Shown in pieces: positions 1 to 64,000 of a stretch of 64,000 nucleotides of DNA. The translations under genes were made by a program, and so were the position numbers. Every line of letters starts with the position of its first letter. Position 1 is the first letter of the stretch. The notes under the pieces were generated by a model. That model had not been told where the DNA came from. It saw only the letters and a list, made by a program, of their open reading frames with translations, and did no database searches. The stretch lies in contig NZ_JAVHUY010000035.1 in assembly GCF_031085175.1 (NCBI RefSeq), positions 1 to 64,000 on the forward strand. The letters run 5' to 3'. The stretch comes from Phytohabitans maris (GTDB lineage Bacteria > Actinomycetota > Actinomycetes > Mycobacteriales > Micromonosporaceae).

Positions 1-19
1 CTGCCCCATACTGCGTTGC

Positions 20-646
20 GTGCAGCTCATCGGCTCGGTATGGCGTGTCGGGTTGCCCCTTGTGGTTGTCGCGAGCACCGCCCTCGCGCTGGTGTCAGCT
101 ATTCGTGCCCGAGCAGAGCCGTCACCGATCTCGCGTCCCCACGGCTGGCTCGTCGCCCTCATCTGCCTCACGCTGGCCGGCGATGCCGCACTCGGGGATC
201 AGCGCCCAGCATTCGAACGGCAATGGAAGGGCGCCGCCGCAGTACTTCTCGGCCTGGCCGCCACTACCGTCCTGTGGAAGCACTACCGCTCGCGACGATG
301 TGACCCTGCTACAACCCGGCAGAAGCAGCCCACCCCCGCGGTCACACTGGCCAACACCGCACGGCACGGCGACCTCGCCGTGTTTGTCACGATGCCGGCA
401 TTCGGCGAGCACGTCGTCGAGGCCACCGTGACACGCTGGCTCAAACATGTCGGCGACACCGTCGAGGCAGGCGAACCGCTGGTCGAGGTCTCCACCGACA
501 AGGTCGACACCGAGATACCCGCGCAAGCTTCCGGCACCCTGCTGGAGATCAAGGTCGCGGCAGGAAAGACCGCACCGGTCGGGGCGGCAATCGCAGCGAT
601 CGAGCCTTCTGCCGGCACGTCCGACGGCAGCCAGCGGAGTAACTGA
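20..646 (+). CDS. Membrane-anchored lipoyl-domain protein
   Basis: The 208-residue product has three hydrophobic stretches (about residues 8-28, 42-58 and 71-86), a polar linker, and a C-terminal lipoyl/biotinyl-attachment domain (about 124-195). The domain carries the motif [10 protein letters not shown], with Lys161 as the expected lipoylated residue. In 2-oxoacid dehydrogenase E2 subunits such a domain shuttles acyl groups, but here the subunit-binding and catalytic domains are absent. By inference it is a carrier domain held at the membrane with unknown partners. The start is a GTG only 19 bp from the window edge, so the real start may lie upstream. The domain call is firm; the function is unknown. 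Confidence 0.6.
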
Positions 647-913
647 CCAGCCGAACAACAGCACAGCCCGAACCGGCCGGCCAGTTCCCGGTTAACAGCT
701 CGTAGCGCGCGGCTCGCGGCAATAGCGGATGTGCCGGGAAGGGCTTCGAGTGCCCGGTACGTTACGCCGTGAGGGTGGGGATGGTCCTCAAGGCTGGTGC
801 CCGTACGCGGGCGAAGCTCGGCGTGCTGACTCCAAGGCGGATCGCCGCAGGGTGCTGATCAATGTTGCGGTGCTGGCTGTCATCGCCGGCCGCGCGACGG
901 TCCGTGAGCGTTG
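647..913. other. Gap without recognisable gene
   Basis: About 270 bp between the lipoyl protein and the end of the TetR gene. Short open frames exist on both strands but none has a convincing ribosome site or a recognisable domain. I see no clear hairpin terminator. Confidence 0.4.
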
Positions 914-1588
914 CTATGCGGAGGCTCTCAGGGGCTCAAGGGCGGCTAGGACGAGGTCGAGGCCGAAGATGAACTCCTCCGCCGGGTCGTAGCCGGCAGC
1001 GACGAGCGCCGCGGCGGACTCGTTGAGGTAGGGGAACTCGTCGGGAGGAAGCTGGGGCAGGAAGACGTCCTCGGTCATGTCCGCGAGCTCGTCGGCGGTG
1101 TCGAACGGCAGGCTGGCTTCCTGCAGGGCGAAACCGTAGACATAGCTGTCGAGCAACCAGTTGGCGTGCGTCGCCATCACGACCGGGAAGCCGGCCCTGC
1201 GCAGGCAGGCGGTGACCGCTTCGCGGTGGCGCAGGTTCGCGGGCCCGGGCGATGTCCGCGACTCCATCAGGCCGATCGCCCACGGGTGGCGTGCGAGAAC
1301 CTGTCGGGCGGATACCGCCCGCCGTCGCATCGCTGACTGCCAGTCGGTCTTTTCGGGCGGGAGCTCGATCTCCTCGAACACGACGTCGATCATGGCGTCC
1401 AGCAACTCCTCCTTGCTGGCCACGTAGTGGTAGAGCGACATCGCGCCCGCGCCGAGCGAGCCGGCCAGCCGGCGCATGCTCAGCCCGTCGACCCCCTCGC
1501 GGTCGGCGAGCCGGACCGCCTCGACCACCACCCGCTGCTTGCTCAGCCCCGCGTCTGACGCGACCTGGCGTTGTTCCCTGGCGGCCAC
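914..1588 (-). CDS. TetR/AcrR-family transcriptional regulator
   Basis: The N-terminal winged region (LSKQRVVVEAVRLADREG ... LAGSLGAGAMSLYHYV) is a TetR DNA-binding domain, including the typical recognition helix ending in SLYHYV. The rest resembles the TetR_C ligand-binding domain (TetR_C_1 type), with the typical pattern ARHPWAIGLMESR. I choose the GTG at 1588 (224 aa) because GAGGAG lies 4 nt before it. An ATG at 1639 would add 17 residues, lacks a good ribosome site, and would put the first operator repeat inside the gene. It faces a decayed dehydrogenase gene, probably its former target. Ligand unknown; family call very likely right. Confidence 0.9.
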   Translation of the reverse strand: MAAREQRQVASDAGLSKQRVVVEAVRLADREGVDGLSMRRLAGSLGAGAMSLYHYVASKEELLDAMIDVVFEEIELPPEKTDWQSAMRRRAVSARQVLARHPWAIGLMESRTSPGPANLRHREAVTACLRRAGFPVVMATHANWLLDSYVYGFALQEASLPFDTADELADMTEDVFLPQLPPDEFPYLNESAAALVAAGYDPAEEFIFGLDLVLAALEPLRASA

Positions 1589-1621
1589 GGGTCTCCTCGC
1601 TCCCTTGAACGGCTTGACGAT

Positions 1622-1666
1622 CGTACGTTGTACGCCCATAGTACAGTGTACGACGTACAGCGTACG
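1622..1666. promoter_or_regulatory. Three 13-bp inverted repeats, putative TetR operators
   Basis: Three copies of CGTAC-N3-GTACG lie in front of the TetR gene: 1622-1634 (CGTACGTTGTACG), 1640-1652 (first base A instead of C) and 1654-1666 (CGTACAGCGTACG). Start-to-start distances are 18 and 14 bp. The array sits 34-78 bp upstream of the chosen TetR start, where its promoter must be, and between the two divergent genes. Autoregulation is inferred from position and symmetry. Confidence 0.7.
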
Positions 1667-1776
1667 AGCCAGCGAAAGTCCACCGCGGACGTGAGGAGCT
1701 TCTGTGGGAACCGAACAGCGATCCAATGCCGGAGACCGCCTGGTGCCACGGGACGCAGTAAAACGCCTGCGTCCCA

Positions 1777-2422
1777 GCGGGCAACCTCGTGTCCGCGCCT
1801 GCCAACCTGTCGGTCGTGGACGCGGCAGCGGTCCCGACGCCGGCCATGACGGCGTTGCAGGCGTTACGCGACATCGCGAACGTTTCGACCGGGCCAGACG
1901 GCGCTGGTCACGGGCGCGTCGGGCGGCGTGGGCTCCTTCGCCGTGCAGATCGCCAAGGCGTTTGGCGCCGAGGTGACGGGTGTGTGCAGCACCCGCAACG
2001 TCGACCTGGTCCGATCGCGCGGTGCCGACCATGTCGTTGACTACACGAGGACCGACTTCACCCGCACCGAAAAGCGCTACGACGTCATCCTCGACAACGT
2101 GGAAGCCCAGCCCCCGGCGGATGTCCGCCGAGCGCTGACGCCCACCAGCACCCTCATCCCCAACAACGGACCCGGCGGCCGCCGGCTCGGCCCCCTCGGT
2201 CGGATCGTCAAAGCGCGCGTGCTGTCCGGGTTCACCCGTCAGCAGCTGAAGTCCTTCCTGTCGGTCCCGAAGCGCCAGGACCTGCTCACCCTGACCGCCC
2301 CCCTCACGACCGGGCAGGTCACGCCGGTCATCGACCGCACCTACCCCCTCGACGAAGCAGCCGACGCCCTCCGCTACGTCGGGGCCGGCCACACCCGAGG
2401 GAAGGTCGTCGTCACCGTCTGA
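1777..2422 (+). pseudogene. Truncated, frameshifted zinc-binding dehydrogenase (quinone oxidoreductase type)
   Basis: Two pieces of a medium-chain dehydrogenase/reductase can be read in different frames. The first (PANLSVVDAAAVPTPAMTAL) runs from about 1777 to 1885. The second starts near 1889 with PGQTALVTGASGGVGSFAVQ and includes the Rossmann glycine motif and the C-terminal half, ending in GHTRGKVVVTV at 2422. Joining them needs a one-base shift near 1880-1890. The N-terminal catalytic half (about 110 residues) is missing upstream. Intact relatives are NADPH:quinone reductase-like enzymes. It was probably a target of the divergent TetR gene; it should now be inactive unless the frame change is a sequencing error. 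Confidence 0.75.
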
Positions 2423-2589
2423 CAACCGGACCCGACGAGAACGACCCAACCCGTGCTCATGCACGCCCAGACCTGCCGCCACACCGGCGGACGGGCCGCT
2501 GCTGTCGAAGGAAGACCCGATGACCATCCGAACGAACACCCCGAACCTGCTCGACAACCCGCCATCGGACTGAAACGAAGGAGCAAGAG

Positions 2590-3285
2590 ATGAGATCACC
2601 GCAGAACACCGCCACCACGCCAGCCCGCAGTTGGTTCGTTCGAGGCCGGCTCGTCGGCGCCGCGGCGATCGCGTTCACGGTGTCGGTGGCGATAGAGAAC
2701 GCGGTGCTCGCGGGAACGGGCGCGCCGACCTACGGCGCTCCGATCGACAAAGTGCTGGCCTACTACGCGGCCAACCGCGACGCGGTCGCGATCGCGTCCG
2801 GTCTGGTAGCCCTCTACCTGCCGCTGCTGCTCGTGTTCCTGACCGGCCTGCACGGCCTCGTGCAGCGGCGCGGCGCAGCGGGCACCGACTGCTCGCGCCT
2901 CGCCGTGACCGCTGGCGCGACGCTGTCGGCCACCTTCGTGCTTGTCAACGCCCTACAGATCGGGCTCGCGCTCTCCGCCGGCGGGCTCGCCGAGCCGACG
3001 CCCGCGTTCGAGCTCGTCTGGCAGATTCACGCGGCGGCGTTCGCACTGGCGCTGCCGACGCTCGGCACCACCTGCATCGGCGCGGCCCTCGCCACGCACG
3101 CGAGCGGGCTGACTCCAGCCTGGCAGCGCCTGCTCGGCCTCGTGGGCGGGAGCCTGCTGCTCGCCGCGGGACTCGGCAACCTCGCGATCGCCGACGGCTC
3201 GCCGCTGATCTTCGGCGGGCTCCTAGGGTTCGCCGCCTGGCTCGCCTGGCTACTCGCGACCGGCGTACGCCTCGCCCGGTCCTGA
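2590..3285 (+). CDS. Six-helix integral membrane protein of unknown function
   Basis: The 231-residue protein has about six hydrophobic segments (near residues 22-43, 67-92, 103-130, 142-170, 184-204 and 207-229) and little else. AAGGAG stands 6 nt before the ATG, supporting this start. I see no conserved catalytic motif. Its general layout resembles the DUF4386-type small membrane proteins found next to regulators in actinobacteria, but that is a guess. It follows the decayed dehydrogenase by about 170 bp and could have belonged to the same TetR-controlled unit. Confidence 0.7.
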   Translation: MRSPQNTATTPARSWFVRGRLVGAAAIAFTVSVAIENAVLAGTGAPTYGAPIDKVLAYYAANRDAVAIASGLVALYLPLLLVFLTGLHGLVQRRGAAGTDCSRLAVTAGATLSATFVLVNALQIGLALSAGGLAEPTPAFELVWQIHAAAFALALPTLGTTCIGAALATHASGLTPAWQRLLGLVGGSLLLAAGLGNLAIADGSPLIFGGLLGFAAWLAWLLATGVRLARS

Positions 3286-3372
3286 CCCAGACGAGGACAG
3301 CGCCAAGGTCGCGCCGAGGTCGCCGACCTGATCGCTATGCGGGACCTGGCGGTTGAGGATTGCCCGTCCGGA

Positions 3373-3570
3373 TCAGTTCACGCAGAGGCAGAAGGGGTGA
3401 CCTGCCGGGTCGAGGAAGACCCGGAAGGACGTACCAGGCTGGTGCGGGTGTTTTGTTGCGCCGATCGAGCACTGCCACCTCTGCGGCATCGAGGTCGTCA
3501 ACGATTACATCGACGTGCATCTGCAGAGCACGCCGAGGACGATGCCAGACGGGCCCGGCTGATCCAGGTG
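3373..3570 (-). pseudogene. Frameshifted VOC/glyoxalase-like remnant
   Basis: On the minus strand the core MHVDVIVDDLDAAE (start near 3520) is characteristic of glyoxalase_6-type VOC proteins. The preceding codons (GPVWHRP ... ALQ) also fit the family. The C-terminal part, SFRVFLDPAGHPFCLCVN and stop at 3373-3375, lies in another frame, so at least one frameshift separates the two. The N-terminal domain half is not recognisable. This is a decayed fragment of about 60 residues. Confidence 0.65.
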
Positions 3571-4064
3571 ACCGCCGATACGGACGTACCGGCGCCAGGT
3601 GATTCCACCTCGAAGCCTGACATCGTCACCGAGGACGACGGATCCGGTATGGCCGGCGGCGCTTCCGGCAGCAGCAGCGGTGGTTCCGGGATACCAGGCC
3701 ACCCAGATGCTGCCCGCTGACTCGCACCGTGCCTCAACCGCCCAGTCCAGGGCTACCGGTAGGTGGAGCCTCAGGCACTATGCGGCCCGCCAGGGCGCAA
3801 GTCCAAAAGCTCCACCGGCAACACCCGCCTCATCGTCGACGCCAGCGTTGTCCTCGGCTGCGGAGATCGCGTTGGAACGCGCTGCGTACCGCGCTCGGAC
3901 GGTTCAGCGTTGGCAGGAACAGCAGCGTGCCGCGGCTGAAGCCAAGCGCCTGGCCGGCTTCTGGCCTTTGTGGTGGATGCGCAGACATGGCCGCAGCGGG
4001 CCGGGTCGGCTGTCATGGTCAGGTTCTGCCTGGATGCGCGGTTGTAGCCTTGATCGTTTTGGGG
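3571..4064. other. Region without recognisable gene
   Basis: Roughly 490 bp in which the open frames on both strands show no known domain and have no convincing starts. An Ala/Arg/Gln-rich stretch on the plus strand (ALERAAYRARTVQRWQEQQR, near 3870-3930) looks helical but cannot be placed. It may be residue from deleted genes like those on either side. Confidence 0.3.
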
Positions 4065-4700
4065 TCACCTGCGGGTCGGCCAGCGCGCGGCCGGGTCGCG
4101 CATCGCGGCCACGAGCGCGCACGTCGCGGCGACCGCGATGCCTGACCAGCGCAGGTGGGCGGGCGTCCACTCCCGGCCGAAACCGACCAGCATCGGGGCC
4201 TGTGGAATCGACGCGGCCAGCAACAGCCCGGCTAGAAGCAGGGGCGTGGTGATGATGCCGGGCTGGTCGAATCCTTGGCGGCGGGCCCACGCGGCCACGG
4301 CCCATGTCACGGTGACCGCGGCGGCTAGCTCGGTCGTGAGGCCGAGGCCGAGGCTCCACCGATCGCCCGCCGCAGCCGAGGGGAGGTAGACCGCGAGCAC
4401 CGCCGCCCACACCGGCGCGACGACCGCCACGGCACAGCCGATCCGCAGCCACAGCCGGCGCGCCAGGCCGTACGGGCTGGCCTGCAGCGTGATCGCGGCG
4501 CTGTCGTCGAGCGCGTAGCCGCTGCCCAGGGCCAGCAGCAGACCCACGACGCGCAGGTCGCCGATGGCGTCGTGCGGGTGGCCGAGGCGAGCCAGCAGGT
4601 ACGCGGCGACAGCGGCGGCGCTGGTGGCGAACGGGGCCAGGCGCAGGCTGCGTACTAGGTGGCCGCTGCGGACCAGTTCTCGGGCCACAGGGGGTGTCAT
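4065..4700 (-). CDS. ABC transporter membrane subunit-like protein
   Basis: The 211-residue product has about six hydrophobic segments and no soluble domain. It overlaps the preceding permease gene by ATGA (4697-4700) and is the last gene of the sigma/anti-sigma/ABC operon. Family membership is inferred from position after an ABC ATPase and from the hydrophobic profile. The conserved phrase SGYALDDSAAITLQASP resembles the region after the first helices in ABC-2-like subunits in which an LDD motif precedes a transmembrane segment. Substrate unknown. Confidence 0.65.
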   Translation of the reverse strand: MTPPVARELVRSGHLVRSLRLAPFATSAAAVAAYLLARLGHPHDAIGDLRVVGLLLALGSGYALDDSAAITLQASPYGLARRLWLRIGCAVAVVAPVWAAVLAVYLPSAAAGDRWSLGLGLTTELAAAVTVTWAVAAWARRQGFDQPGIITTPLLLAGLLLAASIPQAPMLVGFGREWTPAHLRWSGIAVAATCALVAAMRDPAARWPTRR

Positions 4701-5452
4701 GGCAGCTGGAGCCCGCCGAGGACGAGGGTAGCGGCCAGGACCGGCCCGCCGATGAGGACCAGCCGGCGGCCGTGGGAGCGGTACACGGCGGCGATGGCGG
4801 CGCAGGCGCAGAGCCCGGTCAGGTACGCGACGTGCAGCCACGGCCGGCCCGGCGGCGGCTCCCAGCCCTCGAACGTCATCCCGGTCGTCCACCACATCCA
4901 CCAGGTGCCGCCGTGGATGCGGCGGAACGCGACGAGACCGCCCAGCGTCGCGGCCAGGAAGGTGACCAGCACGCCGCCGGCGAAGGGCAGCCAACGGGCG
5001 GCGAGGACGCCGAGCAGTCCGGCGCCGGCGATGACGAGCGGAAGCTGGGCCAGCTCGCCGGCGTTCATCAGGTCCTTGGCCGGGATGTCGTTGAGGCCAC
5101 TGATGACGGCCATGGCCGCCGCCGCGACGGCGCCGATGCCGGCCAGAGGCAGCGCGATGCCCAACGCCATCGCCCAGGTCCGGCGGGTGTCCGAGGTCGG
5201 GGTGACATGCAACATCTCCTCGGCCCGGCCGCGGCGGGCACCGCTGGCGACCAGGTTCGCCGCGAACAGCACGATGATCGGCCCGAAGAACGCGACGGCG
5301 ATGAAGATGGTGACGTACCAGTAATCGGCGTCGCGGCCGTCGCTGGCCGAGTCAGCGGCGGAGGTCACGGCGACAACGACCGGCACCAGCCACAGCACGG
5401 GGTGCCGCAGGAGACGGCGGGCCTCCCGGCCGATCAGGATGGCGGTGCTCAC
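4697..5452 (-). CDS. ABC-2-type exporter permease
   Basis: The 251-residue protein starts with a cytoplasmic segment (TAILIGREARRLLRHPVLW) typical of ABC-2 permeases, followed by about six transmembrane helices. The loop RRGRAEEMLHVTPTS after the second helix pair is also usual for these proteins. The GTG start at 5452 overlaps the stop of the ATPase gene as GTGA, so translation is probably coupled. With the ATPase and the next gene it likely forms an exporter, or a self-protection system, under the ECF sigma factor upstream. Substrate unknown. Confidence 0.75.
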   Translation of the reverse strand: MSTAILIGREARRLLRHPVLWLVPVVVAVTSAADSASDGRDADYWYVTIFIAVAFFGPIIVLFAANLVASGARRGRAEEMLHVTPTSDTRRTWAMALGIALPLAGIGAVAAAAMAVISGLNDIPAKDLMNAGELAQLPLVIAGAGLLGVLAARWLPFAGGVLVTFLAATLGGLVAFRRIHGGTWWMWWTTGMTFEGWEPPPGRPWLHVAYLTGLCACAAIAAVYRSHGRRLVLIGGPVLAATLVLGGLQLP

Positions 5453-6306
5453 GAGTGGGTGACCTCCAGATCGGGCTCGCCCATGAGCAGGAGGTACGCG
5501 TCCTCCAGCGTGGGTGGGATCAGCTCGGCGCCGGCCGGCGGGTCGCCGACGTTGCGGTAGACGCCGTCGCCGGTGCGCCACGCCGCGAGGGCGGCGGCCG
5601 ACCTCTGGGTGCCGGCCCACACACGGCCTGCGGCCTGGGCGGTCAGCTCGTTGGGGGTACCGGTGAATCGGACCCGGCCCTGGTGGAACACGGCGATCCG
5701 GGTGCACAGGGCGGCGATGTCCTCGGTCTGGTGGCTGGACAGGACCACCGTGCGCCCCTCGCCGGCATGGGAGATCATCTCCCGGAACCGCAGCCGCTGC
5801 TCGGGATCGAGGCCGACCGTCGGCTCGTCGAGGACGAGCAGCTCGGGATCGCCCAGCAGGGCCTGGGCCAACCCGACCCGCCGCCGCATGCCGCCGGACA
5901 GGGCCCGGATCCGCTTGGCGCTGACCGACGCCAGCCCGGTCAGCCCGATGACCCGGCGAACCTCGTCGTGCCGGGCCCGCCGGTCGGTCATCTGCTTCAG
6001 GATCGCCACGTAGTCGACGAACTCGAAGACGGTGAACCCCCGGTGGAAGCCGGCGTCCTGCGGCAGGTAGCCCAGGCGTTCACGGATCCGGGTCCGGTCG
6101 TCGGGGCGCGACGGATCACGGCCCAGCAGCCTCACCGTGCCCCGGTCCGGCGCCAGGACGGTGGCGATGATCCGCAGCAGGGTCGTCTTGCCGGCGCCGT
6201 TCGGGCCCAGCAGGCCGGTCACCCCCTGGCCGGCGTCGAGGTCGACGCTGTCCAGCGCCGTCGTGCGACCGAAGGATTTCGTCGCGCCCCGCACCCGTAC
6301 AGTCAT
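5449..6306 (-). CDS. ABC transporter ATP-binding protein
   Basis: This is a complete nucleotide-binding subunit of 285 residues: Walker A GPNGAGKTT near residue 36, Q-loop GYLPQDAG, signature LSGGM, Walker B LLVLDEPTVGLDP and the H-loop histidine in VVLSSHQ. The accessory C-terminal part is short, as in drug- or lipid-export ATPases. It overlaps the anti-sigma gene before it (6303-6306) and the permease after it (5449-5452) by 4 bp each, so the subunits are expected in fixed ratio. Confidence 0.92.
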   Translation of the reverse strand: MTVRVRGATKSFGRTTALDSVDLDAGQGVTGLLGPNGAGKTTLLRIIATVLAPDRGTVRLLGRDPSRPDDRTRIRERLGYLPQDAGFHRGFTVFEFVDYVAILKQMTDRRARHDEVRRVIGLTGLASVSAKRIRALSGGMRRRVGLAQALLGDPELLVLDEPTVGLDPEQRLRFREMISHAGEGRTVVLSSHQTEDIAALCTRIAVFHQGRVRFTGTPNELTAQAAGRVWAGTQRSAAALAAWRTGDGVYRNVGDPPAGAELIPPTLEDAYLLLMGEPDLEVTHS

Positions 6307-7124
6307 CCACTTCTCCCCAGTTTGATCGTGACGGTGTTACGGGTGACGGCGAGCCACAGGCCGCCGCCGACGGCCACCGCGAGCCAGAAGATCTGGGCGC
6401 CGACGCCGAAGGCGACGTCGAGGTGGCCAGCCATGGCCGTCGGCGTGGTCACCAGCACCCAGGCCGTGGCCACAACGCCGACCGCGACGACCGGTGTCAT
6501 CCGGGCCGTCAGCACCAGCGCGGCGCAGGTGAGCCCGGCCGTGGGCAGCAGCCAGGCAGCGGCCAGCCAGTGCGAGCCGGGTAGCGCGAGCCCGGCCGCG
6601 GCCACGATCGGCACCGTCACCGCAAGGACCGCGGCCGTGCGGATCAACAGCAGTCGCAGTCCCGAGTACGGCGCGGCCAGCCCGATCTCCCGGGTCGGAT
6701 CGAGGCCGCCCGCGAACGCGAACGCGACACCGGCCAGCGGCCCGAGCGGAGCGGCCACGAGCAACATCCGCAGCAGGCGCTCGTCGACCTGAGCCGCCCA
6801 GACGGACAGCGCGAGTACACCCGCGATCCCCAACAGCCACGGCCCCCGCAGCGTCGGCGTGGCGGCGACCAGGCGCGCCGTGGCCTCGCCCACGCCGAGC
6901 CGGGCCAGCATCCGTTCGGGCCAGCTCGGCCGTGGCGCGTCGACCCGGTCGACCACCTCGTGCCAGATCGCCTCGACCCGCCGGGTATCGACGTGCGACG
7001 CGATCGCGTCCCGGCACGTCACGCACTTCATCAGGTGCGCCTCGGCCGACGCGGCCAGGCCCGGCGGGGCAATCCCCTGCGCGTACCGGCGGATCGCCTC
7101 CGGATCCAGGTGCCAGACGGTCAT
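6303..7124 (-). CDS. Zinc-finger anti-sigma factor, membrane-bound
   Basis: The N-terminal 50 residues hold the anti-sigma zinc-binding pattern His-x3-Cys-x2-Cys (HLMKCVTC near residue 30). The protein then has a linker and at least six hydrophobic segments. Single-span anti-sigma factors are usual, so the multi-helix C-terminal part is less common and suggests that the protein senses something in the membrane. It follows the sigma gene by 13 bp. By family knowledge it binds and holds the cognate ECF sigma factor until a signal releases it. Confidence 0.8.
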   Translation of the reverse strand: MTVWHLDPEAIRRYAQGIAPPGLAASAEAHLMKCVTCRDAIASHVDTRRVEAIWHEVVDRVDAPRPSWPERMLARLGVGEATARLVAATPTLRGPWLLGIAGVLALSVWAAQVDERLLRMLLVAAPLGPLAGVAFAFAGGLDPTREIGLAAPYSGLRLLLIRTAAVLAVTVPIVAAAGLALPGSHWLAAAWLLPTAGLTCAALVLTARMTPVVAVGVVATAWVLVTTPTAMAGHLDVAFGVGAQIFWLAVAVGGGLWLAVTRNTVTIKLGRSG

Positions 7125-7137
7125 CGCAACCTCCCCG

Positions 7138-7677
7138 TCATGCCAGCCGCTCCCGCAGCAGGGCGCGGGCGCGCATCATCCGTGTCTTGACCGTGCCGGG
7201 CGGGATGCCCAGCAGCCGGGCGGCCTCTCGCGTGGTCAGCCCGTCCAGGACCGTCGCCTGTACGACCGCCCGCAGCTCCGGGGACAGGCTGGCCAAGGCC
7301 GCGCCGACATCGCCGTACTGGACGGCGAGCAGGACGTGCTCCTCGGCCGACCTCTCGACGCCAGCGAACCCGGTCAGCTCAACGCCCGGCGGCCGGCCCC
7401 GCCGCAGCGCATCGACCAGCCGGCGGATACCGATACCCCAGATCCACGCGGCCACCTCGCCCCGGCCGTCCCACCGCCCGGCCGACCGCCAAACCACCAC
7501 AAACGTGTCCTGCACGACCTCATCGACAAGCTCCGGCGACGAGCACCGCCGCCCCAGACGTACCAACAGCCACGGCAGATGCCGCCGGTACAGCTCAGCG
7601 AACGCCTCCCGGTCACCATCCACGATCGCCGCGAGAAGCTGGGCATCCTCCCGACGATCCGGCGATCGCGTCAGCAC
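7138..7677 (-). CDS. ECF-type RNA polymerase sigma factor
   Basis: The product (179 aa) has sigma region 2 (DREAFAELYRRHLPWLL ... VDEVVQDTFVVVWR) and region 4 (LSPELRAVV ... LTTREAARLLGIPPGTVKTRM), with nothing between except a short linker, as in ECF sigma factors. I use the GTG at 7677, because GGGAGG stands 6 nt before it. The open frame upstream of it has no ribosome site and atypical composition. It heads the operon with its anti-sigma factor and an ABC exporter. Confidence 0.9.
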   Translation of the reverse strand: MLTRSPDRREDAQLLAAIVDGDREAFAELYRRHLPWLLVRLGRRCSSPELVDEVVQDTFVVVWRSAGRWDGRGEVAAWIWGIGIRRLVDALRRGRPPGVELTGFAGVERSAEEHVLLAVQYGDVGAALASLSPELRAVVQATVLDGLTTREAARLLGIPPGTVKTRMMRARALLRERLA

Positions 7678-7796
7678 GCGCGACCTCCCGGTTCTCGGAC
7701 CTCGACGAGGCCAAGAGTCACATGCCCCGCGATCCGGCTCCCATCCACGCCCTGTTCGTCGCACCCGGCGGGGCGAACGGTTCACCAGACGTGGCG

Positions 7797-9005
7797 CAAT
7801 CACTCAGAGTGAGCCTGCGCGGGTTCGACCCGTCTGGTCCGCCGGTGCCGCCGCTGGTGGCGGTGCGCGCGTTCCTCCAGGCACTCGGCGTACCATCCAC
7901 GGCGATCCCCGCCGGCCTGGACGCGCAGGTCGGCCTTTACCGAAGCCTGTTGGTCGGCAGGCGAATGCTGGTCGTGCTGGACAACGCCCGCGACTCCGAC
8001 CAGGTTCGCCCGCTGCTCCCCGGCTCGGCCGAATGCGTGGTCGTCATTACCAGCCGCCACCAGCTGACCAGCCTCGTCGCCGCCGATGGCGCGCACCCCC
8101 TTGGCGCTGGACCTTCTCACCCCTACCGAGGCACACCGGCTGCTGGCGCAGCGCCTGGGAGAGCACCGCCTCACGGCCGAACCCGCGTGCCTGCCGCCGC
8201 CAGCCTCGCCGGCATACCCGCACGCCGGGCACGACAACTCCTGGCCGAACTGAGCAGCGCCCACCTCACCACCGAACACCTGCCCAACCGCTACACCTTC
8301 CACGATCTGGCTGTGCGAGTACGCCAGCGAACAGGCACACGCCCACGACACCGGCGAACAGCGCCGCGCCGCCACCGGTCGAATGCTGGACCACTACCTG
8401 CACACCGCCAACACCGCCAGCCTCCTCCTCGGCCCGCACCGGGATCCGATCACCCTCGCCCCGCCCACCCCCGACCTCACGCCAGAACCGCTCACCGACC
8501 ACGGCCAGGCACTGGACTGGTTCACCCGGGAACATCCGGCGCTGGTAGCGGCAATCCATACCGCTGGCACGCCGGCTTCTATGCCCACACCTGGCAACTC
8601 GCCGACGCACTCGGCCGGTTCTTCAACCGCCAAGGACGCTGGCACGACTGGCACAGCACCGCCCAGGCGGCGCTGCACGCGGCGCGGCGCGTACGCGACC
8701 GCCGTGCGCAGGCCAGCGCGCACTGCTGGCTCGCCGAGCTCTACGCCTGGATCGGCCGCCACGACACCACCTCAGCCGATACCAACAGGCCACCACCTGC
8801 TACCAGCGCGCGCTTGAGCTGTTCCGCGACCTTCGCAACCGCTACTACGAAGCCAAAGTCCTCAACCGCCTCGGCGACACCCACCACACCGCCGGCCAAC
8901 CACACGCCGCACACCACACCTGGCCACTCGCCTGGACCATCCTCCATCAACTCGACCACCCCGACGCACCCACCGTCCGCGCCAAACTCACCGTTGAGTG
9001 CTTGA
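7797..9005 (+). pseudogene. Decayed AfsR/NB-ARC-type regulator
   Basis: Pieces of an AfsR-like regulator are scattered over several frames. The first is SLRGFDPSGPPVPPLVAVRAF to LVVLDNARDSDQVRPLLPG and VITSRHQLTSLVA (7800-8090). It is followed by LDLLTPTEAHRLLAQRLGEH in another frame, then MLDHYLHTANTASLLLGP (from 8383), WQLADALGRFFNRQGRW, and finally RALELFRDLRNRYYEAKV to the end of a TPR region. The same segments are recognisable in the intact regulator at 60472-63504. The SARP domain and P-loop are absent. At least three frameshifts make it non-functional. Confidence 0.8.
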
Positions 9006-9039
9006 CCTGCGATGAACAACCTCGAACGGGCTGCGCACC

Positions 9040-9515
9040 GGACAGCGCCCGACCGCCGAGCTTGTCGACCGCTACAACGTGCGCTGCAAACCGATCCGGG
9101 ACCTGCTCGTGCGGTACTGCCAGGAACGCCGCGCCGGCATGGACTACGGCTCATTCCGCGGCCTGTCGGACTCCTCGCCGGCAGCTTCTGGGCCGACCTG
9201 GAACAGCACCACCCCGGGATCGACTCGCTCAACCTGTCCAACGACGTCGCGCTGGCCTGGAAGGAGCGGACCCGCCTCACCCGCGACCGGCGGTTCCCCG
9301 GCCGGGAACGACGTGACCGGGCCGCGTTGTTCTTCCGGGTCCGTGCCTTCTACCTCGACATCGCCGAGTGGGCGTTGGAAGACCCGTACTGGGTGCAGTT
9401 CGCCGCGCCCAGCCCCGTCCGCCGCAGCGACACCCGAGGGCTACACCAAGACCAAGAAGCAGGTCACCGCTGCGATGCACCAAGCGGGTCCGCGAACGTC
9501 TACCGCAACTGCCGG
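9040..9515 (+). pseudogene. Frameshifted N-terminal part of a site-specific integrase
   Basis: Three frame-separated pieces (LVDRYNVRCKPIRDLLVRYC; LAGSFWADLEQHHPGIDSLN; then VRAFYLDIAEWALEDPYWV and the stretch leading to RVRERLPQLP) match, from memory, the N-terminal region of large actinobacterial tyrosine-recombinase integrases. The catalytic C-terminal domain is missing. It is evidence that a mobile element once sat in this decayed stretch. I cannot name its attachment site. Confidence 0.6.
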
Positions 9516-9815
9516 GCGGCATACTGGGTGGGTGCCGATGGGATCTGGCAGGTCGGCGCTACCGCCGATCGTTCAGCCGTGCGTGACTACCGCGAAGTCC
9601 TTGGGCACGCGGGCGCGCATACTGCTGTCGCGGGCCTGTCCTCCGGCTGGCGGCTAAACGTTGTGGACGCTCATGCAATTGGGCTCTGGCGATGATCTTG
9701 TGGTGAGTCAGCTGTTGGCGTGTCGCCTGCCGTCCGATATGGACTGTGGTAGCTGACCGCGGTGCGATCTTGAGCGGCTGTTGCCGCACTTGGCGGAGGT
9801 CACGATCGACCGGAT

Positions 9816-10094
9816 TCACGAGGCCGACGGATCCTCGAGGCGGTGCGTGAGCGCGGTGTGCCGGCGCCCGGCACCGGCAGTGCGCACCGCGATCGCGAGG
9901 GCCTTGCGGCTGCCGACGAGCACGACGAGGCGTTTGGCGCGGGTAGCCGCGGTGTAGAGCAGGTTGCGTTGCAGCAGGGTATAGGCGGCCATGGTCAGTG
10001 GGATCACGACCGCCGGGTATTCGCTGCCTTGGGAGCGGTGCACGGTGATCGCATAGGCGTGCTGCAACTCGTCCAGTTCGTCCATTGAGGTCAA
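9816..10094 (-). pseudogene. C-terminal fragment of a RecD-like DNA helicase
   Basis: The last 90 residues of a superfamily 1 helicase are intact: the motif [19 protein letters not shown] is the UvrD_C_2 region (motifs V/VI area), followed by NLLYTAATRAKRLVVLVG. The rest of the helicase is missing. Homology stops at about 10086, exactly where a different, oppositely oriented gene remnant begins, so a rearrangement joined the two. Confidence 0.75.
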
Positions 10095-10215
10095 GGGCGC
10101 CGCGCACTACCTCCCGGCACACGCCGGGAACCTCGACACCATGACCACGGCCGGCCTCAAGGCCGCCGAGCGGATCGCCGCGAGCCGCGTGGCAGAAGCG
10201 GAGCGCGAGCGATGA
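10087..10215 (+). pseudogene. C-terminal remnant of acetaldehyde dehydrogenase (acylating), MhpF/DmpF type
   Basis: The 42 codons encode [20 protein letters not shown] followed by a helical tail and stop. This matches the end of the acylating acetaldehyde dehydrogenases that work after meta-cleavage of catechols. Only the end survives; the upstream part is replaced by the helicase fragment. Its stop overlaps the start of the aldolase remnant as ATGA, the arrangement known for intact mhpF-mhpE type pairs. Confidence 0.7.
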
Positions 10216-10371
10216 GTGCCCCGATCTTCGTCCAGGATGGCACCCTACTCAACGGCAGGCACGCGGTACGCCACCGGCCACAGCCGAGAAGGTTGGCGAG
10301 ATCGCGCGCGCGCCGGACGCAGCGGGTGTCGACGCGATCGAGGTCGCCGGTCGCGGTGTCACTCATCGGCG
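10212..10371 (+). pseudogene. N-terminal remnant of 4-hydroxy-2-oxovalerate aldolase, MhpE/DmpG type
   Basis: The start [19 protein letters not shown] corresponds to the family's (F/Y)VQDVTLRDGMHA opening. After a frameshift near 10285 the text continues as GEIARAPDAAGVDAIEVAG, the next conserved block. The sequence ends where the aminotransferase gene of the catabolic block (convergent, ending 10359) begins. The DxTLRDG metal/active-site signature is already altered (DGTLLNG), so the copy was decaying before truncation. Confidence 0.75.
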
Positions 10372-11582
10372 TAGACATCCTTCGCGGCTGCGACGCCGCC
10401 GCCCGCCGTCACCGAAACGCTGAAGCCGCGGAGCACCTGCTCCAGTGCGGCGAGCGTGGCTAGGACCGCGTCAGTCCGGGCGTTGTAGCCCATCGTTCCG
10501 ATCCGCCACACCCGTCCGGCCAACGGGCCGAACGAGGTGCCGATCTCGATCCCGAAGTCGGCAAGCATGGCCGCCCGCGCCTTGTCGCCCGGCACGCCAT
10601 CGGGTATCCGCACGGCGACCACGTTGTTCATTTTGTGCTCGACGTCGCCGAACACATCCAGCCCGAGCCCTGTGACGCCGGCGAGCATCGCCCGGCCGTG
10701 CAGCTCGTGGCGGGCGACCGCGTGGTCGATGCCCTCCTGGACCAGCAGCCGGGCGCACTCGCGGGCGGCATAGAGCATCGAGGTGGCCTCGGTGTGGTGG
10801 TTGAGCCGGCGCGGTCCCCAGTAGTCCATGATCTGCGCGAGGTCGAGGTAGTTCGACGCGATCGGGGTGCCGCGTTCGACGTCGTCGGCGTCGCGAATGC
10901 CCTCCTCGATGTGCTTGCGGGCGTCGATCACCGCGACCGCCCGGGGCGAAATCGTGATCGGCGCGCTTCCGGACGGCCCGCCGAGGCACTTCTGGAGGCC
11001 GGCGGTGACGACGTCGACACCCCACGCGTCGGTGCGGAACGAGTTCCCGCCGAGGGTCGCGGTGGCGTCGCAGTAGAGGAGGGCGTCGTACCGCCGGCAG
11101 ATCTCGCCGACGTCGGACATCGGCTGGCACATGGTGGTCGCCGTGTCGCCGTGGACCACGGCGAGCACCTTCGGCCGGACCCGCGCGACGGCGGCCTCGA
11201 TCAACTCGGGCTCGAACACCTCGCCCCAGGGCACCTCGATGGTGTGGACCTCGGCCGCGCAGCGCTTGGCGATCTCGACAAGGAGGTGGCCGAACCGGCC
11301 GAAGACCGGCACCAGCACCCGGTCACCCGGCTCGATCAGTGAGACCAGCGCAGCCTCGATGCCGGCCCGCGACGTGCCGTCGACCAGGAACGTCTGCTCG
11401 TTCGAGGTATAGAAGACCGCGCGGTACAGGGCCATCGTCTCGCTCATGGCGTGGGTCATCGCCGGGTCGAACTGTCCCACGAGCGGTGCCGCCATGGCGC
11501 GCAGCACCCGTGGGTCCGCGGTGATCGGGCCAGGTCCCATGAGCAGGCGTGGGGGTGGGTTGATCGGTTCTGGAACGCTCAC
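10359..11582 (-). CDS. Class V aminotransferase, (S)-ureidoglycine-glyoxylate transaminase (PucG)-like
   Basis: This 407-residue PLP-dependent enzyme has the alanine-glyoxylate aminotransferase layout: opening MGPGPITADPRVLRAM, a substrate loop HGDTATTMCQP, DATATLGG with the PLP-binding Asp, and the Schiff-base lysine in AGLQKCLGGPSG. The wording around DATATLGG and QKCLGGPSG recalls PucG of purine breakdown. No allantoin genes of the classic set are adjacent, so amino transfer to glyoxylate in block A may use another amine. The GTG start (11582) follows AGGAG by 6 nt. It is the last gene of the 19-kb minus-strand operon. Confidence 0.75.
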   Translation of the reverse strand: MSVPEPINPPPRLLMGPGPITADPRVLRAMAAPLVGQFDPAMTHAMSETMALYRAVFYTSNEQTFLVDGTSRAGIEAALVSLIEPGDRVLVPVFGRFGHLLVEIAKRCAAEVHTIEVPWGEVFEPELIEAAVARVRPKVLAVVHGDTATTMCQPMSDVGEICRRYDALLYCDATATLGGNSFRTDAWGVDVVTAGLQKCLGGPSGSAPITISPRAVAVIDARKHIEEGIRDADDVERGTPIASNYLDLAQIMDYWGPRRLNHHTEATSMLYAARECARLLVQEGIDHAVARHELHGRAMLAGVTGLGLDVFGDVEHKMNNVVAVRIPDGVPGDKARAAMLADFGIEIGTSFGPLAGRVWRIGTMGYNARTDAVLATLAALEQVLRGFSVSVTAGGGVAAAKDVYADE

Positions 11583-11635
11583 GTGCTTCTCCTGAGCCGG
11601 AAGAGGAGGTCGTCCGCCGCCCATCGGGGTTTGGT

Positions 11636-12796
11636 TCACGCCAAGCTCACGGCGAGATCGAGCAGGTCTCTGTCGCGGCCGGTCGCGGCGACGAGGCAGA
11701 CGCCGGTCGGGAGACCCGACTCGGTCCGCAGCGGCAGGCTGACCGCCGGGAGGCCGCCGAGCCCGGCGAGACACGTGAGCCGCATGGTGGCGTCGCGGAC
11801 CGCCGGGAGCCCGCCGCCGGCCGGCGGGGCGACGGAGGACGCGCTCGGGAGCACGAGCACTCGGTCGCCTATCAGGTCGCGGATCGTGCGCCGGGCGGCA
11901 CCGGCCGCCCGGCGAGCGGACGCTGCCGTGGCGGCGTCGATGGTGGCCGCGTGCTCGAACCTTCTCCGCACGTCGTCACCGAGGGTGTCGAGCCGGGTGG
12001 CCAGCCAGCCACCGTGGCGCTGCCAGGCCTGGTACGCCTGCCAGGTCTGGAAGGCCCGTCGCCAGTCGTCGATGCCGATCCCTGGCCACCGTTCCGTCGC
12101 CGCTCCCCGCACGCGTAGCCAGGCACCGACCGCCGCCGCTATCTCGGGTTCGGCGAGCGCCAGCAGCGCGGGTACGACGACCAGGTTGGTGGTGCCGCCC
12201 GGCCCTTCGGGAGGCAGCAGCACCTCGCCGACCGCTTTGAGGACCTTGGCCGACCGGGTCAGCCAGCCGACGGTGTCGAAGTCGGACGCGAGCGGCAGCA
12301 GCCCGGCTCTGTCGACGACACCGTGCGTCGTGCGGATCCCGAAGCAGCCCTGGTAGGCGGCGGGCACCCGGATCGAGCCGCCGGTGTCGGTGCCGAGCCC
12401 GACGGTGGCCTGTCCTGCGGCGACGGCGCTCGCGCTGCCGCTGGAGGATCCGCCCGGGAGCCGGCCCGGCGCCGCCGGATTGGGCGGGGTGCCGTAGTGG
12501 GCGTTGGTGCCGGCGAGCGAGTAGGCGAACTCGTCGGTGTGGGCGATACCGCGGACGGCGGCACCGGCGTCGAGCAGCCGGCGAACGGCGCCGGCATGGT
12601 CCGGCTCGACACGGGCGGCGGCAAGCCAGGCCGGATTGCCCGCGCCGACCCGCTCCCCCGCGACGGCGTAGAGATCCTTGACCGCGACGGTATGGCCGGT
12701 GAGGGGGCCGACTCCGGTGGCCGGCACCAAGGGGTCGCCGATGACTCGCCACACCGTTCCGGCGAACTCCGGCGTGCCCGCGGGTCCATCGCTCAT
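11636..12796 (-). CDS. Amidase signature family hydrolase
   Basis: All parts of the Ser-cisSer-Lys triad are visible: Lys40 in VAVKDLY, the GGSSSGSA loop (cis-Ser near 117) and the nucleophile Ser141 in GTDTGGS. At 386 residues it is shorter than GatA (about 480) and closer to small amidases such as the AtzE/AtzF amidase domains. It overlaps the acetamidase gene by ATGA at 12793-12796, so the two amide hydrolases are co-translated. A role in cleaving an amide or ureido intermediate produced by the hydantoinase is inferred. Confidence 0.85.
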   Translation of the reverse strand: MSDGPAGTPEFAGTVWRVIGDPLVPATGVGPLTGHTVAVKDLYAVAGERVGAGNPAWLAAARVEPDHAGAVRRLLDAGAAVRGIAHTDEFAYSLAGTNAHYGTPPNPAAPGRLPGGSSSGSASAVAAGQATVGLGTDTGGSIRVPAAYQGCFGIRTTHGVVDRAGLLPLASDFDTVGWLTRSAKVLKAVGEVLLPPEGPGGTTNLVVVPALLALAEPEIAAAVGAWLRVRGAATERWPGIGIDDWRRAFQTWQAYQAWQRHGGWLATRLDTLGDDVRRRFEHAATIDAATAASARRAAGAARRTIRDLIGDRVLVLPSASSVAPPAGGGLPAVRDATMRLTCLAGLGGLPAVSLPLRTESGLPTGVCLVAATGRDRDLLDLAVSLA

Positions 12797-13875
12797 CCGA
12801 AGTCTGCCTTGCGAATCGTGGCGTGCACGCCCTTCACCACGTCGACAACCTGGGAGATCCGGAAGTCGGTGGCGGCGGAGAGGTAGGCGTAGGCCAGGCG
12901 GGGGTCCATCCCGAACCCTGCCTGGAGCAGGGCGATCGCGGCGCGTACGCAGTCCTGCACCGCTTTGTCGAGATCCTCGTCGAGGCCGGTCGGGATCAGG
13001 TACTCCGTCGTCTCGGCCAGCGGCCCGACAAGTTGCCCGAAGCGCCGCAGCGCCTCCTCGCGGGCGACCACGTCGAACCGCAGAGTGACCCTCAGGCTCG
13101 CCTCCATGGCGGTCAGGGCGACCTCCCCGTCCCCCTGTGCGAAGTGCGGGTCGCCGACATAGGCGAGTGCGCCGGCGACCTGTACCGGTAGGTAGAGGGT
13201 GCTGCCCGCGGTGAGCAGGGCGATGTCGAGATTGCCGCCGTGCCGCCCCGGCGGCACGGAGCTCGGCCGTTCGCCGCCGGGCACCGCGACCCCCATCACG
13301 CCGAGGAACGGTGCGAGCGGGAACCGGACCCGCCGTTCGCCGCCCTCGACCAGCGGCAGCCGGCCGTGCCCGCCGTCCGCGTCGACCGTGGCGTACGCGC
13401 TGTAGACGGGCGCGTCGCCGAGGGGGTACTCGTCAGGTAGCGCGCCCTTGCGGTGGCGGTTCGAGATCACGCCGTACGGCACCCGCGGCGTCGCGTCGAT
13501 CACGGTCATCGACAGCAGGTCGCCCACTCGTGCGCCGCGCACCTCGATCGGCCGCGACACCACGTGTGGGCCGTCGACGCCGAACTCGTGCGGGGCGGTG
13601 CTGCCCGCGAGCGCGACCGCGTCGTCGAGCACCTCGCTGGCGCCGTACCGCCCGAAGAACACCTTCGGATCGCGGCCCTGGTCCTCAAGGATCCCCTCAT
13701 GACTGAGCGTGTCGACGGTCACCTCGGCGCCGGGGTCGATCCGCAGCACCGGCGCGTCGGCCGCGCACGGCAGGCGACCCCACAGCACGAGGTCGGGCGC
13801 GGCCGGTAGGTAGGTCGCCGCCCTGATCGGACCGGCGCCCGGCTGCAGGACGGGAGGGCCGGCGGTGACGTTCAT
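12793..13875 (-). CDS. Acetamidase/formamidase family protein
   Basis: The 360-residue product has the FmdA/AmdA-type beta-rich fold signatures: TVDTLSHEGI near the N-terminus, a central GDLLSMTV ... IDATP, a RHGGNLDI metal-site-like segment, and GDPHFAQGDGEV. These enzymes hydrolyse short amides such as formamide to ammonia and the acid. The ATG at 13875 is preceded by AAAGG. It follows the hydantoinase by 31 bp. Formamide or N-formyl compounds are possible by-products of block A, for example after NicX-type ring opening. Confidence 0.85.
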   Translation of the reverse strand: MNVTAGPPVLQPGAGPIRAATYLPAAPDLVLWGRLPCAADAPVLRIDPGAEVTVDTLSHEGILEDQGRDPKVFFGRYGASEVLDDAVALAGSTAPHEFGVDGPHVVSRPIEVRGARVGDLLSMTVIDATPRVPYGVISNRHRKGALPDEYPLGDAPVYSAYATVDADGGHGRLPLVEGGERRVRFPLAPFLGVMGVAVPGGERPSSVPPGRHGGNLDIALLTAGSTLYLPVQVAGALAYVGDPHFAQGDGEVALTAMEASLRVTLRFDVVAREEALRRFGQLVGPLAETTEYLIPTGLDEDLDKAVQDCVRAAIALLQAGFGMDPRLAYAYLSAATDFRISQVVDVVKGVHATIRKADFG

Positions 13876-13906
13876 GGCGTGGACCTTTCGCACGGGAGGA
13901 GACGCA

Positions 13907-15295
13907 TCAGGAGACGGCGGACCTGGCGAGGAACCGACCGCGGCCAGGCGCACCGACATACCTGCCGTCCTCGACGATCCGCTCGCCCCTGCTCCACACC
14001 TGTGTGATCCGCCCCGACAGGACCCACCCCTCCCAGGGCGTGTAGTCCATGCGCTGATGCTGGGTGTCGGCACTGATCCGGGTTTCGCCGTCGGGGTCCA
14101 GCACGACGAGGTCCGCGTCGCTACCAGCCGCGATCACGCCCTTGCGCGGGTACAGGCCGAACTGCTTCGCCGGGGCGGTGGCGGTGAGCTCGACGAACCG
14201 CTCGATACCTAGCCTGCCGGTCGCGACACCCTGCCCGTACAACACTGGGAGCCGGTGTTCCACGCCGGGACCACCGTTCGGGATCTGCCGGAAGTCGTCC
14301 TTGCCGTAGCGCTCCTTGTCGACAAGGCAGTACGGGCAGTGATCCGAGCTGACGACGCTGAGGTCACCGAGCCCCAACCCGTCCCAGAGCGCGTCGCGGT
14401 GCTCCTCGCTGCGCAACGGCGGCGTGAGCACCACCTTGCCACCCTCAAAGCCCGGGGCCTCGTACATTTCGGGGTCGAGGGTGAGGTAGTGGGTACAGGT
14501 CTCCGCGGCGACCGCGCCGCCGTTGCGCCGGGCAGCCGCGACCGCCTCGACCGCCCCCGCTGTGGAGACGTGCACCAGGTAGATCGGTGCCGACGCCATG
14601 TCGGCGATCGCGATCGCTCGGCGAACCGCCTCAACTTCGGTCTTCGGGGGACGGGAGAGCAGGTGGCCGCGTGGGCCGGTCGTGCCGGCCGCCACGAGAT
14701 CGGCGGCCAACCGGTCGATGACGTCGCCGTTCTCGGCGTGCACGCACACCTGAGCGCCGAGGCTGCCGGCCCTGCGAAGGACGTCGAACAGCTGACCGTC
14801 GTCGAGCATCAACGTTCCCCGGTAGGCCATGAACACCTTGAAGCTCGTGACGCCACTGGCGACCACGTCCGCGAAGTCGGCCATCGCGCCGTCGTACAGG
14901 TCGCTCACGCACATGTGGAACCCGTAGTCGACCACTGCCTTCCCGCGTGCCTTGTCCGCATGCGCGGCGAGCGAGTCCATCAGCCCCAGCCCCGGTGCCT
15001 GGGCCGCGAAGTCGACCAACGTGGTCGTGCCGCCCGCCGCCGCGGCGATGGTGCCGCTCTCGAAGTCGTCGGCGGTCTTCGGCCCGTTCAGCCCGGAGTC
15101 GAGGTGGGTGTGCACGTCGACACCGCCGGGCAGAAGGAGGCGCCCGCCAACGTCGACGACGTCCACGTCCATGGTCGTGGCCAGCTGGGACAGGTTACCG
15201 ACCGCCGCGACGGCCTCGTCGACCACCAGCACATCGGCTCGGAGGCTGCCGGTCGCGCTGACGACGGTGCCGCCGGTGAAAAGCGTGCGAGTCAT
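13907..15295 (-). CDS. Dihydropyrimidinase/hydantoinase
   Basis: This 462-residue cyclic amidohydrolase shows the full binuclear zinc site: HTH at residues 62-64, the carboxylated Lys153 in SFKVFMAY, His186 in VHAENG, His242 in VHVSTAG and Asp318 in SSDHCPY. Tyr158 in the FMAY loop is the substrate-binding tyrosine of dihydropyrimidinases. By family knowledge it opens 5- or 6-membered cyclic diamides to N-carbamoyl acids. Its neighbours (two hydantoin-racemase-type proteins, amidases) support hydantoin-like substrates. The start directly abuts the stop of the upstream gene. Confidence 0.9.
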   Translation of the reverse strand: MTRTLFTGGTVVSATGSLRADVLVVDEAVAAVGNLSQLATTMDVDVVDVGGRLLLPGGVDVHTHLDSGLNGPKTADDFESGTIAAAAGGTTTLVDFAAQAPGLGLMDSLAAHADKARGKAVVDYGFHMCVSDLYDGAMADFADVVASGVTSFKVFMAYRGTLMLDDGQLFDVLRRAGSLGAQVCVHAENGDVIDRLAADLVAAGTTGPRGHLLSRPPKTEVEAVRRAIAIADMASAPIYLVHVSTAGAVEAVAAARRNGGAVAAETCTHYLTLDPEMYEAPGFEGGKVVLTPPLRSEEHRDALWDGLGLGDLSVVSSDHCPYCLVDKERYGKDDFRQIPNGGPGVEHRLPVLYGQGVATGRLGIERFVELTATAPAKQFGLYPRKGVIAAGSDADLVVLDPDGETRISADTQHQRMDYTPWEGWVLSGRITQVWSRGERIVEDGRYVGAPGRGRFLARSAVS

Positions 15296-16603
15296 TCAAG
15301 GCTCCTGTCGTTTGACTAGTCGGTCTGCGTCTGCCTCGTGCCCGCGAGGCTGCGCCGGCGCGCGCAGCACGAGCGGCGTCAGGGGAAGGCGCGGACGCAG
15401 CCCCGCATCGAGTACGTCGGTCGAGACCCGCCCGCACCGCTGCGCCCACGCCGTCACCGCGGCCGCACAGCGCCGGCCCTGGCACAGCCCCATGCCCGCG
15501 CGGGTCACGGTCTTGACGTCCCGCGGCGTCGGCGGGTCCGGCAGCAACGGCACGATCGCCTCGAGATCGCCGAGGGTTACCCCCTCACACGGACACACGA
15601 CGGTGTCCGCACCGGTGCCGGCGTCGGGGAGCGGCGTGCGCCCGGCGATGCCGGCCTGCCAACGGGCCAGCTGCCGCCCCCGCCTGACAGCCCTCCCGAG
15701 CGCGGTGCGCCGTCCCGGGGCGGGGCCGCCATCCAGGCCGATCAGCGTGGCGATCTCGTCCGCGACGAGCACGCCGTGCGCCGCGAGGCCAGCCGGTCCA
15801 CGGACCCCGGCCGCGGCTCCAGCCGCCACGACAGGCAGCAGAGCGGCATCGTTGGCGACCACCCAGCCGCCGAGCACGGCGTCCCACGCGGATCGCGCAC
15901 CGACGCTGCGAGCGAGCTCCGACGGCGGGATCCGCGAGTCGGCGACGATCACCCGGCGCACCGTCAGCGGATCATCCACGCCGGCACCGCGCGGATGCGC
16001 GCGCAGGGCGTCGCCGGCCCGCTCGATCGCGGCCAGCGCGGTCCCGAAACGGACGCGCACACCGCGACGGCGCAGCAGCGCCAGCAGCCGGACCGCCGGG
16101 AGGGCACCGACCCGCAGCAGTGCCGGCGCCCGGAGCAGATGTCCGAGCAGCGCCGCACGACCGAACGGAAGCCACACCTCGCGCGGCGTCCCGTGGCGCA
16201 GTGCGTCCTCGGTGGCACCGAGATGGCCACCGACGAGAAGCACGTCATCGTCGAGCGGCTCCCCCGGCTCACCCGCATGCTCGCCACCTGGAACGAGCGG
16301 TACCGTGCCGTACTCCGAGAGCGCGGAGACCACGGCACGACAACCGATCACGTCCGCCGGCAGCCCGTCCACGGCAAGGTCCACAACCATGCCCGCCGGG
16401 TCGCGGTCCCCCGCGCTGCCGGGGTCGCCCTCCTCCAGCGGTGTCACCGCCCAGACCTGGACCTGGCGGTCGTCGGCGAGGACCACCTCGGCGCCGCGGC
16501 GGCGCAGCTCGTCCACCACGGCCAGGGCCGCTTCGTCATGGCCGACCACGACCACGTCGACCGTGCGGTCCGGTCGTGGGTCACCCGCCGCCGGCGCACT
16601 CAC
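15296..16603 (-). CDS. [2Fe-2S]-binding (BFD-type) subunit of an amine/imino-acid dehydrogenase
   Basis: The C-terminal third carries a BFD-like iron-sulfur motif: CPCEGVTLGDLE (CxC) and, about 40 residues later, GMGLCQGRRC (CxxxxC). The N-terminal part resembles the NAD(P)/FAD-binding alpha subunits of opine, sarcosine and D-hydroxyproline dehydrogenases. The glycine motif is degenerate (VVVGHDEAALAV, only one glycine), so this copy may bind its cofactor poorly. The GTG start at 16603 overlaps the FAD subunit gene as GTGA. The pair most likely forms the LhpE/LhpB-type complex. Confidence 0.75.
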   Translation of the reverse strand: MSAPAAGDPRPDRTVDVVVVGHDEAALAVVDELRRRGAEVVLADDRQVQVWAVTPLEEGDPGSAGDRDPAGMVVDLAVDGLPADVIGCRAVVSALSEYGTVPLVPGGEHAGEPGEPLDDDVLLVGGHLGATEDALRHGTPREVWLPFGRAALLGHLLRAPALLRVGALPAVRLLALLRRRGVRVRFGTALAAIERAGDALRAHPRGAGVDDPLTVRRVIVADSRIPPSELARSVGARSAWDAVLGGWVVANDAALLPVVAAGAAAGVRGPAGLAAHGVLVADEIATLIGLDGGPAPGRRTALGRAVRRGRQLARWQAGIAGRTPLPDAGTGADTVVCPCEGVTLGDLEAIVPLLPDPPTPRDVKTVTRAGMGLCQGRRCAAAVTAWAQRCGRVSTDVLDAGLRPRLPLTPLVLRAPAQPRGHEADADRLVKRQEP

Positions 16604-17778
16604 CGCGTGCCTCCCGCGGCGACCCCGACAGCGGCGAAGCGACCGGGGGAGAAGGGCGTGAGATCGACGCCGGGATCCTGACCGAGTGCCAGGCGGGCCG
16701 CCGCCCAGCCACACGTCGGGCCGAGGGTGTAGCCGGTGTGACCGGCCACCGAGACGATCAGGCCGGGCTGGCCGGGTACTTCGCCGATGACCGGGATGTC
16801 GTCGGCGGGACTTCCGAGCAGGCCCTCCCAGGACCGGACGACGCGCAGCCCGTCGAGGCCGGGCACCACCCGTACGGCGTCGTCCATGCCCGCCCGCAGG
16901 CTGGCGCGCAGTGGCTCCGTACGCCAGCCGAGCGGGCCCTCCACGCGGACGACCCGGGCCGGGCGACCACCGCCGATCATCACGTTGCCGGAGGAGACCT
17001 GCTTGACGGACAGGGGCCGGGAGGTATGCATGACGAGGTGTTCCACCCGTCGGCTACCCGCTTCGGTGACCGACATGGTCAGGCCGCTGACCTCCATGGG
17101 CACCGTGGCGACCGGGCTCAGGACGCGCTCGGTCCAGGCGCCGGCCGCGACCACGACGATGTCGGCGTCCACGCCACCGCCCGGATCGGTGTCCACCCGC
17201 CACCGTCCACCGCTGCGGCGCAGCCCGCTCACGGCGCTGGTCAGGTCGAACCGGGCTCCCCGCTCGCGGGCGGCACGGGCCAGTTCGTAGCAGGCCGTTT
17301 TCGCGTCGACGTACCCCTCCCGGGCATGCCAGGACGCCCCGCGCACCCCGGACGCGACCTCGGGGACCAGGTCGACGAGGTCGGCCCGTTCGACGAACTC
17401 CGTCGTGAAGCCCGCGGCACGCTCCAACTCGACCTTCCGCCGCAGGATGTCGACGTCGTCGTCGGACTCGGCGACGACGATCCCACCGAAGTTGACCACT
17501 TTCACCCGGCCACCGGTCTCGGACGCCAGCGCCGTCCAGCGCCGATCGGCATCGTCGTTGAGCTCGATGATCCGCGCGTGCCGGCGGAACTCCTCTTCGC
17601 CGCCCTTCAACGCCGTGTAGCTCAGCTGGAGATGGAGGTTGGCCGCGGTCTGGGTGGATGCCTGGGTGGCGAGTCCCATCGGGTCGACGACGAGCACGTC
17701 GGCCTCGGGCGCGAGATAGTACGCGGCCGAGCAGCCGACGATGCCGGCGCCGATGACGAGGACGGAGGTGGCGGTCAC
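16600..17778 (-). CDS. FAD-dependent D-amino/imino-acid dehydrogenase (DAO family beta subunit)
   Basis: The N-terminal VLVIGAGIVGCSAAYYL is the FAD Rossmann motif of the DAO family, and the C-terminal NVMIGGG ... VAGHTGYTLGPTCG is the second FAD contact. The 392-residue length fits sarcosine oxidase/D-hydroxyproline dehydrogenase beta subunits. It overlaps the DapA-family gene (17775-17778) and the [2Fe-2S] subunit gene (16600-16603). Together with the proline racemase/epimerase at 29630 this fits oxidation of a D-configured imino acid such as cis-4-hydroxy-D-proline. The substrate is inferred from context only. Confidence 0.85.
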   Translation of the reverse strand: MTATSVLVIGAGIVGCSAAYYLAPEADVLVVDPMGLATQASTQTAANLHLQLSYTALKGGEEEFRRHARIIELNDDADRRWTALASETGGRVKVVNFGGIVVAESDDDVDILRRKVELERAAGFTTEFVERADLVDLVPEVASGVRGASWHAREGYVDAKTACYELARAARERGARFDLTSAVSGLRRSGGRWRVDTDPGGGVDADIVVVAAGAWTERVLSPVATVPMEVSGLTMSVTEAGSRRVEHLVMHTSRPLSVKQVSSGNVMIGGGRPARVVRVEGPLGWRTEPLRASLRAGMDDAVRVVPGLDGLRVVRSWEGLLGSPADDIPVIGEVPGQPGLIVSVAGHTGYTLGPTCGWAAARLALGQDPGVDLTPFSPGRFAAVGVAAGGTR

Positions 17779-18689
17779 AGCAGGCCGTGCCGCTCCAGCA
17801 CTATGCGGAGACCCGCCACGGCGTGCTCGTCGAGGTCGCGCAACGGACGGCGCGGCCAGCCGCCGGGCTGACCGAGCATCCGCATCGCAGCCTTGATCTG
17901 GGATATCTGTGAGCCGTGGAGACCGACGAAGTTGTAGCCGATCATGTCGGACTGCTGCGCGTCGTACCGGTCGGCGTGCACGCGCGCGACGTCGATCTCT
18001 CCCTTCCAGTAGGCCTCGAAGAACGGCACGCCGTGCTGGGCGGCCAGTGCCCCGCCCTCGATGCTGCCCTGGCCACCGAGCTGGTCCATCACGCCGATAC
18101 CGAGGCGGGTGATGTAGTTGGCGAAGAAGACCGACCGGGAGCCGAGTCGCGCGAGCGTGTCGAGGTGCTCGCCGTACTCCGGGGTGCTGTCCTTGACCGA
18201 CACCACCTGTGGCAGGGCGACGAGCCGTTCGAGCAGGTCGGTGGACATGTTCACCGCGGTGCCTCGCGGCCAGTTGTAGACCATGGTCGGCCCGTCGACG
18301 GCCTCGGCGACCTCACGGTAGAAGTGGTAGATCTCGTCCTCGGTCGGGCGGGCGTACGGCGGCGGCGTGAAGAGGATGCCGTCGGCACCGTCGGCCAGTG
18401 CCGCTCGACCGAGATCGATCACGGTATCGGGGGTGAATCCGCTGACGCCCACCACGACGGGAAAGGCCCCGTTGACGTGTTCACACGCCACCCGGGCGAC
18501 GTCGCGACGCTCCTGCGAGGTTTGGGCGTACCACTCCCCCGACGAGCCGTTGACCAGCACGCCGTGCACGCCCAGCTCCTGGTACAGGTCGAGCTGCTCG
18601 CGCCACATGGTGAGGTCGAGCCGCCCGTCCTGCGCGAACGGTGTGGTGGCGGCGGGCCAGTAGCCGCGCCACCGATCAGCGGGGATCAC
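17775..18689 (-). CDS. DapA-family lyase/deaminase
   Basis: The 304-residue TIM-barrel protein keeps the family's Schiff-base Lys166 (VVSVKDST), the catalytic Tyr138 in YNWPRGT and a GSSGEW loop where GTTGE is usual. This superfamily includes dihydrodipicolinate synthase, N-acetylneuraminate lyase and 1-pyrroline-4-hydroxy-2-carboxylate deaminase. Position directly before a D-imino-acid dehydrogenase favours the last, but sequence alone does not decide. The GTG start at 18689 overlaps the racemase gene by 14 bp. Confidence 0.8.
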   Translation of the reverse strand: MIPADRWRGYWPAATTPFAQDGRLDLTMWREQLDLYQELGVHGVLVNGSSGEWYAQTSQERRDVARVACEHVNGAFPVVVGVSGFTPDTVIDLGRAALADGADGILFTPPPYARPTEDEIYHFYREVAEAVDGPTMVYNWPRGTAVNMSTDLLERLVALPQVVSVKDSTPEYGEHLDTLARLGSRSVFFANYITRLGIGVMDQLGGQGSIEGGALAAQHGVPFFEAYWKGEIDVARVHADRYDAQQSDMIGYNFVGLHGSQISQIKAAMRMLGQPGGWPRRPLRDLDEHAVAGLRIVLERHGLL

Positions 18690-19494
18690 TGACAGTCCTT
18701 TCGACGTCGAGGAACTGGTGGGTGGATGGGTCCTCCGGCAGTGGCGGGAGAGAGGCCCACCGCGAGCGGGGCCACTGGGCCTGTCGGATGAACTCGGCCG
18801 CCGCGGGGTGCGTGCGCGACGAGCCGGACAGGCCGAGCTGGGCGAGTACACCCGCCAGCCGGACCGAGAGGGACAACGGCTCGATAACGGGGACGCCGAC
18901 CTGGTCCGCGTCGGCCAGGCGCCGCTCGACGGCCGCCCCGGCACCCTGCATGGCGGTACAGCCGAGGACGACCACGTGGGCGCCGTCGTGTTCGACCGCG
19001 GCCTGGGCCTGCTCGCCCATCCGATCCAGCAGCAGGTCCTCGTCGTCGTGGAGCCGCTGGACCGGAACGTCGAGCGCGCGGGCTGAAGCGAACCGATGCC
19101 GCAGGCCCCACTTCCTGATCTGGTCCTCGACGACCTCGATGCTGCGCGGCAGGGTGACCAACACGCTGAAACGGCGTCCAAGCATGCACGCCACCTGGAA
19201 CGTCGCCTGGGCCGGACCGACGACAGGGATACCGACGATCTCCCGGGCGGCCTGCACCCCGACGTCGCGCATGCAGCGGACCACGACCGCGTCCACGCCC
19301 TCGTCACGCGCGGCGACGACCCGGTCGACGACCTGACGCTCCACTCGCGCTACGTCATACGCCGCCTCGAGCGACTGCGGCACGTCGGCCATCCGGTCGA
19401 CCTCGAGCCGCAGTCCGCCGGTCGAACTGATCACGGTCGCGTCGCCGTCCCAGGTCGAGCGCAACGGGACGACGATCCGGACGCGGGTGCTCAT
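18676..19494 (-). CDS. Asp/Glu/hydantoin racemase family protein (copy 1)
   Basis: Two catalytic cysteines are in the expected places: Cys74 in VVRCMRDVG and Cys179 in VVLGCTAM. The fold (GIPVVGPAQAT, LVTLPRSIEVVEDQ) matches hydantoin racemase and related arylmalonate decarboxylase/maleate isomerase proteins. A C-terminal extension of about 40 residues is not present in copy 2. It sits next to copy 2 with an ATGA overlap. By family knowledge it would interconvert D- and L-5-substituted hydantoins, or isomerise a maleate-like acid. Confidence 0.85.
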   Translation of the reverse strand: MSTRVRIVVPLRSTWDGDATVISSTGGLRLEVDRMADVPQSLEAAYDVARVERQVVDRVVAARDEGVDAVVVRCMRDVGVQAAREIVGIPVVGPAQATFQVACMLGRRFSVLVTLPRSIEVVEDQIRKWGLRHRFASARALDVPVQRLHDDEDLLLDRMGEQAQAAVEHDGAHVVVLGCTAMQGAGAAVERRLADADQVGVPVIEPLSLSVRLAGVLAQLGLSGSSRTHPAAAEFIRQAQWPRSRWASLPPLPEDPSTHQFLDVERTVSDPR

Positions 19495-20234
19495 CGGCCG
19501 AGGTAGGACGTCGCGTCCGGATAGGTACGCCGGCTATGGCTGAGCCCCAGCTCGTGCAGGATCTGACCCACGCGGATCGTGGCCTGCAGCGGCTCGATGA
19601 CCGGGATGCCGGGGTGCCCGAGCTCGGCCAGCCCGTCCCGCACCTTCCGCCCGATGCCGTCCATCGCCGTACATCCGAGGATGACGACGTGAGCGCCGTC
19701 CTCGACGACGGCGGCTTTGGCCTCCTCGGTGAGTCGCTTCACCAACAGCTCCTCGTCGTCGTGGAGGTGCTCGACGCCGATGTTGACCGCGCGGGCGGAC
19801 GCGAACGAGTCCATCAGCCCGTGCAGCATGACCTGGTCTTCGACGACCTCGATGCTGCGGGGCAAGGTGACCAGCACGCTGAAGCGGCGTCCGAGCATGG
19901 CTGCCAGGTGCATGCTGGTCTGACCCGGTCCCAGGACCGGGATGCCGACCATCTCGCGCGCCGTCGCGATCGCGACGTCCCGCATGCAGTCGGTGACCAC
20001 GGCGTTGGCGCCAGCACGCTCGGCGGCCATCGCGAGGTCGACCACTTCCCGCTCGACCCTGGCCACGTTGTAGGCGCACTCGAGCGTGGTCGGACCGTTC
20101 TCGTTGATGTGCACGATGTCGACGGCGAGTCCGTCACGCTCGAACGGCGCGGCGTCGCTGGTGCGGTTGCCGGAGTGCAGCGGGACGACGAGGTGGACGT
20201 TTGTCCGAGCCGAGTCGGAGTGGTGCTCGGTCAT
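19491..20234 (-). CDS. Asp/Glu/hydantoin racemase family protein (copy 2)
   Basis: The 247-residue product again has two catalytic cysteines, Cys83 (VVTDCMRDV) and Cys188 (VILGCTAM). It shares long identical stretches with copy 1, for example FSVLVTLPRSIEVVEDQ. AGGAG lies 9 nt before the ATG. The two genes appear to be a tandem duplication that has diverged, especially in the segment between residues 20 and 50, which lines the substrate pocket in relatives. A different substrate for each copy, or a heteromer, is possible. Confidence 0.85.
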   Translation of the reverse strand: MTEHHSDSARTNVHLVVPLHSGNRTSDAAPFERDGLAVDIVHINENGPTTLECAYNVARVEREVVDLAMAAERAGANAVVTDCMRDVAIATAREMVGIPVLGPGQTSMHLAAMLGRRFSVLVTLPRSIEVVEDQVMLHGLMDSFASARAVNIGVEHLHDDEELLVKRLTEEAKAAVVEDGAHVVILGCTAMDGIGRKVRDGLAELGHPGIPVIEPLQATIRVGQILHELGLSHSRRTYPDATSYLGR

Positions 20235-20260
20235 GCGCGGTCTCCTGTCGGTGGGATGGT

Positions 20261-21517
20261 TCAGGCAGTTGCCGTCGCCGAACGCTGGTCGCGCACGACC
20301 CGGCCGCCCTGGAGGACGTACTGGATCCGGGAGGGGGCGGCGAGTGCCTCGATGTCGTCGAGCGGGTTGCCGTCGGTCAGCACCAAGTCGGCGATCTTGC
20401 CGACCTCGACGGTGCCGAGATCGTCGGCACGTCCGATCAGTTCGGCGGTCGTGCGAGTGGCGGCCACCAGCGCGCGCTCGTTGCCGATGACGGCCGCCTT
20501 GTGGGTGAGCTCGCGGCCGCGGCGGTCCTGGACAGGCCCGACGATGTCGGAGCCGGACGCCATCTTGACCCCGCGGTCGACCATCACCCGCATTCCCTCG
20601 TCCCGGCGGCCCTGCATCGACTCGAGCTTGGCGATCTGGGCGGGCGTGATCCCGGCGGCCTCCCGCGCCTGGAGGAGGTCGTACGACACCGAGAGAGTCG
20701 GGACGACGAACACCCCTTCGGCGACGATCCGGTCGGCGGTCTCCTCGTCCATGTCCGTCCCGTGCTCGATGCACCGCACCCCGGCGTCCAGGGCGTTGTG
20801 CATCGTCGGTCTCGTGTGGCAGTGGGTGTGGACGTACGTGCCCCAGCTACGCGCCACGGTCACGGCGGCGCGAATCTCGTCCACAGTGAACTGCACGGAC
20901 TCCAGGGGGTCGGTCGGGGACAACGCACCACCCCCCGCGAACATCTTGATCTGGGTCGCACCGCGGCGCAGCTGCTCGCGGGTCATCCGCGTGACCGCGT
21001 CGACCCCGTCCACCACCTCGGGACGCGCGACCAGTCCAGGGATCGTCGGCGGCCGCGAGCCGCCGTGGTGGGCGGGCCGAAGATCGCCGTGGCCGCCGGT
21101 CTGGGACAGCACTGAGCCCGACGGCAGGATGCGCGGGCCGCGGATCCTGCCGGATGCGACCAGGGTGGCGAAGATCGGCTCGGTGCCACATGCGTCGCGC
21201 AGCGTCGTGAATCCCTCGTCGAGGGCACGCCCGATGACATCGACGACCTGCAGGACGTGCTCGGCCCAGGGCAGGTCTCCATGGGTGCCGTCACTGCCGA
21301 GCAGCGCCACGTGCGCGTGGGCGTCCATCAGGCCGGGTACGAGAGTGAGCCCGGCGCCGTCGATCACGACGCCCGAGTCGCTGGACGCCGCCGCGGCGGT
21401 ACCGCTCGGCGCTATCGAGGTGATCCGGCCGTTTTCGACGAGGACATCCTGCCGCTCACGGGTCGGTGCGCCGGTGCAGTCGACGACGTCGACGCCGACG
21501 ATGGCGAGCGAGTTCAT
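20261..21517 (-). CDS. Amidohydrolase-superfamily protein (imidazolonepropionase/prolidase-like)
   Basis: The 418-residue metal-dependent hydrolase has the HAH motif at residues 67-69 (GLMDAHAHV), a central lysine in QIKMFAGGG (likely carboxylated), two histidines in YVHTHCHT, the EHGTDMDEE segment and SGSD for the metal-binding Asp. The closest pattern is the group of Xaa-Pro dipeptidase-like and imidazolonepropionase-like enzymes. Substrate unknown; a cyclic amide or N-acyl amino acid of block A is likely from context. It lies 26 bp upstream of racemase copy 2 in the same operon. Confidence 0.85.
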   Translation of the reverse strand: MNSLAIVGVDVVDCTGAPTRERQDVLVENGRITSIAPSGTAAAASSDSGVVIDGAGLTLVPGLMDAHAHVALLGSDGTHGDLPWAEHVLQVVDVIGRALDEGFTTLRDACGTEPIFATLVASGRIRGPRILPSGSVLSQTGGHGDLRPAHHGGSRPPTIPGLVARPEVVDGVDAVTRMTREQLRRGATQIKMFAGGGALSPTDPLESVQFTVDEIRAAVTVARSWGTYVHTHCHTRPTMHNALDAGVRCIEHGTDMDEETADRIVAEGVFVVPTLSVSYDLLQAREAAGITPAQIAKLESMQGRRDEGMRVMVDRGVKMASGSDIVGPVQDRRGRELTHKAAVIGNERALVAATRTTAELIGRADDLGTVEVGKIADLVLTDGNPLDDIEALAAPSRIQYVLQGGRVVRDQRSATATA

Positions 21518-21544
21518 GGGGATTCTCCTGGTGGTGTCGGTGTC

Positions 21545-22273
21545 TCACAGCGGGCGCGACGCGCTGGGCCAGCCCCGAATGGCGTCGAGGAGGCGCTTCT
21601 CGAAGGAGGCGACGTGATCGACGAGGACCGTGCGAAGAACGGCCACGTCCCGGCGGCCCAGCGCGTCGGCGACCCGTTCGAAGGTGGGCAACAGGCCGTC
21701 GATGTGCTCGAACGTGGCGCCAGCGGCGTTGAGCATCCGCATGCTCTCGCCGACCAGCCGCCAGTAGAACGGCGCCAGGTACGGGTTGGCCGTCATGTCG
21801 AGGACTCGGCGGTGGAACTCGGTGTCGAGCGCGAGATCGGTCTCCACACCACCCTCGGCCTCGGCGGCCTTGCCGACGAAGGTGTCGAAGGCTTGGCACT
21901 GGGCTCGGGTCGCGTTCTTCACGGCCAGCTCGGCGATCACACCTTCCAACCCACGCCGTGCTTCGACCAGGGCGCCGTGGTTCTCGACCTCGACGCCGGC
22001 GACGTAGGTCCCCCGTCGCGGCATCACCTCGACGAGTCCGTCGTGGGCGAGCAGCCGGACCGCCTCCCGCAACGGTGTCCGCCCCACCCCCAGACGCTCC
22101 ATCAGTTCGCTCTCCACGAGCACGGCACCCGCACGGAGGCGACCTAGCAGGATCGCAGCCCGCAACCGCTGGTACACGAGCTCGCCCTCGGTGCGGGACG
22201 GCTCGCCCCGCGGTGGCAGCACCGCGACCAGATCGTTGCTGATCACCAGGTCGTCCTCGGCCGGCGTCCTCAA
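21545..22273 (-). CDS. GntR-family regulator with FCD domain (copy 1)
   Basis: A GntR winged helix (GELVYQRLRAAILLGRL ... LMERLGVGRTPLREAVRLLAHDGLVEVMPRRGTYV) is followed by an all-helical FCD ligand domain with the metal-site pattern LDTEFHRRVLD and a later histidine in LVDHVASF. The start is uncertain. The TTG at 22273 (242 aa) has AGGAGG 8 nt upstream and is preferred. A GTG at 22246 has a weaker site. The upstream GntR gene ends 16 bp before. It is probably the local regulator of block A. Confidence 0.85.
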   Translation of the reverse strand: MRTPAEDDLVISNDLVAVLPPRGEPSRTEGELVYQRLRAAILLGRLRAGAVLVESELMERLGVGRTPLREAVRLLAHDGLVEVMPRRGTYVAGVEVENHGALVEARRGLEGVIAELAVKNATRAQCQAFDTFVGKAAEAEGGVETDLALDTEFHRRVLDMTANPYLAPFYWRLVGESMRMLNAAGATFEHIDGLLPTFERVADALGRRDVAVLRTVLVDHVASFEKRLLDAIRGWPSASRPL

Positions 22274-22289
22274 CGGTTGGCCCTCCTCA

Positions 22290-22964
22290 TCAATGATCAG
22301 CTGGTTCAATGACTGTCGACGCGACCCGGCTACGCGGGAGCAGGTCCGAGATCCGGTGGGCGAACATGTCGATGTGCGCTCGCAGCTCGCGTTCGGCGGC
22401 ATCCGCGTCGCGTACCTCGAAGGCGGCGACGATGGCACTGACGCTGTCGATCATCGCGGCCGGAGACGCCCGTACGTCACCGTGGCGCGCGATCGACATC
22501 TCCGCGTCAAGCTGCCGGATCAGCTCTTGCATCCGTTCGTTGCCGCAGTGTTGTGCGATCAGCCGGTGCATGGCGCCGTCGACCGCCTCGACATCCTCGG
22601 GCTCGAGGCTGCCACCCGCGCTGATCGTGTCGACCTGTTGGCGGAGCGCGGCGAGAGCATCGGTGGGTAGGTGCTCGGTCGCCACCCGCGCGGCGAACCC
22701 TTCGAGCAGCCAACGCAGCTGGTTGATCTCAAGCAGGTCGCGGACCGACACCTTGGTGACGCGTACCCCTTTGGTCGCCATCGGGGTGAGCATCCGCTCG
22801 CTTACGAGTCGCGCGACCGCGGTGTGCAGCAGCGCCCGGCTGGTCCCCAGCCGGTTGGCCACCTCGACCTGGTTGACCACCTCGCCGCCGCGCAGCTCAC
22901 CGGAGACGATCAGGCCACGCAGCTCCTGGTAGACCCGTTCCCCTTCGGTGATCGTCCTCGCCAT
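22290..22964 (-). CDS. GntR-family regulator with FCD domain (copy 2)
   Basis: The 224-residue protein has an N-terminal winged helix (GERVYQELRGLIVSGEL ... VEVANRLGTSRALLHTAVARLVSERM) and a C-terminal FCD domain. Its recognition helix TSRALLHTAV differs from the usual TPVREAL pattern and from copy 1, so it should read a different operator. AGGAGG stands 5 nt before the ATG. It lies inside the operon, just after the NicX-like gene. Confidence 0.85.
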   Translation of the reverse strand: MARTITEGERVYQELRGLIVSGELRGGEVVNQVEVANRLGTSRALLHTAVARLVSERMLTPMATKGVRVTKVSVRDLLEINQLRWLLEGFAARVATEHLPTDALAALRQQVDTISAGGSLEPEDVEAVDGAMHRLIAQHCGNERMQELIRQLDAEMSIARHGDVRASPAAMIDSVSAIVAAFEVRDADAAERELRAHIDMFAHRISDLLPRSRVASTVIEPADH

Positions 22965-22999
22965 CGAGACCTCCTGTGTCGGCTCGGCACCTGGCTTGG

Positions 23000-24058
23000 T
23001 CAGGCGAGCGAGCGGCCAGGTGCGACCAGATCCGGAATCGTGAACTCGCCGCGAGAGACGATCTTCCGCCCATCGAGGTAGAAATCGTGGTTCCGAGTCG
23101 GGATGTCGCAGTGGAAGCTGGTCTCGTTCGTGCCGTCCGAGTGCCCGCCCGCGCTGGCACCGAACGCGATCATCATGTTGCCGTAGTAGCCCTCGGAGTC
23201 CATGACTCCCCCGCCTTCCCAGAAGCGCAGGCCCAGCGTCTCCCACTTCGCCCGGTGCTCGTTGCCCCACCCGATGTGGGAGATGAGGTACGCCCGGTCG
23301 TCGTTGGCCTGGCGGAAGAAGTCGGACAGCAGCCGGGCGTCGGCGCCCTCCCCGGTCATCGAGACGATCCGGCCGTTCTCGATGACGCACGTGATCGGCG
23401 ACTGCACGTAGCGCTGCAGCGGGATGACGATGTCGCCAGCGTCGATGACGAGCGTGCCCTGGGCGGTGTAGTCCAGTGGGAAGCACGACGTGAACGCGGA
23501 CGGCCAGTGGTCCCACCGGCCCGGAATGTCGCTGAAGCCCCACTGGCTCTTGCCCTTGCGGCCCTCCTTCGACATCACCAGGTCGGTACCCGCCTCGGAG
23601 GTGACCCGGATCTCCTTGGCCTCGTTCATCAGCTTCCCGCCGAACTCCCCGCGCTTCTTCAGCTCCTCGGTCGGGAACAGGCGGAGCAGGACGTCCTCGG
23701 GTTCCTCGATCATCAGGGTCTTCGCACCCGCGGCGAGCGCCTCGGTGTGCGCCTTGCTGTAGATCCAGTGGGTGTCCATGCTCGCGAGCAGGCCCACGAC
23801 GAGCGTCGAGGACTTCCACGCCTCGACCACGGCACGGGATTCCATCCAGCCATTCCCGGCGGGCACGGTCAGCTGCAGGAACTCCGCCCCTACCAAGGCA
23901 CTCGCGGCCATCAGAGCGGACACGTAGGACTCGTTGGACCTGGTGTTGGTGAAGGCGAGGACCGAATCGCCCGTGCCGATGCCGCACAGTTCCAGGTGGG
24001 CCTTGAACATCGGGGTCAGGTCAGCGCCGACGTGCGGGTTGGTGGGGACTCTGCGCAT
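23000..24058 (-). CDS. NicX-like (2,5-dihydroxypyridine 5,6-dioxygenase/M29 aminopeptidase superfamily) protein
   Basis: At 352 residues the protein has the length and layout of NicX. The three metal ligands known in NicX (His265, His318, Asp320) have close counterparts here: His261 in SHIGWGNE, His316 and Asp318 in FHCDIP. NicX opens the pyridine ring of 2,5-dihydroxypyridine to N-formylmaleamate. The same fold also includes M29 aminopeptidases, and no other nicotinate genes are next to it, so ring cleavage of another N-heterocycle, or a hydrolytic role, remains open. It is transcribed with the importer genes upstream. Confidence 0.7.
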   Translation of the reverse strand: MRRVPTNPHVGADLTPMFKAHLELCGIGTGDSVLAFTNTRSNESYVSALMAASALVGAEFLQLTVPAGNGWMESRAVVEAWKSSTLVVGLLASMDTHWIYSKAHTEALAAGAKTLMIEEPEDVLLRLFPTEELKKRGEFGGKLMNEAKEIRVTSEAGTDLVMSKEGRKGKSQWGFSDIPGRWDHWPSAFTSCFPLDYTAQGTLVIDAGDIVIPLQRYVQSPITCVIENGRIVSMTGEGADARLLSDFFRQANDDRAYLISHIGWGNEHRAKWETLGLRFWEGGGVMDSEGYYGNMMIAFGASAGGHSDGTNETSFHCDIPTRNHDFYLDGRKIVSRGEFTIPDLVAPGRSLA

Positions 24059-24082
24059 TGATGTATCTCCTCGTACTCTCGA

Positions 24083-24958
24083 TCAGAGTGCTTTTCGGAC
24101 TCGGTGGCTCACGCCATCCGCTCGGGCTCTGTCGGGCTGTCGCCCGGCTGGCGCCGCGGTGACCCGGGGTGACGCCTCCACGAGCTCCCGGGTGTAGTCG
24201 TTCTCGGGCCGATCGAAGATCTTGGCGGTGTCCCCGACCTCCACCATCTGCCCCCGCCGCATCACCGCCGTCCGGTCCGCGAGGTAACGGACGACAGCGA
24301 GATCGTGCGAGATGAACAGGTAGGACAGTTGTTCCTCGTTCTGCAGCTCGTGGAGCAGGGCGAGAATCTGTGCCTGGACCGACATGTCGAGAGCGCTGGT
24401 GGGCTCGTCGAGTACGACCAGGCTGGGACGGGTCACGATCGCCCGGGCGATGCCCACGCGTTGCGCCTGGCCGCCCGACAGCTCATGTGGATAGCGGCTG
24501 AGGAACCGCTGCGGAAGCCCGACCCGTTCGAGGACCTCGACCACCAGACGACGCCTTTCCGCGGGACCGAGATCTCGACGCAGGTGCAGTGACGAACCGA
24601 CGATCTGCTCGGCGGTGTGCCATGGGGCCAACGAGTCGAACGGGTCCTGAAAGACCATCTGCATCGACGGGCGGAACCGGGCCAGCGCGCGCGGCGAGAG
24701 TCCCGTGAGGTTGCGGCCGTTGAGCAGAATGTCGCCGTCGTCCGGGGGTAGCAACGACATCGCGAGCCGCGCCAACGTCGTCTTTCCCGAGCCCGACTCC
24801 CCGACCACCGCGAGCGTCGTCCCCTTGTCGAGGGTCAGGCTGACGTCGTCGACCGCGCGGACCTTGCGTGCCTTCGGCCCGCGCCCGACCTTGAACGTCT
24901 TGCGGAGCCGGTGCAGTTCCAGTACGGGCGACTGCCGCGAGGTTTGGCCGGCACTCAT
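24083..24958 (-). CDS. Dipeptide/oligopeptide-type ABC importer ATPase (DppF-like)
   Basis: The 291-residue nucleotide-binding subunit shows Walker A GESGSGKTT, Q-loop VFQDPFDSL, signature LSGGQAQRV and Walker B LVVLDEPTSALD. The ATG at 24958 overlaps the other ATPase gene by ATGA. It lacks the full C-terminal oligo_HPY zinc-like cysteine cluster seen in its partner, as is common for the DppF subunit. It should power uptake of the block A substrate. Confidence 0.92.
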   Translation of the reverse strand: MSAGQTSRQSPVLELHRLRKTFKVGRGPKARKVRAVDDVSLTLDKGTTLAVVGESGSGKTTLARLAMSLLPPDDGDILLNGRNLTGLSPRALARFRPSMQMVFQDPFDSLAPWHTAEQIVGSSLHLRRDLGPAERRRLVVEVLERVGLPQRFLSRYPHELSGGQAQRVGIARAIVTRPSLVVLDEPTSALDMSVQAQILALLHELQNEEQLSYLFISHDLAVVRYLADRTAVMRRGQMVEVGDTAKIFDRPENDYTRELVEASPRVTAAPAGRQPDRARADGVSHRVRKAL

Positions 24959-25971
24959 ACCTCGACCTCCTCGCTTCTGGTCGGGTGCCCGACGGCTGGG
25001 AGTTCCGCGTCCGCGACGGGATGGTGGCAGCGCACCAGTTGGTCGCCGTACGGGCGGGGAGCCGGATCGTCCGCCCGACACAGGTCGGTGGCGACGGCGC
25101 AACGCGGCGCGAACGCGCAGCCCTCGATCTGGTCACCCGGCGTCGGCACGGTGCCGGGGATCGCGACCGGTTCCACACCCTGTTCGAGGGCGACGGCGAT
25201 GCCCTTCAGCCCGTGTGCGTACGGGTGTCCCTCGCGCAGCACGTCAGCGACCGGCCCGATGGCGACGACCCGGCCGGCGTACATGACCGCGACACGATCA
25301 CACCAGGTGGCGATGACACCGAGATCGTGCGTGATCAACAGGCCGCCCCGGCCGTCGCGGACGAGCTGGCTCCGGAGCAGGTCCAGGATCTGCCGTTGCA
25401 CGGTGACGTCCAGGCCGGTCGTCGGCTCGTCCGCGATGACGAGCTCCGGATCGTTGGCGAGCGCGATCGCGATGCACACCCGTTGGCACAGGCCACCGGA
25501 GAGCTGGTGTGCGTACGAGCGCATGACACGCTCTGGTTCGTGGACACCGAGACCGGTCAGGAGAGCGACCCCGCGCTTCCGGGCGTGCGTGCGGGACATT
25601 CGTCGACCGCGCCGGATGACCGCGACCAGTTGTGACCCGACGGTGAAGACCGGGTCGAGGGACAGCCGGGGGTTCTGCGGAACGAATCCCATCCGGGTGC
25701 CCCTCAGGTTGGCGTAGGCCCGCGGTGTGTCGAGTTCGGTGCCGTCGAACACGACGGAACCGGATATCCGCCGGGCCCCGTGCGGGAGCAGCCCGAGTAC
25801 CGCTCGGGCGGTGAAACTCTTGCCCGCGCCGGTCTCGCCGACCACGCCGACCAGCTCACCGCGGCGGACTTCGAGTGCGACCTCGCGCAGCACCGGCACC
25901 TCGCCGCCGGCTCCGCGCACGGTCACCGAGACGTCGCGCATCTCGAGCAGGGCGCTGCGACTGTCCATCAT
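24955..25971 (-). CDS. Dipeptide/oligopeptide-type ABC importer ATPase (DppD-like)
   Basis: The 338-residue subunit has Walker A GETGAGKS, Q-loop FVPQNPRLSLDP, signature LSGGLCQRV, Walker B LVIADEPTTGLD and the C-terminal oligo_HPY motif CAFAPRCAVATDLCRADD, which binds an iron-sulfur cluster or metal in some relatives. Two ATG codons in a row (25971 and 25968) make the exact start ambiguous by one residue. It overlaps the permease gene by 4 bp. Confidence 0.92.
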   Translation of the reverse strand: MMDSRSALLEMRDVSVTVRGAGGEVPVLREVALEVRRGELVGVVGETGAGKSFTARAVLGLLPHGARRISGSVVFDGTELDTPRAYANLRGTRMGFVPQNPRLSLDPVFTVGSQLVAVIRRGRRMSRTHARKRGVALLTGLGVHEPERVMRSYAHQLSGGLCQRVCIAIALANDPELVIADEPTTGLDVTVQRQILDLLRSQLVRDGRGGLLITHDLGVIATWCDRVAVMYAGRVVAIGPVADVLREGHPYAHGLKGIAVALEQGVEPVAIPGTVPTPGDQIEGCAFAPRCAVATDLCRADDPAPRPYGDQLVRCHHPVADAELPAVGHPTRSEEVEV

Positions 25972-26843
25972 CGACTCCTCCGCCGCCGCGGGTCCGCCCA
26001 GCGGGACAGGGACTCTCCGATGAGCGTGAAGGCCAGAGCCAGCAGCACGATCGCCAAGCCGGGGAACACCGATGTCCACCAGATCCCACGGGTCAGGCCC
26101 TCGGTCCCCGTCGAGATCATGTAGCCCCACTCGGGCAGTGGCGCCGGAACGCCGACGCCGACGAACCCGAGCGCGGCGGCCAACAGGATCGCCCACGCCG
26201 CCGAGGTCGCGGCCTGGGTGTAGATGACGCCCAGGTTGGCGGGCAGGACGTAACGCCGCATGATCTGGACCTCGGTGAAGCCCGAACAGCGCGCCGCCTC
26301 GACGAACATCCGGTCACGGATGGTCCGGGTCTGCTCGCGGACCAACCGGACGAAGGTGGGCGCCGACACGACTCCGATGACGACGCCCGTGATCCAGATA
26401 CCTCGCCCGAACGCGCCCAGCACGGCGATGGCCAGCACGAGGAGCGGGAAAGCCTGGAAGACGTCGAGCAGTCGGGAAATCACGGTGTCGGTGGCGCGAC
26501 CCCGGTACCCCGCGAGCAGACCGAGCGTTACCCCGACGACCAGAGCGACCGCGATCGCGATGAGGGCGATCAACAGGTCGTAGCGCGCGCCGTAGACGAC
26601 CCGGGAGAAGACGTCGAACCCGCTGCGATCGGTGCCGAAGAGGTGCCCGTCCGTGCCGGGCGGGAGGTACTGGTCGGGGAGGTTCGCCTCCAACGGGTCG
26701 AACGGCAGATACAGCGGCGCGAGCAGGGTCGCGAGCAGGACGGTGGCGAGGATGCCGACGCCCAGGGCCAACCCCCTGGCACCCGTCCGGCGGCGAGGGC
26801 GTGGCGTGCGCGGAGGCGCCGCGCTGCTCACTTCACCACTCAT
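25968..26843 (-). CDS. ABC importer permease (DppC-like)
   Basis: The 291-residue subunit begins with a cytoplasmic arm rich in Pro and Arg, then one helix, the DppC loop HLFGTDRSGFDVFSRVVYGAR, and five more helices. The EAA-type loop EAARCSGFTEVQIMRRYVLPAN contacts the ATPase. It overlaps both neighbours by 4 bp. Confidence 0.92.
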   Translation of the reverse strand: MSGEVSSAAPPRTPRPRRRTGARGLALGVGILATVLLATLLAPLYLPFDPLEANLPDQYLPPGTDGHLFGTDRSGFDVFSRVVYGARYDLLIALIAIAVALVVGVTLGLLAGYRGRATDTVISRLLDVFQAFPLLVLAIAVLGAFGRGIWITGVVIGVVSAPTFVRLVREQTRTIRDRMFVEAARCSGFTEVQIMRRYVLPANLGVIYTQAATSAAWAILLAAALGFVGVGVPAPLPEWGYMISTGTEGLTRGIWWTSVFPGLAIVLLALAFTLIGESLSRWADPRRRRSR

Positions 26844-27850
26844 GTGAGCCTCTTCCTGGGATCGAGATAGGTGTTGACCAGGTCGACGGCGAGGAACAGC
26901 AGGATGTAGACGGCCGCCGCCAGGAGGACGAAGCCCTGGACCGCCGCGTAGTCGTTGTAATGGAGCGAGTCGATCGCGTAGAGGCCGACGCCAGGCCAGG
27001 CGAAGACCTCCTCGACCACCACCGCGCCACCGACCAGAAAGCCGAAGATGAGCGCGGTCATCGTCGTCACGATCGGTGCGATGTTGCGCAGCACGTGCTT
27101 GAGGTAGACGACGTGCGGCGGTGTTCCGATGGCGCGCGTGTAGAAGAGGTGATCCGAGCGCAGCAGCGACGCGGTGGCCTCGGCGCTCAGCCGGATGATG
27201 GGAGCCGCGGCGGGGAGACCCAGGGCGAGGGCGGGGAGCAGGAGGTGGCCGGCGGCGTTGCCGAGCACCTCGAGGTCACCGGCGAGCAGTGCGTCAACGG
27301 TGATCAGGCCGGTCACGCCGTCCGGCGCGAGCACCCCGATGTCGAGCCGCCCGACCGGTGCCGGAGCGATGTCGAGGCTGGAGTAGAAGACGACGATCAA
27401 GAGCAAGCCGAGCCAGAACTCGGGAATGGACACTCCGAGTGTCGAGACTCCCCGGGCGAAGCGTTCGGCACCACGTCGTGCGCTTGCCCCAGCGGCGACG
27501 CCCAGCGGGACGCCGATCACCAACGCCACGGTCAGGGCGGCGAGGATCAGCTCGATGGTCGCGGGGAACCGCCCCATCAGATCGTCGAGAACACCGTGGC
27601 CGGTCCGGACCGACGTCCCGAGGTCGCCGCGCGCGAGCCCGGCCAGATAGTCGAGATACTGCACCCCCAGCGGCTTGTCAAAGCCGAACTGGGCACGGAT
27701 CGCAGCGATGGCGGTGTCGGTCGCCTGGGACCCGGCGAAGATCTTCGCCGGGTCCCCCGGCATCGCCCTCGAGACGAAGAACGTGAGGGTAGCGACCCCG
27801 AGAAGGATCGGGACAACCCACGCCACGCGACGGGCAGTGTATCCAACCAT
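26840..27850 (-). CDS. ABC importer permease (DppB-like)
   Basis: The 336-residue protein has the DppB features: first helix, the phrase SRAMPGDPA, the FGFDKPLGVQY ... GDLGTSV loop, and the EAA-like region YTRAIGTPPHVVYLKHVLRN. Six helices are expected. It lies 18 bp downstream of the substrate-binding protein gene and overlaps the second permease. Confidence 0.92.
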   Translation of the reverse strand: MVGYTARRVAWVVPILLGVATLTFFVSRAMPGDPAKIFAGSQATDTAIAAIRAQFGFDKPLGVQYLDYLAGLARGDLGTSVRTGHGVLDDLMGRFPATIELILAALTVALVIGVPLGVAAGASARRGAERFARGVSTLGVSIPEFWLGLLLIVVFYSSLDIAPAPVGRLDIGVLAPDGVTGLITVDALLAGDLEVLGNAAGHLLLPALALGLPAAAPIIRLSAEATASLLRSDHLFYTRAIGTPPHVVYLKHVLRNIAPIVTTMTALIFGFLVGGAVVVEEVFAWPGVGLYAIDSLHYNDYAAVQGFVLLAAAVYILLFLAVDLVNTYLDPRKRLT

Positions 27851-27868
27851 GGCTGCTGCGATCCCTCG

Positions 27869-29473
27869 TCAGCCAGCCAGGTCCATGGTGCCGAACCGGA
27901 TGATCTGATCGGTTCGCACTTCGTAGCTCACGATCCGGTCGGTGGTGCCCAGCGTCCAGTTGACCTGTCCCAACCAGGCGGCGGGAGCATCCTGCAGCAT
28001 GAGCTTCTGGATCTCGGCGACCTCAGCCTTGAAGGGCTCGGAGCCGACGGGCTGCTGGAACGCCTTCTCCTTGACGCTGTCCACCTGGGTGTTCGTGTAA
28101 CTGATCTTGTTGCCGTACGAGCCGGTCGCCCAGTACAGGTCGAGATGGTAGGAGGGGTTGTTGACCCAGGACAGCGCGCTGAAGATGAAGAGCTCGGTCT
28201 TGCCGCTGAAGAATGCCTCGTTCATCTGGGCAGTCGTCACGGGCTTGGTCTCGACGGTGATGCCGATCTTGCCCAAAGCCTGCTGGACGGCGATGGCGAT
28301 CTCCTCGTATCCGGTCACCGAGTTGTCGTAGGTGAGCGGGATGCTGAAGGCGCCGGCGTGGTCCGACGCCGCAAGCGCTCGCTTCGCGGCATCGAGGTCC
28401 TCCTTGTAAAGGGCAGCGTCCTCGTCGAAGCCCGGCATGCCGGTCGGGATCGGACCGGAAGGCCCATCGGCGTAGCCGCCGTAGACGTTGGCGGCGATCG
28501 CGTCGTACGGCACGGCATAGCTGATCGCGCGGCGGACATTGACGTCGGCGGTCGGCCCGACCGCGTTGTTCATCATGAGGTTGACCTGCTGGTTGGACTT
28601 GCTCGCGTGGATGGTCACGCCGTCGGCCGAGGTCAGCTCCTTCAGCGATGCGCTGGGCAGCTCGGCGGCGATGTCGATGTCACCGTTCTTCAGCAGTGCG
28701 ACCTGGTCGGAGGCCGAGGGCACCACCTGCATCACAACTTTGTCCGCCTCGGGCTTCGCACCCCAGTATTGGTCGAAGCGACTGAGGGTGAGCGACACAC
28801 CGCGCTCGAACGACTCGAGCTTGTACGGGCCCGACCCAGCATCGTGGTCAGCTAGGTAGTCCTGCGCCCACGGGTCGTCCCCGGTGGCGTTCTCCTTCAT
28901 CAACTTGGAGTCGTAGATCGCGATCGTGGGGTTGGCGAGCATCTGGAGCGTGAACGGCGTGGTCCGCGTCATCTTCATGACGGCGGTGCGCTCGTCAGGA
29001 GTCGTGATCTGGGTGCTGGGGTCGGACAGGCCGATCGTTTTGAGGTCGAACCAGCCGCCCTCCTGCAGCTTCCAGGCTCGCTCGAAGCTCCACCGGACGT
29101 CCGCGGAGGTGACCGGGTTGCCGGAGTGGAACGTCGCCTCGTGCAGGCGGAACGTGTACGTCAGCTTGTCCTCGCTGACCTCGATGGTCTCCGCGAGTGC
29201 TCCGGTCGGCGCCTCGGAGTCGGCAACCAGCAGACCCTCGTCGTTCTTGGTCAACTTGAACCCGACGAGCGTGTCGTAGACGTTCGCCACGTACTGGGCT
29301 GACCGCTTCTCGAACGAGAGCCGGGGGTCGAGCGTCGAAGGGTCCCCGGAGATCGCCTGAACGATGGCGTTGCCGCGAGCCTCCCCGGAGTCGGACGAAC
29401 AAGCAGCCAGCGCTGCGGCGGCTACGGCCAGTGCGGCGGCACCACCGAGAAGTCGTTTGGACCTGATGGACAT
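27869..29473 (-). CDS. Extracellular solute-binding lipoprotein, family 5
   Basis: The first 27 residues form a lipoprotein signal ending in the lipobox LAAC, so the mature protein is anchored at the outer face of the membrane. The family 5 (peptide/nickel) fold is clear: VQAISGDPSTLDPR, the HEATFHSGNPVTSADVRWSFER segment and VRRAISYAVPYDAIA. AAGGGAG lies 6 nt before the ATG. It heads the operon of block A, so its ligand is probably the pathway substrate: a small peptide, imino acid or cyclic amide. Confidence 0.92.
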   Translation of the reverse strand: MSIRSKRLLGGAAALAVAAAALAACSSDSGEARGNAIVQAISGDPSTLDPRLSFEKRSAQYVANVYDTLVGFKLTKNDEGLLVADSEAPTGALAETIEVSEDKLTYTFRLHEATFHSGNPVTSADVRWSFERAWKLQEGGWFDLKTIGLSDPSTQITTPDERTAVMKMTRTTPFTLQMLANPTIAIYDSKLMKENATGDDPWAQDYLADHDAGSGPYKLESFERGVSLTLSRFDQYWGAKPEADKVVMQVVPSASDQVALLKNGDIDIAAELPSASLKELTSADGVTIHASKSNQQVNLMMNNAVGPTADVNVRRAISYAVPYDAIAANVYGGYADGPSGPIPTGMPGFDEDAALYKEDLDAAKRALAASDHAGAFSIPLTYDNSVTGYEEIAIAVQQALGKIGITVETKPVTTAQMNEAFFSGKTELFIFSALSWVNNPSYHLDLYWATGSYGNKISYTNTQVDSVKEKAFQQPVGSEPFKAEVAEIQKLMLQDAPAAWLGQVNWTLGTTDRIVSYEVRTDQIIRFGTMDLAG

Positions 29474-29567
29474 GAGCGGCTCCCTTGCTGCTCGAAAAGC
29501 TGCAGTGCGGGCGGCGGGCGATGCCCCCGAGATGATGTCAGCGTCAAATACATCTTCTTGCTAGCAT

Positions 29568-29579
29568 CAGATATATCTG
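29568..29579. promoter_or_regulatory. 12-bp perfect palindrome in the divergent promoter region
   Basis: CAGATATATCTG stands in the AT-rich interval between the binding-protein gene (start 29473) and the epimerase gene (start about 29630). This short region must hold both promoters of block A. One of the two FCD-type GntR regulators of the operon is the obvious candidate reader. Which one is not visible from the sequence. Confidence 0.45.
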
Positions 29580-29629
29580 TCGCATGCATCGCAGGCAAGA
29601 GCTCCAGAGGCCCCTGGCCACAGATTGAC

Positions 29630-30685
29630 GTGCCGTTAACAAGGGAGCACATCATCGAAACATCCGCAGGTGAGTCGCTGATCGTCGTGGACTCGCACAC
29701 TGCGGGCGAACCCACCCGGGTCGTCCTCAACGGTCTCGACTCGCTACCTGGCGCCACGCTGTCCGAACGCTCGCACGCGCTGCACGCGCGCCATCCCCGG
29801 CTGATCTCCGCCGTTGTCGGCGAGCCGCGCGGGTGGGCACCCTGGCACGCCGTCGTGCCCGTGCAGCCCGACGATCCGCGGGCGGACATCGCCGTGCTGA
29901 TCTTCTCCGCGCTCGGCCAGCTGGACATGTGCGGGCACGCACTCATCGGCACCGTCACCACGCTGATCGAGGAGGGTGTCGTGGCCGCGTCAGAGCCAAC
30001 GACCGAACTCACGGTGCAGACGGGCGCCGGACTCGTCCGAGTCGCCGCGACCGTCGAGCGCGGCCGGGTACGGCACGTGAGCTTCGAGAATGCGGCGTCG
30101 TACGCTTTCGCCACCGACAAGGTCGTCGCCGTGCCAGGCCTGGGTGAGGTCCGCTACGACCTCGCGTACGGAGGTCTCTGGTACGCCGTGGCCGACGCCT
30201 CCAGCCTCGGCCTGGCGATCGCCCTCGACCAGGTCCACCGGCTGATGGCGCTGTCGGAACGCATCCGGGCCGCCATCAATGCCTCACTTCCCGAGCATCC
30301 GGACGAGCCGGACGGCCCCACGTTCGTTCCGCAGCTGCTGTGGACCACCACCGAGGGCGCCAGGAGTGGGACGAACCTGGCGACGTCGACCCAGCTCGGA
30401 TTCGACCGCTCCCCCTGCGGCACCGGATCATCTGCCCGCACGGCCATCCTCCACGCCGCGGGCGCCCTCGCGATCGGCGATACGTTCGATCACCACAGCG
30501 TGCTCGGCACAACCTTCACGACCGAGGTCGTGCGAAAGCTCGTCCTCCCGTCAGGCCGCCCCGCCATCACGCCCAGAGTGACCGGATCGGCATGGATCAC
30601 CGCCCGTTCCGAACTCGTCTTCCGTAACGACGACCCACTCGCCGACGGCTCCTTCGTGCCACCCTTCGACACCGACGGTCCGTGA
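29630..30685 (+). CDS. Proline racemase/4-hydroxyproline epimerase family protein
   Basis: The opening VVDSHTAGEPTRVV and both catalytic cysteines, Cys101 in DMCGHALIG and Cys263 in SPCGTGSSA, identify the family. Two cysteines argue for a racemase/epimerase rather than the dehydratases that carry Thr at the second place. The start is unsure: the GTG at 29630 (351 aa) fits family length, while a TTG at 29558 would add 24 residues across the palindrome. It is divergent from block A. With the FAD dehydrogenase and DapA-type protein it would supply the D-imino acid of a hydroxyproline-type pathway. Confidence 0.85.
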   Translation: MPLTREHIIETSAGESLIVVDSHTAGEPTRVVLNGLDSLPGATLSERSHALHARHPRLISAVVGEPRGWAPWHAVVPVQPDDPRADIAVLIFSALGQLDMCGHALIGTVTTLIEEGVVAASEPTTELTVQTGAGLVRVAATVERGRVRHVSFENAASYAFATDKVVAVPGLGEVRYDLAYGGLWYAVADASSLGLAIALDQVHRLMALSERIRAAINASLPEHPDEPDGPTFVPQLLWTTTEGARSGTNLATSTQLGFDRSPCGTGSSARTAILHAAGALAIGDTFDHHSVLGTTFTTEVVRKLVLPSGRPAITPRVTGSAWITARSELVFRNDDPLADGSFVPPFDTDGP

Positions 30686-30783
30686 CGCGCAGCCGCAACA
30701 CGCACGTCACTCGGGCTTGCGATGCACCATCCGAGCTCCTGGGCAAGAGACCCACTGCATTGTGATGATCCAGGTTTGGTAGT

Positions 30784-30797
30784 ATGGTTAGCCCATT
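30784..30797. promoter_or_regulatory. Block B operator-like motif, site 1
   Basis: ATGGTTAGCCCATT lies 39 bp before the ferredoxin start. It matches site 2 (ATGGTTAGACCAT, minus strand) at 12 of 13 positions, and the other sites listed for this block. The preceding TTGTGATGATCC...TAGTAT may be the promoter itself. A repressor or activator site is inferred from recurrence. Confidence 0.6.
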
Positions 30798-30835
30798 CTT
30801 AGTCGCGTTTCCATACCGCGAGAGGTGACCGTTTC

Positions 30836-31159
30836 GTGCCCAGAGTGACCTTCCTCGGCCCTTCCGGCGTGGCCAGGGCTGTCGAGGCCCGCACGGGCGA
30901 CTCCCTGATGGCGGTCGCGGTGCGCAACGGCATCCCCGGAATCGTCGGAGAGTGCGGCGGCAACGCCTCCTGCGCGACCTGCCACGTGTACGTCGACGAC
31001 GCCTTCCAATCGCGGGTCGGTCCGCCCAACGACGTGGAGGAGGACCTGCTCGACCTGGGCGTCAGCGACCGGCGCGAGTCCAGCCGGCTGGCCTGCCAGA
31101 TCGCTCTGACCGAGGAGCTCGACGGCCTCGTCGTGCACACAGCGGACGAGCGGTTGTGA
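30836..31159 (+). CDS. Putidaredoxin-type [2Fe-2S] ferredoxin
   Basis: The 107-residue protein has the cysteine pattern Cx5Cx2C...C (Cys40, Cys46, Cys49 in ECGGNASCATCH and Cys87 in RLACQIA), typical of adrenodoxin/putidaredoxin-type ferredoxins. These carry electrons from an FAD reductase to a P450 or oxygenase. AGAGGTGA stands 8 nt before the GTG start. Its stop overlaps the reductase gene as GTGA. The Rieske oxygenase at 38382, which has no reductase of its own nearby, is the likely acceptor. Confidence 0.92.
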   Translation: MPRVTFLGPSGVARAVEARTGDSLMAVAVRNGIPGIVGECGGNASCATCHVYVDDAFQSRVGPPNDVEEDLLDLGVSDRRESSRLACQIALTEELDGLVVHTADERL

Positions 31160-32415
31160 CGGGCGGCGCCTTGGTCGTGGGGGCGAGCCAGGCCGGCGTG
31201 CAGCTCGCCGTCTCGCTCCGCCGGGCCGGCTACCGCGGACCGGTGACGCTGGTCGGGGCGGAGAACCATCCTCCGTACCAGAGGCCGCCGCTGTCCAAGG
31301 CGTTCCTGACCGGAAAGGCCGACGCGACCACGTTGCATCTGCGCACGCCGGAGTTCTACCGGGAACACGGCATCGACCTGGTAACCGGCGAGCGGGTCAC
31401 CCACCTGGAGGTGGACGCGGACGGCGCCGGACGCGCGCGCACCGCAGGCGGCCGGACGCTCCCCTTCGACCGGCTCGCACTGGCGACCGGCGCCCGCCCC
31501 CGCCGGCTCGAGGTGCCGGGCGCGCACCTCGATGGCGTGCTGCACCTGCGCGACCTGGACAGTGCGACACGGCTGCGGCAGCGGCTCACCGCGGGGGCCA
31601 CCCTCGTGGTCGTCGGCGGTGGCTTCATCGGTCTCGAGACCGCGGCCGTAGCGTCCGCGCTGGGTGCGAAGGTCACCGTCGTCGAGGCGGCCGGCCGGGC
31701 GATGTCCCGCGTGGTCGCGCCCGCCGTGTCCGCGTTCTTCCAGGAGGCCCACGCGCGGCGCGGGGTCGAGGTGCGGCTCGGCGCGGCCGTCGCGGAGTTC
31801 CTCGGCGGGCAGGGGCGGATCACCGGCGTCGCGCTCGCCGACGGCACCGTGCTGCCCGCCGAAACGGTGGTCGTGGGTATCGGCGTGGTGCCCCGCACCG
31901 ACCTGGCCACGGATCTCGACCTCGCCTGCGACGGCGGCGTGCTCGTCGATGCCTGCGGCCGCACGTCGCGACCGTCCATCGTGGCCGCCGGTGACTGCGT
32001 CGCCGCGCCGCATCCCACCCGCCCCGGCCAGCGGATCCGGCTGGAGAGCGTGCCAGCCGCCATCGCGCAGGCCCGCGCGGCCGGGGCAACGCTCGCCGGC
32101 CAACCCCAGCCGAACCAGGAGGTGCCCTGGTTCTGGTCCGACCAGTTCGACCTCAAGCTGCAGATGGCCGGACTCACCGACGGGTACGACCGCCACGTGC
32201 TGCGCGGCGACCCCGGGGACGAACGCTTCTCGGTGCTGTACTACCGCAGCGGGTCATTCGTCGCCATCCACTCGGTCAACGCTCCCGCTGACTACGTGGC
32301 CGGCCGGGCGGCCCTGGCCCGTGGCGCCTCGATCCCGCCGGAGCCGGCCGCCGACCCGACCAGGAGCCTCAGGTCGCTCATCACCCCGACCGCCGCCGTA
32401 CCGGCCGCTCAGTAG
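31156..32415 (+). CDS. FAD-dependent ferredoxin reductase
   Basis: The 419-residue reductase has two dinucleotide motifs, VVGASQAGVQLAVSLR for FAD and VVVGGGFIGLETA for NAD(P)H. It also has the PPYQRPPLSKAFL segment and the SIVAAGDC FAD-contact motif of putidaredoxin/rubredoxin reductases, and a C-terminal reductase_C domain (WFWSDQFDLKLQ). It passes electrons from NADH to the ferredoxin encoded directly before it. Its end overlaps the convergent LigJ-family gene by 7 bp. Confidence 0.93.
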   Translation: MTGGALVVGASQAGVQLAVSLRRAGYRGPVTLVGAENHPPYQRPPLSKAFLTGKADATTLHLRTPEFYREHGIDLVTGERVTHLEVDADGAGRARTAGGRTLPFDRLALATGARPRRLEVPGAHLDGVLHLRDLDSATRLRQRLTAGATLVVVGGGFIGLETAAVASALGAKVTVVEAAGRAMSRVVAPAVSAFFQEAHARRGVEVRLGAAVAEFLGGQGRITGVALADGTVLPAETVVVGIGVVPRTDLATDLDLACDGGVLVDACGRTSRPSIVAAGDCVAAPHPTRPGQRIRLESVPAAIAQARAAGATLAGQPQPNQEVPWFWSDQFDLKLQMAGLTDGYDRHVLRGDPGDERFSVLYYRSGSFVAIHSVNAPADYVAGRAALARGASIPPEPAADPTRSLRSLITPTAAVPAAQ

Positions 32416-33395
32416 GGCAGCTGCGGGTAGACCCGCCGCGCGTTGCCGGCGTAGACCTTCTGCCGGTCCTCCGGGGTGAGGTCGAGGCGCTCGACGTACC
32501 GCCGGGTGTCGTCCCACGCGCCGCCGGTGTTCGGGTCGACACCGCGTACGGCGCCGAGCATCTCGGAGGCGAAGAGCACGTTGTCCGCCCCGATGACGTC
32601 GAGCAGCAGCCGTACGCCCGGCTCGTGGTAGACGCACGTGTCGAACCAGACGTTGGAGAGCAACGCCGACGGGTCCGGCCAGCCGTACCGCTCGGCGAGC
32701 CCGCGGAACCGCCCCCAGTGGTACGGCACCGCGCCCCCGCCGTGCGGAACGACCAGTCGCAGTCCAGGAAAGCGGGTGAACAGGTCGCTGCCCATCAGCT
32801 GCACGAAGGCGGCCGTGTCGGCGTTGAGGTAGTGCGCGCCGAGCGTGTGCGCGTTCGGGTTGCACGAGGCGGAGACGTGCACCATCGCCGGCACGTCCAG
32901 CTCGACCAGCGCCTCGTAGAGCGGGTACCAGGCGGGGTCGGTCAGCGGCCGGCCGGACCAGAAGCCACCGGACGGATCCGGGTTGAGGTTGCAGCCGACG
33001 AAGCCAAGCTCCGCCACGCACCGGCGCAGCTCGCGCACCGGCTCGTCGAGGGAGCCGTCCGGCGTCTGCGGCAGCTGGCACACGGCGGCGAACCGGCGCG
33101 GAAACAGCGCCACCACCCGGTGGACCAGATCGTTGCTGACCCGGGCCCACTCCGCGGCGGCTGCGGGGCCGGGCACGTGATGGCCCATCGCGGACGCCTT
33201 GGGCGAGAACAGCGTCAGGTCGATCCCGCGCTCGTCCATGTGCGCGAGCTGCTTTCCCTCGACACTCTCCCGGATCTCGTCGTCCGATATGGAGGGTGGC
33301 GAGACCCTCTCACCGCCGGCGGCGAGGCGAGCGGCGCGGAAGCGGTCCAGCGCCGCGGGGGCCGTCGTGTAGTGACCGTGGCAGTCGATGATCAT
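32409..33395 (-). CDS. ligJ: 4-oxalomesaconate hydratase (LigJ family)
   Basis: The 328-residue amidohydrolase-fold protein starts with [13 protein letters not shown], then [49 protein letters not shown] and [14 protein letters not shown]. These blocks are those I know from LigJ, which hydrates 4-oxalomesaconate to 4-carboxy-4-hydroxy-2-oxoadipate in the protocatechuate/gallate 4,5-cleavage pathway. It overlaps the LigK-type aldolase gene by ATGA (33392-33395), so the two consecutive steps are coupled. The dehydrogenase that would make its substrate is not certain in this window. Confidence 0.85.
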
Positions 33396-34087
33396 CCGGT
33401 GCCCTCCGCGGCGTGGTCCACATAGGTCAGTCCCTTGCGGCGCAGCCGCTCGCGCATGCCGGACATGTCGAGGCCGAGCTCGCCGGTCGCGTACCGCGCG
33501 CGAGTCCGCGCCTCCCGGGCGTCCCTGTCTCGGGCGGCCTCGGCCACCGCGGCGGCCTCCGTACGCCGCACCACGACCACGCCGTCGTCGTCGGCGATCA
33601 CCACGTCGCCGGGTGCGACCGCCTGCCCGGCACAGACCACCGGTACGTTGACGCTGCCCAGCGTCTCCTTGACCGTGCCCTGCGCGCTGACGTGCCGGGA
33701 CCAGACCGGGAAGCCCATCGCGGTGAGCCGGGCGACGTCGCGGCAGCCGGCGTCGATGACCAGCCCCACCGCTCCCCGGTACTGGGCGGCAGTGGCCAGT
33801 AGCTCGCCGAAGTAGCCGGCGTCACACGGCGAGGTGGGCGCCACGACGAGGATGTCGCCGGGCTGGACCAGCTCCATCGCGACGTGCAGCATCCAGTTGT
33901 CGGCCGGCGGCACGCTGATCGTCAGCGCGCTCCCGGCGACGTGGGCGCCGGCGTAGATCGGGCGGAGCGCCGAGGAGAGCAGCCCGGTGCGCCCCTGCGC
34001 CTCGTGCACGGTGGCGACGTCGAGTGCCGCGCAGGCGGCCAGGATCTCCGGGGCGGGACGGGGTGCGCCGCGGACCACTGTGGACAC
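33392..34087 (-). CDS. ligK: RraA-like 4-carboxy-4-hydroxy-2-oxoadipate aldolase (LigK type)
   Basis: The 231-residue RraA-fold protein has the metal/substrate motif [10 protein letters not shown] ... [17 protein letters not shown] and a C-terminal helix pair as in class II pyruvate aldolases of this family. These split 4-carboxy-4-hydroxy-2-oxoadipate into pyruvate and oxaloacetate. Linkage with a LigJ-family hydratase makes the aldolase role much more likely than the RNase-E-regulator role of RraA. The GTG start at 34087 follows the stop of the dehydrogenase gene by 2 bp. Confidence 0.82.
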
Positions 34088-34089
34088 GG

Positions 34090-35205
34090 TCAGCCCCACG
34101 GGAGCACGGACACGTGGACGACGTCCTCGCCCGCCTCGCCGCCGACGCTGCGGATCGCCTCCGGCACGGCGTCGATGCCGAACGTGTGCGTGGTCAGCCG
34201 CTCCAACGGGAACCGACGCGACGCGAGCTGGGCGACGGCGAGCTCGCAGGAGCGGTAGCTGTGGCCCCGCGCGCTCCTGAGGGTGATCGCCTTCTCGGTC
34301 ATCAGCTTGACCGGGAAGTCCGGGAAGCTCGCCAGCTCGCCCTGGATCAGCAGCGTGCCGCCGCGCCGCTTGAGCACGTCCACGCCGAGCAGCACCGGGC
34401 CGGTGCCGGCGCCGGCCGTGCAGTCCAGCACCACGTCGACGCCGCGGCCTCCGGTGAGCTCGGCGACCCGGCTGCGCACGTCCTCGGCGTCCACGTCGAT
34501 CACGTGGTCGGCGCCGAGGTCGGCGGCGAGCTTCAGCCGCGCGGCGTCCCGGGCGGTGCCGGAGACGATGATCTGCGAGGCGCCGGCCTGCTTGCACGCC
34601 ACCACCTGCGACAGGCCCTGCTGGCCGGGACCCTGCACGAGCACCCGGCTGTCGTACCCGACACCGGCGTCGAAGAGCGCCCACTCGATTCCGTTGGAGA
34701 GCGGAGTGAGGATGCCGGCCAGCTCCATCGGCAGGTCGGCGGGGATCCGGTGCAGCACCGCGTTCCACGGCAGGTACATGTAGCCGGCGAAGCCGCCCCA
34801 CAGGTGGTACGGGTTCGTAGCGGAGGTGTAGCCATAGCGGCGGGCGTCCGGGTTGGTCCGCCAGTCGGTGGCCACGCAGTGCCGGTACTCGCCCTGGTGG
34901 CACCAGTCGCAGGCGAAGCAGGGCACGTAGTGCTCGACGAAGACCCGGTCGCCCTCGCGGAAACCCTTGCGGCGCACGAAGTCCGGGCCGGCGCGGACGA
35001 TCGTCCCGACGTTCTCGTGGCCCATGATGACCGGTTCCTGGATGACCGGCTTGGCGTACATCTTCACGTCGGTGCCGCAGATGCCGGCGACCTCGACCCG
35101 CATCAGCGCCCCGTCGGCGGGGATCTCAGGAAGCGGGAACTCGCGCATCTCGATGGCGCGCGCGCCGGTCCGCACGGCGGCGAGTACTTTTTCCGTCACC
35201 AGCAT
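34090..35205 (-). CDS. Zinc-dependent alcohol dehydrogenase (MDR family)
   Basis: The 371-residue enzyme has catalytic zinc ligands Cys43 (GICGTDV) and His63-Glu64 (GHE), and a structural zinc cluster Cys96, Cys99, Cys102, Cys110. The coenzyme region ([22 protein letters not shown]) is a variant GxGxxG motif. It could oxidise a hydroxy intermediate in block B, for example a dihydrodiol or hemiacetal, but that is inferred. There is no ribosome site before the ATG; the putative operator site 2 ends only 3 bp upstream, so the message may be leaderless. Confidence 0.88.
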
Positions 35206-35208
35206 AGT

Positions 35209-35221
35209 ATGGTCTAACCAT
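35209..35221. promoter_or_regulatory. Block B operator-like motif, site 2 (perfect palindrome arms)
   Basis: ATGGT-CTA-ACCAT is a perfect 5-bp-arm palindrome, and contains TGGTCTAACCA, which agrees with the TnGTnnnACnA pattern described for FadR-subfamily GntR regulators. Read on the minus strand (ATGGTTAGACCAT) it matches site 1. It lies between the divergent dehydrogenase (start 35205) and the decarboxylase-like gene (35255), where it can control both. Confidence 0.65.
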
Positions 35222-35254
35222 TAGTCAAACTCAAGATCGGCCAATCGGGAGGCG

Positions 35255-36181
35255 ATGGTGGCGCCGACACTCCGCGCGGTGACCCGCACTCAGGGCAACA
35301 ACGCCGACGTCACGTCTGGGCGGGTGCCGGTCGAGGGCTTCACGCTCGCGTTCGAGGAGGTGCCGGTCCTGGTCGACGCGTTCCGCCGGATGGTGCGGGA
35401 GCTGGCGTACGACGTCTGCGAGATGGCGTTCACCACGTACCTCTGCGCCCGCGAACACGGCGTGCCGTTCACCGCGCTGCCGGTCTTCCTGGTGCGCGGG
35501 TTCCACCACGGCGCGATCGTCCGGGCGGCCGGCGGCCCGGTGCGGCACCCGAAGGACCTGGAGGGGCGGCGGGTCGGCGTCAACCGCGGATACACGGTGA
35601 CCACCGGCGTCTGGGCGCGGGCGGTGCTGGCCCGGGAGTACGGCGTCGACCTCGACCGGGTCACCTGGGTGCCCTCCGGCGACGAACACGTCGAGGCGTA
35701 CCGGCCGCCCGCGAACGTGGCTCCGCTCGGCCCGGGACGCTCGCTGAAACGGGCACTGCTCGACGGCGACGTCGACGCGGCGGTCGGCGTCGGCGCGGAC
35801 GGCCCGGACATCGTGCCGCTGGTTCCCGACCCGGACGAGGCCGGGTACGCCGCGCTGCGCACCGGCGGGCTCTACCCGATCAACCACCTGGTCGTGGTCC
35901 GCGACGACCTGCTCGCCGCACACCCCTCCCTCGCCACGGCGCTCACCCGGGCGTTCACGGCGGCGAAGGAGGCGTACGTGCGGCGGCTGGCGGATGGAGT
36001 GGTGGCCGATCCGACCGACGCCATGTACGCGCGGGTGATGCGCGAGACCCGCGCCGATCCACTCCCGTACGGCGTGGCGGCCAACCGGCCGATGATCGAC
36101 GAGCTGATCGAGAACGCCCTGCGGCAGCGGATCCTCACTCGCGCCCCCGCGGCGGAGAGCCTCTTCGCGGCCGGAAGCTAG
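35255..36181 (+). CDS. 4,5-dihydroxyphthalate decarboxylase-like protein (periplasmic-binding fold)
   Basis: The 308-residue protein has the two-lobed solute-binding fold (DLEGRRVGVNRGYTVTTGVW, PVFLVRGFHHGAIV) but no signal peptide, so it acts in the cytoplasm. This combination is known for 4,5-dihydroxyphthalate decarboxylase (Pht5 type), which forms protocatechuate. Neighbours LigJ, LigK and a phthalate-dioxygenase-like Rieske protein support an aromatic decarboxylase. A true binding protein is unlikely without a secretion signal. It ends 4 bp into the convergent hydrolase gene. Confidence 0.72.
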   Translation: MVAPTLRAVTRTQGNNADVTSGRVPVEGFTLAFEEVPVLVDAFRRMVRELAYDVCEMAFTTYLCAREHGVPFTALPVFLVRGFHHGAIVRAAGGPVRHPKDLEGRRVGVNRGYTVTTGVWARAVLAREYGVDLDRVTWVPSGDEHVEAYRPPANVAPLGPGRSLKRALLDGDVDAAVGVGADGPDIVPLVPDPDEAGYAALRTGGLYPINHLVVVRDDLLAAHPSLATALTRAFTAAKEAYVRRLADGVVADPTDAMYARVMRETRADPLPYGVAANRPMIDELIENALRQRILTRAPAAESLFAAGS

Positions 36182-37023
36182 CCGCGCAGGAAGTCCAGCA
36201 GCACCGGAATGGTGGCCTCCTCGGTCTGGCCGGCGACCCGCATGTCCCAGTGACGGGCGGCGGGCAGGCACTCCTGCAGGTACCGCGCTGCGGAGGGGGC
36301 GTGCGAGGTGTCCTCCCCCGGCACGACGAGCGCCGGCGCGGCCACCCGCATCAGCTCCTCGGGCTCGGGGCCCGGTACGGTGTCGCGGTCGAAAAGGGTG
36401 CGGGCGGTGCCGCGGAGCACGAGCAGGTACCACTGCGGGTCGAGGGCGGCGTACGCCGCGGCGAAGGCCGGGTCCGACCTGATCACCGGCGCCCACGGGC
36501 CGACCCGGGCGTCCTCGCTGAACCCCGCCCGTCCGGCCCGGACGAGGTCGACCACGGCCCTCGGCCCGGCGCCGCGGACGAAGACCTCGTGCTCGGCGAA
36601 GCGGGCGTGCTGGAGCATCCGGTACCGGACGCCGCCGGCCGGCGAGTAGAGGACCAGGCGGTCGGTCGCCTCCGGGTACCGCACGGCGAACTCGACCGCC
36701 ACCGAGCATCCGACGCAGCCGCCCATCAGGTGCGCCCGGGGCAGGCCCAGATGGTCCAGCAGCGCCTTGCCCTGCACCGCGTAGTCGTGCCAGGACAGAC
36801 TCTGCACCCGCCCGCCGGAGCGACCCGACTCGCGCCGGTCGAAGAGCACGAGGCGGAACTCCGTCGAGAGCCGGGGCACCAGGTTGAGCCCGCGGTAGAC
36901 GCCGTGGCGGCGCCAGTTGTCGGCCGTCGCGTTGAAGCCACCGGGTGCGAACATCAGCAGTGCTGGGCCGTCCCCGACGACCTCGTAGTGCGTCGCGATC
37001 CCGTCGAGGTCCACAGTGGGCAT
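36178..37023 (-). CDS. Alpha/beta hydrolase with cysteine nucleophile elbow
   Basis: The 281-residue hydrolase has the fold markers APGG (oxyanion side), FDRRESGRS and the nucleophile elbow LMGGCVGC. The elbow places Cys103 where Ser is usual (GxSxG to GxCxG). The acid is likely the Asp of VVPGEDTSH. A Cys nucleophile is known in dienelactone hydrolase, which acts in aromatic degradation, but this protein looks more like the general hydrolase_1 group. Role: hydrolysis of a ring-cleavage or ester intermediate, by context. It is the last gene of the Rieske operon. Confidence 0.8.
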   Translation of the reverse strand: MPTVDLDGIATHYEVVGDGPALLMFAPGGFNATADNWRRHGVYRGLNLVPRLSTEFRLVLFDRRESGRSGGRVQSLSWHDYAVQGKALLDHLGLPRAHLMGGCVGCSVAVEFAVRYPEATDRLVLYSPAGGVRYRMLQHARFAEHEVFVRGAGPRAVVDLVRAGRAGFSEDARVGPWAPVIRSDPAFAAAYAALDPQWYLLVLRGTARTLFDRDTVPGPEPEELMRVAAPALVVPGEDTSHAPSAARYLQECLPAARHWDMRVAGQTEEATIPVLLDFLRG

Positions 37024-37035
37024 ACCGGTCCTCCG

Positions 37036-37860
37036 TCAGCCGCGCACGCCGCGCAGGTGCCGCCCGGCGCGCACGTCCGCCGCGTAGGCGCCGATCGCGT
37101 CGAACGCCACCTGGGCCACGTTCGCGTAGGCGCTGGGCGGGTCGTCCCTGTCCAATGAGGACGCTGAGTAGCCGAGCGCTGCCGCCGCCATCCGCATGCG
37201 GCCGTCGAGCCACGGCCCGCCGCCGAAGCCGCCGAGCACCGGGATCCCCACCGCCGCGACCACCGCGGGCCCGGCGACCGGGCCGGAGTTGGTGAAGTTG
37301 AGCAGTGCGGCACCGGCGGACTCGAGCAGCTTCGCCTCGGCCACCATCCGCTCGGTCATCGCCGCCGGCACCTCCTGCCCGGTGCCCGGCTCCGCGGAGT
37401 AGATCACGCCGTACCGCAGCGCGGTCTGCGGGGTGATGCCGAACTGCGCGAACACGGGGATGCCGGCCCGCGTCACCGCCTGGACCGCCTCCGGGAAGTC
37501 CGCGGCCCCGTCCAGCTTGACCAGGTCGGCGCCGCCCTCCTTGACCAGCCGAATCGCCGCCCGCACCGCGCTGTCCGCCCCCTCCTGCAGCGGCCCGTAC
37601 GGAAAGTCGCAGCTGACCAAAGCACGGGTGACACCGCGCCGCACCGCCCGGCAGACGGTCACCATCTCCTCCATCGTGACCTCGAACGGCGTGCGGTGGC
37701 CCCACATGTTGACCCCGACCGTGTCGCCCACCGAGACGATCTCCACACCGGCGCGGTCGACGATCCGAGCGATCTGGTAGTCCCAGGCCACCACACCGAC
37801 GATCTTCTCGCCCCGCGCCTTCATCCCGTGCAGCCGCGGGAGCGTCACCTCATCTGCCAT
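37036..37860 (-). CDS. PanB-like (ketopantoate hydroxymethyltransferase superfamily) protein
   Basis: The 274-residue TIM-barrel protein resembles 3-methyl-2-oxobutanoate hydroxymethyltransferase: IVGVVAWDYQIARIVDRAGVEIVSVGDTVGV (with the DxVG-like metal loop altered to GDTVG), EGGADLVKLDG, and GIPVFAQFGITPQ where PanB has GIPVMGHLGLTPQ. The conserved PanB HxGLTPQ histidine is replaced by Phe (QFGITPQ). No other pantothenate genes are near. It may catalyse an aldol or C-C cleavage reaction on a 2-oxoacid of the pathway rather than make pantothenate. Confidence 0.75.
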   Translation of the reverse strand: MADEVTLPRLHGMKARGEKIVGVVAWDYQIARIVDRAGVEIVSVGDTVGVNMWGHRTPFEVTMEEMVTVCRAVRRGVTRALVSCDFPYGPLQEGADSAVRAAIRLVKEGGADLVKLDGAADFPEAVQAVTRAGIPVFAQFGITPQTALRYGVIYSAEPGTGQEVPAAMTERMVAEAKLLESAGAALLNFTNSGPVAGPAVVAAVGIPVLGGFGGGPWLDGRMRMAAAALGYSASSLDRDDPPSAYANVAQVAFDAIGAYAADVRAGRHLRGVRG

Positions 37861-37881
37861 CGCGGCCCTCCATCCGTGCCG

Positions 37882-38370
37882 TCACGCGCGCAGCGCCGTC
37901 AGCACCGCGGCGATGTCGTCCTCGTCGCCGGTCAGCAGCAGCACCCGGGCGTACGGCCGCAGCATCGCGACGGCGTCGAGTGCGCCGGCGCCGCCGTCGA
38001 CCACCAGGCCGGCGGTCATGGTGCCGCGTGCCCGGCAGTGCTCGCCGACCGCGGCCGCCGCCCGCGCCCCGTCCGGTGACGTGGCGACCAGCACCGCGAC
38101 GTCGGCACCGTCCAGCTCCGCCGAGATGTCCACTGTGGAGACTCCGACCAGCGGCCGCACCCGCCCGTCGCCGGCGTGCCCGAAGAACCGGGCGGTCGCC
38201 CACGGCCGCGCCGCGATCCTTCGCACGATCTCCTCCGCGGGCCCGTCCAGCGCGAACACCCGGGCGCCCCGGGACGGGACGATCGGCGCGTCGATCCGGA
38301 ACCGGGCCTCCGCCGCCGTGGCCGCCCGCGCGCAGCTGTTGAGCAGGACCGGTCGCATCGTCGTCGGCAT
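37882..38370 (-). CDS. Small protein of unknown function with FtsZ-like segment
   Basis: The 162-residue product contains LDGADVAVLVATSPDGARAAAAVGEHCRARG, in two parts resembling the region around the tubulin/FtsZ nucleotide loop (ADMVFV ... GGGTGTG) but without the glycine-rich signature. I could not assign a family. It lies between the Rieske oxygenase (11 bp upstream) and the PanB-like gene (21 bp downstream), so it is co-transcribed and probably a helper or regulatory subunit. The ATG at 38370 has only a weak ribosome site. Confidence 0.6.
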   Translation of the reverse strand: MPTTMRPVLLNSCARAATAAEARFRIDAPIVPSRGARVFALDGPAEEIVRRIAARPWATARFFGHAGDGRVRPLVGVSTVDISAELDGADVAVLVATSPDGARAAAAVGEHCRARGTMTAGLVVDGGAGALDAVAMLRPYARVLLLTGDEDDIAAVLTALRA

Positions 38371-38381
38371 CACGTGGCCCG

Positions 38382-39668
38382 CTAGACGGAGGACTGGCGC
38401 ACGCCCGGGCGCACGCTGACGGCGTCGCGGCAGGACTCGATGAACGACTCGTGCCGGGGCAGGACGACGGCCGCCGACCGTACCCGCTGGTGCTCCGGCT
38501 CGGTGCCCGGCGGCGGCGTGCCGTGGTCGCGCAGGGCGACCGCCGCGCGGCGCAGCTTCTGCCGGGCCTTGATGATGCCGCTGTCGGCGGGGACGAGCCG
38601 CTCCTTGCTCCGGTCGACGATCGGCCCCATGCTCTCCTGCAGCGAGGCGTCCTGGATCGCGATGCCGCGCACGCCGGAGAAGTTTTCGCCGCTGCGCTGG
38701 GTGGCCCGGTCCATCAGGTAGTCGTTGTCCTTGTTCTGCACCGGCCGGTACGTGCCGGGGATGTTTTCGCTGTGCACGCCGAAGCCGTCCATCATGGCCT
38801 GCCGCTCCTGCGCCGTCAGCGCCCGCACCGGGTGGTAGTCGAACGTGTAGACCCAGCAGTTCTCGTCGTCGATCGGCACCCAGAAGTGACCGTGCACCGG
38901 GTGGTCTCCGCGTGGCGGGACGACCGTAAAGCTCGGCATCACCCAGGGCGTGATCCGCCAGTAGTAGTGCCCGTCCTCGGCGTTGCGCCGGGCGCCGACG
39001 AAGAGCCCACCCGGCGACTCGGCCACCTCGAAGAACGGCTTGAAGTCGCTCAGGTTGTACTGGTTGCCCTTCGCGCCCTTGAAGAGCGGGTCGGTCTTGA
39101 GCTGCCCGGAGTGCAGCCACGAGACGTGACTGGAGTCGATGCCGCCCTCCAGGGCCTGCAGCCAGTTGCTCTCCTGCCAGCGCTTGGAGGTGAACGTCTG
39201 CTCCGCCGGCACGTGCACGAACTCGAACTCCGGCAGCGGCGGCTGGTTCTCCGGCTCGCCCAGATACGCCCAGAGGATGTCGCCGACCCGGACGAGCGGG
39301 TAGGAGCGAAGCTTGACGTTGCTGCAGAACGAGCTGTTGTCCGGCTCGGACGGGACCTCGACGCACTGCCCGGTGACGTCGTACTTCCAGCCGTGGTACG
39401 CGCAGCGCAGACCGCCCTCGGCGACCCGCCCGAACCAGAGCGACGCGCCGCGGTGGGCGCAGAACTCGTCCATGAGGCCGTACCGGCCATGGCTGTCGCG
39501 GAAGGCGATCAGGCGCTCGGAGAGGAGCTTGACCCGGACCGGTGGGCTGTCGGGTTCCGGCAGCTCTTCGGCGAGCAGCGCGGGAAGCCAGTACCGCCGG
39601 AACAACTGGCCCATCGCGGTGTCCGGGCCGGTCCGCGTCAGCAGCTCGTTGAGTTCACTGGTCAGCAC
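38382..39668 (-). CDS. Rieske-type aromatic ring-hydroxylating oxygenase, phthalate 4,5-dioxygenase-like
   Basis: The 428-residue alpha subunit has a Rieske cluster, Cys70-x-His72 (CAHRGASLWFG) and Cys89-x2-His92 (CAYHGWKYD), and a mononuclear iron site Asp178, His181, His186 (IDSSHVSWLH). The opening LTSELNELLTRTGPDTAMGQLFRRYWLPAL, split over the first 35 residues, is typical of the phthalate-dioxygenase/O-demethylase group. GGAGG stands 6 nt before the GTG at 39668. Electrons should come from the ferredoxin/reductase pair at 30.8-32.4 kb. Substrate unproven; an aromatic carboxylate fits the neighbours. Confidence 0.88.
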   Translation of the reverse strand: MLTSELNELLTRTGPDTAMGQLFRRYWLPALLAEELPEPDSPPVRVKLLSERLIAFRDSHGRYGLMDEFCAHRGASLWFGRVAEGGLRCAYHGWKYDVTGQCVEVPSEPDNSSFCSNVKLRSYPLVRVGDILWAYLGEPENQPPLPEFEFVHVPAEQTFTSKRWQESNWLQALEGGIDSSHVSWLHSGQLKTDPLFKGAKGNQYNLSDFKPFFEVAESPGGLFVGARRNAEDGHYYWRITPWVMPSFTVVPPRGDHPVHGHFWVPIDDENCWVYTFDYHPVRALTAQERQAMMDGFGVHSENIPGTYRPVQNKDNDYLMDRATQRSGENFSGVRGIAIQDASLQESMGPIVDRSKERLVPADSGIIKARQKLRRAAVALRDHGTPPPGTEPEHQRVRSAAVVLPRHESFIESCRDAVSVRPGVRQSSV

Positions 39669-39696
39669 ACAGCACCTCCACGCTTGAGCGCAAAAC

Positions 39697-39707
39697 ATAA
39701 TACCATT
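39697..39707. promoter_or_regulatory. Block B operator-like motif, weak variant
   Basis: ATAATACCATT lies 29 bp before the Rieske gene start, in the 65-bp gap between it and the end of the bicupin gene. Seven of nine core positions agree with TTAGACCAT of site 2. It could serve an internal promoter of the operon; this is the least certain of the listed sites. Confidence 0.3.
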
Positions 39708-39733
39708 TGAACATCAGAGCAATCGCGGAACGG

Positions 39734-40849
39734 TCAGGACGTGGGCGGGAGGGTGGCGAGCTCGGCCGCGTACGCCTCGTCCATCCGGGGCTCGGCCCCG
39801 TTGCGGCGCAGCGCGTCGTCGAACATCGCGCGTACGACCGGCGACTCGTCCGCGTAGTCGATCTGGTGGCCGCCGACCCGCCGGCTGATCCACGCCTTCG
39901 GCACGCCCTGCCCGTTGCGGATGGCCACGCCCTCGTGCTTGAGCGCCAGGTATCGGGCCGGTGTGGAGCCGGTGTTGAAGTGCTGGTGGTACCACATGTT
40001 CGGCGGCACGATCAGCGTGCCGACCTCCCAGTCGTAGCGGCGCGGCTCCTCCCCCTCGGCCCACATCAGGCTGTACCCCTCGCCGGACAGGATGATCACG
40101 TAGGCGCCGGGACCGTGCGCGTGCGCCTTCTTGTACGTACCGACCGGAAACTGCGAGATGTGGCTGTTCATCGAGCCGTTCGCCAGGGCGAACCGGATGT
40201 GCCCGCCACCCGCCCCACGCTCGGCGGCGGAGATCAGCGGCAGGTTCACCGCGTCCGCGACGAAGTTGGTGCGCAGCAGCAGGCCGTCCTGCTCGCCGCC
40301 GTCGGCGAAGTAGTCCGGCTCGCCGTCGAACCGCCCGGCGAAGTCGTGCGGCGTGTCGAAGACGAACTGCGGGTCCTCGTAGAGGTTGATGACCGGCGGG
40401 GCGTTCGTCACCGCGACGTACCGTGCCGGCGCGTCACCCGCGGTGTTGTAGTGCCGGTGCCAGGTGTTCAACGGGATGGCGAAGAGCGCACCCGCACGCC
40501 ACTCGAACGACACGCGTTGCCCCTTGTCGTTCCAGACCTCCGTGGCGCCGTTACCGCTCAGGACGAGGATCATCTCCTCGAAGAGCTGGCGCCGCGGGGC
40601 CAGCTCACCGGCGGGTGGGATCTCCATCACGTAGCTGTCGTTGGAGGTGCGAGAGGCGTCGTGGTTCAGGAACACCGCGCTGCCGCCGCGCCGTGCCCAC
40701 GGCTTCAGCTCCACCGTCCGCAGGTTGCGCACATAGATGGCGGGCAGGATGTCCAGCCCTTCACCCGCCACCCATCGGGTGTAGGGAGAGTCTTTCTCGG
40801 TGGCGAACTTCCTCGCCATCTCGTCCGACACCAGGGCGGTATCCGTCAT
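39734..40849 (-). CDS. Bicupin, possible ring-cleavage dioxygenase-like protein
   Basis: The 371-residue protein has two cupin barrels with metal-binding patterns. The first is near residues 75-150 (FEEMILVLSGNGATEVW ... PLNTWHRHYN). The second is near 230-320 (KKAHAHGPGAYVIILSGEGYSLM ... PPNMWYHQHFN). The second set H-A-H-x-G-x4-V plus a distal His is complete and should hold a metal; the first lacks the paired histidines. Two-barrel cupins include gentisate-type dioxygenases, so it could be the missing ring-cleavage enzyme of block B, but a binding or isomerase role is equally possible. GAGGAGG precedes the ATG. Confidence 0.75.
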   Translation of the reverse strand: MTDTALVSDEMARKFATEKDSPYTRWVAGEGLDILPAIYVRNLRTVELKPWARRGGSAVFLNHDASRTSNDSYVMEIPPAGELAPRRQLFEEMILVLSGNGATEVWNDKGQRVSFEWRAGALFAIPLNTWHRHYNTAGDAPARYVAVTNAPPVINLYEDPQFVFDTPHDFAGRFDGEPDYFADGGEQDGLLLRTNFVADAVNLPLISAAERGAGGGHIRFALANGSMNSHISQFPVGTYKKAHAHGPGAYVIILSGEGYSLMWAEGEEPRRYDWEVGTLIVPPNMWYHQHFNTGSTPARYLALKHEGVAIRNGQGVPKAWISRRVGGHQIDYADESPVVRAMFDDALRRNGAEPRMDEAYAAELATLPPTS

Positions 40850-40902
40850 CGTCGCCTCCTCGCGATCCCGTTGACCGGTGATCGTAGCCTAGCTAAGGTC
40901 TT

Positions 40903-40916
40903 AATGTTAGTCCAAT
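40903..40916. promoter_or_regulatory. Block B operator-like motif, site 3
   Basis: AATGTTAGTCCAAT lies between the divergent bicupin (start 40849) and EutA-type (start 40937) genes. It differs by a single base from site 5b (AATGTCAGTCCAAT at 53414) and aligns with ATGGTTAGnCCAT of sites 1 and 2. Confidence 0.6.
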
Positions 40917-40936
40917 CGTTTGCCGAGGTGGGATGC

Positions 40937-42532
40937 ATGGACCGGGGCCACAGCCTCCACGAGCACGCGCTCGGCGCGTACGCGTCGCATGAGCACGGGC
41001 CCGACGCGGACCACGACCACGACGACCCCGCGACCTACGGCCCGCCGGAGGCAAGCCCGCTCTACGCGCAGGACAACGTCACGCTGACCAGCGTCGGCAT
41101 CGACATCGGCTCGGCCGGCACCCAGGTCGTCTTCTCCCGCATCCACATGCGACGGTTGGGCGAGCGGCTGACCAGCCGGTACGTCACGGTGGGCCGGGAA
41201 GCGGTCTACCGTTCGCCGGTGCACCTGACGCCGTACGCCGCCGAGCACCGGCTGGACCACGTGGCGCTGGCCGAGTTGGTCGACCGGGCGTACCGCGCCG
41301 CCGGTCTGCGCCCGGACGGCCTCGACACCGGTGTCGTCATCCTCACCGGCGAGGCGCTGCGGCGCGAGAACGCGGCCGGCGTCTCGGCGGCGCTCGCGGC
41401 CGACCGCGGCGACTTCGTCTGCGCCTCGGCCGGCCACCACATGGAGGCGATGCTCGCCGCTTACGGCTCCGGTGCGGTACGCCGCTCGCACGGCACCGGC
41501 AAGCGCCTGCTCAACATCGACATCGGCGGCGGCACCACCAAGCTCACGCTCGTGGCGCAGGGGCAGGTCGCCCGCACCGCCGCGTTCCATGTGGGCGGTC
41601 GGCTCGTCGCGGTGGACGGCCGCGGCACGATCGCCCGGCTCGAACCGGCGGGCCGTCGCCACGCCAGCCGCTGCGGGTACGACTGGCGGGTCGGCGACCC
41701 GGTCGCTCCGGAGGCGCTCGACCGCGTCGCCCAGGACATGGCCGACCTGCTGGTTTCCGCGCTCGTCGAGTGGCCGCCGGGGCCGCGGGCACGCCCGTGG
41801 TGGCTCACCGACCCGTTCCCGGCGCTCGACGGCGTCGACGCGGTGATGTTCTCCGGCGGCGTCGCCGAGTACGTCTACGGGCGCGAGCGTCGCGACTTCG
41901 GCGACCTCGGCGCTCGGCTGGGACCCGCCGTGCGGGAGCGGCTCGCGGCCCGCCGCCCCGACCTGGCCGTCCTCCCCGCCGGCGAGTGCATCCGGGCCAC
42001 CGCCCTCGGCGCCTCCGAGCACACGGTCCAGCTTTCCGGGAACACCTGCCACATCTCCCACCCCGGCACCCTGCTGCCCCGCCGCAGCCTTCAGGTGGTA
42101 CGGGTGCCGGTCCCGCTCCCTACCGACGTCGACCCGGCTCGGGTGGCGGCCGCGCTCCGCGAGCGGCTGGTCGCGTTCGACGTGGCCGACGAGTCGGACG
42201 CCGCGATCGCGATCGGCTGGCAGGGGCCGCCCTCCCACCGCCGCCTGCGTGCCCTCGCCGACGGCCTGGTCACCGGACTCGCGAAACGCACCGCGGCCGG
42301 GCGGCCGCTCCTGCTGATGCTCGACGGCGACGTGGCGATGTCACTCGGCGCGATCCTGGCCGGCGAGTGCGGCGTGCGGGCGGACCTGCTGGTCCTGGAC
42401 GGGCTGGCCCTGCACGACTTCGACTATGTCGACATCGGACGCGTACGCCTGCCGTCCCGCACCGTACCGGTAACGATCAAGTCACTCGTCTTCGCCGTGG
42501 AAGGCGCCGCCGCGAGCGGTACAGTGGTATGA
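40937..42532 (+). CDS. EutA-type reactivating factor (ethanolamine ammonia-lyase reactivase family)
   Basis: The 531-residue protein is an actin-like ATPase: VGIDIGSAGTQVVFSR (phosphate 1), NIDIGGGTTKLTL (phosphate 2) and DAVMFSGGVAEYV (adenosine motif), plus VILTGEALRRENA and CASAGHHMEAM as in EutA. EutA restores ethanolamine ammonia-lyase by exchanging damaged cobalamin. No EutB, EutC or microcompartment gene lies in the window. A His/Asp-rich N-terminus (HSLHEHALGAYASHEHG...HDHDD) absent from E. coli EutA suggests metal binding. Its client may be another radical or cobalamin enzyme. The FadR-type gene follows after 75 bp. Confidence 0.82.
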   Translation: MDRGHSLHEHALGAYASHEHGPDADHDHDDPATYGPPEASPLYAQDNVTLTSVGIDIGSAGTQVVFSRIHMRRLGERLTSRYVTVGREAVYRSPVHLTPYAAEHRLDHVALAELVDRAYRAAGLRPDGLDTGVVILTGEALRRENAAGVSAALAADRGDFVCASAGHHMEAMLAAYGSGAVRRSHGTGKRLLNIDIGGGTTKLTLVAQGQVARTAAFHVGGRLVAVDGRGTIARLEPAGRRHASRCGYDWRVGDPVAPEALDRVAQDMADLLVSALVEWPPGPRARPWWLTDPFPALDGVDAVMFSGGVAEYVYGRERRDFGDLGARLGPAVRERLAARRPDLAVLPAGECIRATALGASEHTVQLSGNTCHISHPGTLLPRRSLQVVRVPVPLPTDVDPARVAAALRERLVAFDVADESDAAIAIGWQGPPSHRRLRALADGLVTGLAKRTAAGRPLLLMLDGDVAMSLGAILAGECGVRADLLVLDGLALHDFDYVDIGRVRLPSRTVPVTIKSLVFAVEGAAASGTVV

Positions 42533-42607
42533 CATCATTCCTTTGGTCCCCGGTGTCGATCGCTGGAGTTTTGCGGACCCCCGTCACCACTGCGAGGATT
42601 CATCGCC

Positions 42608-43357
42608 ATGGCATCCACGAAGGCGAAGCCGGTCGGCACCGGTGACGATGTCGGCATGTTCAAGGCCGTGTCGCTCAACCGGGTCTCCCAGGCCATCGTC
42701 GACCAGGTGAAGGAGCTTCTGCGGCAGGGCCGGCTCAAGCCCGGCGACCGGCTGCCCAGCGAGCGCGAGCTCTGCGAGCGCTTCGGCGTCAGCCGGGTGA
42801 CCGTGCGCGAGGCGCTGCGCGTCCTGGAGGCGGGTGGCCTCATCGAGATCCGGGTCGGCGCGCACGGTGGCGCCTTCGTCACGACGCCCACCTCGCAACA
42901 GGTCGGCGAGGGCCTTGCCGACCTGCTCAACCTCTCCCCACTCACCGCGCTGCAGGTGACCGAGGCGCGGCAGGTGTTCGAGCTCGGCATCGTGCCGCTC
43001 GTCGTCGACCGAGCCACCGACGACGACATCGCCGCACTGCGCGAGATGGTCCGCAAGCAGCAGCTTGCCCTGGAGGCGGGCGAGTACACGATGGCGATGT
43101 CGGCCGACTTCCACACCGGCGTGGCCGCCTGCACGCACAATCCGGCGATCGAGATGCTGGTGCAGTCCTTCCACGGCCCCCTGCTGATGTCGCTGCTGGA
43201 GGCGCAGGTCGTCGCCCCGTTGATGGGTCACCGGGGCACCGAGGAGCACTCCGCGTTCATCGACGCGATCGCCGACCGTGACGCCGACCGGGCGACGGCG
43301 ATCATGCGGGAGCACCTGCAGCGGACCGCCGACCGGGTCAGCCACCCGTCGGAGTGA
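42608..43357 (+). CDS. FadR/GntR-family regulator, candidate regulator of block B
   Basis: The 249-residue protein has a GntR winged helix (AIVDQVKELLRQGRLKPGDRLPSERELCERFGVSRVTVREALRVLEAGGLI) and a C-terminal FCD domain with candidate metal ligands in SADFHTGVAACTHNP and EEHSAFIDAI. It is the only regulator inside block B, in the same direction as the EutA-type gene, and the recurrent operator resembles FadR-group sites. A weak motif (GGTATGACATCATTCC, 42526-42541) upstream may allow autoregulation. Binding specificity is inferred. Confidence 0.9.
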   Translation: MASTKAKPVGTGDDVGMFKAVSLNRVSQAIVDQVKELLRQGRLKPGDRLPSERELCERFGVSRVTVREALRVLEAGGLIEIRVGAHGGAFVTTPTSQQVGEGLADLLNLSPLTALQVTEARQVFELGIVPLVVDRATDDDIAALREMVRKQQLALEAGEYTMAMSADFHTGVAACTHNPAIEMLVQSFHGPLLMSLLEAQVVAPLMGHRGTEEHSAFIDAIADRDADRATAIMREHLQRTADRVSHPSE

Positions 43358-43380
43358 GGCCGGTCGGCGCGTGGCCTCCC

Positions 43381-44241
43381 TCAGGGGCGGTCGCGCGAGC
43401 GGCGGCCTGGCACGGCGGCCAGCAGCTTCCGGGTGTACTCGTGCGCCGGCTCGGTGAAGACCGCGCGTACGTCGCCCTGCTCGACGATCGTGCCGCGGTA
43501 CATCACCGCGACGCGGTCCACCAACTGGGCCACCAGGGACAGGTCGTGGCTGATGAACAGGTACGACAGCTCGTACTCCTCCTGTAGGTCCTGCAGAAGG
43601 TTGAGGACCTGGGCCTGCACCGAGACGTCCAGGGCGGATACCGGCTCGTCGCAGACCACCACCTCCGGCCGGGTCACCAGCGCCCGGGCGATGCCGATGC
43701 GCTGGCGCTGGCCGCCGGAGAACTCGTGCGGGTACCGGCGGGCGTCCCGCGCACTGAGCCCCACGCTGTCGAGCACCTGCGCCACCCGGTCCCGGCGCTC
43801 GGTCGCGGTCGCGCCGATGCGGTGCACGACGAGTGGCTCGCCGACGATCTGACCGACCGTCATGCGGTTGTTCAGCGAGGAGTACGGGTCCTGGAAGACG
43901 ACCTGAAGCCGGCGGCGGGTGCGGCGCATCTCGCGGGCGTTCATCCGGGTCAGGTCCTGGCCGGCGAAGACCACCTGGCCCGAGGTCGGCGGGTCGAGCA
44001 TGAGCAGCGCGTTGGCGAGGCTGCTCTTGCCGCAGCCGGACTCACCGACGAGGCCGAGCGTCTCGCCCCGGTACAGCGTGAGCGAGACGCCGTCGACCGC
44101 GCGCAGCGTCTCCGCCCGGCCGCCCCACCGGCTGGCGTGCACCCGGTAGTGCTTGTGCAGGTCACGGACCTCCAGCAGGGGTACCCGCCCGTTCGCCGCG
44201 GCCGCCAACGGCGCGGGCACGGGCGCGTTCTCGATGGTCAT
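43381..44241 (-). CDS. Oligopeptide-type ABC importer ATPase (OppF-like)
   Basis: The 286-residue subunit has Walker A GESGCGKSS, Q-loop VFQDPYSSLN, signature FSGGQRQRI and Walker B VVVCDEPVSALD. It overlaps the OppD-like gene by ATGA (44238-44241) and converges with the FadR-type gene, whose stop is 23 bp away. It ends the importer operon of block B. Confidence 0.93.
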   Translation of the reverse strand: MTIENAPVPAPLAAAANGRVPLLEVRDLHKHYRVHASRWGGRAETLRAVDGVSLTLYRGETLGLVGESGCGKSSLANALLMLDPPTSGQVVFAGQDLTRMNAREMRRTRRRLQVVFQDPYSSLNNRMTVGQIVGEPLVVHRIGATATERRDRVAQVLDSVGLSARDARRYPHEFSGGQRQRIGIARALVTRPEVVVCDEPVSALDVSVQAQVLNLLQDLQEEYELSYLFISHDLSLVAQLVDRVAVMYRGTIVEQGDVRAVFTEPAHEYTRKLLAAVPGRRSRDRP

Positions 44242-45245
44242 ACCGTCTCCCGTTCCTGCGCCGCCCGGTCCAGGTGATGGCAGGCGACCAGCGCGCCGTC
44301 GGCCACGGGGCGGGGCTCCGGGCGTTCCTGGGCGCAGATGTCGGTGGCGAGCCGGCACCGCGGGTGGAAAGCGCATCCCGGCGGCGCGTGCCCCGGCGCC
44401 GGCGGGTTGCCCGGGATGGCCGGCAGCCTTGTCTTGTACCGGTCCAGCCGCGGCGCCGAGGCCCACAGCCCCTGCGTGTACGGATGCCGCGGCCGCCGCG
44501 ACAGCTCGTCCACCGGTCCGGTCTCCACGATCCGGCCGGCGTACATCACGTACACGCGGGAGACCACCTCGGAGACCACGTCGAGGTCGTGGCTGATGAA
44601 GATCATGCCCATCCGCCGCTCCCGCTGGATCTCCCGGAGCAGATCGAGGATGCGCGCCTGCACGGTCACGTCGAGGGCGGTGGTCGGCTCGTCCGCGATG
44701 AGCACCTCCGGCTCCAGCGCGAGCGCCAGCGCGATCATGATGCGCTGCTGCATGCCGCCGGAGAACTCGTGCGGATAGCTGCGCAGCCGGTTGCCGGCGT
44801 CGCTGATGTGGACCGCGTCGAGCAGGTCGACCGCCGCCCGCCGGGCGTCCGCGCGGCTCATCCCGCGGCGCTTGACCAGCACCTCGCAGAGCGTCGTGCC
44901 GATCCGGAACACCGGATTGAGCGCGGTGAACGGGTTCTGGAAGACCATGGCGAACCTCTTCGTCGCCTGCCCGCTGAAGCCCGGTCTGGTCACCGCCGCG
45001 CTGAGATCCTCGCCGCGAAACCGCAGGTGGTCGACCTCGATGCGGGCCGGTGGTGTGCGCAGCAGTCCGAGCAGCGTACGGCCGGTCACGCTCTTGCCGG
45101 AGCCGGACTCGCCCAGGATCCCGACCGCCTCACCCTCGCCGACCGTGAGGCTGACGCCCCGTACGGCCGGGACGGTGCGGTCGGAGAGGCGGAAGGTGAC
45201 CCGCAGGTTGCCGAGGTCCACCAGGGGTGCGGGGGGAGTGTTCAA
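44238..45245 (-). CDS. Oligopeptide-type ABC importer ATPase (OppD-like)
   Basis: The 335-residue subunit has Walker A GESGSGKSV, Q-loop VFQNPFTALNP, signature FSGGMQQRI, Walker B VLIADEPTTALD and a C-terminal oligo_HPY cysteine motif (CAFHPRCRLATDIC). The preferred start is the TTG at 45245, which overlaps the permease stop as TTGA. A GTG 27 bp further in is possible. Confidence 0.92.
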   Translation of the reverse strand: MNTPPAPLVDLGNLRVTFRLSDRTVPAVRGVSLTVGEGEAVGILGESGSGKSVTGRTLLGLLRTPPARIEVDHLRFRGEDLSAAVTRPGFSGQATKRFAMVFQNPFTALNPVFRIGTTLCEVLVKRRGMSRADARRAAVDLLDAVHISDAGNRLRSYPHEFSGGMQQRIMIALALALEPEVLIADEPTTALDVTVQARILDLLREIQRERRMGMIFISHDLDVVSEVVSRVYVMYAGRIVETGPVDELSRRPRHPYTQGLWASAPRLDRYKTRLPAIPGNPPAPGHAPPGCAFHPRCRLATDICAQERPEPRPVADGALVACHHLDRAAQERETV

Positions 45246-46147
45246 CTGCGGTACCGCCCCTCGGGGTCGAAGACGTCGCGCAGGCCGTCGCCGAGGAAGT
45301 TCACGCCGAGCAGGAGCAGCGTCAGCCCGAGGCCGGGGAAGATCGCGTTCAACGGCTGCCGGGTCAGAAAGGACTGCGCTTCGCTGATCATGTTGCCCCA
45401 GGTCGGTTCCGGCAGCTGGACGCCGATGCCGAGGTAGCTCAGGGCCGCCTCGTACAGCACCGCGTCGGCGAAGCCGAGCGTCGCCTGGACCATCGCCACG
45501 CCGAGCACGAACGGGCCGATGTGCCGAAGCAGCAACCGGGTGTGCCCCATGCCGACCGCCCGTCCGGCCCTGACGAAGGGTCGCTTGCGCACCGAGAGCG
45601 TGGCGCCGCGGACCACCCGGACCATCGCCGGGAGCTGGTGGATCGAGATGGCGATGCAGACGTTCTGGATACCCGGCCCGAGGAAGGCCACGATCGCGAT
45701 GGCCAGCAGGATGCCAGGCACCGCCAGCAGCACGTCCACGATCCGGCCGACGATCGAGTCGACCAGGCCGCCGGCGTATCCGGCGACCAGCCCCAGCACC
45801 CCGCCGACCAGCAGCACCGTCGCGGTGACCACGAAGCCCACGAAGATCGACACCCGGGAGCCGAGGAGCATTCGGCTGAACACGTCGCGGCTGTAGCCGT
45901 CGGTGCCGAACCAGTGTGCCGCCGACGGCCCGGCGAACCGCTGTGTGGAGGTGGAGACGAGAGGGTCGTGTGGCATGATCCACGGCGCCAGCGCCGCCAC
46001 CACGATGACGAACGCCACCACCGCGAAACCGGCCAGCGGCATCCAGCCCAGCTCGCGCAGCACCGCGGCACGGCGGCGCGGCGGCGCTTCCTCCTCGGGT
46101 AGCCCTTCGGCGGTCGACGTGGGGTCGGTCAGCTCACTTGTCCGCAT
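45242..46147 (-). CDS. ABC importer permease (OppC-like)
   Basis: The 301-residue permease has a long cytoplasmic N-terminus rich in Glu and Arg, then the OppC loop HWFGTDGYSRDVFSRMLLGSR and the EAA-type region RAVGMGHTRLLLRHIGPF. It overlaps the OppB-like gene by 14 bp and the ATPase gene by 4 bp. Confidence 0.92.
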   Translation of the reverse strand: MRTSELTDPTSTAEGLPEEEAPPRRRAAVLRELGWMPLAGFAVVAFVIVVAALAPWIMPHDPLVSTSTQRFAGPSAAHWFGTDGYSRDVFSRMLLGSRVSIFVGFVVTATVLLVGGVLGLVAGYAGGLVDSIVGRIVDVLLAVPGILLAIAIVAFLGPGIQNVCIAISIHQLPAMVRVVRGATLSVRKRPFVRAGRAVGMGHTRLLLRHIGPFVLGVAMVQATLGFADAVLYEAALSYLGIGVQLPEPTWGNMISEAQSFLTRQPLNAIFPGLGLTLLLLGVNFLGDGLRDVFDPEGRYRS

Positions 46148-47084
46148 AGCGCACCCGCGGGTCCAGCATCGCGTACACGATGTCGACGATCAGGTTGATC
46201 ACCACGTAGGTGAGCGTCACCAGCAGGACGATCGCCTGGATGACTGGGTAGTCCCGCCGCTCGATGCTGGACAGCAGCAGCGTGCCGAGGCCGGGCAGGT
46301 TGAACACCCGCTCGGTGACGAGACTGCCACCGAGGAGGCTGCCCAGGTTGAGCCCGACCACGGTGACGATGGGGATCAGCGCGTTCTTCAGCGCGTGCCG
46401 GTACAGGATGCGGCGCCGCCCGAAGCCGGACGCCTGCGCGGTGACCACGTAGTCCTGCGACAGCACCTCCAGCATGGAAGTGCGGCTCATCCGGGTGACG
46501 ATCGCCGCGTACAGCGCGCCGAGGGTGATGGCGGGAAGCACGAAGCCCTGGAGCGAGGTCCACAGCCCCTCGCTGAGCGGCCGGTACCCGGACGTGGGGA
46601 ACCAGCGCAGGTTTACCGCGAAGACCAGCATCAGCATCATGCCGACGAAGAAGCTGGGCACCGAGACGCCGACCAGGCTGGCGGAGAGCGCCACGCGGTC
46701 CGCCGCCTTCCCCTTGTGCGCGGCCGCCACCACGCCGGCGGGAATCGCCAGCACGACGGTCAGGAGCGTGGCGAGCAGCGCCAGGGTCAGCGTGACCGGC
46801 ACCCGCGGCATGATCAGGTCGGTGACCGGGCGGCGCAGCTGGACCGAGTTGCCGAAGTCGCCGCGCGCCAGGTCACCGAGCCAGGTCAGGAACTGCGTGT
46901 AGATCGGATCGTTGAGGTGCAGCTGCTCGCGCAGCCCTTCGATCTGCTCCGGGGTGGCGTTCTCCCCCACCATGGCCAGCACCGGGTCACCAGGCACCAC
47001 CCGGACCAGGATGAACAGGCCGACGGCGAGAAGAAAGAGGGTCGGTATCGTGTGCAGCAGCCGCTTGACGATGTACCTGAACAC
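46134..47084 (-). CDS. ABC importer permease (OppB-like)
   Basis: The 316-residue permease has the typical opening MFRYIVKRLLHTIPTLFLLAV, the RVVPGDPV motif, LHLNDPIYTQFL and the EAA-type region VTAQASGFGRRRILYRHALKN. AAGGAGGTGA stands 5 nt before the GTG start, an unusually strong ribosome site. It follows the binding-protein gene by 47 bp. Confidence 0.92.
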   Translation of the reverse strand: MFRYIVKRLLHTIPTLFLLAVGLFILVRVVPGDPVLAMVGENATPEQIEGLREQLHLNDPIYTQFLTWLGDLARGDFGNSVQLRRPVTDLIMPRVPVTLTLALLATLLTVVLAIPAGVVAAAHKGKAADRVALSASLVGVSVPSFFVGMMLMLVFAVNLRWFPTSGYRPLSEGLWTSLQGFVLPAITLGALYAAIVTRMSRTSMLEVLSQDYVVTAQASGFGRRRILYRHALKNALIPIVTVVGLNLGSLLGGSLVTERVFNLPGLGTLLLSSIERRDYPVIQAIVLLVTLTYVVINLIVDIVYAMLDPRVRYADK

Positions 47085-47131
47085 CGGTCACCTCCTTCTT
47101 CTCGTCCGCGCCCAGTCCGTCACGAAGGCGT

Positions 47132-48736
47132 CTAGTCCGCGACCCAGACGTTCCACATCCGCACGGAGTCGAAGGTGTCCGCCTGCAGCCCGTTGACCCG
47201 GTCGTTGACGCCGTAGAGCGTCGAGCTCAGGTAGAGCGGCAGGATCACCGCGTCGTCCTTGAGCTTCTTCTCGAGCTGGGCGAAGAGCGCCTTGCGCTTC
47301 TCCCGGTCGACCGTGGCGGTCGCCTCGTCGTAGATCTTGTCGTACTCCGGGTCGCAGTAGCCGTACCGCTTGCTGGCGTTGCAGTAGTAACGCACGTAGA
47401 ACACGTCGGGCGTGGTCATGAACGTGCCGCCGGCCGAGTTCATCTGGTACTTGCCGCCGGCGCCCCGGGACAGGAACGTGGCATGCTCCAGCTTGTTCAC
47501 CTTGACGTTGAGGCCGACCGCGGAGAGCTGCTGCTCGGCAACGACGGCGTTGGAGCCCTGGTACGGCGGGCCGCCGGCGATCAGCTCGATCGGCTCGTTG
47601 TGGTAGCCGGCCTCGGCGAGCGTCTGCTTGGCCTTCGCCGGGTCGTAGTTGTACGGCCAGTAGTCGTGCGCGCCAGGCACGTACCAGTTCACCTCCGGCG
47701 GCACGTACCCGCCGGTGACCCGGCCGTAGCCGAAGTTCGTGGTGTCCAGGAACTTCTGCCGGTCCAGCGCGTAGGTGATCGCCTGCCGCACCTTGAGGTT
47801 GTCGATCGGCGGGCCGGAGGCGAGGTTGAGCGAGAGCACCACCCAGCTCGACCCGTCCGCCTTGAGCACGCTCACGTCCGGCAGGGCGTCCAGCCGCTCC
47901 ACTTCGGAGGGTGCCACCCGGATGTCCACGTCGAACTGCCCGGTCTCCAGGCCCGCGGCCGCCGCACCGTCCTCCGGCACGACCTGGAACTCGATCCGCT
48001 CCAGCATCGCCTGCCGGCGCCCGGAGAGACCGTCCGGCTCGGCGTCCACCGGCTTGTACTTGTCGAACGGCACGATCACCGCCCGCACCTCGGGCTCGAA
48101 CGACTCGACCTTGTACGGCCCGCTGCCGATCGGGCGGGTCGCCTGGGCGCCGTTGTCCGCCGAGCCCTTGGGTACGATCACCGCACTGATCGGGGCGGCC
48201 AGGTCGTCCACAAGGGACGCCTTAGGCTCGTTCAGCTTGATGGAGACGGTCAGGGGGTCCACCAGGTCGACGCTCTTCACCTCGCCGAGCTCGTTGTCGA
48301 ACTCAGCGTTGGCGTTGAAGTAGTCCAGCGAGTACTTCACGTCCTCGGCGGTGATCGGCTGGTCGTTGTGGAAGTACAGCCCTTCGCGGATCTTGAAGGT
48401 GAACTCGGTGGCGTTGTCGTTGACGGTCCACGACTCGGCGATCAGTGGCTTGGGTTCCAGCCGGCTGTCGACCGTCACCAGCCCTTCGAAGACCTGCCGG
48501 TAGAACTGCCAGCTCGACGTGTTGCTGTCGCTGAACGGGTCGGAGCTGCGCATGCCCGCGTACTGGCGGACCACGATGCTCCCGTGGGGCGCGTCTCCCG
48601 GCGCGGGCCGGGCGCTGTCGCCGCCGCTGCTGTCGCCGCTCTCTGACGAGCTGCACGCCGTGGCCACCAGGACCGTGGCCAGTACCACGGCGACGGCTCG
48701 GGGCACCGTGCGCGCTCGGGGTAAGAAAGAAGTCAT
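47132..48736 (-). CDS. Extracellular solute-binding lipoprotein, family 5
   Basis: The 534-residue protein has an N-terminal lipoprotein signal with lipobox VATACSSS and the family 5 fold (LIAESWTVNDNATEFTFKIREGL, FHNDQPITAEDVKYSLDY, VRQAITYALDRQ). The ATG at 48736 has GGAG 9 nt before it; a TTG at 48775 would put 13 extra residues in front of the signal and overlap the operator. It is the first gene of the importer operon, with site 4 of the block B motif 38-59 bp upstream. Confidence 0.92.
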   Translation of the reverse strand: MTSFLPRARTVPRAVAVVLATVLVATACSSSESGDSSGGDSARPAPGDAPHGSIVVRQYAGMRSSDPFSDSNTSSWQFYRQVFEGLVTVDSRLEPKPLIAESWTVNDNATEFTFKIREGLYFHNDQPITAEDVKYSLDYFNANAEFDNELGEVKSVDLVDPLTVSIKLNEPKASLVDDLAAPISAVIVPKGSADNGAQATRPIGSGPYKVESFEPEVRAVIVPFDKYKPVDAEPDGLSGRRQAMLERIEFQVVPEDGAAAAGLETGQFDVDIRVAPSEVERLDALPDVSVLKADGSSWVVLSLNLASGPPIDNLKVRQAITYALDRQKFLDTTNFGYGRVTGGYVPPEVNWYVPGAHDYWPYNYDPAKAKQTLAEAGYHNEPIELIAGGPPYQGSNAVVAEQQLSAVGLNVKVNKLEHATFLSRGAGGKYQMNSAGGTFMTTPDVFYVRYYCNASKRYGYCDPEYDKIYDEATATVDREKRKALFAQLEKKLKDDAVILPLYLSSTLYGVNDRVNGLQADTFDSVRMWNVWVAD

Positions 48737-48773
48737 CTCTGTTCTCCGCCTCCAGCCGATGGCCCGGATGATC

Positions 48774-48795
48774 AATGGACCATTGGACTAACCTT
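48774..48795. promoter_or_regulatory. Block B operator-like motif, site 4
   Basis: The 22-bp element holds an 11-bp palindrome AATGG-A-CCATT (48774-48784) fused to ATTGGACTAACCTT (48782-48795), which reads AAGGTTAGTCCAAT on the minus strand. It is directly upstream of the importer operon. Confidence 0.6.
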
Positions 48796-48897
48796 AAAGT
48801 CCTTGTGTTTCGCCGCAAGATGCCGGGATGGCCCGCGGCCGGATGTAATCGGATCGTTGCCCGACCTCCACCGGACGGGCGGTGCCGTGTTGGCAGG

Positions 48898-49773
48898 TCA
48901 GGCGCCTGCCACCGCCAACGCGTCCACCCGCCGGGCCAGGAAGTCGCCGACCGTGGCGGCGATGTCGTCCGGTGCGTCCACGTGCATGTAGTGACTCGTG
49001 TGGAAGAACCGCACCTCTGTGCCGGGGATCCCGCTGCCGTACGCGAGCTTCTCGCCCTGCCGCCGCTCGTCGCTCGTGGAGGCGACCAGTAGGAGGGTCG
49101 GCGCGGTCACGTTCGCCAGGTAAGGGCCGACCTCGTCGGAGTCGACGCGGGCCGCCCGGAGCTGGGCCAGCACCTCGCGGGGCAACTTGCCGACCAGCTT
49201 GCCGCCCTCCTCGCGCAGCCCGAAGCGGAGCCCGCGCAGCCGGTCCTCGGACCAGACGGCGAGCGGGTGCGCCCGCTTGGCGTTCGCGATCGCGTCGTCG
49301 AAGGTATCGAACGGCCCCAGCCCGCGACCCACCCGCTCGTAGAACGCGTCCGCCGCCTCCAGCGAAGGCCACACCATCCGCGCCGGGTCGACCAGCACCA
49401 GACCGGCGACCTCGTCGGGGAAACGGCCGGCGATGTACGCACCCATCCAGCCGCCCCGAGAGTGCCCGATCAGCGTCGCCGGGCGATCGGTCAGCTGTTC
49501 CCGCACCGCGAGGACGTCCTGGGCACAGACGTCCGGCGTGTACCCGGTGGACGGCCGCTCGCTGTCCCCACAGCCGCGGTGATCCAGGGCGACGACGTGC
49601 ACCCGGTCGCCGAAGCGCTCGGCGAGCCGCTTTCCCAGCGGGTACCAGTTCCAGCAGTTCGAGCCGCAGCCGTGCAGCAGCAGGACCAGGTGGGCGCCGT
49701 CGCGGCCCCGCCACTCGATGCCGTGCTGTCGGATGCCGTTCGCCTGGATGTTGATGTCGGAGGGTTCGGACAC
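48898..49773 (-). CDS. Alpha/beta hydrolase
   Basis: The 291-residue serine hydrolase has the oxyanion segment LLHGCGSN, LDHRGCGDS, the nucleophile Ser105 in GHSRGG and the catalytic His in SHYMHVD. The chain layout resembles MhpC-type C-C hydrolases and enol-lactone hydrolases, but the substrate is unknown. It closes the five-gene operon that starts with the two deacetylase-like genes. Confidence 0.88.
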   Translation of the reverse strand: MSEPSDINIQANGIRQHGIEWRGRDGAHLVLLLHGCGSNCWNWYPLGKRLAERFGDRVHVVALDHRGCGDSERPSTGYTPDVCAQDVLAVREQLTDRPATLIGHSRGGWMGAYIAGRFPDEVAGLVLVDPARMVWPSLEAADAFYERVGRGLGPFDTFDDAIANAKRAHPLAVWSEDRLRGLRFGLREEGGKLVGKLPREVLAQLRAARVDSDEVGPYLANVTAPTLLLVASTSDERRQGEKLAYGSGIPGTEVRFFHTSHYMHVDAPDDIAATVGDFLARRVDALAVAGA

Positions 49774-49791
49774 TGCTTCCCGTACCTTTCG

Positions 49792-50658
49792 CTAGAACAC
49801 GCTGCGGGGCGCCGCCGTATGCGCTGGCGCCCCCGCGTCGCCGGTGCCGGAGCCGCCGTCGACGTGCAGGATCTCCCCGGTCACCCAGCCGGACTCCGGA
49901 GCCGCGAGGAAGGTGGCGGCCGCGACGACGTCCTCGGGCCTGCCGAGCCGGCCCAGCGGCAGGCTGCGCCGCACCGCCGCGCGGTAGTCGTCGGTGGAGA
50001 CGTGCCCCGACCGCGGCACGAGGCCGGGCGCGACCGCGTTCACCGTGATGTCGTGCTCCCCCAGCTCCAGGGCGAGCACCTTGGTGAGCATGTTGACCGC
50101 CGCCTTGGCGGCGGAGTGGGAGGCGCCGCCCTTGCGGGCCTTCCGCGCGGCGCCCGAGCTGAACAGGATGATCCGGCCGCCCCGCCCGCTGGCGACCATC
50201 GCCCGCCCGGCCGCCTGCGCCACATTGAAGCTGCCGGTGACCGTGCTCTCCAACTCCTGCCGGAACAGCTCCGCCGGCATCCGCAGCGCATGCCCGAACG
50301 AGCTGCGCCCGACGCTGCAGACCAGGATGTCCAGCCCGCCGTGGATCCGGGTGACCGTGTCGACCCAGCGGGCGCAGTCGGCCGGCTCGCGCACGTCGCC
50401 GGTGAGCGCCACCACCCCCGGTGGCGGATCCCCCGGCGCCCAGCTGGCCGCCGCGGCGTCGTCCACGACGGTGCCGGTGCCAGGGCCCGCCGCGACCACC
50501 TCCCCCGCCGCGGCGGCCAGCGGCTCCGGGCGCAGGTCGGTCAGCGCCAGGTGTACCCCGCCGGCCCGCCACGCCCGCGCGATCGCCAGTCCCATGTTCT
50601 CGCCCACGCCGGCGATCAGTGCGACCTTGCCGTCCAACCGGAAGCTCGGGTACGCCAT
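49792..50658 (-). CDS. Short-chain dehydrogenase/reductase with His at the catalytic Tyr position
   Basis: The 288-residue Rossmann protein has the nucleotide motif AGVGENMGLAIA (TGxxxGxG variant), a CSVG in place of NNAG, the catalytic Ser167 or Ser168 (FSSGAA), and Lys185 of the YxxxK motif. The Tyr is His181 (HSAAK). Without Tyr the usual proton transfer cannot work in the standard way, so activity may be altered or lost, or another residue may stand in. A GTG 6 bp upstream (50664) is an alternative start, overlapping the upstream stop. C-terminal HVDGGSG is normal for the family. Confidence 0.85.
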   Translation of the reverse strand: MAYPSFRLDGKVALIAGVGENMGLAIARAWRAGGVHLALTDLRPEPLAAAAGEVVAAGPGTGTVVDDAAAASWAPGDPPPGVVALTGDVREPADCARWVDTVTRIHGGLDILVCSVGRSSFGHALRMPAELFRQELESTVTGSFNVAQAAGRAMVASGRGGRIILFSSGAARKARKGGASHSAAKAAVNMLTKVLALELGEHDITVNAVAPGLVPRSGHVSTDDYRAAVRRSLPLGRLGRPEDVVAAATFLAAPESGWVTGEILHVDGGSGTGDAGAPAHTAAPRSVF

Positions 50659-50660
50659 GC

Positions 50661-51503
50661 TCACCGCACCTCGTCCAGGACGGTCGCGTCGAACCCGTCC
50701 AGCAGCGGCGCGAGCGCCTGGAACAGCGGCATCGGCACGCCCGCCTCCTCGGCGACCGCAATCGACCGCTCCACCCCTCGCCGCGGGTGGTTGGGATGGT
50801 GGTACGCCCAGTCGGTCAGCGCCCGGTTGGCACCGCTGCCGGCGCCGATGAACGGCCGCAGCTTGTTCGGCTCCACGCCCAACGCGCGGGCCAGCCGCAG
50901 CGCCTCGTAGTCGGCTCGGAGGGCGGCGAAGAGCAGCAGGTTGTTGACCATCTTGGCGACCTGCCCGGCACCGACCGGGCCGACCAGGCACACATGCGTG
51001 GCGAACGCGGCCAGCGCCGGACGGCAGGCGTCCAGCACCGCTTCCGCGCCGCCGCACATCAGCGTCAAGCCGCCGGTACGGGCCCCGTGCTCGCCGCCGA
51101 CCAGGGCGGCGTCCATCAGGTGTACCCGCTGGGCGGCGGCCCGGCCCGCCATCTCCCGGCAGGTGTCCGGGCGGATCGACGCGCTCACCGCGACGACCGT
51201 GCCCGGGCGGGCGGCGCCGAGCACGCCGTCCGGCCCGCCGAGCACGTCGCGCACCTGCGCGTCGTCGACCACCACGACGAGGACCAGGTCACTGGCGGCG
51301 GCGACCTCGGCGGCACCGGCGACGGACCGGGCCCCCGCCTCGGCCGCGGCCGCCCGCGCGCCGGCGCTGACGTCGGTGGCCACCACGCTCCAGCGGTCGC
51401 GCAGCAGCCAGCCGCCGATCTCCCGGCCCATCTTGCCCCAGCCCACGACGCCCACCGTGGACTTCTCCCGGGTCAGCGGCGCCGGCGCCACCAGCTCAGG
51501 CAT
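50661..51503 (-). CDS. 3-Hydroxyisobutyrate dehydrogenase-family NAD(P)-dependent oxidoreductase
   Basis: The 280-residue protein has an N-terminal Rossmann motif VGVVGWGKMGREI (GxGxxG with W in place of the first x-G step), a substrate loop DAALVGGEHGARTGGLTLMCGG and the catalytic lysine in GAGQVAKMVNN. Usual substrates are beta-hydroxy acids or tartronate semialdehyde. It overlaps the deacetylase-like gene by 8 bp. Confidence 0.87.
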   Translation of the reverse strand: MPELVAPAPLTREKSTVGVVGWGKMGREIGGWLLRDRWSVVATDVSAGARAAAAEAGARSVAGAAEVAAASDLVLVVVVDDAQVRDVLGGPDGVLGAARPGTVVAVSASIRPDTCREMAGRAAAQRVHLMDAALVGGEHGARTGGLTLMCGGAEAVLDACRPALAAFATHVCLVGPVGAGQVAKMVNNLLLFAALRADYEALRLARALGVEPNKLRPFIGAGSGANRALTDWAYHHPNHPRRGVERSIAVAEEAGVPMPLFQALAPLLDGFDATVLDEVR

Positions 51504-52416
51504 CGACGGTTTCCCGCGGCGTCGCCGGCTCGCCCGCCGGGTGGCTGGCGGACGCCAGTACCGCGGTGGCCACCTCGTCGCTGGTGGACAACCACACGCC
51601 GTCGCGACCCTGGATGTGGTCGATCAGCTTGGCCAGCGCGTCGCTGCGGCCGGGCCGACCGCTGATGAACGGGTGCAGCGAGTAAGGCACGTACACCGGC
51701 GCGTCCACCGACTCCGCGTGCAGCGAGTCGAAGGTGCTGCGCCAGATCGCGAACGCCACGTCCGGGTCGCCGCCGAAGCCGCTGCGCCCGTACGTGCGCA
51801 TGTCGCCGTACGGCTGCCGGACCACCTCGACGCCGGTCCGGTCGCCCATGGTCAGCAGGTACGGCAGGTCGGTGATGAACGAGTTGCTGTTGTACTTCAG
51901 CCCTTCCTCCAGTACCAGCTCCGGCGTGTGCGGGCTCTGGTGGCAGGAGCGCCAGCCGGTCACCGGCGCCCCGGTCAGCTGTCGCAGCAGCCCGAGCGTG
52001 GTCTGGAAGATCTCCCGCTCCTGCTCCTTCGGCAGGTTGGTGGCGATCTCGTGGTGGTAGCCGTGGCCGGCGATCTCGTGCCCATCCGCGGCGATGGCCA
52101 GGACGGTGTCCGGGTAGTGCTCGGCGATCGCCCCGCAGATCGTGAACGTCGCCTTTACGTCCCGCTCGCGCAGCACCCGCAGCACCCGGGCGATGCCCTT
52201 GGTGCGCCCGTACTCCTGCTCGGTGTACGTCTCGTAGTCCACCCGCCCGTTCGACCCGACCCGGGTGTTGGCGGCCTCGTTGCCCTGGTAGTTGAAGACG
52301 ATGTTGACGGCCGTCCGGTAGGGCGCCGGCCAGGTGATCTGGTCGTCGATGAAGCGCTCCGTTGCGGCCGACCCGCTGTCGGTCCGCTGCCGGCACACCG
52401 CGCAGTCGTGAAGCAT
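51496..52416 (-). CDS. Polysaccharide deacetylase-fold protein, PuuE/cyclic-imidase-like (copy 1)
   Basis: The 306-residue protein has a NodB-type fold: IVFNYQGNEA at the position of the TFDD metal motif, HEIAGHGYHH (HxxxH metal site), GWRSCHQSPH for the catalytic loop, and YSLHPFI for the last motif. This sub-group without a signal peptide includes cytoplasmic PuuE-type allantoinases and cyclic imide hydrolases rather than cell-wall deacetylases. The first Asp of the metal triad is Asn here (FNYQ). GGAGG stands 7 nt before the ATG. Confidence 0.8.
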   Translation of the reverse strand: MLHDCAVCRQRTDSGSAATERFIDDQITWPAPYRTAVNIVFNYQGNEAANTRVGSNGRVDYETYTEQEYGRTKGIARVLRVLRERDVKATFTICGAIAEHYPDTVLAIAADGHEIAGHGYHHEIATNLPKEQEREIFQTTLGLLRQLTGAPVTGWRSCHQSPHTPELVLEEGLKYNSNSFITDLPYLLTMGDRTGVEVVRQPYGDMRTYGRSGFGGDPDVAFAIWRSTFDSLHAESVDAPVYVPYSLHPFISGRPGRSDALAKLIDHIQGRDGVWLSTSDEVATAVLASASHPAGEPATPRETVDA

Positions 52417-52444
52417 TCTGGACACCTCCGGGGTGAGGGGCTGG

Positions 52445-53311
52445 CTAGTCGAGGACGCGCTGGAAGTACTCGGCGGCGTCGCGGCGCCGGCAGATCCAGA
52501 CGTTGGGGTGGCTGCGGGCGTACTCCACACACTCGACCAGCGCCGAGATGCCGAAGGGCCGGCCGTAGTAGGTGGGGTGGAGCGTGGCCGAGACGATCCG
52601 GGGCTGGTCGCTCACCTCGCGCCGCACCTGGTCGAAGCCGCGCTTGAAGATCTCCACGTAGACGCTGGGAGGCGCGCCGAAGCGGCGAAAGAGCACCGCG
52701 TCGTTCACCTCGTCCATGCGCGGCATCGCGATGAGCTTGCGGTCGCCGTCCCGCCCGACCACGACCGGCTCGTCCGCGTGGCGGAAGTCCTTGCAGTAGC
52801 GGTACCCCTCGCGCAGGAGGCTGGCAACGGTGTGGTCACCGCGCTGTCCGCCCTGGCTGGACCAGCCGACCGGCCGTACGCCGGTCATCCGCTCCAGGAT
52901 CTCGGTGCAGCGCTGGACCTCGGCCAGGTCTTCCTTCTCGTCGAGCATGAACATCCGCTGTGCCTGGGAGTACCCGTGACCGACCAGCTCGTGTCCGGCC
53001 GCGACCAATTGGTTGGCCAGGTCGGGGTAGAGCTCGACCGCGCGAGCGCTGGTGGAGAGCGAGACCTTCACGTCCAGCTCGTCGAAGACCCGGGCGAGGC
53101 GGGGCAGGCCGGTGGTGGCGCCGTACTCGTACCACGACACCGAGGTCCAGTCGGTCTTTCCCAGCCGCCTGGCCTCCTCCGGAAACTCGGGTGTCATGGC
53201 CATCTTGGTCATCGGCAGGCCGTCCCAGGCCTCGAACGCCACCCCGATGGTGAAGATGACCTCGGTACCCGGCGGCATCTCCACATCGACGGAACCATCC
53301 ACGTCCGGCAT
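52445..53311 (-). CDS. Polysaccharide deacetylase-fold protein, PuuE/cyclic-imidase-like (copy 2)
   Basis: The 288-residue paralogue of the next gene keeps HELVGHGYSQ (second His replaced by Gln), GWSSQGGQRGDHT and ATLHPTYYGRP. The first motif is VIFTIGVAFEAWDG. Key metal residues therefore differ from copy 1, so only one copy may be fully active, or they may form a mixed assembly. GAGGAG lies 4 nt before the ATG at 53311; an ATG at 53323 would add 4 residues. It heads a five-gene operon, with two operator-like sites upstream. Confidence 0.75.
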   Translation of the reverse strand: MPDVDGSVDVEMPPGTEVIFTIGVAFEAWDGLPMTKMAMTPEFPEEARRLGKTDWTSVSWYEYGATTGLPRLARVFDELDVKVSLSTSARAVELYPDLANQLVAAGHELVGHGYSQAQRMFMLDEKEDLAEVQRCTEILERMTGVRPVGWSSQGGQRGDHTVASLLREGYRYCKDFRHADEPVVVGRDGDRKLIAMPRMDEVNDAVLFRRFGAPPSVYVEIFKRGFDQVRREVSDQPRIVSATLHPTYYGRPFGISALVECVEYARSHPNVWICRRRDAAEYFQRVLD

Positions 53312-53339
53312 GCGACTCCTCATGCATCTAGATATAACC

Positions 53340-53427
53340 ATTGGTCCATTTGCGGCGCAGCAAGGCCGACACCGGCGACCGTTGATCAGGCATTTTACAC
53401 AGGCTATGGTCATAATGTCAGTCCAAT
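53340..53427. promoter_or_regulatory. Block B operator-like motif, sites 5a and 5b
   Basis: Site 5a (ATTGGTCCATT, 53340-53350) lies 29 bp before the deacetylase-like operon. Site 5b (AATGTCAGTCCAAT, 53414-53427) lies 75 bp further upstream and matches site 3 at 13 of 14 positions. A pair of sites at one promoter could allow looping or cooperative binding. Confidence 0.55.
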
Positions 53428-53781
53428 AGCCCAAGTTTTTGATCGACCTTGCCGGGGCGAGCTACGCGAACCCTTGTGGCCCGCACTCGGACACGCGGCG
53501 ACGGATCGCCGCCCCACTCGTCACACACAGTCAGGTCAGGGCGAGGAGCACTCGGCACGCGGGCGGCGCTCCCCTATCGAGCACGCAGGACCAGGAGTCC
53601 CACGACGAGTCGATCGACGTGGCTCCGGATAGCCGCGGCAAGGGACTGTAAGAGCGACCAGCTCACCGGCGGTGGGGGCACCGGAGGCTTGTCTTCGGAC
53701 ACCGAGGTTTGGCCGTGCACTCTGGCTGGCGTCGCCCGTGAGGTCGGACTGTCCGCTGAGGACTCCGAGTCGACGCGGCCC
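53428..53781. other. Gap without recognisable gene
   Basis: About 350 bp to the right of the block B operon. Short frames are present on both strands, but none matches a domain I know or has a good start. No obvious hairpin terminator was seen. Confidence 0.35.
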
Positions 53782-53990
53782 TCAGGGGTCGGCGGTGCCG
53801 CCGAGTCCGGCGTCGCGGGCTTGGATGATGGCTTGGCTGCGCTGGATGAGGTGGCGTTTGGCGAGGATGGTGGTGATGTTGGCGACGGGTTTGCCGGACA
53901 GGTGTAAGCGCTGGCCGATCTGGGCGTTGATCAGGCCGGCGGCGAGGTGGTCGAGAATGTCGCGTTCGCGCGGGGTGAAGTGGGGAAACG
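53782..53990 (-). pseudogene. C-terminal remnant of a LuxR-type response regulator
   Basis: The minus strand encodes PHFTPRERDILDHLAAGLIN followed by AQIGQRLHLSGKPVANITTI and ends in stop at 53782-53784. This is the helix-turn-helix of a NarL/LuxR-family regulator (TPREREIL ... IAxxLxLSxKTVxxHxxxI). The receiver domain and upstream part are gone, and the sequence leaves the family shortly before 53990. Confidence 0.72.
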
Positions 53991-54314
53991 GGACATCCAG
54001 GGCCGGTCCGCGCCGCCGACATGCCGCTCGGGGTCAACGTGTCCACTCCGACGACGTCCCCGGTGCCTCCACCTGCTTAACCGTCATCTTGGCGAAGACG
54101 TTAGACGCGCCCGGTCTGGCACCCTTTGATCCGCACCGCCGCGAGCCGGCCGCGACTGGACCGGGCGACCGGCATCACTCCACAGTCGACTTCTTCACTC
54201 CCGTGGTCGACAGCCCGTACGCCTGGGGCTGGATCCGCCGCCACGAACGCACTCTCCGACGTGTAGGTCATGTGCCACTCACAATGAACCCGAACGAGCG
54301 GATCTCACAAGCAT

Positions 54315-54640
54315 TTACATGCTCCGGTGTTCAGGAGTCGGCGCGCCAATCTCGTCGAGGCGGTGGCAGGCTGCCTGGCTGGTTCCGGCCGGTCGTAGCA
54401 GCGGGACGCTGCCACAGACGTCGGCCGTGTGCGGGCAGCGCGGCCGGAACGCGCAGCTGTCGACCTGGCTGGCGGCTTCGGTTCAGCGAGGAGAGCGGGT
54501 TCTGCGGCACGAGCTGGACGGCCCGCCGGTGCCGGCGCAGCGCGCGCCGCTGGCTGATGTCGGTGTCGCCGACAGCGTCTGCCCCTGGAAGATCAGCGCC
54601 ATCGTCGCCGCAGCCCTCGTCATCCTCCACGTCGAACACG
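54315..54640 (-). pseudogene. Internally deleted oligopeptide ABC ATPase
   Basis: Two distant parts of an Opp/Dpp ATPase are joined: the Q-loop region SQRRALRRHRRAVQLVPQNP with LSSLN, then directly the C-terminal oligo_HPY motif DSCAFRPRCPHTADVC in a different frame, ending at TAA (54315-54317). The segment carrying the signature motif and Walker B, about 100 residues, is missing. It is a dead remnant. Confidence 0.78.
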
Positions 54641-54776
54641 ACCGAACCACCTGAAGACCGCTACACACAGTCCCTCAGAACGCGACCCCCCGTCTTGCTG
54701 GTGGTCGCTGAGCCAGGCCGGCACGATCCGCTCCGCAAAGGTCGAGATGGCTGCTGTGAGCCGTCGGCGTTTGTCG

Positions 54777-57700
54777 TCAGGTCAGGCGTTGGGCGAGGAC
54801 GGCGCCTTGCTGCTCGTGGCTGTATGGCATGACGATGAGGGTGGCGTTGTCGGCCATCTCCGCGGCGGTGAGCTCCGCGCCGTCGGGGGTGAGCCCGGCG
54901 GCGACGTCGTACGACTGGCCCTGGTCGGCGTCGAGGACGCGGAGGTGGTCGGTCGGATCGGAGCTGTAGATCTGTTCGTCGACGTACAGGATCGTGCGTG
55001 CGTCCGCGCTGATCTGGATCGGGCGGGTCCGCCGGCCACCCTTGGCGAGGAGGACGACGTCGGATGGGTGGATGACGTTGGCGCCGACGGGCGTGCGGGC
55101 CAGGCCGTCGGGGTGGTCGGGCGAGCCGAACGCCGGGTCGTATCTCCAGTCCGCGGCCATCGTGGTGCCGTCGCGGGATATCACGAGGTCGTGCAGCGAG
55201 GTGCGCTCTCGCACGATATCGTCGGTTTCTGGGTTGAGGATGGTCAGCGCGCCGCTCGCGATGTCCAGTTTGTACGCCACGGTGTCCGTGGAGGAGAGCA
55301 CCACGGTCGCCCCAGCTTCGTCGACGTCAAAGTAGCTGCAGAAGTACATCGCGCTCTCGGTGGAGGGGCACGGCAGGCGCTGCGGTTCGCCGGGACCGGT
55401 GGTCAGGTACATCTGTTCACCGAAGCCATAGCCGAGCACGTAGATGGCGGCTAGGCCGTTGCGGATCATCCTGACGGGCACAGCGTGCGTGTGCGGGGCG
55501 AGTTCGGCCCGTGCCCCGAGGGAGGTGGTGGTGGCGGTGTCCAGGTCGTGGACGAGCAGTTCCGCTGGCTCGGTGAGGGTGTCCGGCTCGCGCACGAACA
55601 CCACCTTGTTGCCGTCGTAGTTCACGTCGAAGGCATCCACTCCGGTAACCGTCGCTGGGGTGTGCCCGTCGAGCCTGCGGCTGGCGAGCTTGATCTCGCC
55701 GGTGACGAGGTCCTTGCGGAGCAGGACGTTCCCACCGCTGGCGCAGCCGCTGTGCACCTCGGGTGGTGCGAGGTTGCTGCAGACGCTGGCGCCGAAGACC
55801 ACGTATCGGCCGTCTCCGGAGACCGCGACGCCCAGCCCGCCGGCCGTGCGGGTGTTGTCGGGGCTGCCGCCGGCATCGACCGCGACGTTGAAGACATCGC
55901 CGTCGGGTCGCAGCGCGCCGTTCGGTGTGACGGGAGGGGTCGCCGGCGACGCGGCGCTGATGCCGATCACGTTGATCGCGTGGACGGTGAACTGGTACGG
56001 CGTGAACGGGGTGAGTCCGCCGATCCGGGTGCTGGTCTGGTTGCCTGGCACGTAGGTGGTGGGTCCGTCGGGCAGGGTGACGACCGCGTAGTAGACGATG
56101 GGCGACCGGCCGTCGGTCTGCGGTGGCTGCCAGGAGACGTCCGCGGCGAAGGGCGCCGCGGTGGCGGTGGGTTCGCGCGGCGTGCTGGGCACGGTGGTGC
56201 CGGTGATGATGATCGGCGTACGGCCGCGCATCTCGCCGAAGGGGCCGGTGTCGCTGACCGCCTCGATGACGGCGGTGCCGGAGATCGGTGACACGAAGGT
56301 GCCGTCCGGCGTGATGGTGCCCGGGCCGGAGACGACGCGCCAGGTGACCGGCTCACCGCCGGGCCATCCGGTGGCGTGCGCGGTGAACCGCTGCGGTTGG
56401 TCCGGCTGGAGTGTCGGCTGCTCCGGGTCGATCATCAGCCCGTGGAACGGCCCGTCGGCCTGGGCCAGGGTGAGGAAGAAGTTGACCAGGTCGTCCCGCC
56501 GGAACTCGAACTTCCTGCCGAAGAACTCCCGGCTCTGCAGGAACACGCCCAACGTGATCCCCAGCCGCAGCTCCCACCAGGGGTTCTGCGTCGTGTCGAC
56601 CTTCAGTTGGAGGTACGGGCGCACGACGAGGCCGGGCCCGGCGGTGCTGTAGAAGTAGATGGTGAACTCGGTGGCGAGGGAGAAGGTGAGGTTGGCGTCG
56701 CCGTAGATATCCAGGTTGTGCCGCGCCGGCCCGTTGGGGTCGTTGATGCCGGCCGCGTTGGTCACTGTGCCGTTGTGGGTCGACATCTGGCTGCCGAGGA
56801 TCCGGCCGAAGCCGACGGCACCGGTGATCCCGATGGAGCCGTCGACGTCGAGCCGCGGGCTGAGGTCGAGCTCCGGGCAGATGACCACGGGCACCGGGCC
56901 GACCGGAATCGTCTGGCAGGGCACCTTGAGCTTGAGGCCGGCCTTCTCGAGCTGTCTGGCCATCATGAATCCGAACTTGCCGCGCAGCTCGGTCTTCATG
57001 ATGACCAGGTTGAGGTGGTCGGTCTTGACGCCGTCGCGCAACGAGATGGAGATCGAGTTCTTGACCTCGGGATCCAGGTCGAGCTGGGCCTCGATCCGGC
57101 CGCCGACCGGGGGCGACCTGTCGGCGTTGCCGAGCGGGTCCTCCGCCTGGTAGTTGTCCGACATGCCGATCTCGACGATGAAGTTTCCGTCGCGGATGCC
57201 GATGTCCACGCCGGCGCCGGCCGCCTTCGCCCCTTGGTCCAGCGTCTTGCCTTTGATGGTGGGCTGCCTGCGGCGGACCGCCGGCGACGTGGCGACGAGG
57301 CCGGCGATGTCCGCGTCGCCGAGGTCGATCGTCGTGGTCAGGTCGGCTTCGTCGAAGACATCGGTCAGCGGCGTCTGCCGGGTCGCGATCCGCAGCAGGC
57401 TCCCGTCCCGGGAGACGCTGGTCACCGTGCGGAGCAGGCCGCGGGGGCTGTGCTCGTGCGGCGCGACGGCGAGGATGGTGCCGTTGCGGAGCGCCGTCAG
57501 CGACGCGGGCGGGTTGGCGAAGACCAGAGTGGTGTCGCCCTCCACCGCCGCGAAGGCCGCGAGCTCGGCGGCCGAGAGGATCCGGGGTGCCGTCCTGATC
57601 TGGAGTGCGGGCCGGATCGGCCGGGTGGTCGTCGCCGCCGGGCCGGTACCGGCCGGATTGGTGGCGGCGACGGTGAACAGGTAGCCGGTCTCCGGGTCCA

Positions 57701-59909
57701 GCCCGGTGATCCGCGCCGTGGTGCCGGTCGCCGTGACCGTGGTACCGCCGGGGCTGGCCGTCACCCGGTACGAGGTGATGGCGCCGGTGCCGACGTCGAC
57801 CGGCGGCGCCCAGGCCAGCTCGACGGTTCCCGCCGCGACAGCGGTGGCGCGCAGATCGACGGGGGCGTCCGGGGCGCGCGCCGCGCTGGGGCGGACCGCT
57901 GTGGCCTCCGCGGCCTCCCCGGTTCCGGCGCTGTTCGCGGCGGTGACCCGGACGGTGTACGCAGTGCCGTTGGTCAGTCCCTCGATCTTGGCGACGGTGG
58001 TGTCGGCGGCTACGGCGACCCGGTGACCGCCGGGTTCGGCGCTGACGGTGTACCCGCTGATCGGGGCTCCGCCGTCGGCCGGCGCGACCCACTGGACGTC
58101 GATGCGGCGGTCGAGCGCGACGGTCAGCAGGCCGGCCGGCGGCAGCGGCGCGTCGGCCGGACGCGGGGTGGCGTACTCGGAGGGGAACGAGGCCGCACCC
58201 GCGCCGTTGGCGTTGCCGGCGGTGACCGTGAACCGGTACGCCGTACCGTTGCTGAGCCCGGTGACCACGGTCTCGGTGACCGTCCCGGGGACCGTGACCT
58301 CACGGCCGCCGGGGGTGGCGCGGATCCGGTACGAGGTGACGCTGTCCGCGCCGTCGGGCGGCGCCGCCCAGGTCACCCGCACGGCCGCGTCCCGGGGAAG
58401 GAGGTACGTGACGAACGGCGCGCCGAGCGTGGGCGGTGGCCCGGGTGTCGTGGGGCTGGACGGGGCGGACGGCGGCGACTGCCGCGTGCCGCTGTGCGCG
58501 ACGACGGTGAAGGTGTACGCGGTTCCGTTGGTCAGGCCGTCGACGATCGCGCCGGCGGCGTTGCCGGGCGCGGTGACGACCTTGTCGCCGGGGCTGGCGG
58601 TGACGGTGTACTGCGACAGGGGCACGTCGCTGGCGGGCGGGGTCCAGGAGATCGCGGCGAACCCGTCGCCGCCGGTGGCCGTGACGTCGGCCGGGGGCGG
58701 CAGAGGCCGCGGATCGCGCAGGTAGCAGGTCGCGTCGATGGCCAGCCGTCGCGCGTTCGAGCTGGGGTTGTAGATTCTGATGCCGCCGTTGGTGCCGAGC
58801 TTGACGTATCCGGATGTACTGGCCCGCAGCCCCCGCAGTGAGGTGGCGCTGATCCCGGCGGGCCGGCTGGCACCGGTGGCGTAGACCGTGAGCCGGCTCG
58901 CGGCCGTGGTCGTCGTTGGCTCCGGGTGCACCGTCAGGCAGATCCCGGCGGCGTCCGCGGGCACGCCACCGGCGCCGGCCACCGCGACGTCGACGGTTCC
59001 GAACGCGTTCACGGAGAGGACGTCCCTGACCCGGGCCGGTGTGATCGGGACGACCGCCAGCCCCGGCGCCGCTGGCTGGGCGGCGGCGTAGAAGCCGCTC
59101 GCGTGCAGGTCGACGGTGACCGGGGCGGCGCTGCTGTTGGTGACGGTGACGGACCCGTCCGGCCCCGGCGGCACCAGGGCGTGGCTGGTGACGGGCTGGC
59201 CCTCCGCCAGTTCGAGCTGCGGCATCCTCGCTGGCGACCCGGTGGGATGGACGGTCACCTGACCGGCGGCGGATCCGGTCGCCGAGACGGTCAGCGCCAG
59301 CGCACGTACCCCGCTGGTCGGCAGGGCCGACGCGGCCGGTGTGACCGCGGCGGCGGCGCCGGCGGGCACGACCAGGCCGGCCGCGACCGGGACCGGGCCG
59401 ATCGGGGTCAACGTCGACGCCCCGGGGTCCGGGGCCGAGGTGACGTACCCGCTGGCCTCGACCGAGACCGTCGCGACCGTGGCCGTCCGGTTGGTCAGGT
59501 TGACGCGGCCCTGGTCATCGAGGCCGACGATGCCCGCGCCGCGGGCCCACCGCCCCGGATCGAGTCCAAACGCGACGGCCGGCGGCGCGGTCGTCGCGCT
59601 CGGGTACACGGCCAGCGTCCCACCTGCGTCGGATCGGGCGCTGACCGTGACCGCCACGCCCGCAGCCCCGGCCGGCACCACCCCGTCCTCGTCGACGTCG
59701 ACAGTCACCGTCCCGTTCGCCGGGATCGCGACGGCGTCGGCGACCAGCCGCGGTGCGATGGCCACCAGCCGCCCGCTACCCACGGCGTCGGGCGGCGCGG
59801 CGACCGCCGCCGACCCACGATCGACGACGTACGACAGGGCGACGAACTGGCTGAGGACAGCGACGAGCGCGGCGGCTCGACGCGACATCCGCGACGATGA
59901 ACGTGCCAT
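54777..59909 (-). CDS. Large secreted multi-domain protein with fibronectin III repeats and C-terminal propeller-like region
   Basis: The 1710-residue protein starts at the ATG 59909 (AGAGG 4 nt upstream) and has a signal peptide (residues about 10-35). Next come three tandem copies of about 120 residues of an actinobacterial extracellular domain (AGAAGVAVTVSA ... LTVYPSG, ...GYVKLGTNGG). Four fibronectin III domains follow (LTNGTAYTFTV, LSNGTAYRFTV, LTNGTAYTVRV), then a 500-residue unclassified beta-rich region, an Ig-like segment (SPISGTAVIEAVS), a fifth FnIII domain, and a TolB/WD40-like C-terminal region (AVSGDGRYVVFGA, ISRDGTTMAADW). By domain type it is likely a cell-surface or secreted binding protein. 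No protease or glycosidase motif seen. Confidence 0.85.
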   Translation of the reverse strand: MARSSSRMSRRAAALVAVLSQFVALSYVVDRGSAAVAAPPDAVGSGRLVAIAPRLVADAVAIPANGTVTVDVDEDGVVPAGAAGVAVTVSARSDAGGTLAVYPSATTAPPAVAFGLDPGRWARGAGIVGLDDQGRVNLTNRTATVATVSVEASGYVTSAPDPGASTLTPIGPVPVAAGLVVPAGAAAAVTPAASALPTSGVRALALTVSATGSAAGQVTVHPTGSPARMPQLELAEGQPVTSHALVPPGPDGSVTVTNSSAAPVTVDLHASGFYAAAQPAAPGLAVVPITPARVRDVLSVNAFGTVDVAVAGAGGVPADAAGICLTVHPEPTTTTAASRLTVYATGASRPAGISATSLRGLRASTSGYVKLGTNGGIRIYNPSSNARRLAIDATCYLRDPRPLPPPADVTATGGDGFAAISWTPPASDVPLSQYTVTASPGDKVVTAPGNAAGAIVDGLTNGTAYTFTVVAHSGTRQSPPSAPSSPTTPGPPPTLGAPFVTYLLPRDAAVRVTWAAPPDGADSVTSYRIRATPGGREVTVPGTVTETVVTGLSNGTAYRFTVTAGNANGAGAASFPSEYATPRPADAPLPPAGLLTVALDRRIDVQWVAPADGGAPISGYTVSAEPGGHRVAVAADTTVAKIEGLTNGTAYTVRVTAANSAGTGEAAEATAVRPSAARAPDAPVDLRATAVAAGTVELAWAPPVDVGTGAITSYRVTASPGGTTVTATGTTARITGLDPETGYLFTVAATNPAGTGPAATTTRPIRPALQIRTAPRILSAAELAAFAAVEGDTTLVFANPPASLTALRNGTILAVAPHEHSPRGLLRTVTSVSRDGSLLRIATRQTPLTDVFDEADLTTTIDLGDADIAGLVATSPAVRRRQPTIKGKTLDQGAKAAGAGVDIGIRDGNFIVEIGMSDNYQAEDPLGNADRSPPVGGRIEAQLDLDPEVKNSISISLRDGVKTDHLNLVIMKTELRGKFGFMMARQLEKAGLKLKVPCQTIPVGPVPVVICPELDLSPRLDVDGSIGITGAVGFGRILGSQMSTHNGTVTNAAGINDPNGPARHNLDIYGDANLTFSLATEFTIYFYSTAGPGLVVRPYLQLKVDTTQNPWWELRLGITLGVFLQSREFFGRKFEFRRDDLVNFFLTLAQADGPFHGLMIDPEQPTLQPDQPQRFTAHATGWPGGEPVTWRVVSGPGTITPDGTFVSPISGTAVIEAVSDTGPFGEMRGRTPIIITGTTVPSTPREPTATAAPFAADVSWQPPQTDGRSPIVYYAVVTLPDGPTTYVPGNQTSTRIGGLTPFTPYQFTVHAINVIGISAASPATPPVTPNGALRPDGDVFNVAVDAGGSPDNTRTAGGLGVAVSGDGRYVVFGASVCSNLAPPEVHSGCASGGNVLLRKDLVTGEIKLASRRLDGHTPATVTGVDAFDVNYDGNKVVFVREPDTLTEPAELLVHDLDTATTTSLGARAELAPHTHAVPVRMIRNGLAAIYVLGYGFGEQMYLTTGPGEPQRLPCPSTESAMYFCSYFDVDEAGATVVLSSTDTVAYKLDIASGALTILNPETDDIVRERTSLHDLVISRDGTTMAADWRYDPAFGSPDHPDGLARTPVGANVIHPSDVVLLAKGGRRTRPIQISADARTILYVDEQIYSSDPTDHLRVLDADQGQSYDVAAGLTPDGAELTAAEMADNATLIVMPYSHEQQGAVLAQRLT

Positions 59910-60096
59910 GAGACCTCTACTTCGACGAGGCGGGCGACCGTCTGGCCCGAGCCGGGGTGGCAGAGCGACAAGGGTCATGGCCTCGGCCGCCTCCAGGAGT
60001 TACCCGGGGGAGGAGACGGCCGAGGCGGTCGATTGGTCGGCGCCAGCGGCCAGCCGGCCCGGACGCGGCCGCAGGCTTGGCGGGATCAGGCGGAGC

Positions 60097-60354
60097 TCAG
60101 AGGTCCTGCCACATATCGACGCTCATGTCCTGCCAGATGCGGCCGACAAGGCTCATGTCGTACCAGATGTCGGTGTCCAGAGACATGTCGTACCAGATGT
60201 CGGTGTCCGGGAGCGCGCCGCGCTGGATCTCGTAGGCGGTGCCCCGGTCGGGGCTGGCTGCCGCCGGAGCCGCCGCCGCGCCTACCGCCAGCCCGGTGGC
60301 GGCGGTGGCGGCCGCGATGCCCCGGGCAATTCGTCGGAATGCCGCTTGGTTCAT
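60097..60354 (-). CDS. Small secreted protein with Trp-x-Asp-Met repeats
   Basis: The 85-residue product begins with a clear signal peptide (Arg-rich start, long Ala-rich core, AAPAAAS cleavage area). The mature part of about 50 residues consists of DTDIWYDMSL, DTDIWYDMSL, VGRIWQDMSV and DMWQDL, four related repeats rich in Trp, Asp and Met. GAGGAG stands 6 nt before the ATG, so it is a genuine gene. No family is known to me. It is divergent from the SARP-type regulator and may be its main target, or a secreted precursor. Confidence 0.75.
   Translation of the reverse strand: MNQAAFRRIARGIAAATAATGLAVGAAAAPAAASPDRGTAYEIQRGALPDTDIWYDMSLDTDIWYDMSLVGRIWQDMSVDMWQDL
60154..60208. repeat. 25-bp direct repeat with 30-bp period
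   Basis: The 25-bp unit at 60154-60178 recurs without change at 60184-60208. It encodes the two identical 10-residue repeats of the small secreted protein, and a diverged third unit precedes it at about 60124-60148. Identity at DNA level points to recent duplication or ongoing homogenisation. Confidence 0.85.
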
Positions 60355-60390
60355 GTCGTACTCCTCGATGGACTCTCAGATCACCGGGTG

Positions 60391-60443
60391 TTAATACGGA
60401 GCCTGTGGGTCCGCGCCATCCACCACTCATCCGTGCGCCATCC
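60391..60443. promoter_or_regulatory. CATCC direct repeats with 11-bp spacing (SARP-type operator) and a -10-like element
   Basis: CATCC occurs at 60417, 60428 and 60439, exactly one helical turn apart, and the outer two lie within longer identical GCGCCATCCA units (60413 and 60435). SARP regulators of the AfsR/DnrI group bind direct repeats with this 11-bp spacing. On the minus strand a TATTAA element (60391-60396) lies 20 bp past the last repeat, toward the small secreted protein gene. The regulator divergent to it starts at 60472, so it may control this gene, itself, or both. Confidence 0.6.
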
Positions 60444-60471
60444 ATACGTGATCATGGATTTTGGGGGAACG

Positions 60472-63400
60472 ATGCGCTTCCGGCTGCTGGGGACGGTCGA
60501 GATCCGCGCGATCGACAGCTGGGTGCGACTCGAACGCCCGCGACGGCGGGCCGTCCTCGCCTACCTGCTCCTGGCCGCGAACCGGACGGTCACAGCCGGG
60601 GAGCTGGCCGAGGCGATCTGGGGCGCGCTGCCACCGTCCACGGCGCGCACCCAGACGCAGAACGACATCGCCGCGATCCGCAAGGCGCTCGCGGCGAACG
60701 GCCACCCCGCCTCGATCGTGACCAGGACCGGTGGATACGAGCTGATCACCGAGCCTGACGATGTCGACTACCACGTATTCCGGCGCCGGGTGGCGGCAGC
60801 GGCGGGCGCGGCACGACACGCGGACTGGCCGGCCGCGGCCGACGACCTGCAGGCCGGTCTGGCGCTGTGGCGCGGCCCGGTACTGGCCGACATCGTCGCG
60901 GCATTCGTGGAGCCCACCCGAGCCCGGATGGCCGACCAACGGCTGGACGCCGTCGAACGGCTCGCCGAGGCACGGATCACCATGGGCGCGCACGACGAAC
61001 AGATCCCGGTGCTCCGCGAACTGCTCGGCGACCATCCGCAGCGGGAGCGACCCGCGGCGCTGCTGATGCTCGCCCTGCACCGGGCCGGGCGGCGTGCCGA
61101 TGCCCTCGCGGTCGCCCGCGACCTGCGTGGACATTTGCGCGAGCAGCACGGCCTGGACCCGTCCCAGGCGGTCGTCGACATGGAACGCCGGATCCTGCGC
61201 GACGCCCCGGTGGCGACGGTGGACGACGCTGTGGCGCCGGCGCGCGGGCCCGATCAGCTCCCGATGGACGTCCGCCTGCTCGCCGGGCGGGAGACCCAAC
61301 TCGCCGAACTCTCCGCGCTGCTCCGCCGGCCGGCCGGCGACCGGATCGTGCTCGTCACCGGCACAGCGGGCGTGGGCAAGACCGCGCTGGCGGTCCGCTG
61401 GGGACACCAGGAGGGCGGCGAGTTCCCCGACGGCGTGCTCTTCGTCGACCTGCGCGGCTACGACCGGCGGCGGCCGCTGACCCCGCTCGAGGCGCTGCAC
61501 AGGACGCTGACCGGGCTCGGCGTGGACGCACCGCGGCTGCCGTCCGACCCGGACGACGCCTCGGCACTGTTGCGGTCCCTGACCGCGAAGGGGCGCTACC
61601 TCGTCGTGCTCGACAACGCCCGCTCCGCCGAACAGGTCCGGCCGTTGCTCCCAGGCGCCGGGTCGTGCTTCGTCGTCGTGACCAGCCGGGACCGGCTGCC
61701 GGGGTTGGTGGCGAGCCACAGCGTCACCCGGATCGACCTGCCCGCCCTCGACCCGGCCGACGGCGTACGGATCCTGGAGCAGGTCATCGGGGTACGCCGG
61801 ACGTCGGCCGAGGCCGCAGCGGCGCAGGCGCTGGTGGACCTCTGCGGCGGGCTTCCGCTGGCCATCCGGATCGTTGCGGCCGACCTCTGCGACGCGCCGG
61901 ATCGGACGCTGGCCCGGCAGCACGCGCTCCTGCGCGAGCACCGGCTGTCAGCGCTCGACAACCGCGACGACCCCGAGGCCGGCGTCCGATCGGTGCTCCG
62001 GACCACGTACGCCACCCTGCCGCAACCCTGCCAGCGACTGTTCCGGCTGCTGTCGGTGCTGCCGTACGCCGAGATCGGGGTGGTGGTCGCCAGCGCGGCG
62101 GACGGTCGCGACCAGGCGGCCGTCCAGGCCGACCTCGACCGCCTCCTCGGCGTCCACCTGGTGGAGCGGCGCGCGCCCGGCCGCTACGGTTTCCACGACC
62201 TGCCGCGCGCCTTCGCCGCCGAACAGGCCGACGCGGTCGAGACCGCGGCCTCGCGCGCCGCGGCGACGGCACGAGTACTGGCCCGATACCGAGAGCTGCT
62301 CGACGAGGCGTCGGCGACCCTCTACCCGGAGGCCATGCGGCTGGTGCGCGGTGCGACGAAGGCGGCGCCGCCGGCAGCGGTCGACCGTCTCGCCGAGCCC
62401 GCCGACGCGCGGGAATGGCTCACCACGGAGTACACGAACCTCCTGGCCTGTGTCGCGCTCGCCCACGAACAGGGTCTGCCCGACGCGGCCTGGCGCCTGG
62501 CGGGGTCGCTGCGCGGCCACCAGCTCTCGATCGGCGCCTGGCACGACCTCGCGGCGACCGCGTCGATTGCCGTGACCGCCGCGACGATCTGCGGCGACGC
62601 ACGCGGAGAGGCGCTGTCCCGGCTCAGCAACGGGGACGCGATGCGCCGGCTCGCGCAGCACGCTCCCGCGATCGCCGAGTATGACATGGCGTTGCGCCTC
62701 GCCGAGGCGGACGACTGGCCCGAGTGCCAGGCCGCGATCCTCGGCCATCTGGGCATCGTGCACCTGCGCCGCGGACAGCTCACCATGGCTGCCGACTACT
62801 ACACCCGTGACCTGGAGATCTGCCGGCGGATCGGCTGGCCCGCCGCCCAGGCGGTGGCCCTGGGCAACCTTGGCAACTGCGCCTACCACCTGGGCCAGTA
62901 CGCGGACGCGGTACATGCCTTCGAGGAGGCCGCCTCCCTGGCCCGGCAGACGTCGTCCACCGCCGTCGAGGCACTGGCCTGCCTCAACGCCGGCACGGTG
63001 AGCCTGGAGATCGGGGACGCCGCGCTGGCCCGCGCCTACCTGGACCGGGCGCTGGTGCTGCACGGCGAGCTGTGGCGGACCGGCGACAAGATCACGGTCC
63101 ACACCGAGCTGGCCCGGGTCAACTGCGCCACCGGCGATCTCGTCGCGGCCCGGCGGCACCTGCGGCGCGCGCGGGAACTCGCCGAGCGGCTGGGCGACGC
63201 ATCGCTCGACCCGAGCCTGCGCGTCCAGCTGTGCCTGTCCGCCGCGGTCGTGCACGCCGCCGGCGAGGAACTGGCGCAGGCGGAGGCAGCGCTCACCGAG
63301 GCCGTCGAACTGGCCGAGACGTACGGGCTGGCGTTCCAGCGGGCCGGCGCGCTGATCCACCTGGCCGGCGTGTTGACCCGGCTCGGGCGCTCCGAACGGG

Positions 63401-63504
63401 CCCGCGGCCACGCCGCCACCGCCCTCGCGATCTGCCAGCGCAGCGAGTTCCACGGCCTGACGGCCAGAGCCGCGTCACTGCTGGCATCGCTGCCGCCCAA
63501 CTGA
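60472..63504 (+). CDS. SARP-family regulator with NB-ARC ATPase and TPR domains (AfsR-like)
   Basis: The 1010-residue protein has an N-terminal OmpR-like winged helix and bacterial transcriptional activator domain (MRFRLLGTVEIR ... LWRGPVLADI, residues 1-250), an NB-ARC domain with P-loop GTAGVGKTALAV and the later blocks LVVLDNARSAEQVRPLLPG and VVTSRDRLPGL (about 265-550), and tetratricopeptide repeats to the end (about 640-1000). Such proteins activate promoters, often of secondary metabolite or secreted-peptide genes, in an ATP-dependent manner. GGGGGA precedes the ATG closely; a start at 60454 is possible. Confidence 0.93.
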   Translation: MRFRLLGTVEIRAIDSWVRLERPRRRAVLAYLLLAANRTVTAGELAEAIWGALPPSTARTQTQNDIAAIRKALAANGHPASIVTRTGGYELITEPDDVDYHVFRRRVAAAAGAARHADWPAAADDLQAGLALWRGPVLADIVAAFVEPTRARMADQRLDAVERLAEARITMGAHDEQIPVLRELLGDHPQRERPAALLMLALHRAGRRADALAVARDLRGHLREQHGLDPSQAVVDMERRILRDAPVATVDDAVAPARGPDQLPMDVRLLAGRETQLAELSALLRRPAGDRIVLVTGTAGVGKTALAVRWGHQEGGEFPDGVLFVDLRGYDRRRPLTPLEALHRTLTGLGVDAPRLPSDPDDASALLRSLTAKGRYLVVLDNARSAEQVRPLLPGAGSCFVVVTSRDRLPGLVASHSVTRIDLPALDPADGVRILEQVIGVRRTSAEAAAAQALVDLCGGLPLAIRIVAADLCDAPDRTLARQHALLREHRLSALDNRDDPEAGVRSVLRTTYATLPQPCQRLFRLLSVLPYAEIGVVVASAADGRDQAAVQADLDRLLGVHLVERRAPGRYGFHDLPRAFAAEQADAVETAASRAAATARVLARYRELLDEASATLYPEAMRLVRGATKAAPPAAVDRLAEPADAREWLTTEYTNLLACVALAHEQGLPDAAWRLAGSLRGHQLSIGAWHDLAATASIAVTAATICGDARGEALSRLSNGDAMRRLAQHAPAIAEYDMALRLAEADDWPECQAAILGHLGIVHLRRGQLTMAADYYTRDLEICRRIGWPAAQAVALGNLGNCAYHLGQYADAVHAFEEAASLARQTSSTAVEALACLNAGTVSLEIGDAALARAYLDRALVLHGELWRTGDKITVHTELARVNCATGDLVAARRHLRRARELAERLGDASLDPSLRVQLCLSAAVVHAAGEELAQAEAALTEAVELAETYGLAFQRAGALIHLAGVLTRLGRSERARGHAATALAICQRSEFHGLTARAASLLASLPPN

Positions 63505-63559
63505 CCACACCGGTCCGTTCCTGAGCGCGCGATCATCGTGTACCGGGCCGGAGGAGGCT

Positions 63560-64000
63560 GCGCTGGACGAGGATGTCGACGACCCGTACCTGTGGCTCGA
63601 AGAACTGGACTCACCACCCGCTGTGCGATGGGTCAGAGACCGCAGTACCGAGACGTTGGCCGCGTTCGCCGACGAGGGGTTCGTCCGGGCGAAGGACGCG
63701 ATCCGGGAGGTGCTCGACAGCAAGGACCGGATCCCTTACCCGGGCCGGCGCGGCGATGGCCGTTACTACGACTTCTGGCAGGACGCGGACCACCCGAGAG
63801 GGTTGTGGCGGCGGACCACATTGGAGCAGTACCGGCGCGACGGTGCTGCGGCCCGGTTACGACCGCTGCCTGGTCAGCCTCTCCCAGGGCGGCGCCGACG
63901 CCATGGGGGTCCGCGAGTTCGACCTGCGCGGCCGGGTCTTCGAGGAGTACGGGTTCACGCTGCCCGACGCGAAGAGCGACGTGGACTGGATCGACGCCGA
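63560..64000 (+). pseudogene. Broken prolyl oligopeptidase (S9) gene, cut by window end
   Basis: The opening matches the prolyl oligopeptidase N-terminal domain (DDPYLWLEELDSPPAVRWVR, then RIPYPGRRGDGRYYDFWQDA and RGLWRRTTLEQYRR). Directly after this, about 25 family residues are missing and the frame changes to VLRPGYDRCLVSLSQGGADA followed by EYGFTLPDAKSDVDWIDA. No usual start codon is in frame near the beginning; GGAGGAGG lies where a ribosome site should be. The catalytic domain would lie beyond the window. If the internal deletion is real, the gene is dead. Confidence 0.75.

Follow-up and report, generated by a model that had tools for sequence, protein, structure and literature searches.

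Recurring operator-like palindromes predict a FadR-subfamily regulon for phthalate-like aromatic acid catabolism in Phytohabitans maris

Operators of the FadR subfamily have been described as AT-rich palindromes of the form TKGT-3 nt-ACMA, with an arginine at the G-contacting position, sites placed between divergent operons and additional, weaker boxes at a distance of 7-12 nt from the centre of the site; operator boxes of LldR, PdhR and GlcC follow the same TKGT/ACMA form with 3-nt spacing (Suvorova et al. 2015, PMC4494728). E. coli NanR binds (GGTATA)3 repeats and carries a 32-residue extension before its winged helix (PMC8012715). The isophthalate dioxygenase oxygenase of Comamonas testosteroni KF1 (9INA) belongs to a two-component system of oxygenase and one reductase (PMC12445078). 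The terms phthalate, aromatic and vanillate are absent from the main text of PMC4494728 as available, and among open-licence papers no title or abstract opening was found that describes the block considered here, or its pathway with a GntR regulator.

The window, a 64,000-nucleotide stretch of the Phytohabitans maris genome (71% GC), holds a 22-kb block that looks built for the breakdown of phthalate-like aromatic acids. A palindromic core, with a consensus of about ATGGT-N3-ACCAT, recurs at the promoters of its ferredoxin/reductase, ADH-LigK-LigJ, decarboxylase, Rieske, cupin, EutA, ABC transporter and deacetylase genes. With a probability of roughly 0.85, these sites serve as operators for the FadR-subfamily regulator whose gene lies at 42608-43357, forming a dedicated regulon for phthalate-like aromatic acid catabolism. 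The features are given below; scores come from a palindromic matrix trained on foreign upstream sequences, with none of the window's DNA.

30783-30797, plus: predicted operator 1, core TATGGTTAGCCCATT, upstream of the ferredoxin/ferredoxin reductase genes; score 17.2; outer half-box TTGGT at 30776-30780 (7.4)
30836-32415, plus: probable operon of 2Fe-2S ferredoxin (30836-31159; Pfam Fer2) and ferredoxin reductase (31150-32415; Pfam Pyr_redox_2 and Reductase_C)
32409-35205, minus: probable operon of zinc alcohol dehydrogenase (34090-35205), LigK-type aldolase (33392-34087) and LigJ-type hydratase (32409-33395)
35208-35222, minus: predicted operator 2, core ATGGT-TAG-ACCAT on the minus strand, between the divergent ADH and decarboxylase genes; score 24.0; weak outer half-box at 35225-35229 (2.7)
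35255-36181, plus: 4,5-dihydroxyphthalate decarboxylase-like protein (PDB 9jp7, E=2.6e-33)
36178-39698, minus: probable operon led by a Rieske oxygenase (38382-39698; PDB 9ina, E=2.4e-137), with an unassigned protein (37882-38385), a ketopantoate hydroxymethyltransferase-like protein (37036-37860) and an alpha/beta hydrolase (36178-37023)
39693-39707, minus: predicted operator 3, core AAACATAATACCATT on plus, at the Rieske gene; score 18.0; outer half-box at 39710-39714 (3.4)
39734-40849, minus: two-domain cupin, possible ring-cleavage dioxygenase (Pfam Cupin_2, two stretches; weak matches to gentisate-type dioxygenases)
40902-40916, plus: predicted operator 4, core between the divergent cupin and EutA-like genes; score 15.9; outer half-box AAGGT at 40895-40899 (5.9)
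40937-42532, plus: EutA-like reactivase-family protein (Pfam EutA, E=1.7e-106; NCBIfam EutA models matched below their cut-offs)
42523-42537, minus: weak site, possible autoregulation; score 9.2
42608-43357, plus: GntR-family regulator with FCD domain (FadR subfamily by Pfam), 249 aa
43381-48775, minus: oligopeptide-type ABC transporter genes (SBP_bac_5; BPD_transp_1 twice, ABC_tran twice, oligo_HPY): solute-binding protein 47132-48775, permeases 46134-47084 and 45242-46147, two ATPases within 43381-45983
48782-48796, minus: predicted operator 5, core upstream of the solute-binding protein gene; score 17.5; outer half-box ATGGA at 48775-48779 (6.3)
48898-53434, minus: probable operon of two PuuE-like deacetylase-fold proteins (52445-53434, likely start 53311 as judged by eye; 51496-52530), 6PGDH-type dehydrogenase (50661-51503), SDR (49792-50661) and alpha/beta hydrolase (48898-49773)
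53328-53350, no strand assigned: borderline core 53328-53342 with an outer box, lying 24 bp upstream of the likely deacetylase start; score 14.8
53413-53427, plus: predicted operator 6, core roughly 110 bp before the deacetylase gene's likely start; score 16.7; outer half-box ATGGT at 53406-53410 (8.7)

Enzyme assignments within the block vary in firmness. The aldolase exceeds the cut-off of the TIGR02798 equivalog model (321.1 against 304.5 bits), and the hydratase is LigJ-type by its nearest solved relatives, the 4-oxalomesaconate hydratases in the PDB (E=5.9e-132, with the next enzyme kind at 2.4e-56). The Rieske protein, whose closest solved relative by sequence is 9INA, is a putative isophthalate/phthalate dioxygenase through sequence relation only; unlike the KF1 system as described in the available text, the block has a separate ferredoxin and ferredoxin reductase.

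An earlier note on this DNA had listed related elements at 30784, 35209, 40903, 48782, 53340 and 53414, and a letter check found all its quoted strings in place, 53340 included. Within the window, 8 matches have up to three mismatches; 100 shuffles averaged 3.2, and three of them also reached 8. Window-only statistics of this kind are too weak for a decision. The pattern AWKGTYAGNCCAWW, written from five of the listed sites, matches exactly six times in the 9.87-Mb genome, at these five and at C7:135204, which falls within a gene resembling that of a sugar ABC permease. With up to two mismatches the genome holds 440 matches against 469 for the reversed pattern, so that only near-exact sites are informative. 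WTGGTYAKWCCAW with up to one mismatch likewise shows little excess (34 genome-wide, 5 on C29, which carries the block, and 8 on C16, against 25 reversed).

The mild excess over shuffles and the near-absence of one for looser patterns are what would favour a chance likeness among AT-rich intergenic stretches of a 71% GC genome. On that reading, permuted matrices should hit as often and accessory boxes should keep no particular spacing. Both predictions failed. A matrix built from the window gave 134 hits in 43 loci (40 foreign loci around relatives of the 42608 regulator, from many actinomycete genera, and three of C16), against a mean of 25 and a maximum of 69 for 20 column-permuted matrices, and an outer box recurs at one fixed spacing, as set out below; permuted matrices and shuffles keep composition, yet the motif exceeds both. 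With the foreign-derived matrix, each of the six window sites, 35208 highest, scores above anything in the background, 799,440 positions covering about 0.8 of the genome's 9.87 Mb. Chance therefore retains a negligible probability. In 40 loci of distant regulators, the window-built matrix showed no excess (81 hits against a mean of 110).

The same motif was recovered de novo upstream of genes in the 40 foreign loci, in full form (TGGT-N3-ACCA or TCCA) or with one weak half, from five promoter sets that overlap at divergent promoters and exclude the window DNA; log-likelihoods were 226, 146, 181, 152 and 111, against highest values of 54, 43, 41, 47 and 49 among four shuffles per set. At a score of 15, L059 and L065 are the only two of the 40 foreign loci without a core. 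The motif stands at the promoters of the same genes, often also at the regulator's own: ferredoxin homologues have a core in 16/16 cases, cupin in 13/15, ADH in 16/23, decarboxylase in 19/29, regulator in 29/42 and Rieske in 9/15, leaving 13 of 42 regulator promoters and 6 of 15 Rieske promoters with none at threshold. In many foreign loci a core occupies the same intergenic place as that at 35208. Beside most foreign regulators no transporter or deacetylase genes turned up, so membership of the transporter (48782) and deacetylase (53413) operons is argued by site score alone. Among 148 class genomes searched, the 42608-type regulator and the Rieske oxygenase co-occur in the same four, its own included.

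Individual sites were partly reinterpreted. As the earlier note had proposed, the 35209 element fits the FadR-subfamily pattern, and 35208 is the only window core with both boxes in full, the others having one or both halves variant. The element at 39697, described as a weaker form, is full-strength by the foreign-derived matrix when read at 39693. ATTGGTCCATT is present at 53340 and scores only 7.6 as a core (53336); it is better read as the right half and outer box of the borderline core at 53328-53342, whose score of 14.8 is equalled or exceeded at 2 of 799,440 background positions, and it looks like an accessory half-box. Three sites had been said to lie between divergent genes; 35208 and 40902 clearly do, whereas 30783, 39693 and 48782 lie between same-strand genes. 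Near 53413, where the ORF at 53449-53907 (plus) has no Pfam match, a third divergent pair is only a possibility. Nor are all sites strictly intergenic: 39693 and 53413 overlap the starts of the longest ORFs for the Rieske and deacetylase proteins, respectively. The weak seventh site at 42523 overlaps the last bases of the EutA-like gene and lies 78 bp upstream of the regulator gene; 47 of 799,440 background positions score at least as high, and counterparts in L027-L029 lie 69-77 bp before the regulator gene, with AGTGGTATGACATTA at the matching place. Sigma-70 and terminator scans contributed little, the former finding one promoter-like match in 29400-41000, which overlaps operator 2.

The 42608 protein exceeds the Pfam cut-offs for both GntR (75.1 bits, cut-off 27; 3.5e-21) and FCD (79.1 bits, cut-off 24.3; 5e-22), and the matrix and de novo motifs both conform to the FadR-subfamily operator form TKGT-(2-3 nt)-ACMA. 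Residues R53, R63, R67 and G84, likely DNA contacts (arginines and a wing glycine), are invariant in 41 of 41 aligned regulators, L057 having been left out because its match held a stop. We take these residues to be equivalent to E. coli FadR R35, R45, R49 and G66 (offset 18, at both ends of the 1hw1 row). The best NCBIfam model is NanR, whose score of 134.1 bits is below its curated cut-off of 260; LldR, PdhR and GlcC belong to the same subfamily, and 42608 scores far below the cut-offs of their models. As in NanR, GGT-type boxes stand in direct repeat and a stretch (about 26 residues here) precedes the winged helix; unlike NanR as described in the available text, the core is palindromic with one extra direct-repeat box, not a GGTATA direct repeat, and the target genes are others. 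The predicted regulon, of the known FadR-subfamily kind, is well supported. The system shares with those reported in the available text of PMC4494728 its palindrome, arginine, sites between divergent operons and extra boxes, although the extra box here keeps one spacing and occurs in over half of the sites.

Because the same tag accompanies its relatives in other soil bacteria, the 42608 protein very probably controls the whole block as a unit, and the single regulon proposed by the earlier note gains support from comparison, as a prediction. Ownership by another regulator, for example the second GntR/FCD protein of the window (21545-22438), is highly improbable. Although it is encoded in the same window, 14 of its best 15 matches by identity across 44 loci fall on 42608-type regulators (about 29-33%), the remaining one lying elsewhere (42% over 92 residues), and the motif is nonetheless found in 38 of the 40 foreign loci. 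A more serious candidate, though still an unlikely one, is a paralogue 72% identical to 42608 in a second cluster (C16), which might bind the sites too, or instead, so that the block would not be the private regulon of 42608; this overlaps the best explanation and does not exclude it. The two proteins have identical contact-helix residues, and the C16 cluster contains seven cores scoring 16 or more with the foreign-derived matrix, so the paralogue may bind the same sites. Against its replacing 42608, the window cluster has its own regulator copy, and 38 of 40 foreign loci have one such regulator, with two copies in L031 and L055. Elsewhere in the genome, searches around the near matches at C30:24800 and C31:66958 yielded no homologue of any block gene, those around C14:62470 only FadR-type and SDR homologues, and those around C89:223134 only oligopeptide-transporter homologues (25-36%), about 3.5 kb away.

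Of 150 cores, 85 have a third TGGT-like box, against 7.5 expected. It stands in direct repeat, exactly 8 bp beyond one half, with its centre 12 bp from that of the core; among 75 genus-by-promoter representatives it is present in 43, compared with 0-10 at other offsets. A smaller excess occurs at another offset (17/150 cores; 10/75 representatives). The third box does not favour the weaker inner half: it lies on that side in 43 versus 44 of 133 sites, and in 15 versus 26 of 58 strongly asymmetric ones, and is thus no simple compensation for a weak half. A three-box pattern informed by the window sites, with up to one mismatch, matches 16 times in the genome against 11 for the reversed control; nine of the 16 lie on C29 (four, all in the block) or C16 (five), as do all four exact matches, and the pattern misses 39693 and 48782.

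As a mechanism, one 42608 dimer would fill the palindromic core and a second would hold the outer box cooperatively. Judged from position only, binding would repress, since the cores span the start to about 60 bp upstream (about 110 bp for 53413); an aromatic acid or ring-cleavage intermediate at the FCD domain would release the regulator, with weak autoregulation of 42608 and cross-talk with the C16 paralogue as further parts of this model. More tentatively, the operator may be a hybrid of FadR palindrome (TGGT-N3-ACCA) and NanR-like direct repeat 8 bp out, occupied by two cooperating dimers, perhaps through the stretch before the winged helix. If so, the extra boxes of GntR-family operators would gain a defined role, and one operator code would be common to two paralogous regulators and two parallel aromatic pathways. 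The strictly spaced third box makes the question of extra half-sites in GntR-family operators testable on many natural variants. For a catabolic block found repeatedly across many actinomycete genera, the regulator, its operator and its targets can now be put to the test.

Every motif string that the earlier note had quoted from the promoters of a ~22-kb catabolic block (~30784-53427) was found in place, the 53340 string included, with recurrence inside the window alone mildly unusual (8 matches at no more than 3 mismatches versus 3.2 expected). Of the six exact matches to AWKGTYAGNCCAWW in the whole 9.87-Mb genome, five are its own source sites, a count made partly circular by the writing of this pattern from five window sites. 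The looser WTGGTYAKWCCAW at no more than 1 mismatch has 34 genome matches (5 on the window's contig, 8 on contig C16) versus 25 for the reversed pattern, so that the signal is local and carried by strong sites, without a genome-wide excess. Given the partial circularity of the AWKGTYAGNCCAWW count, evidence was sought without the window's DNA.

A search of named genomes with the GntR/FCD (FadR subfamily) regulator encoded at 42608-43357 (+ strand, 249 aa) yielded 227 relative-encoding stretches; the top 80 were retained, 40 of them close (59-92% identity, L027-L066) and 40 distant (28-37%, L067-L106). Upstream regions were drawn from the 40 close loci (regulator 40, ADH 18, ferredoxin 15, cupin 14, Rieske 15), with window proteins serving only for gene location in the foreign loci and divergent promoters causing the sets to overlap. 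Expectation-maximisation search recovered one motif in each of the five promoter sets, well clear of what dinucleotide shuffles gave (4 per set). It reads ATGGTcAGACCAttA upstream of ADH, aTTGGTnaGTCCATT upstream of ferredoxin and TTATGGTCATACCAA upstream of cupin genes; in the regulator (aAncGTCATACCAtT) and Rieske (aActGTCATACCaTT) sets its left half is weak. A palindromic 15-position matrix (core, approximately TGGT-N3-ACCA) was trained on the pooled 102 foreign regions (~85 sites). Six window places (30783, 35208, 39693, 40902, 48782 and 53413) score at least 15.9 with this matrix, versus 0 of 799,440 own-genome background positions outside the window (40 stretches of contigs C1, C3, C4, C5 and C6), the threshold being the lowest of the six scores and hence chosen post hoc; at threshold 14, four background matches correspond to 0.11 expected per 22.6 kb, against 8 in the block. 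Three further window places score lower:

33422: score 13-15, coding
44233-44247: score 14.7, within the transporter genes, where an oligopeptide ABC ATPase gene probably starts
53328: score 13-15, borderline core

For the 53340 element, present as quoted, the best reading makes it part of the borderline 53328 core, namely its right half together with the outer box.

The close foreign loci extend at most 10 kb each side and are often truncated by contig ends; 20 of the 40 contain Rieske homologues (68-85% identity) and 16 contain EutA-like genes, 14 of these with a cupin homologue alongside. Cores scoring at least 15, between 40 bp inside and 300 bp upstream of the start, were found at the promoters of ferredoxin (16/16), cupin (13/15), ADH (16/23), decarboxylase (19/29), regulator (29/42) and Rieske (9/15) homologues, counts that describe placement and are no test of significance, since many of these regions also trained the matrix; those for ADH and decarboxylase take in distant homologues. 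A window-gene homologue lies close to 105 of the 145 cores at this score (43 loci). L059 and L065 have no core at score 15 or above, and L032, L047 and L062 have one upstream of the regulator, in surroundings that yielded hardly any block genes or none.

The regulator (E <=1e-75) and the Rieske protein (E <=1e-150) are confined to the same 4 of 148 genomes sampled from the class, own included. Residues that align with the arginines by which E. coli FadR contacts DNA, and with its wing glycine, are invariant in 41/41 regulators (the window's, 39 foreign, with L057 left out, and a paralogue on C16). PMC4494728 gives the FadR-subfamily operator as TKGT-3 nt-ACMA, with Arg at that contact position tied to G. 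The motif around close foreign relatives, the Rieske co-occurrence and the invariant contact residues together uphold the 42608 regulator as predicted controller of the block, as the earlier note had proposed; the operons behind 48782 and 53413 are predicted regulon members by site score. A second GntR/FCD regulator, at 21545-22438, adjoins a different gene block.

Like cores around the paralogue (72% identity, C16 19052-19762) further support the association of this motif with this type of regulator:

C16:18900-47500 (L107-L109): paralogous second cluster of catabolic genes in this genome, carrying the FadR-type paralogue (72%) and operators of the type seen in the window

These ~30 kb hold homologues of the decarboxylase (three), Rieske (71%), EutA (41%), cupin (36%), deacetylase, LigJ, ferredoxin, hydrolase, ADH and ferredoxin reductase genes, and seven places scoring at least 16 with the foreign matrix (20197, 22219, 32791, 38097, 43587, 43681 and 47463); position 18957, upstream of the paralogue gene, scores 11.7. 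The window sites may be shared by the two proteins.

In a set of 150 different cores, taken from the foreign loci, from C16 and from the six window sites, a TGGT-like half-box occurs in excess 8 bp outside the core, pointing the same way as the inner half next to it. This third box scores at least 2 on at least one side of 85/150 sites, versus 7.5 on average and at most 15 in 200 shuffles of the flanks, and 3 to 17 at the 15 other offsets tested; reducing the set to a single representative for each genus and promoter class gives 43/75, with 0 to 10 at the remaining offsets. Each of the six window cores has a third box scoring at least 2, the extended consensus is aTGGTctAATGGTcaGAC, and in this core set the box shows no preference for the side of the weaker inner half. 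For 13 FadR-subfamily groups, PMC4494728 describes additional weaker boxes at 7-12 nt from the site centre and leaves their function open, and PMC8012715 describes cooperating E. coli NanR dimers on GGTATA repeats, acting via a 32-residue N-terminal extension. NanR is the best curated model for the 42608 regulator, though under cut-off; ~26 residues precede its winged helix, against the 32 reported for NanR, and among its relatives this stretch varies in length, to the extent that their start codons can be placed. Operator, placement, link to the regulator type and third box are shown computationally.

Homology suggests, as the likeliest theme of the block, a phthalate-like aromatic acid fed into the 4-oxalomesaconate lower pathway: LigK reaches its curated cut-off, the closest solved structures to LigJ are 4-oxalomesaconate hydratases, the Rieske protein is closest to isophthalate dioxygenase, and the 35255-36181 product to a 4,5-dihydroxyphthalate decarboxylase, with ring cleavage perhaps by the cupin. 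A EutA-like reactivase-family protein is encoded at 40937-42532; the annotated block genes include no recognisable ethanolamine ammonia-lyase. The 167-aa product of 37882-38385 has no Pfam match and has homologues (44-59% identity) in 19 of the 20 foreign loci with a Rieske gene. Two adjoining PuuE-like deacetylase-fold genes (51496-53434) could encode amidohydrolases of the pathway. A proline racemase-family gene (29600-30685) just upstream of the first operator reads towards it and is not obviously under its control; past the block edge, 54777-59978 encodes a protein of 1733 aa in which five stretches match fibronectin type III.

Binding of the regulator would repress the block, because core centres sit between 2 and 60 bp ahead of the gene starts used; the 53413 core is 109 bp ahead of 53311, the likely start, or inside the gene if the longest ORF is taken. 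A pathway acid would release the regulator, whose own gene would be weakly autoregulated, and binding at core and third box may be cooperative. Going by titles and the opening lines of abstracts, no description of this regulon was found in the open-licence literature. Both the regulator and its operator belong to an already known kind, and the most unusual part of the regulon is the third box at a fixed 8 bp.
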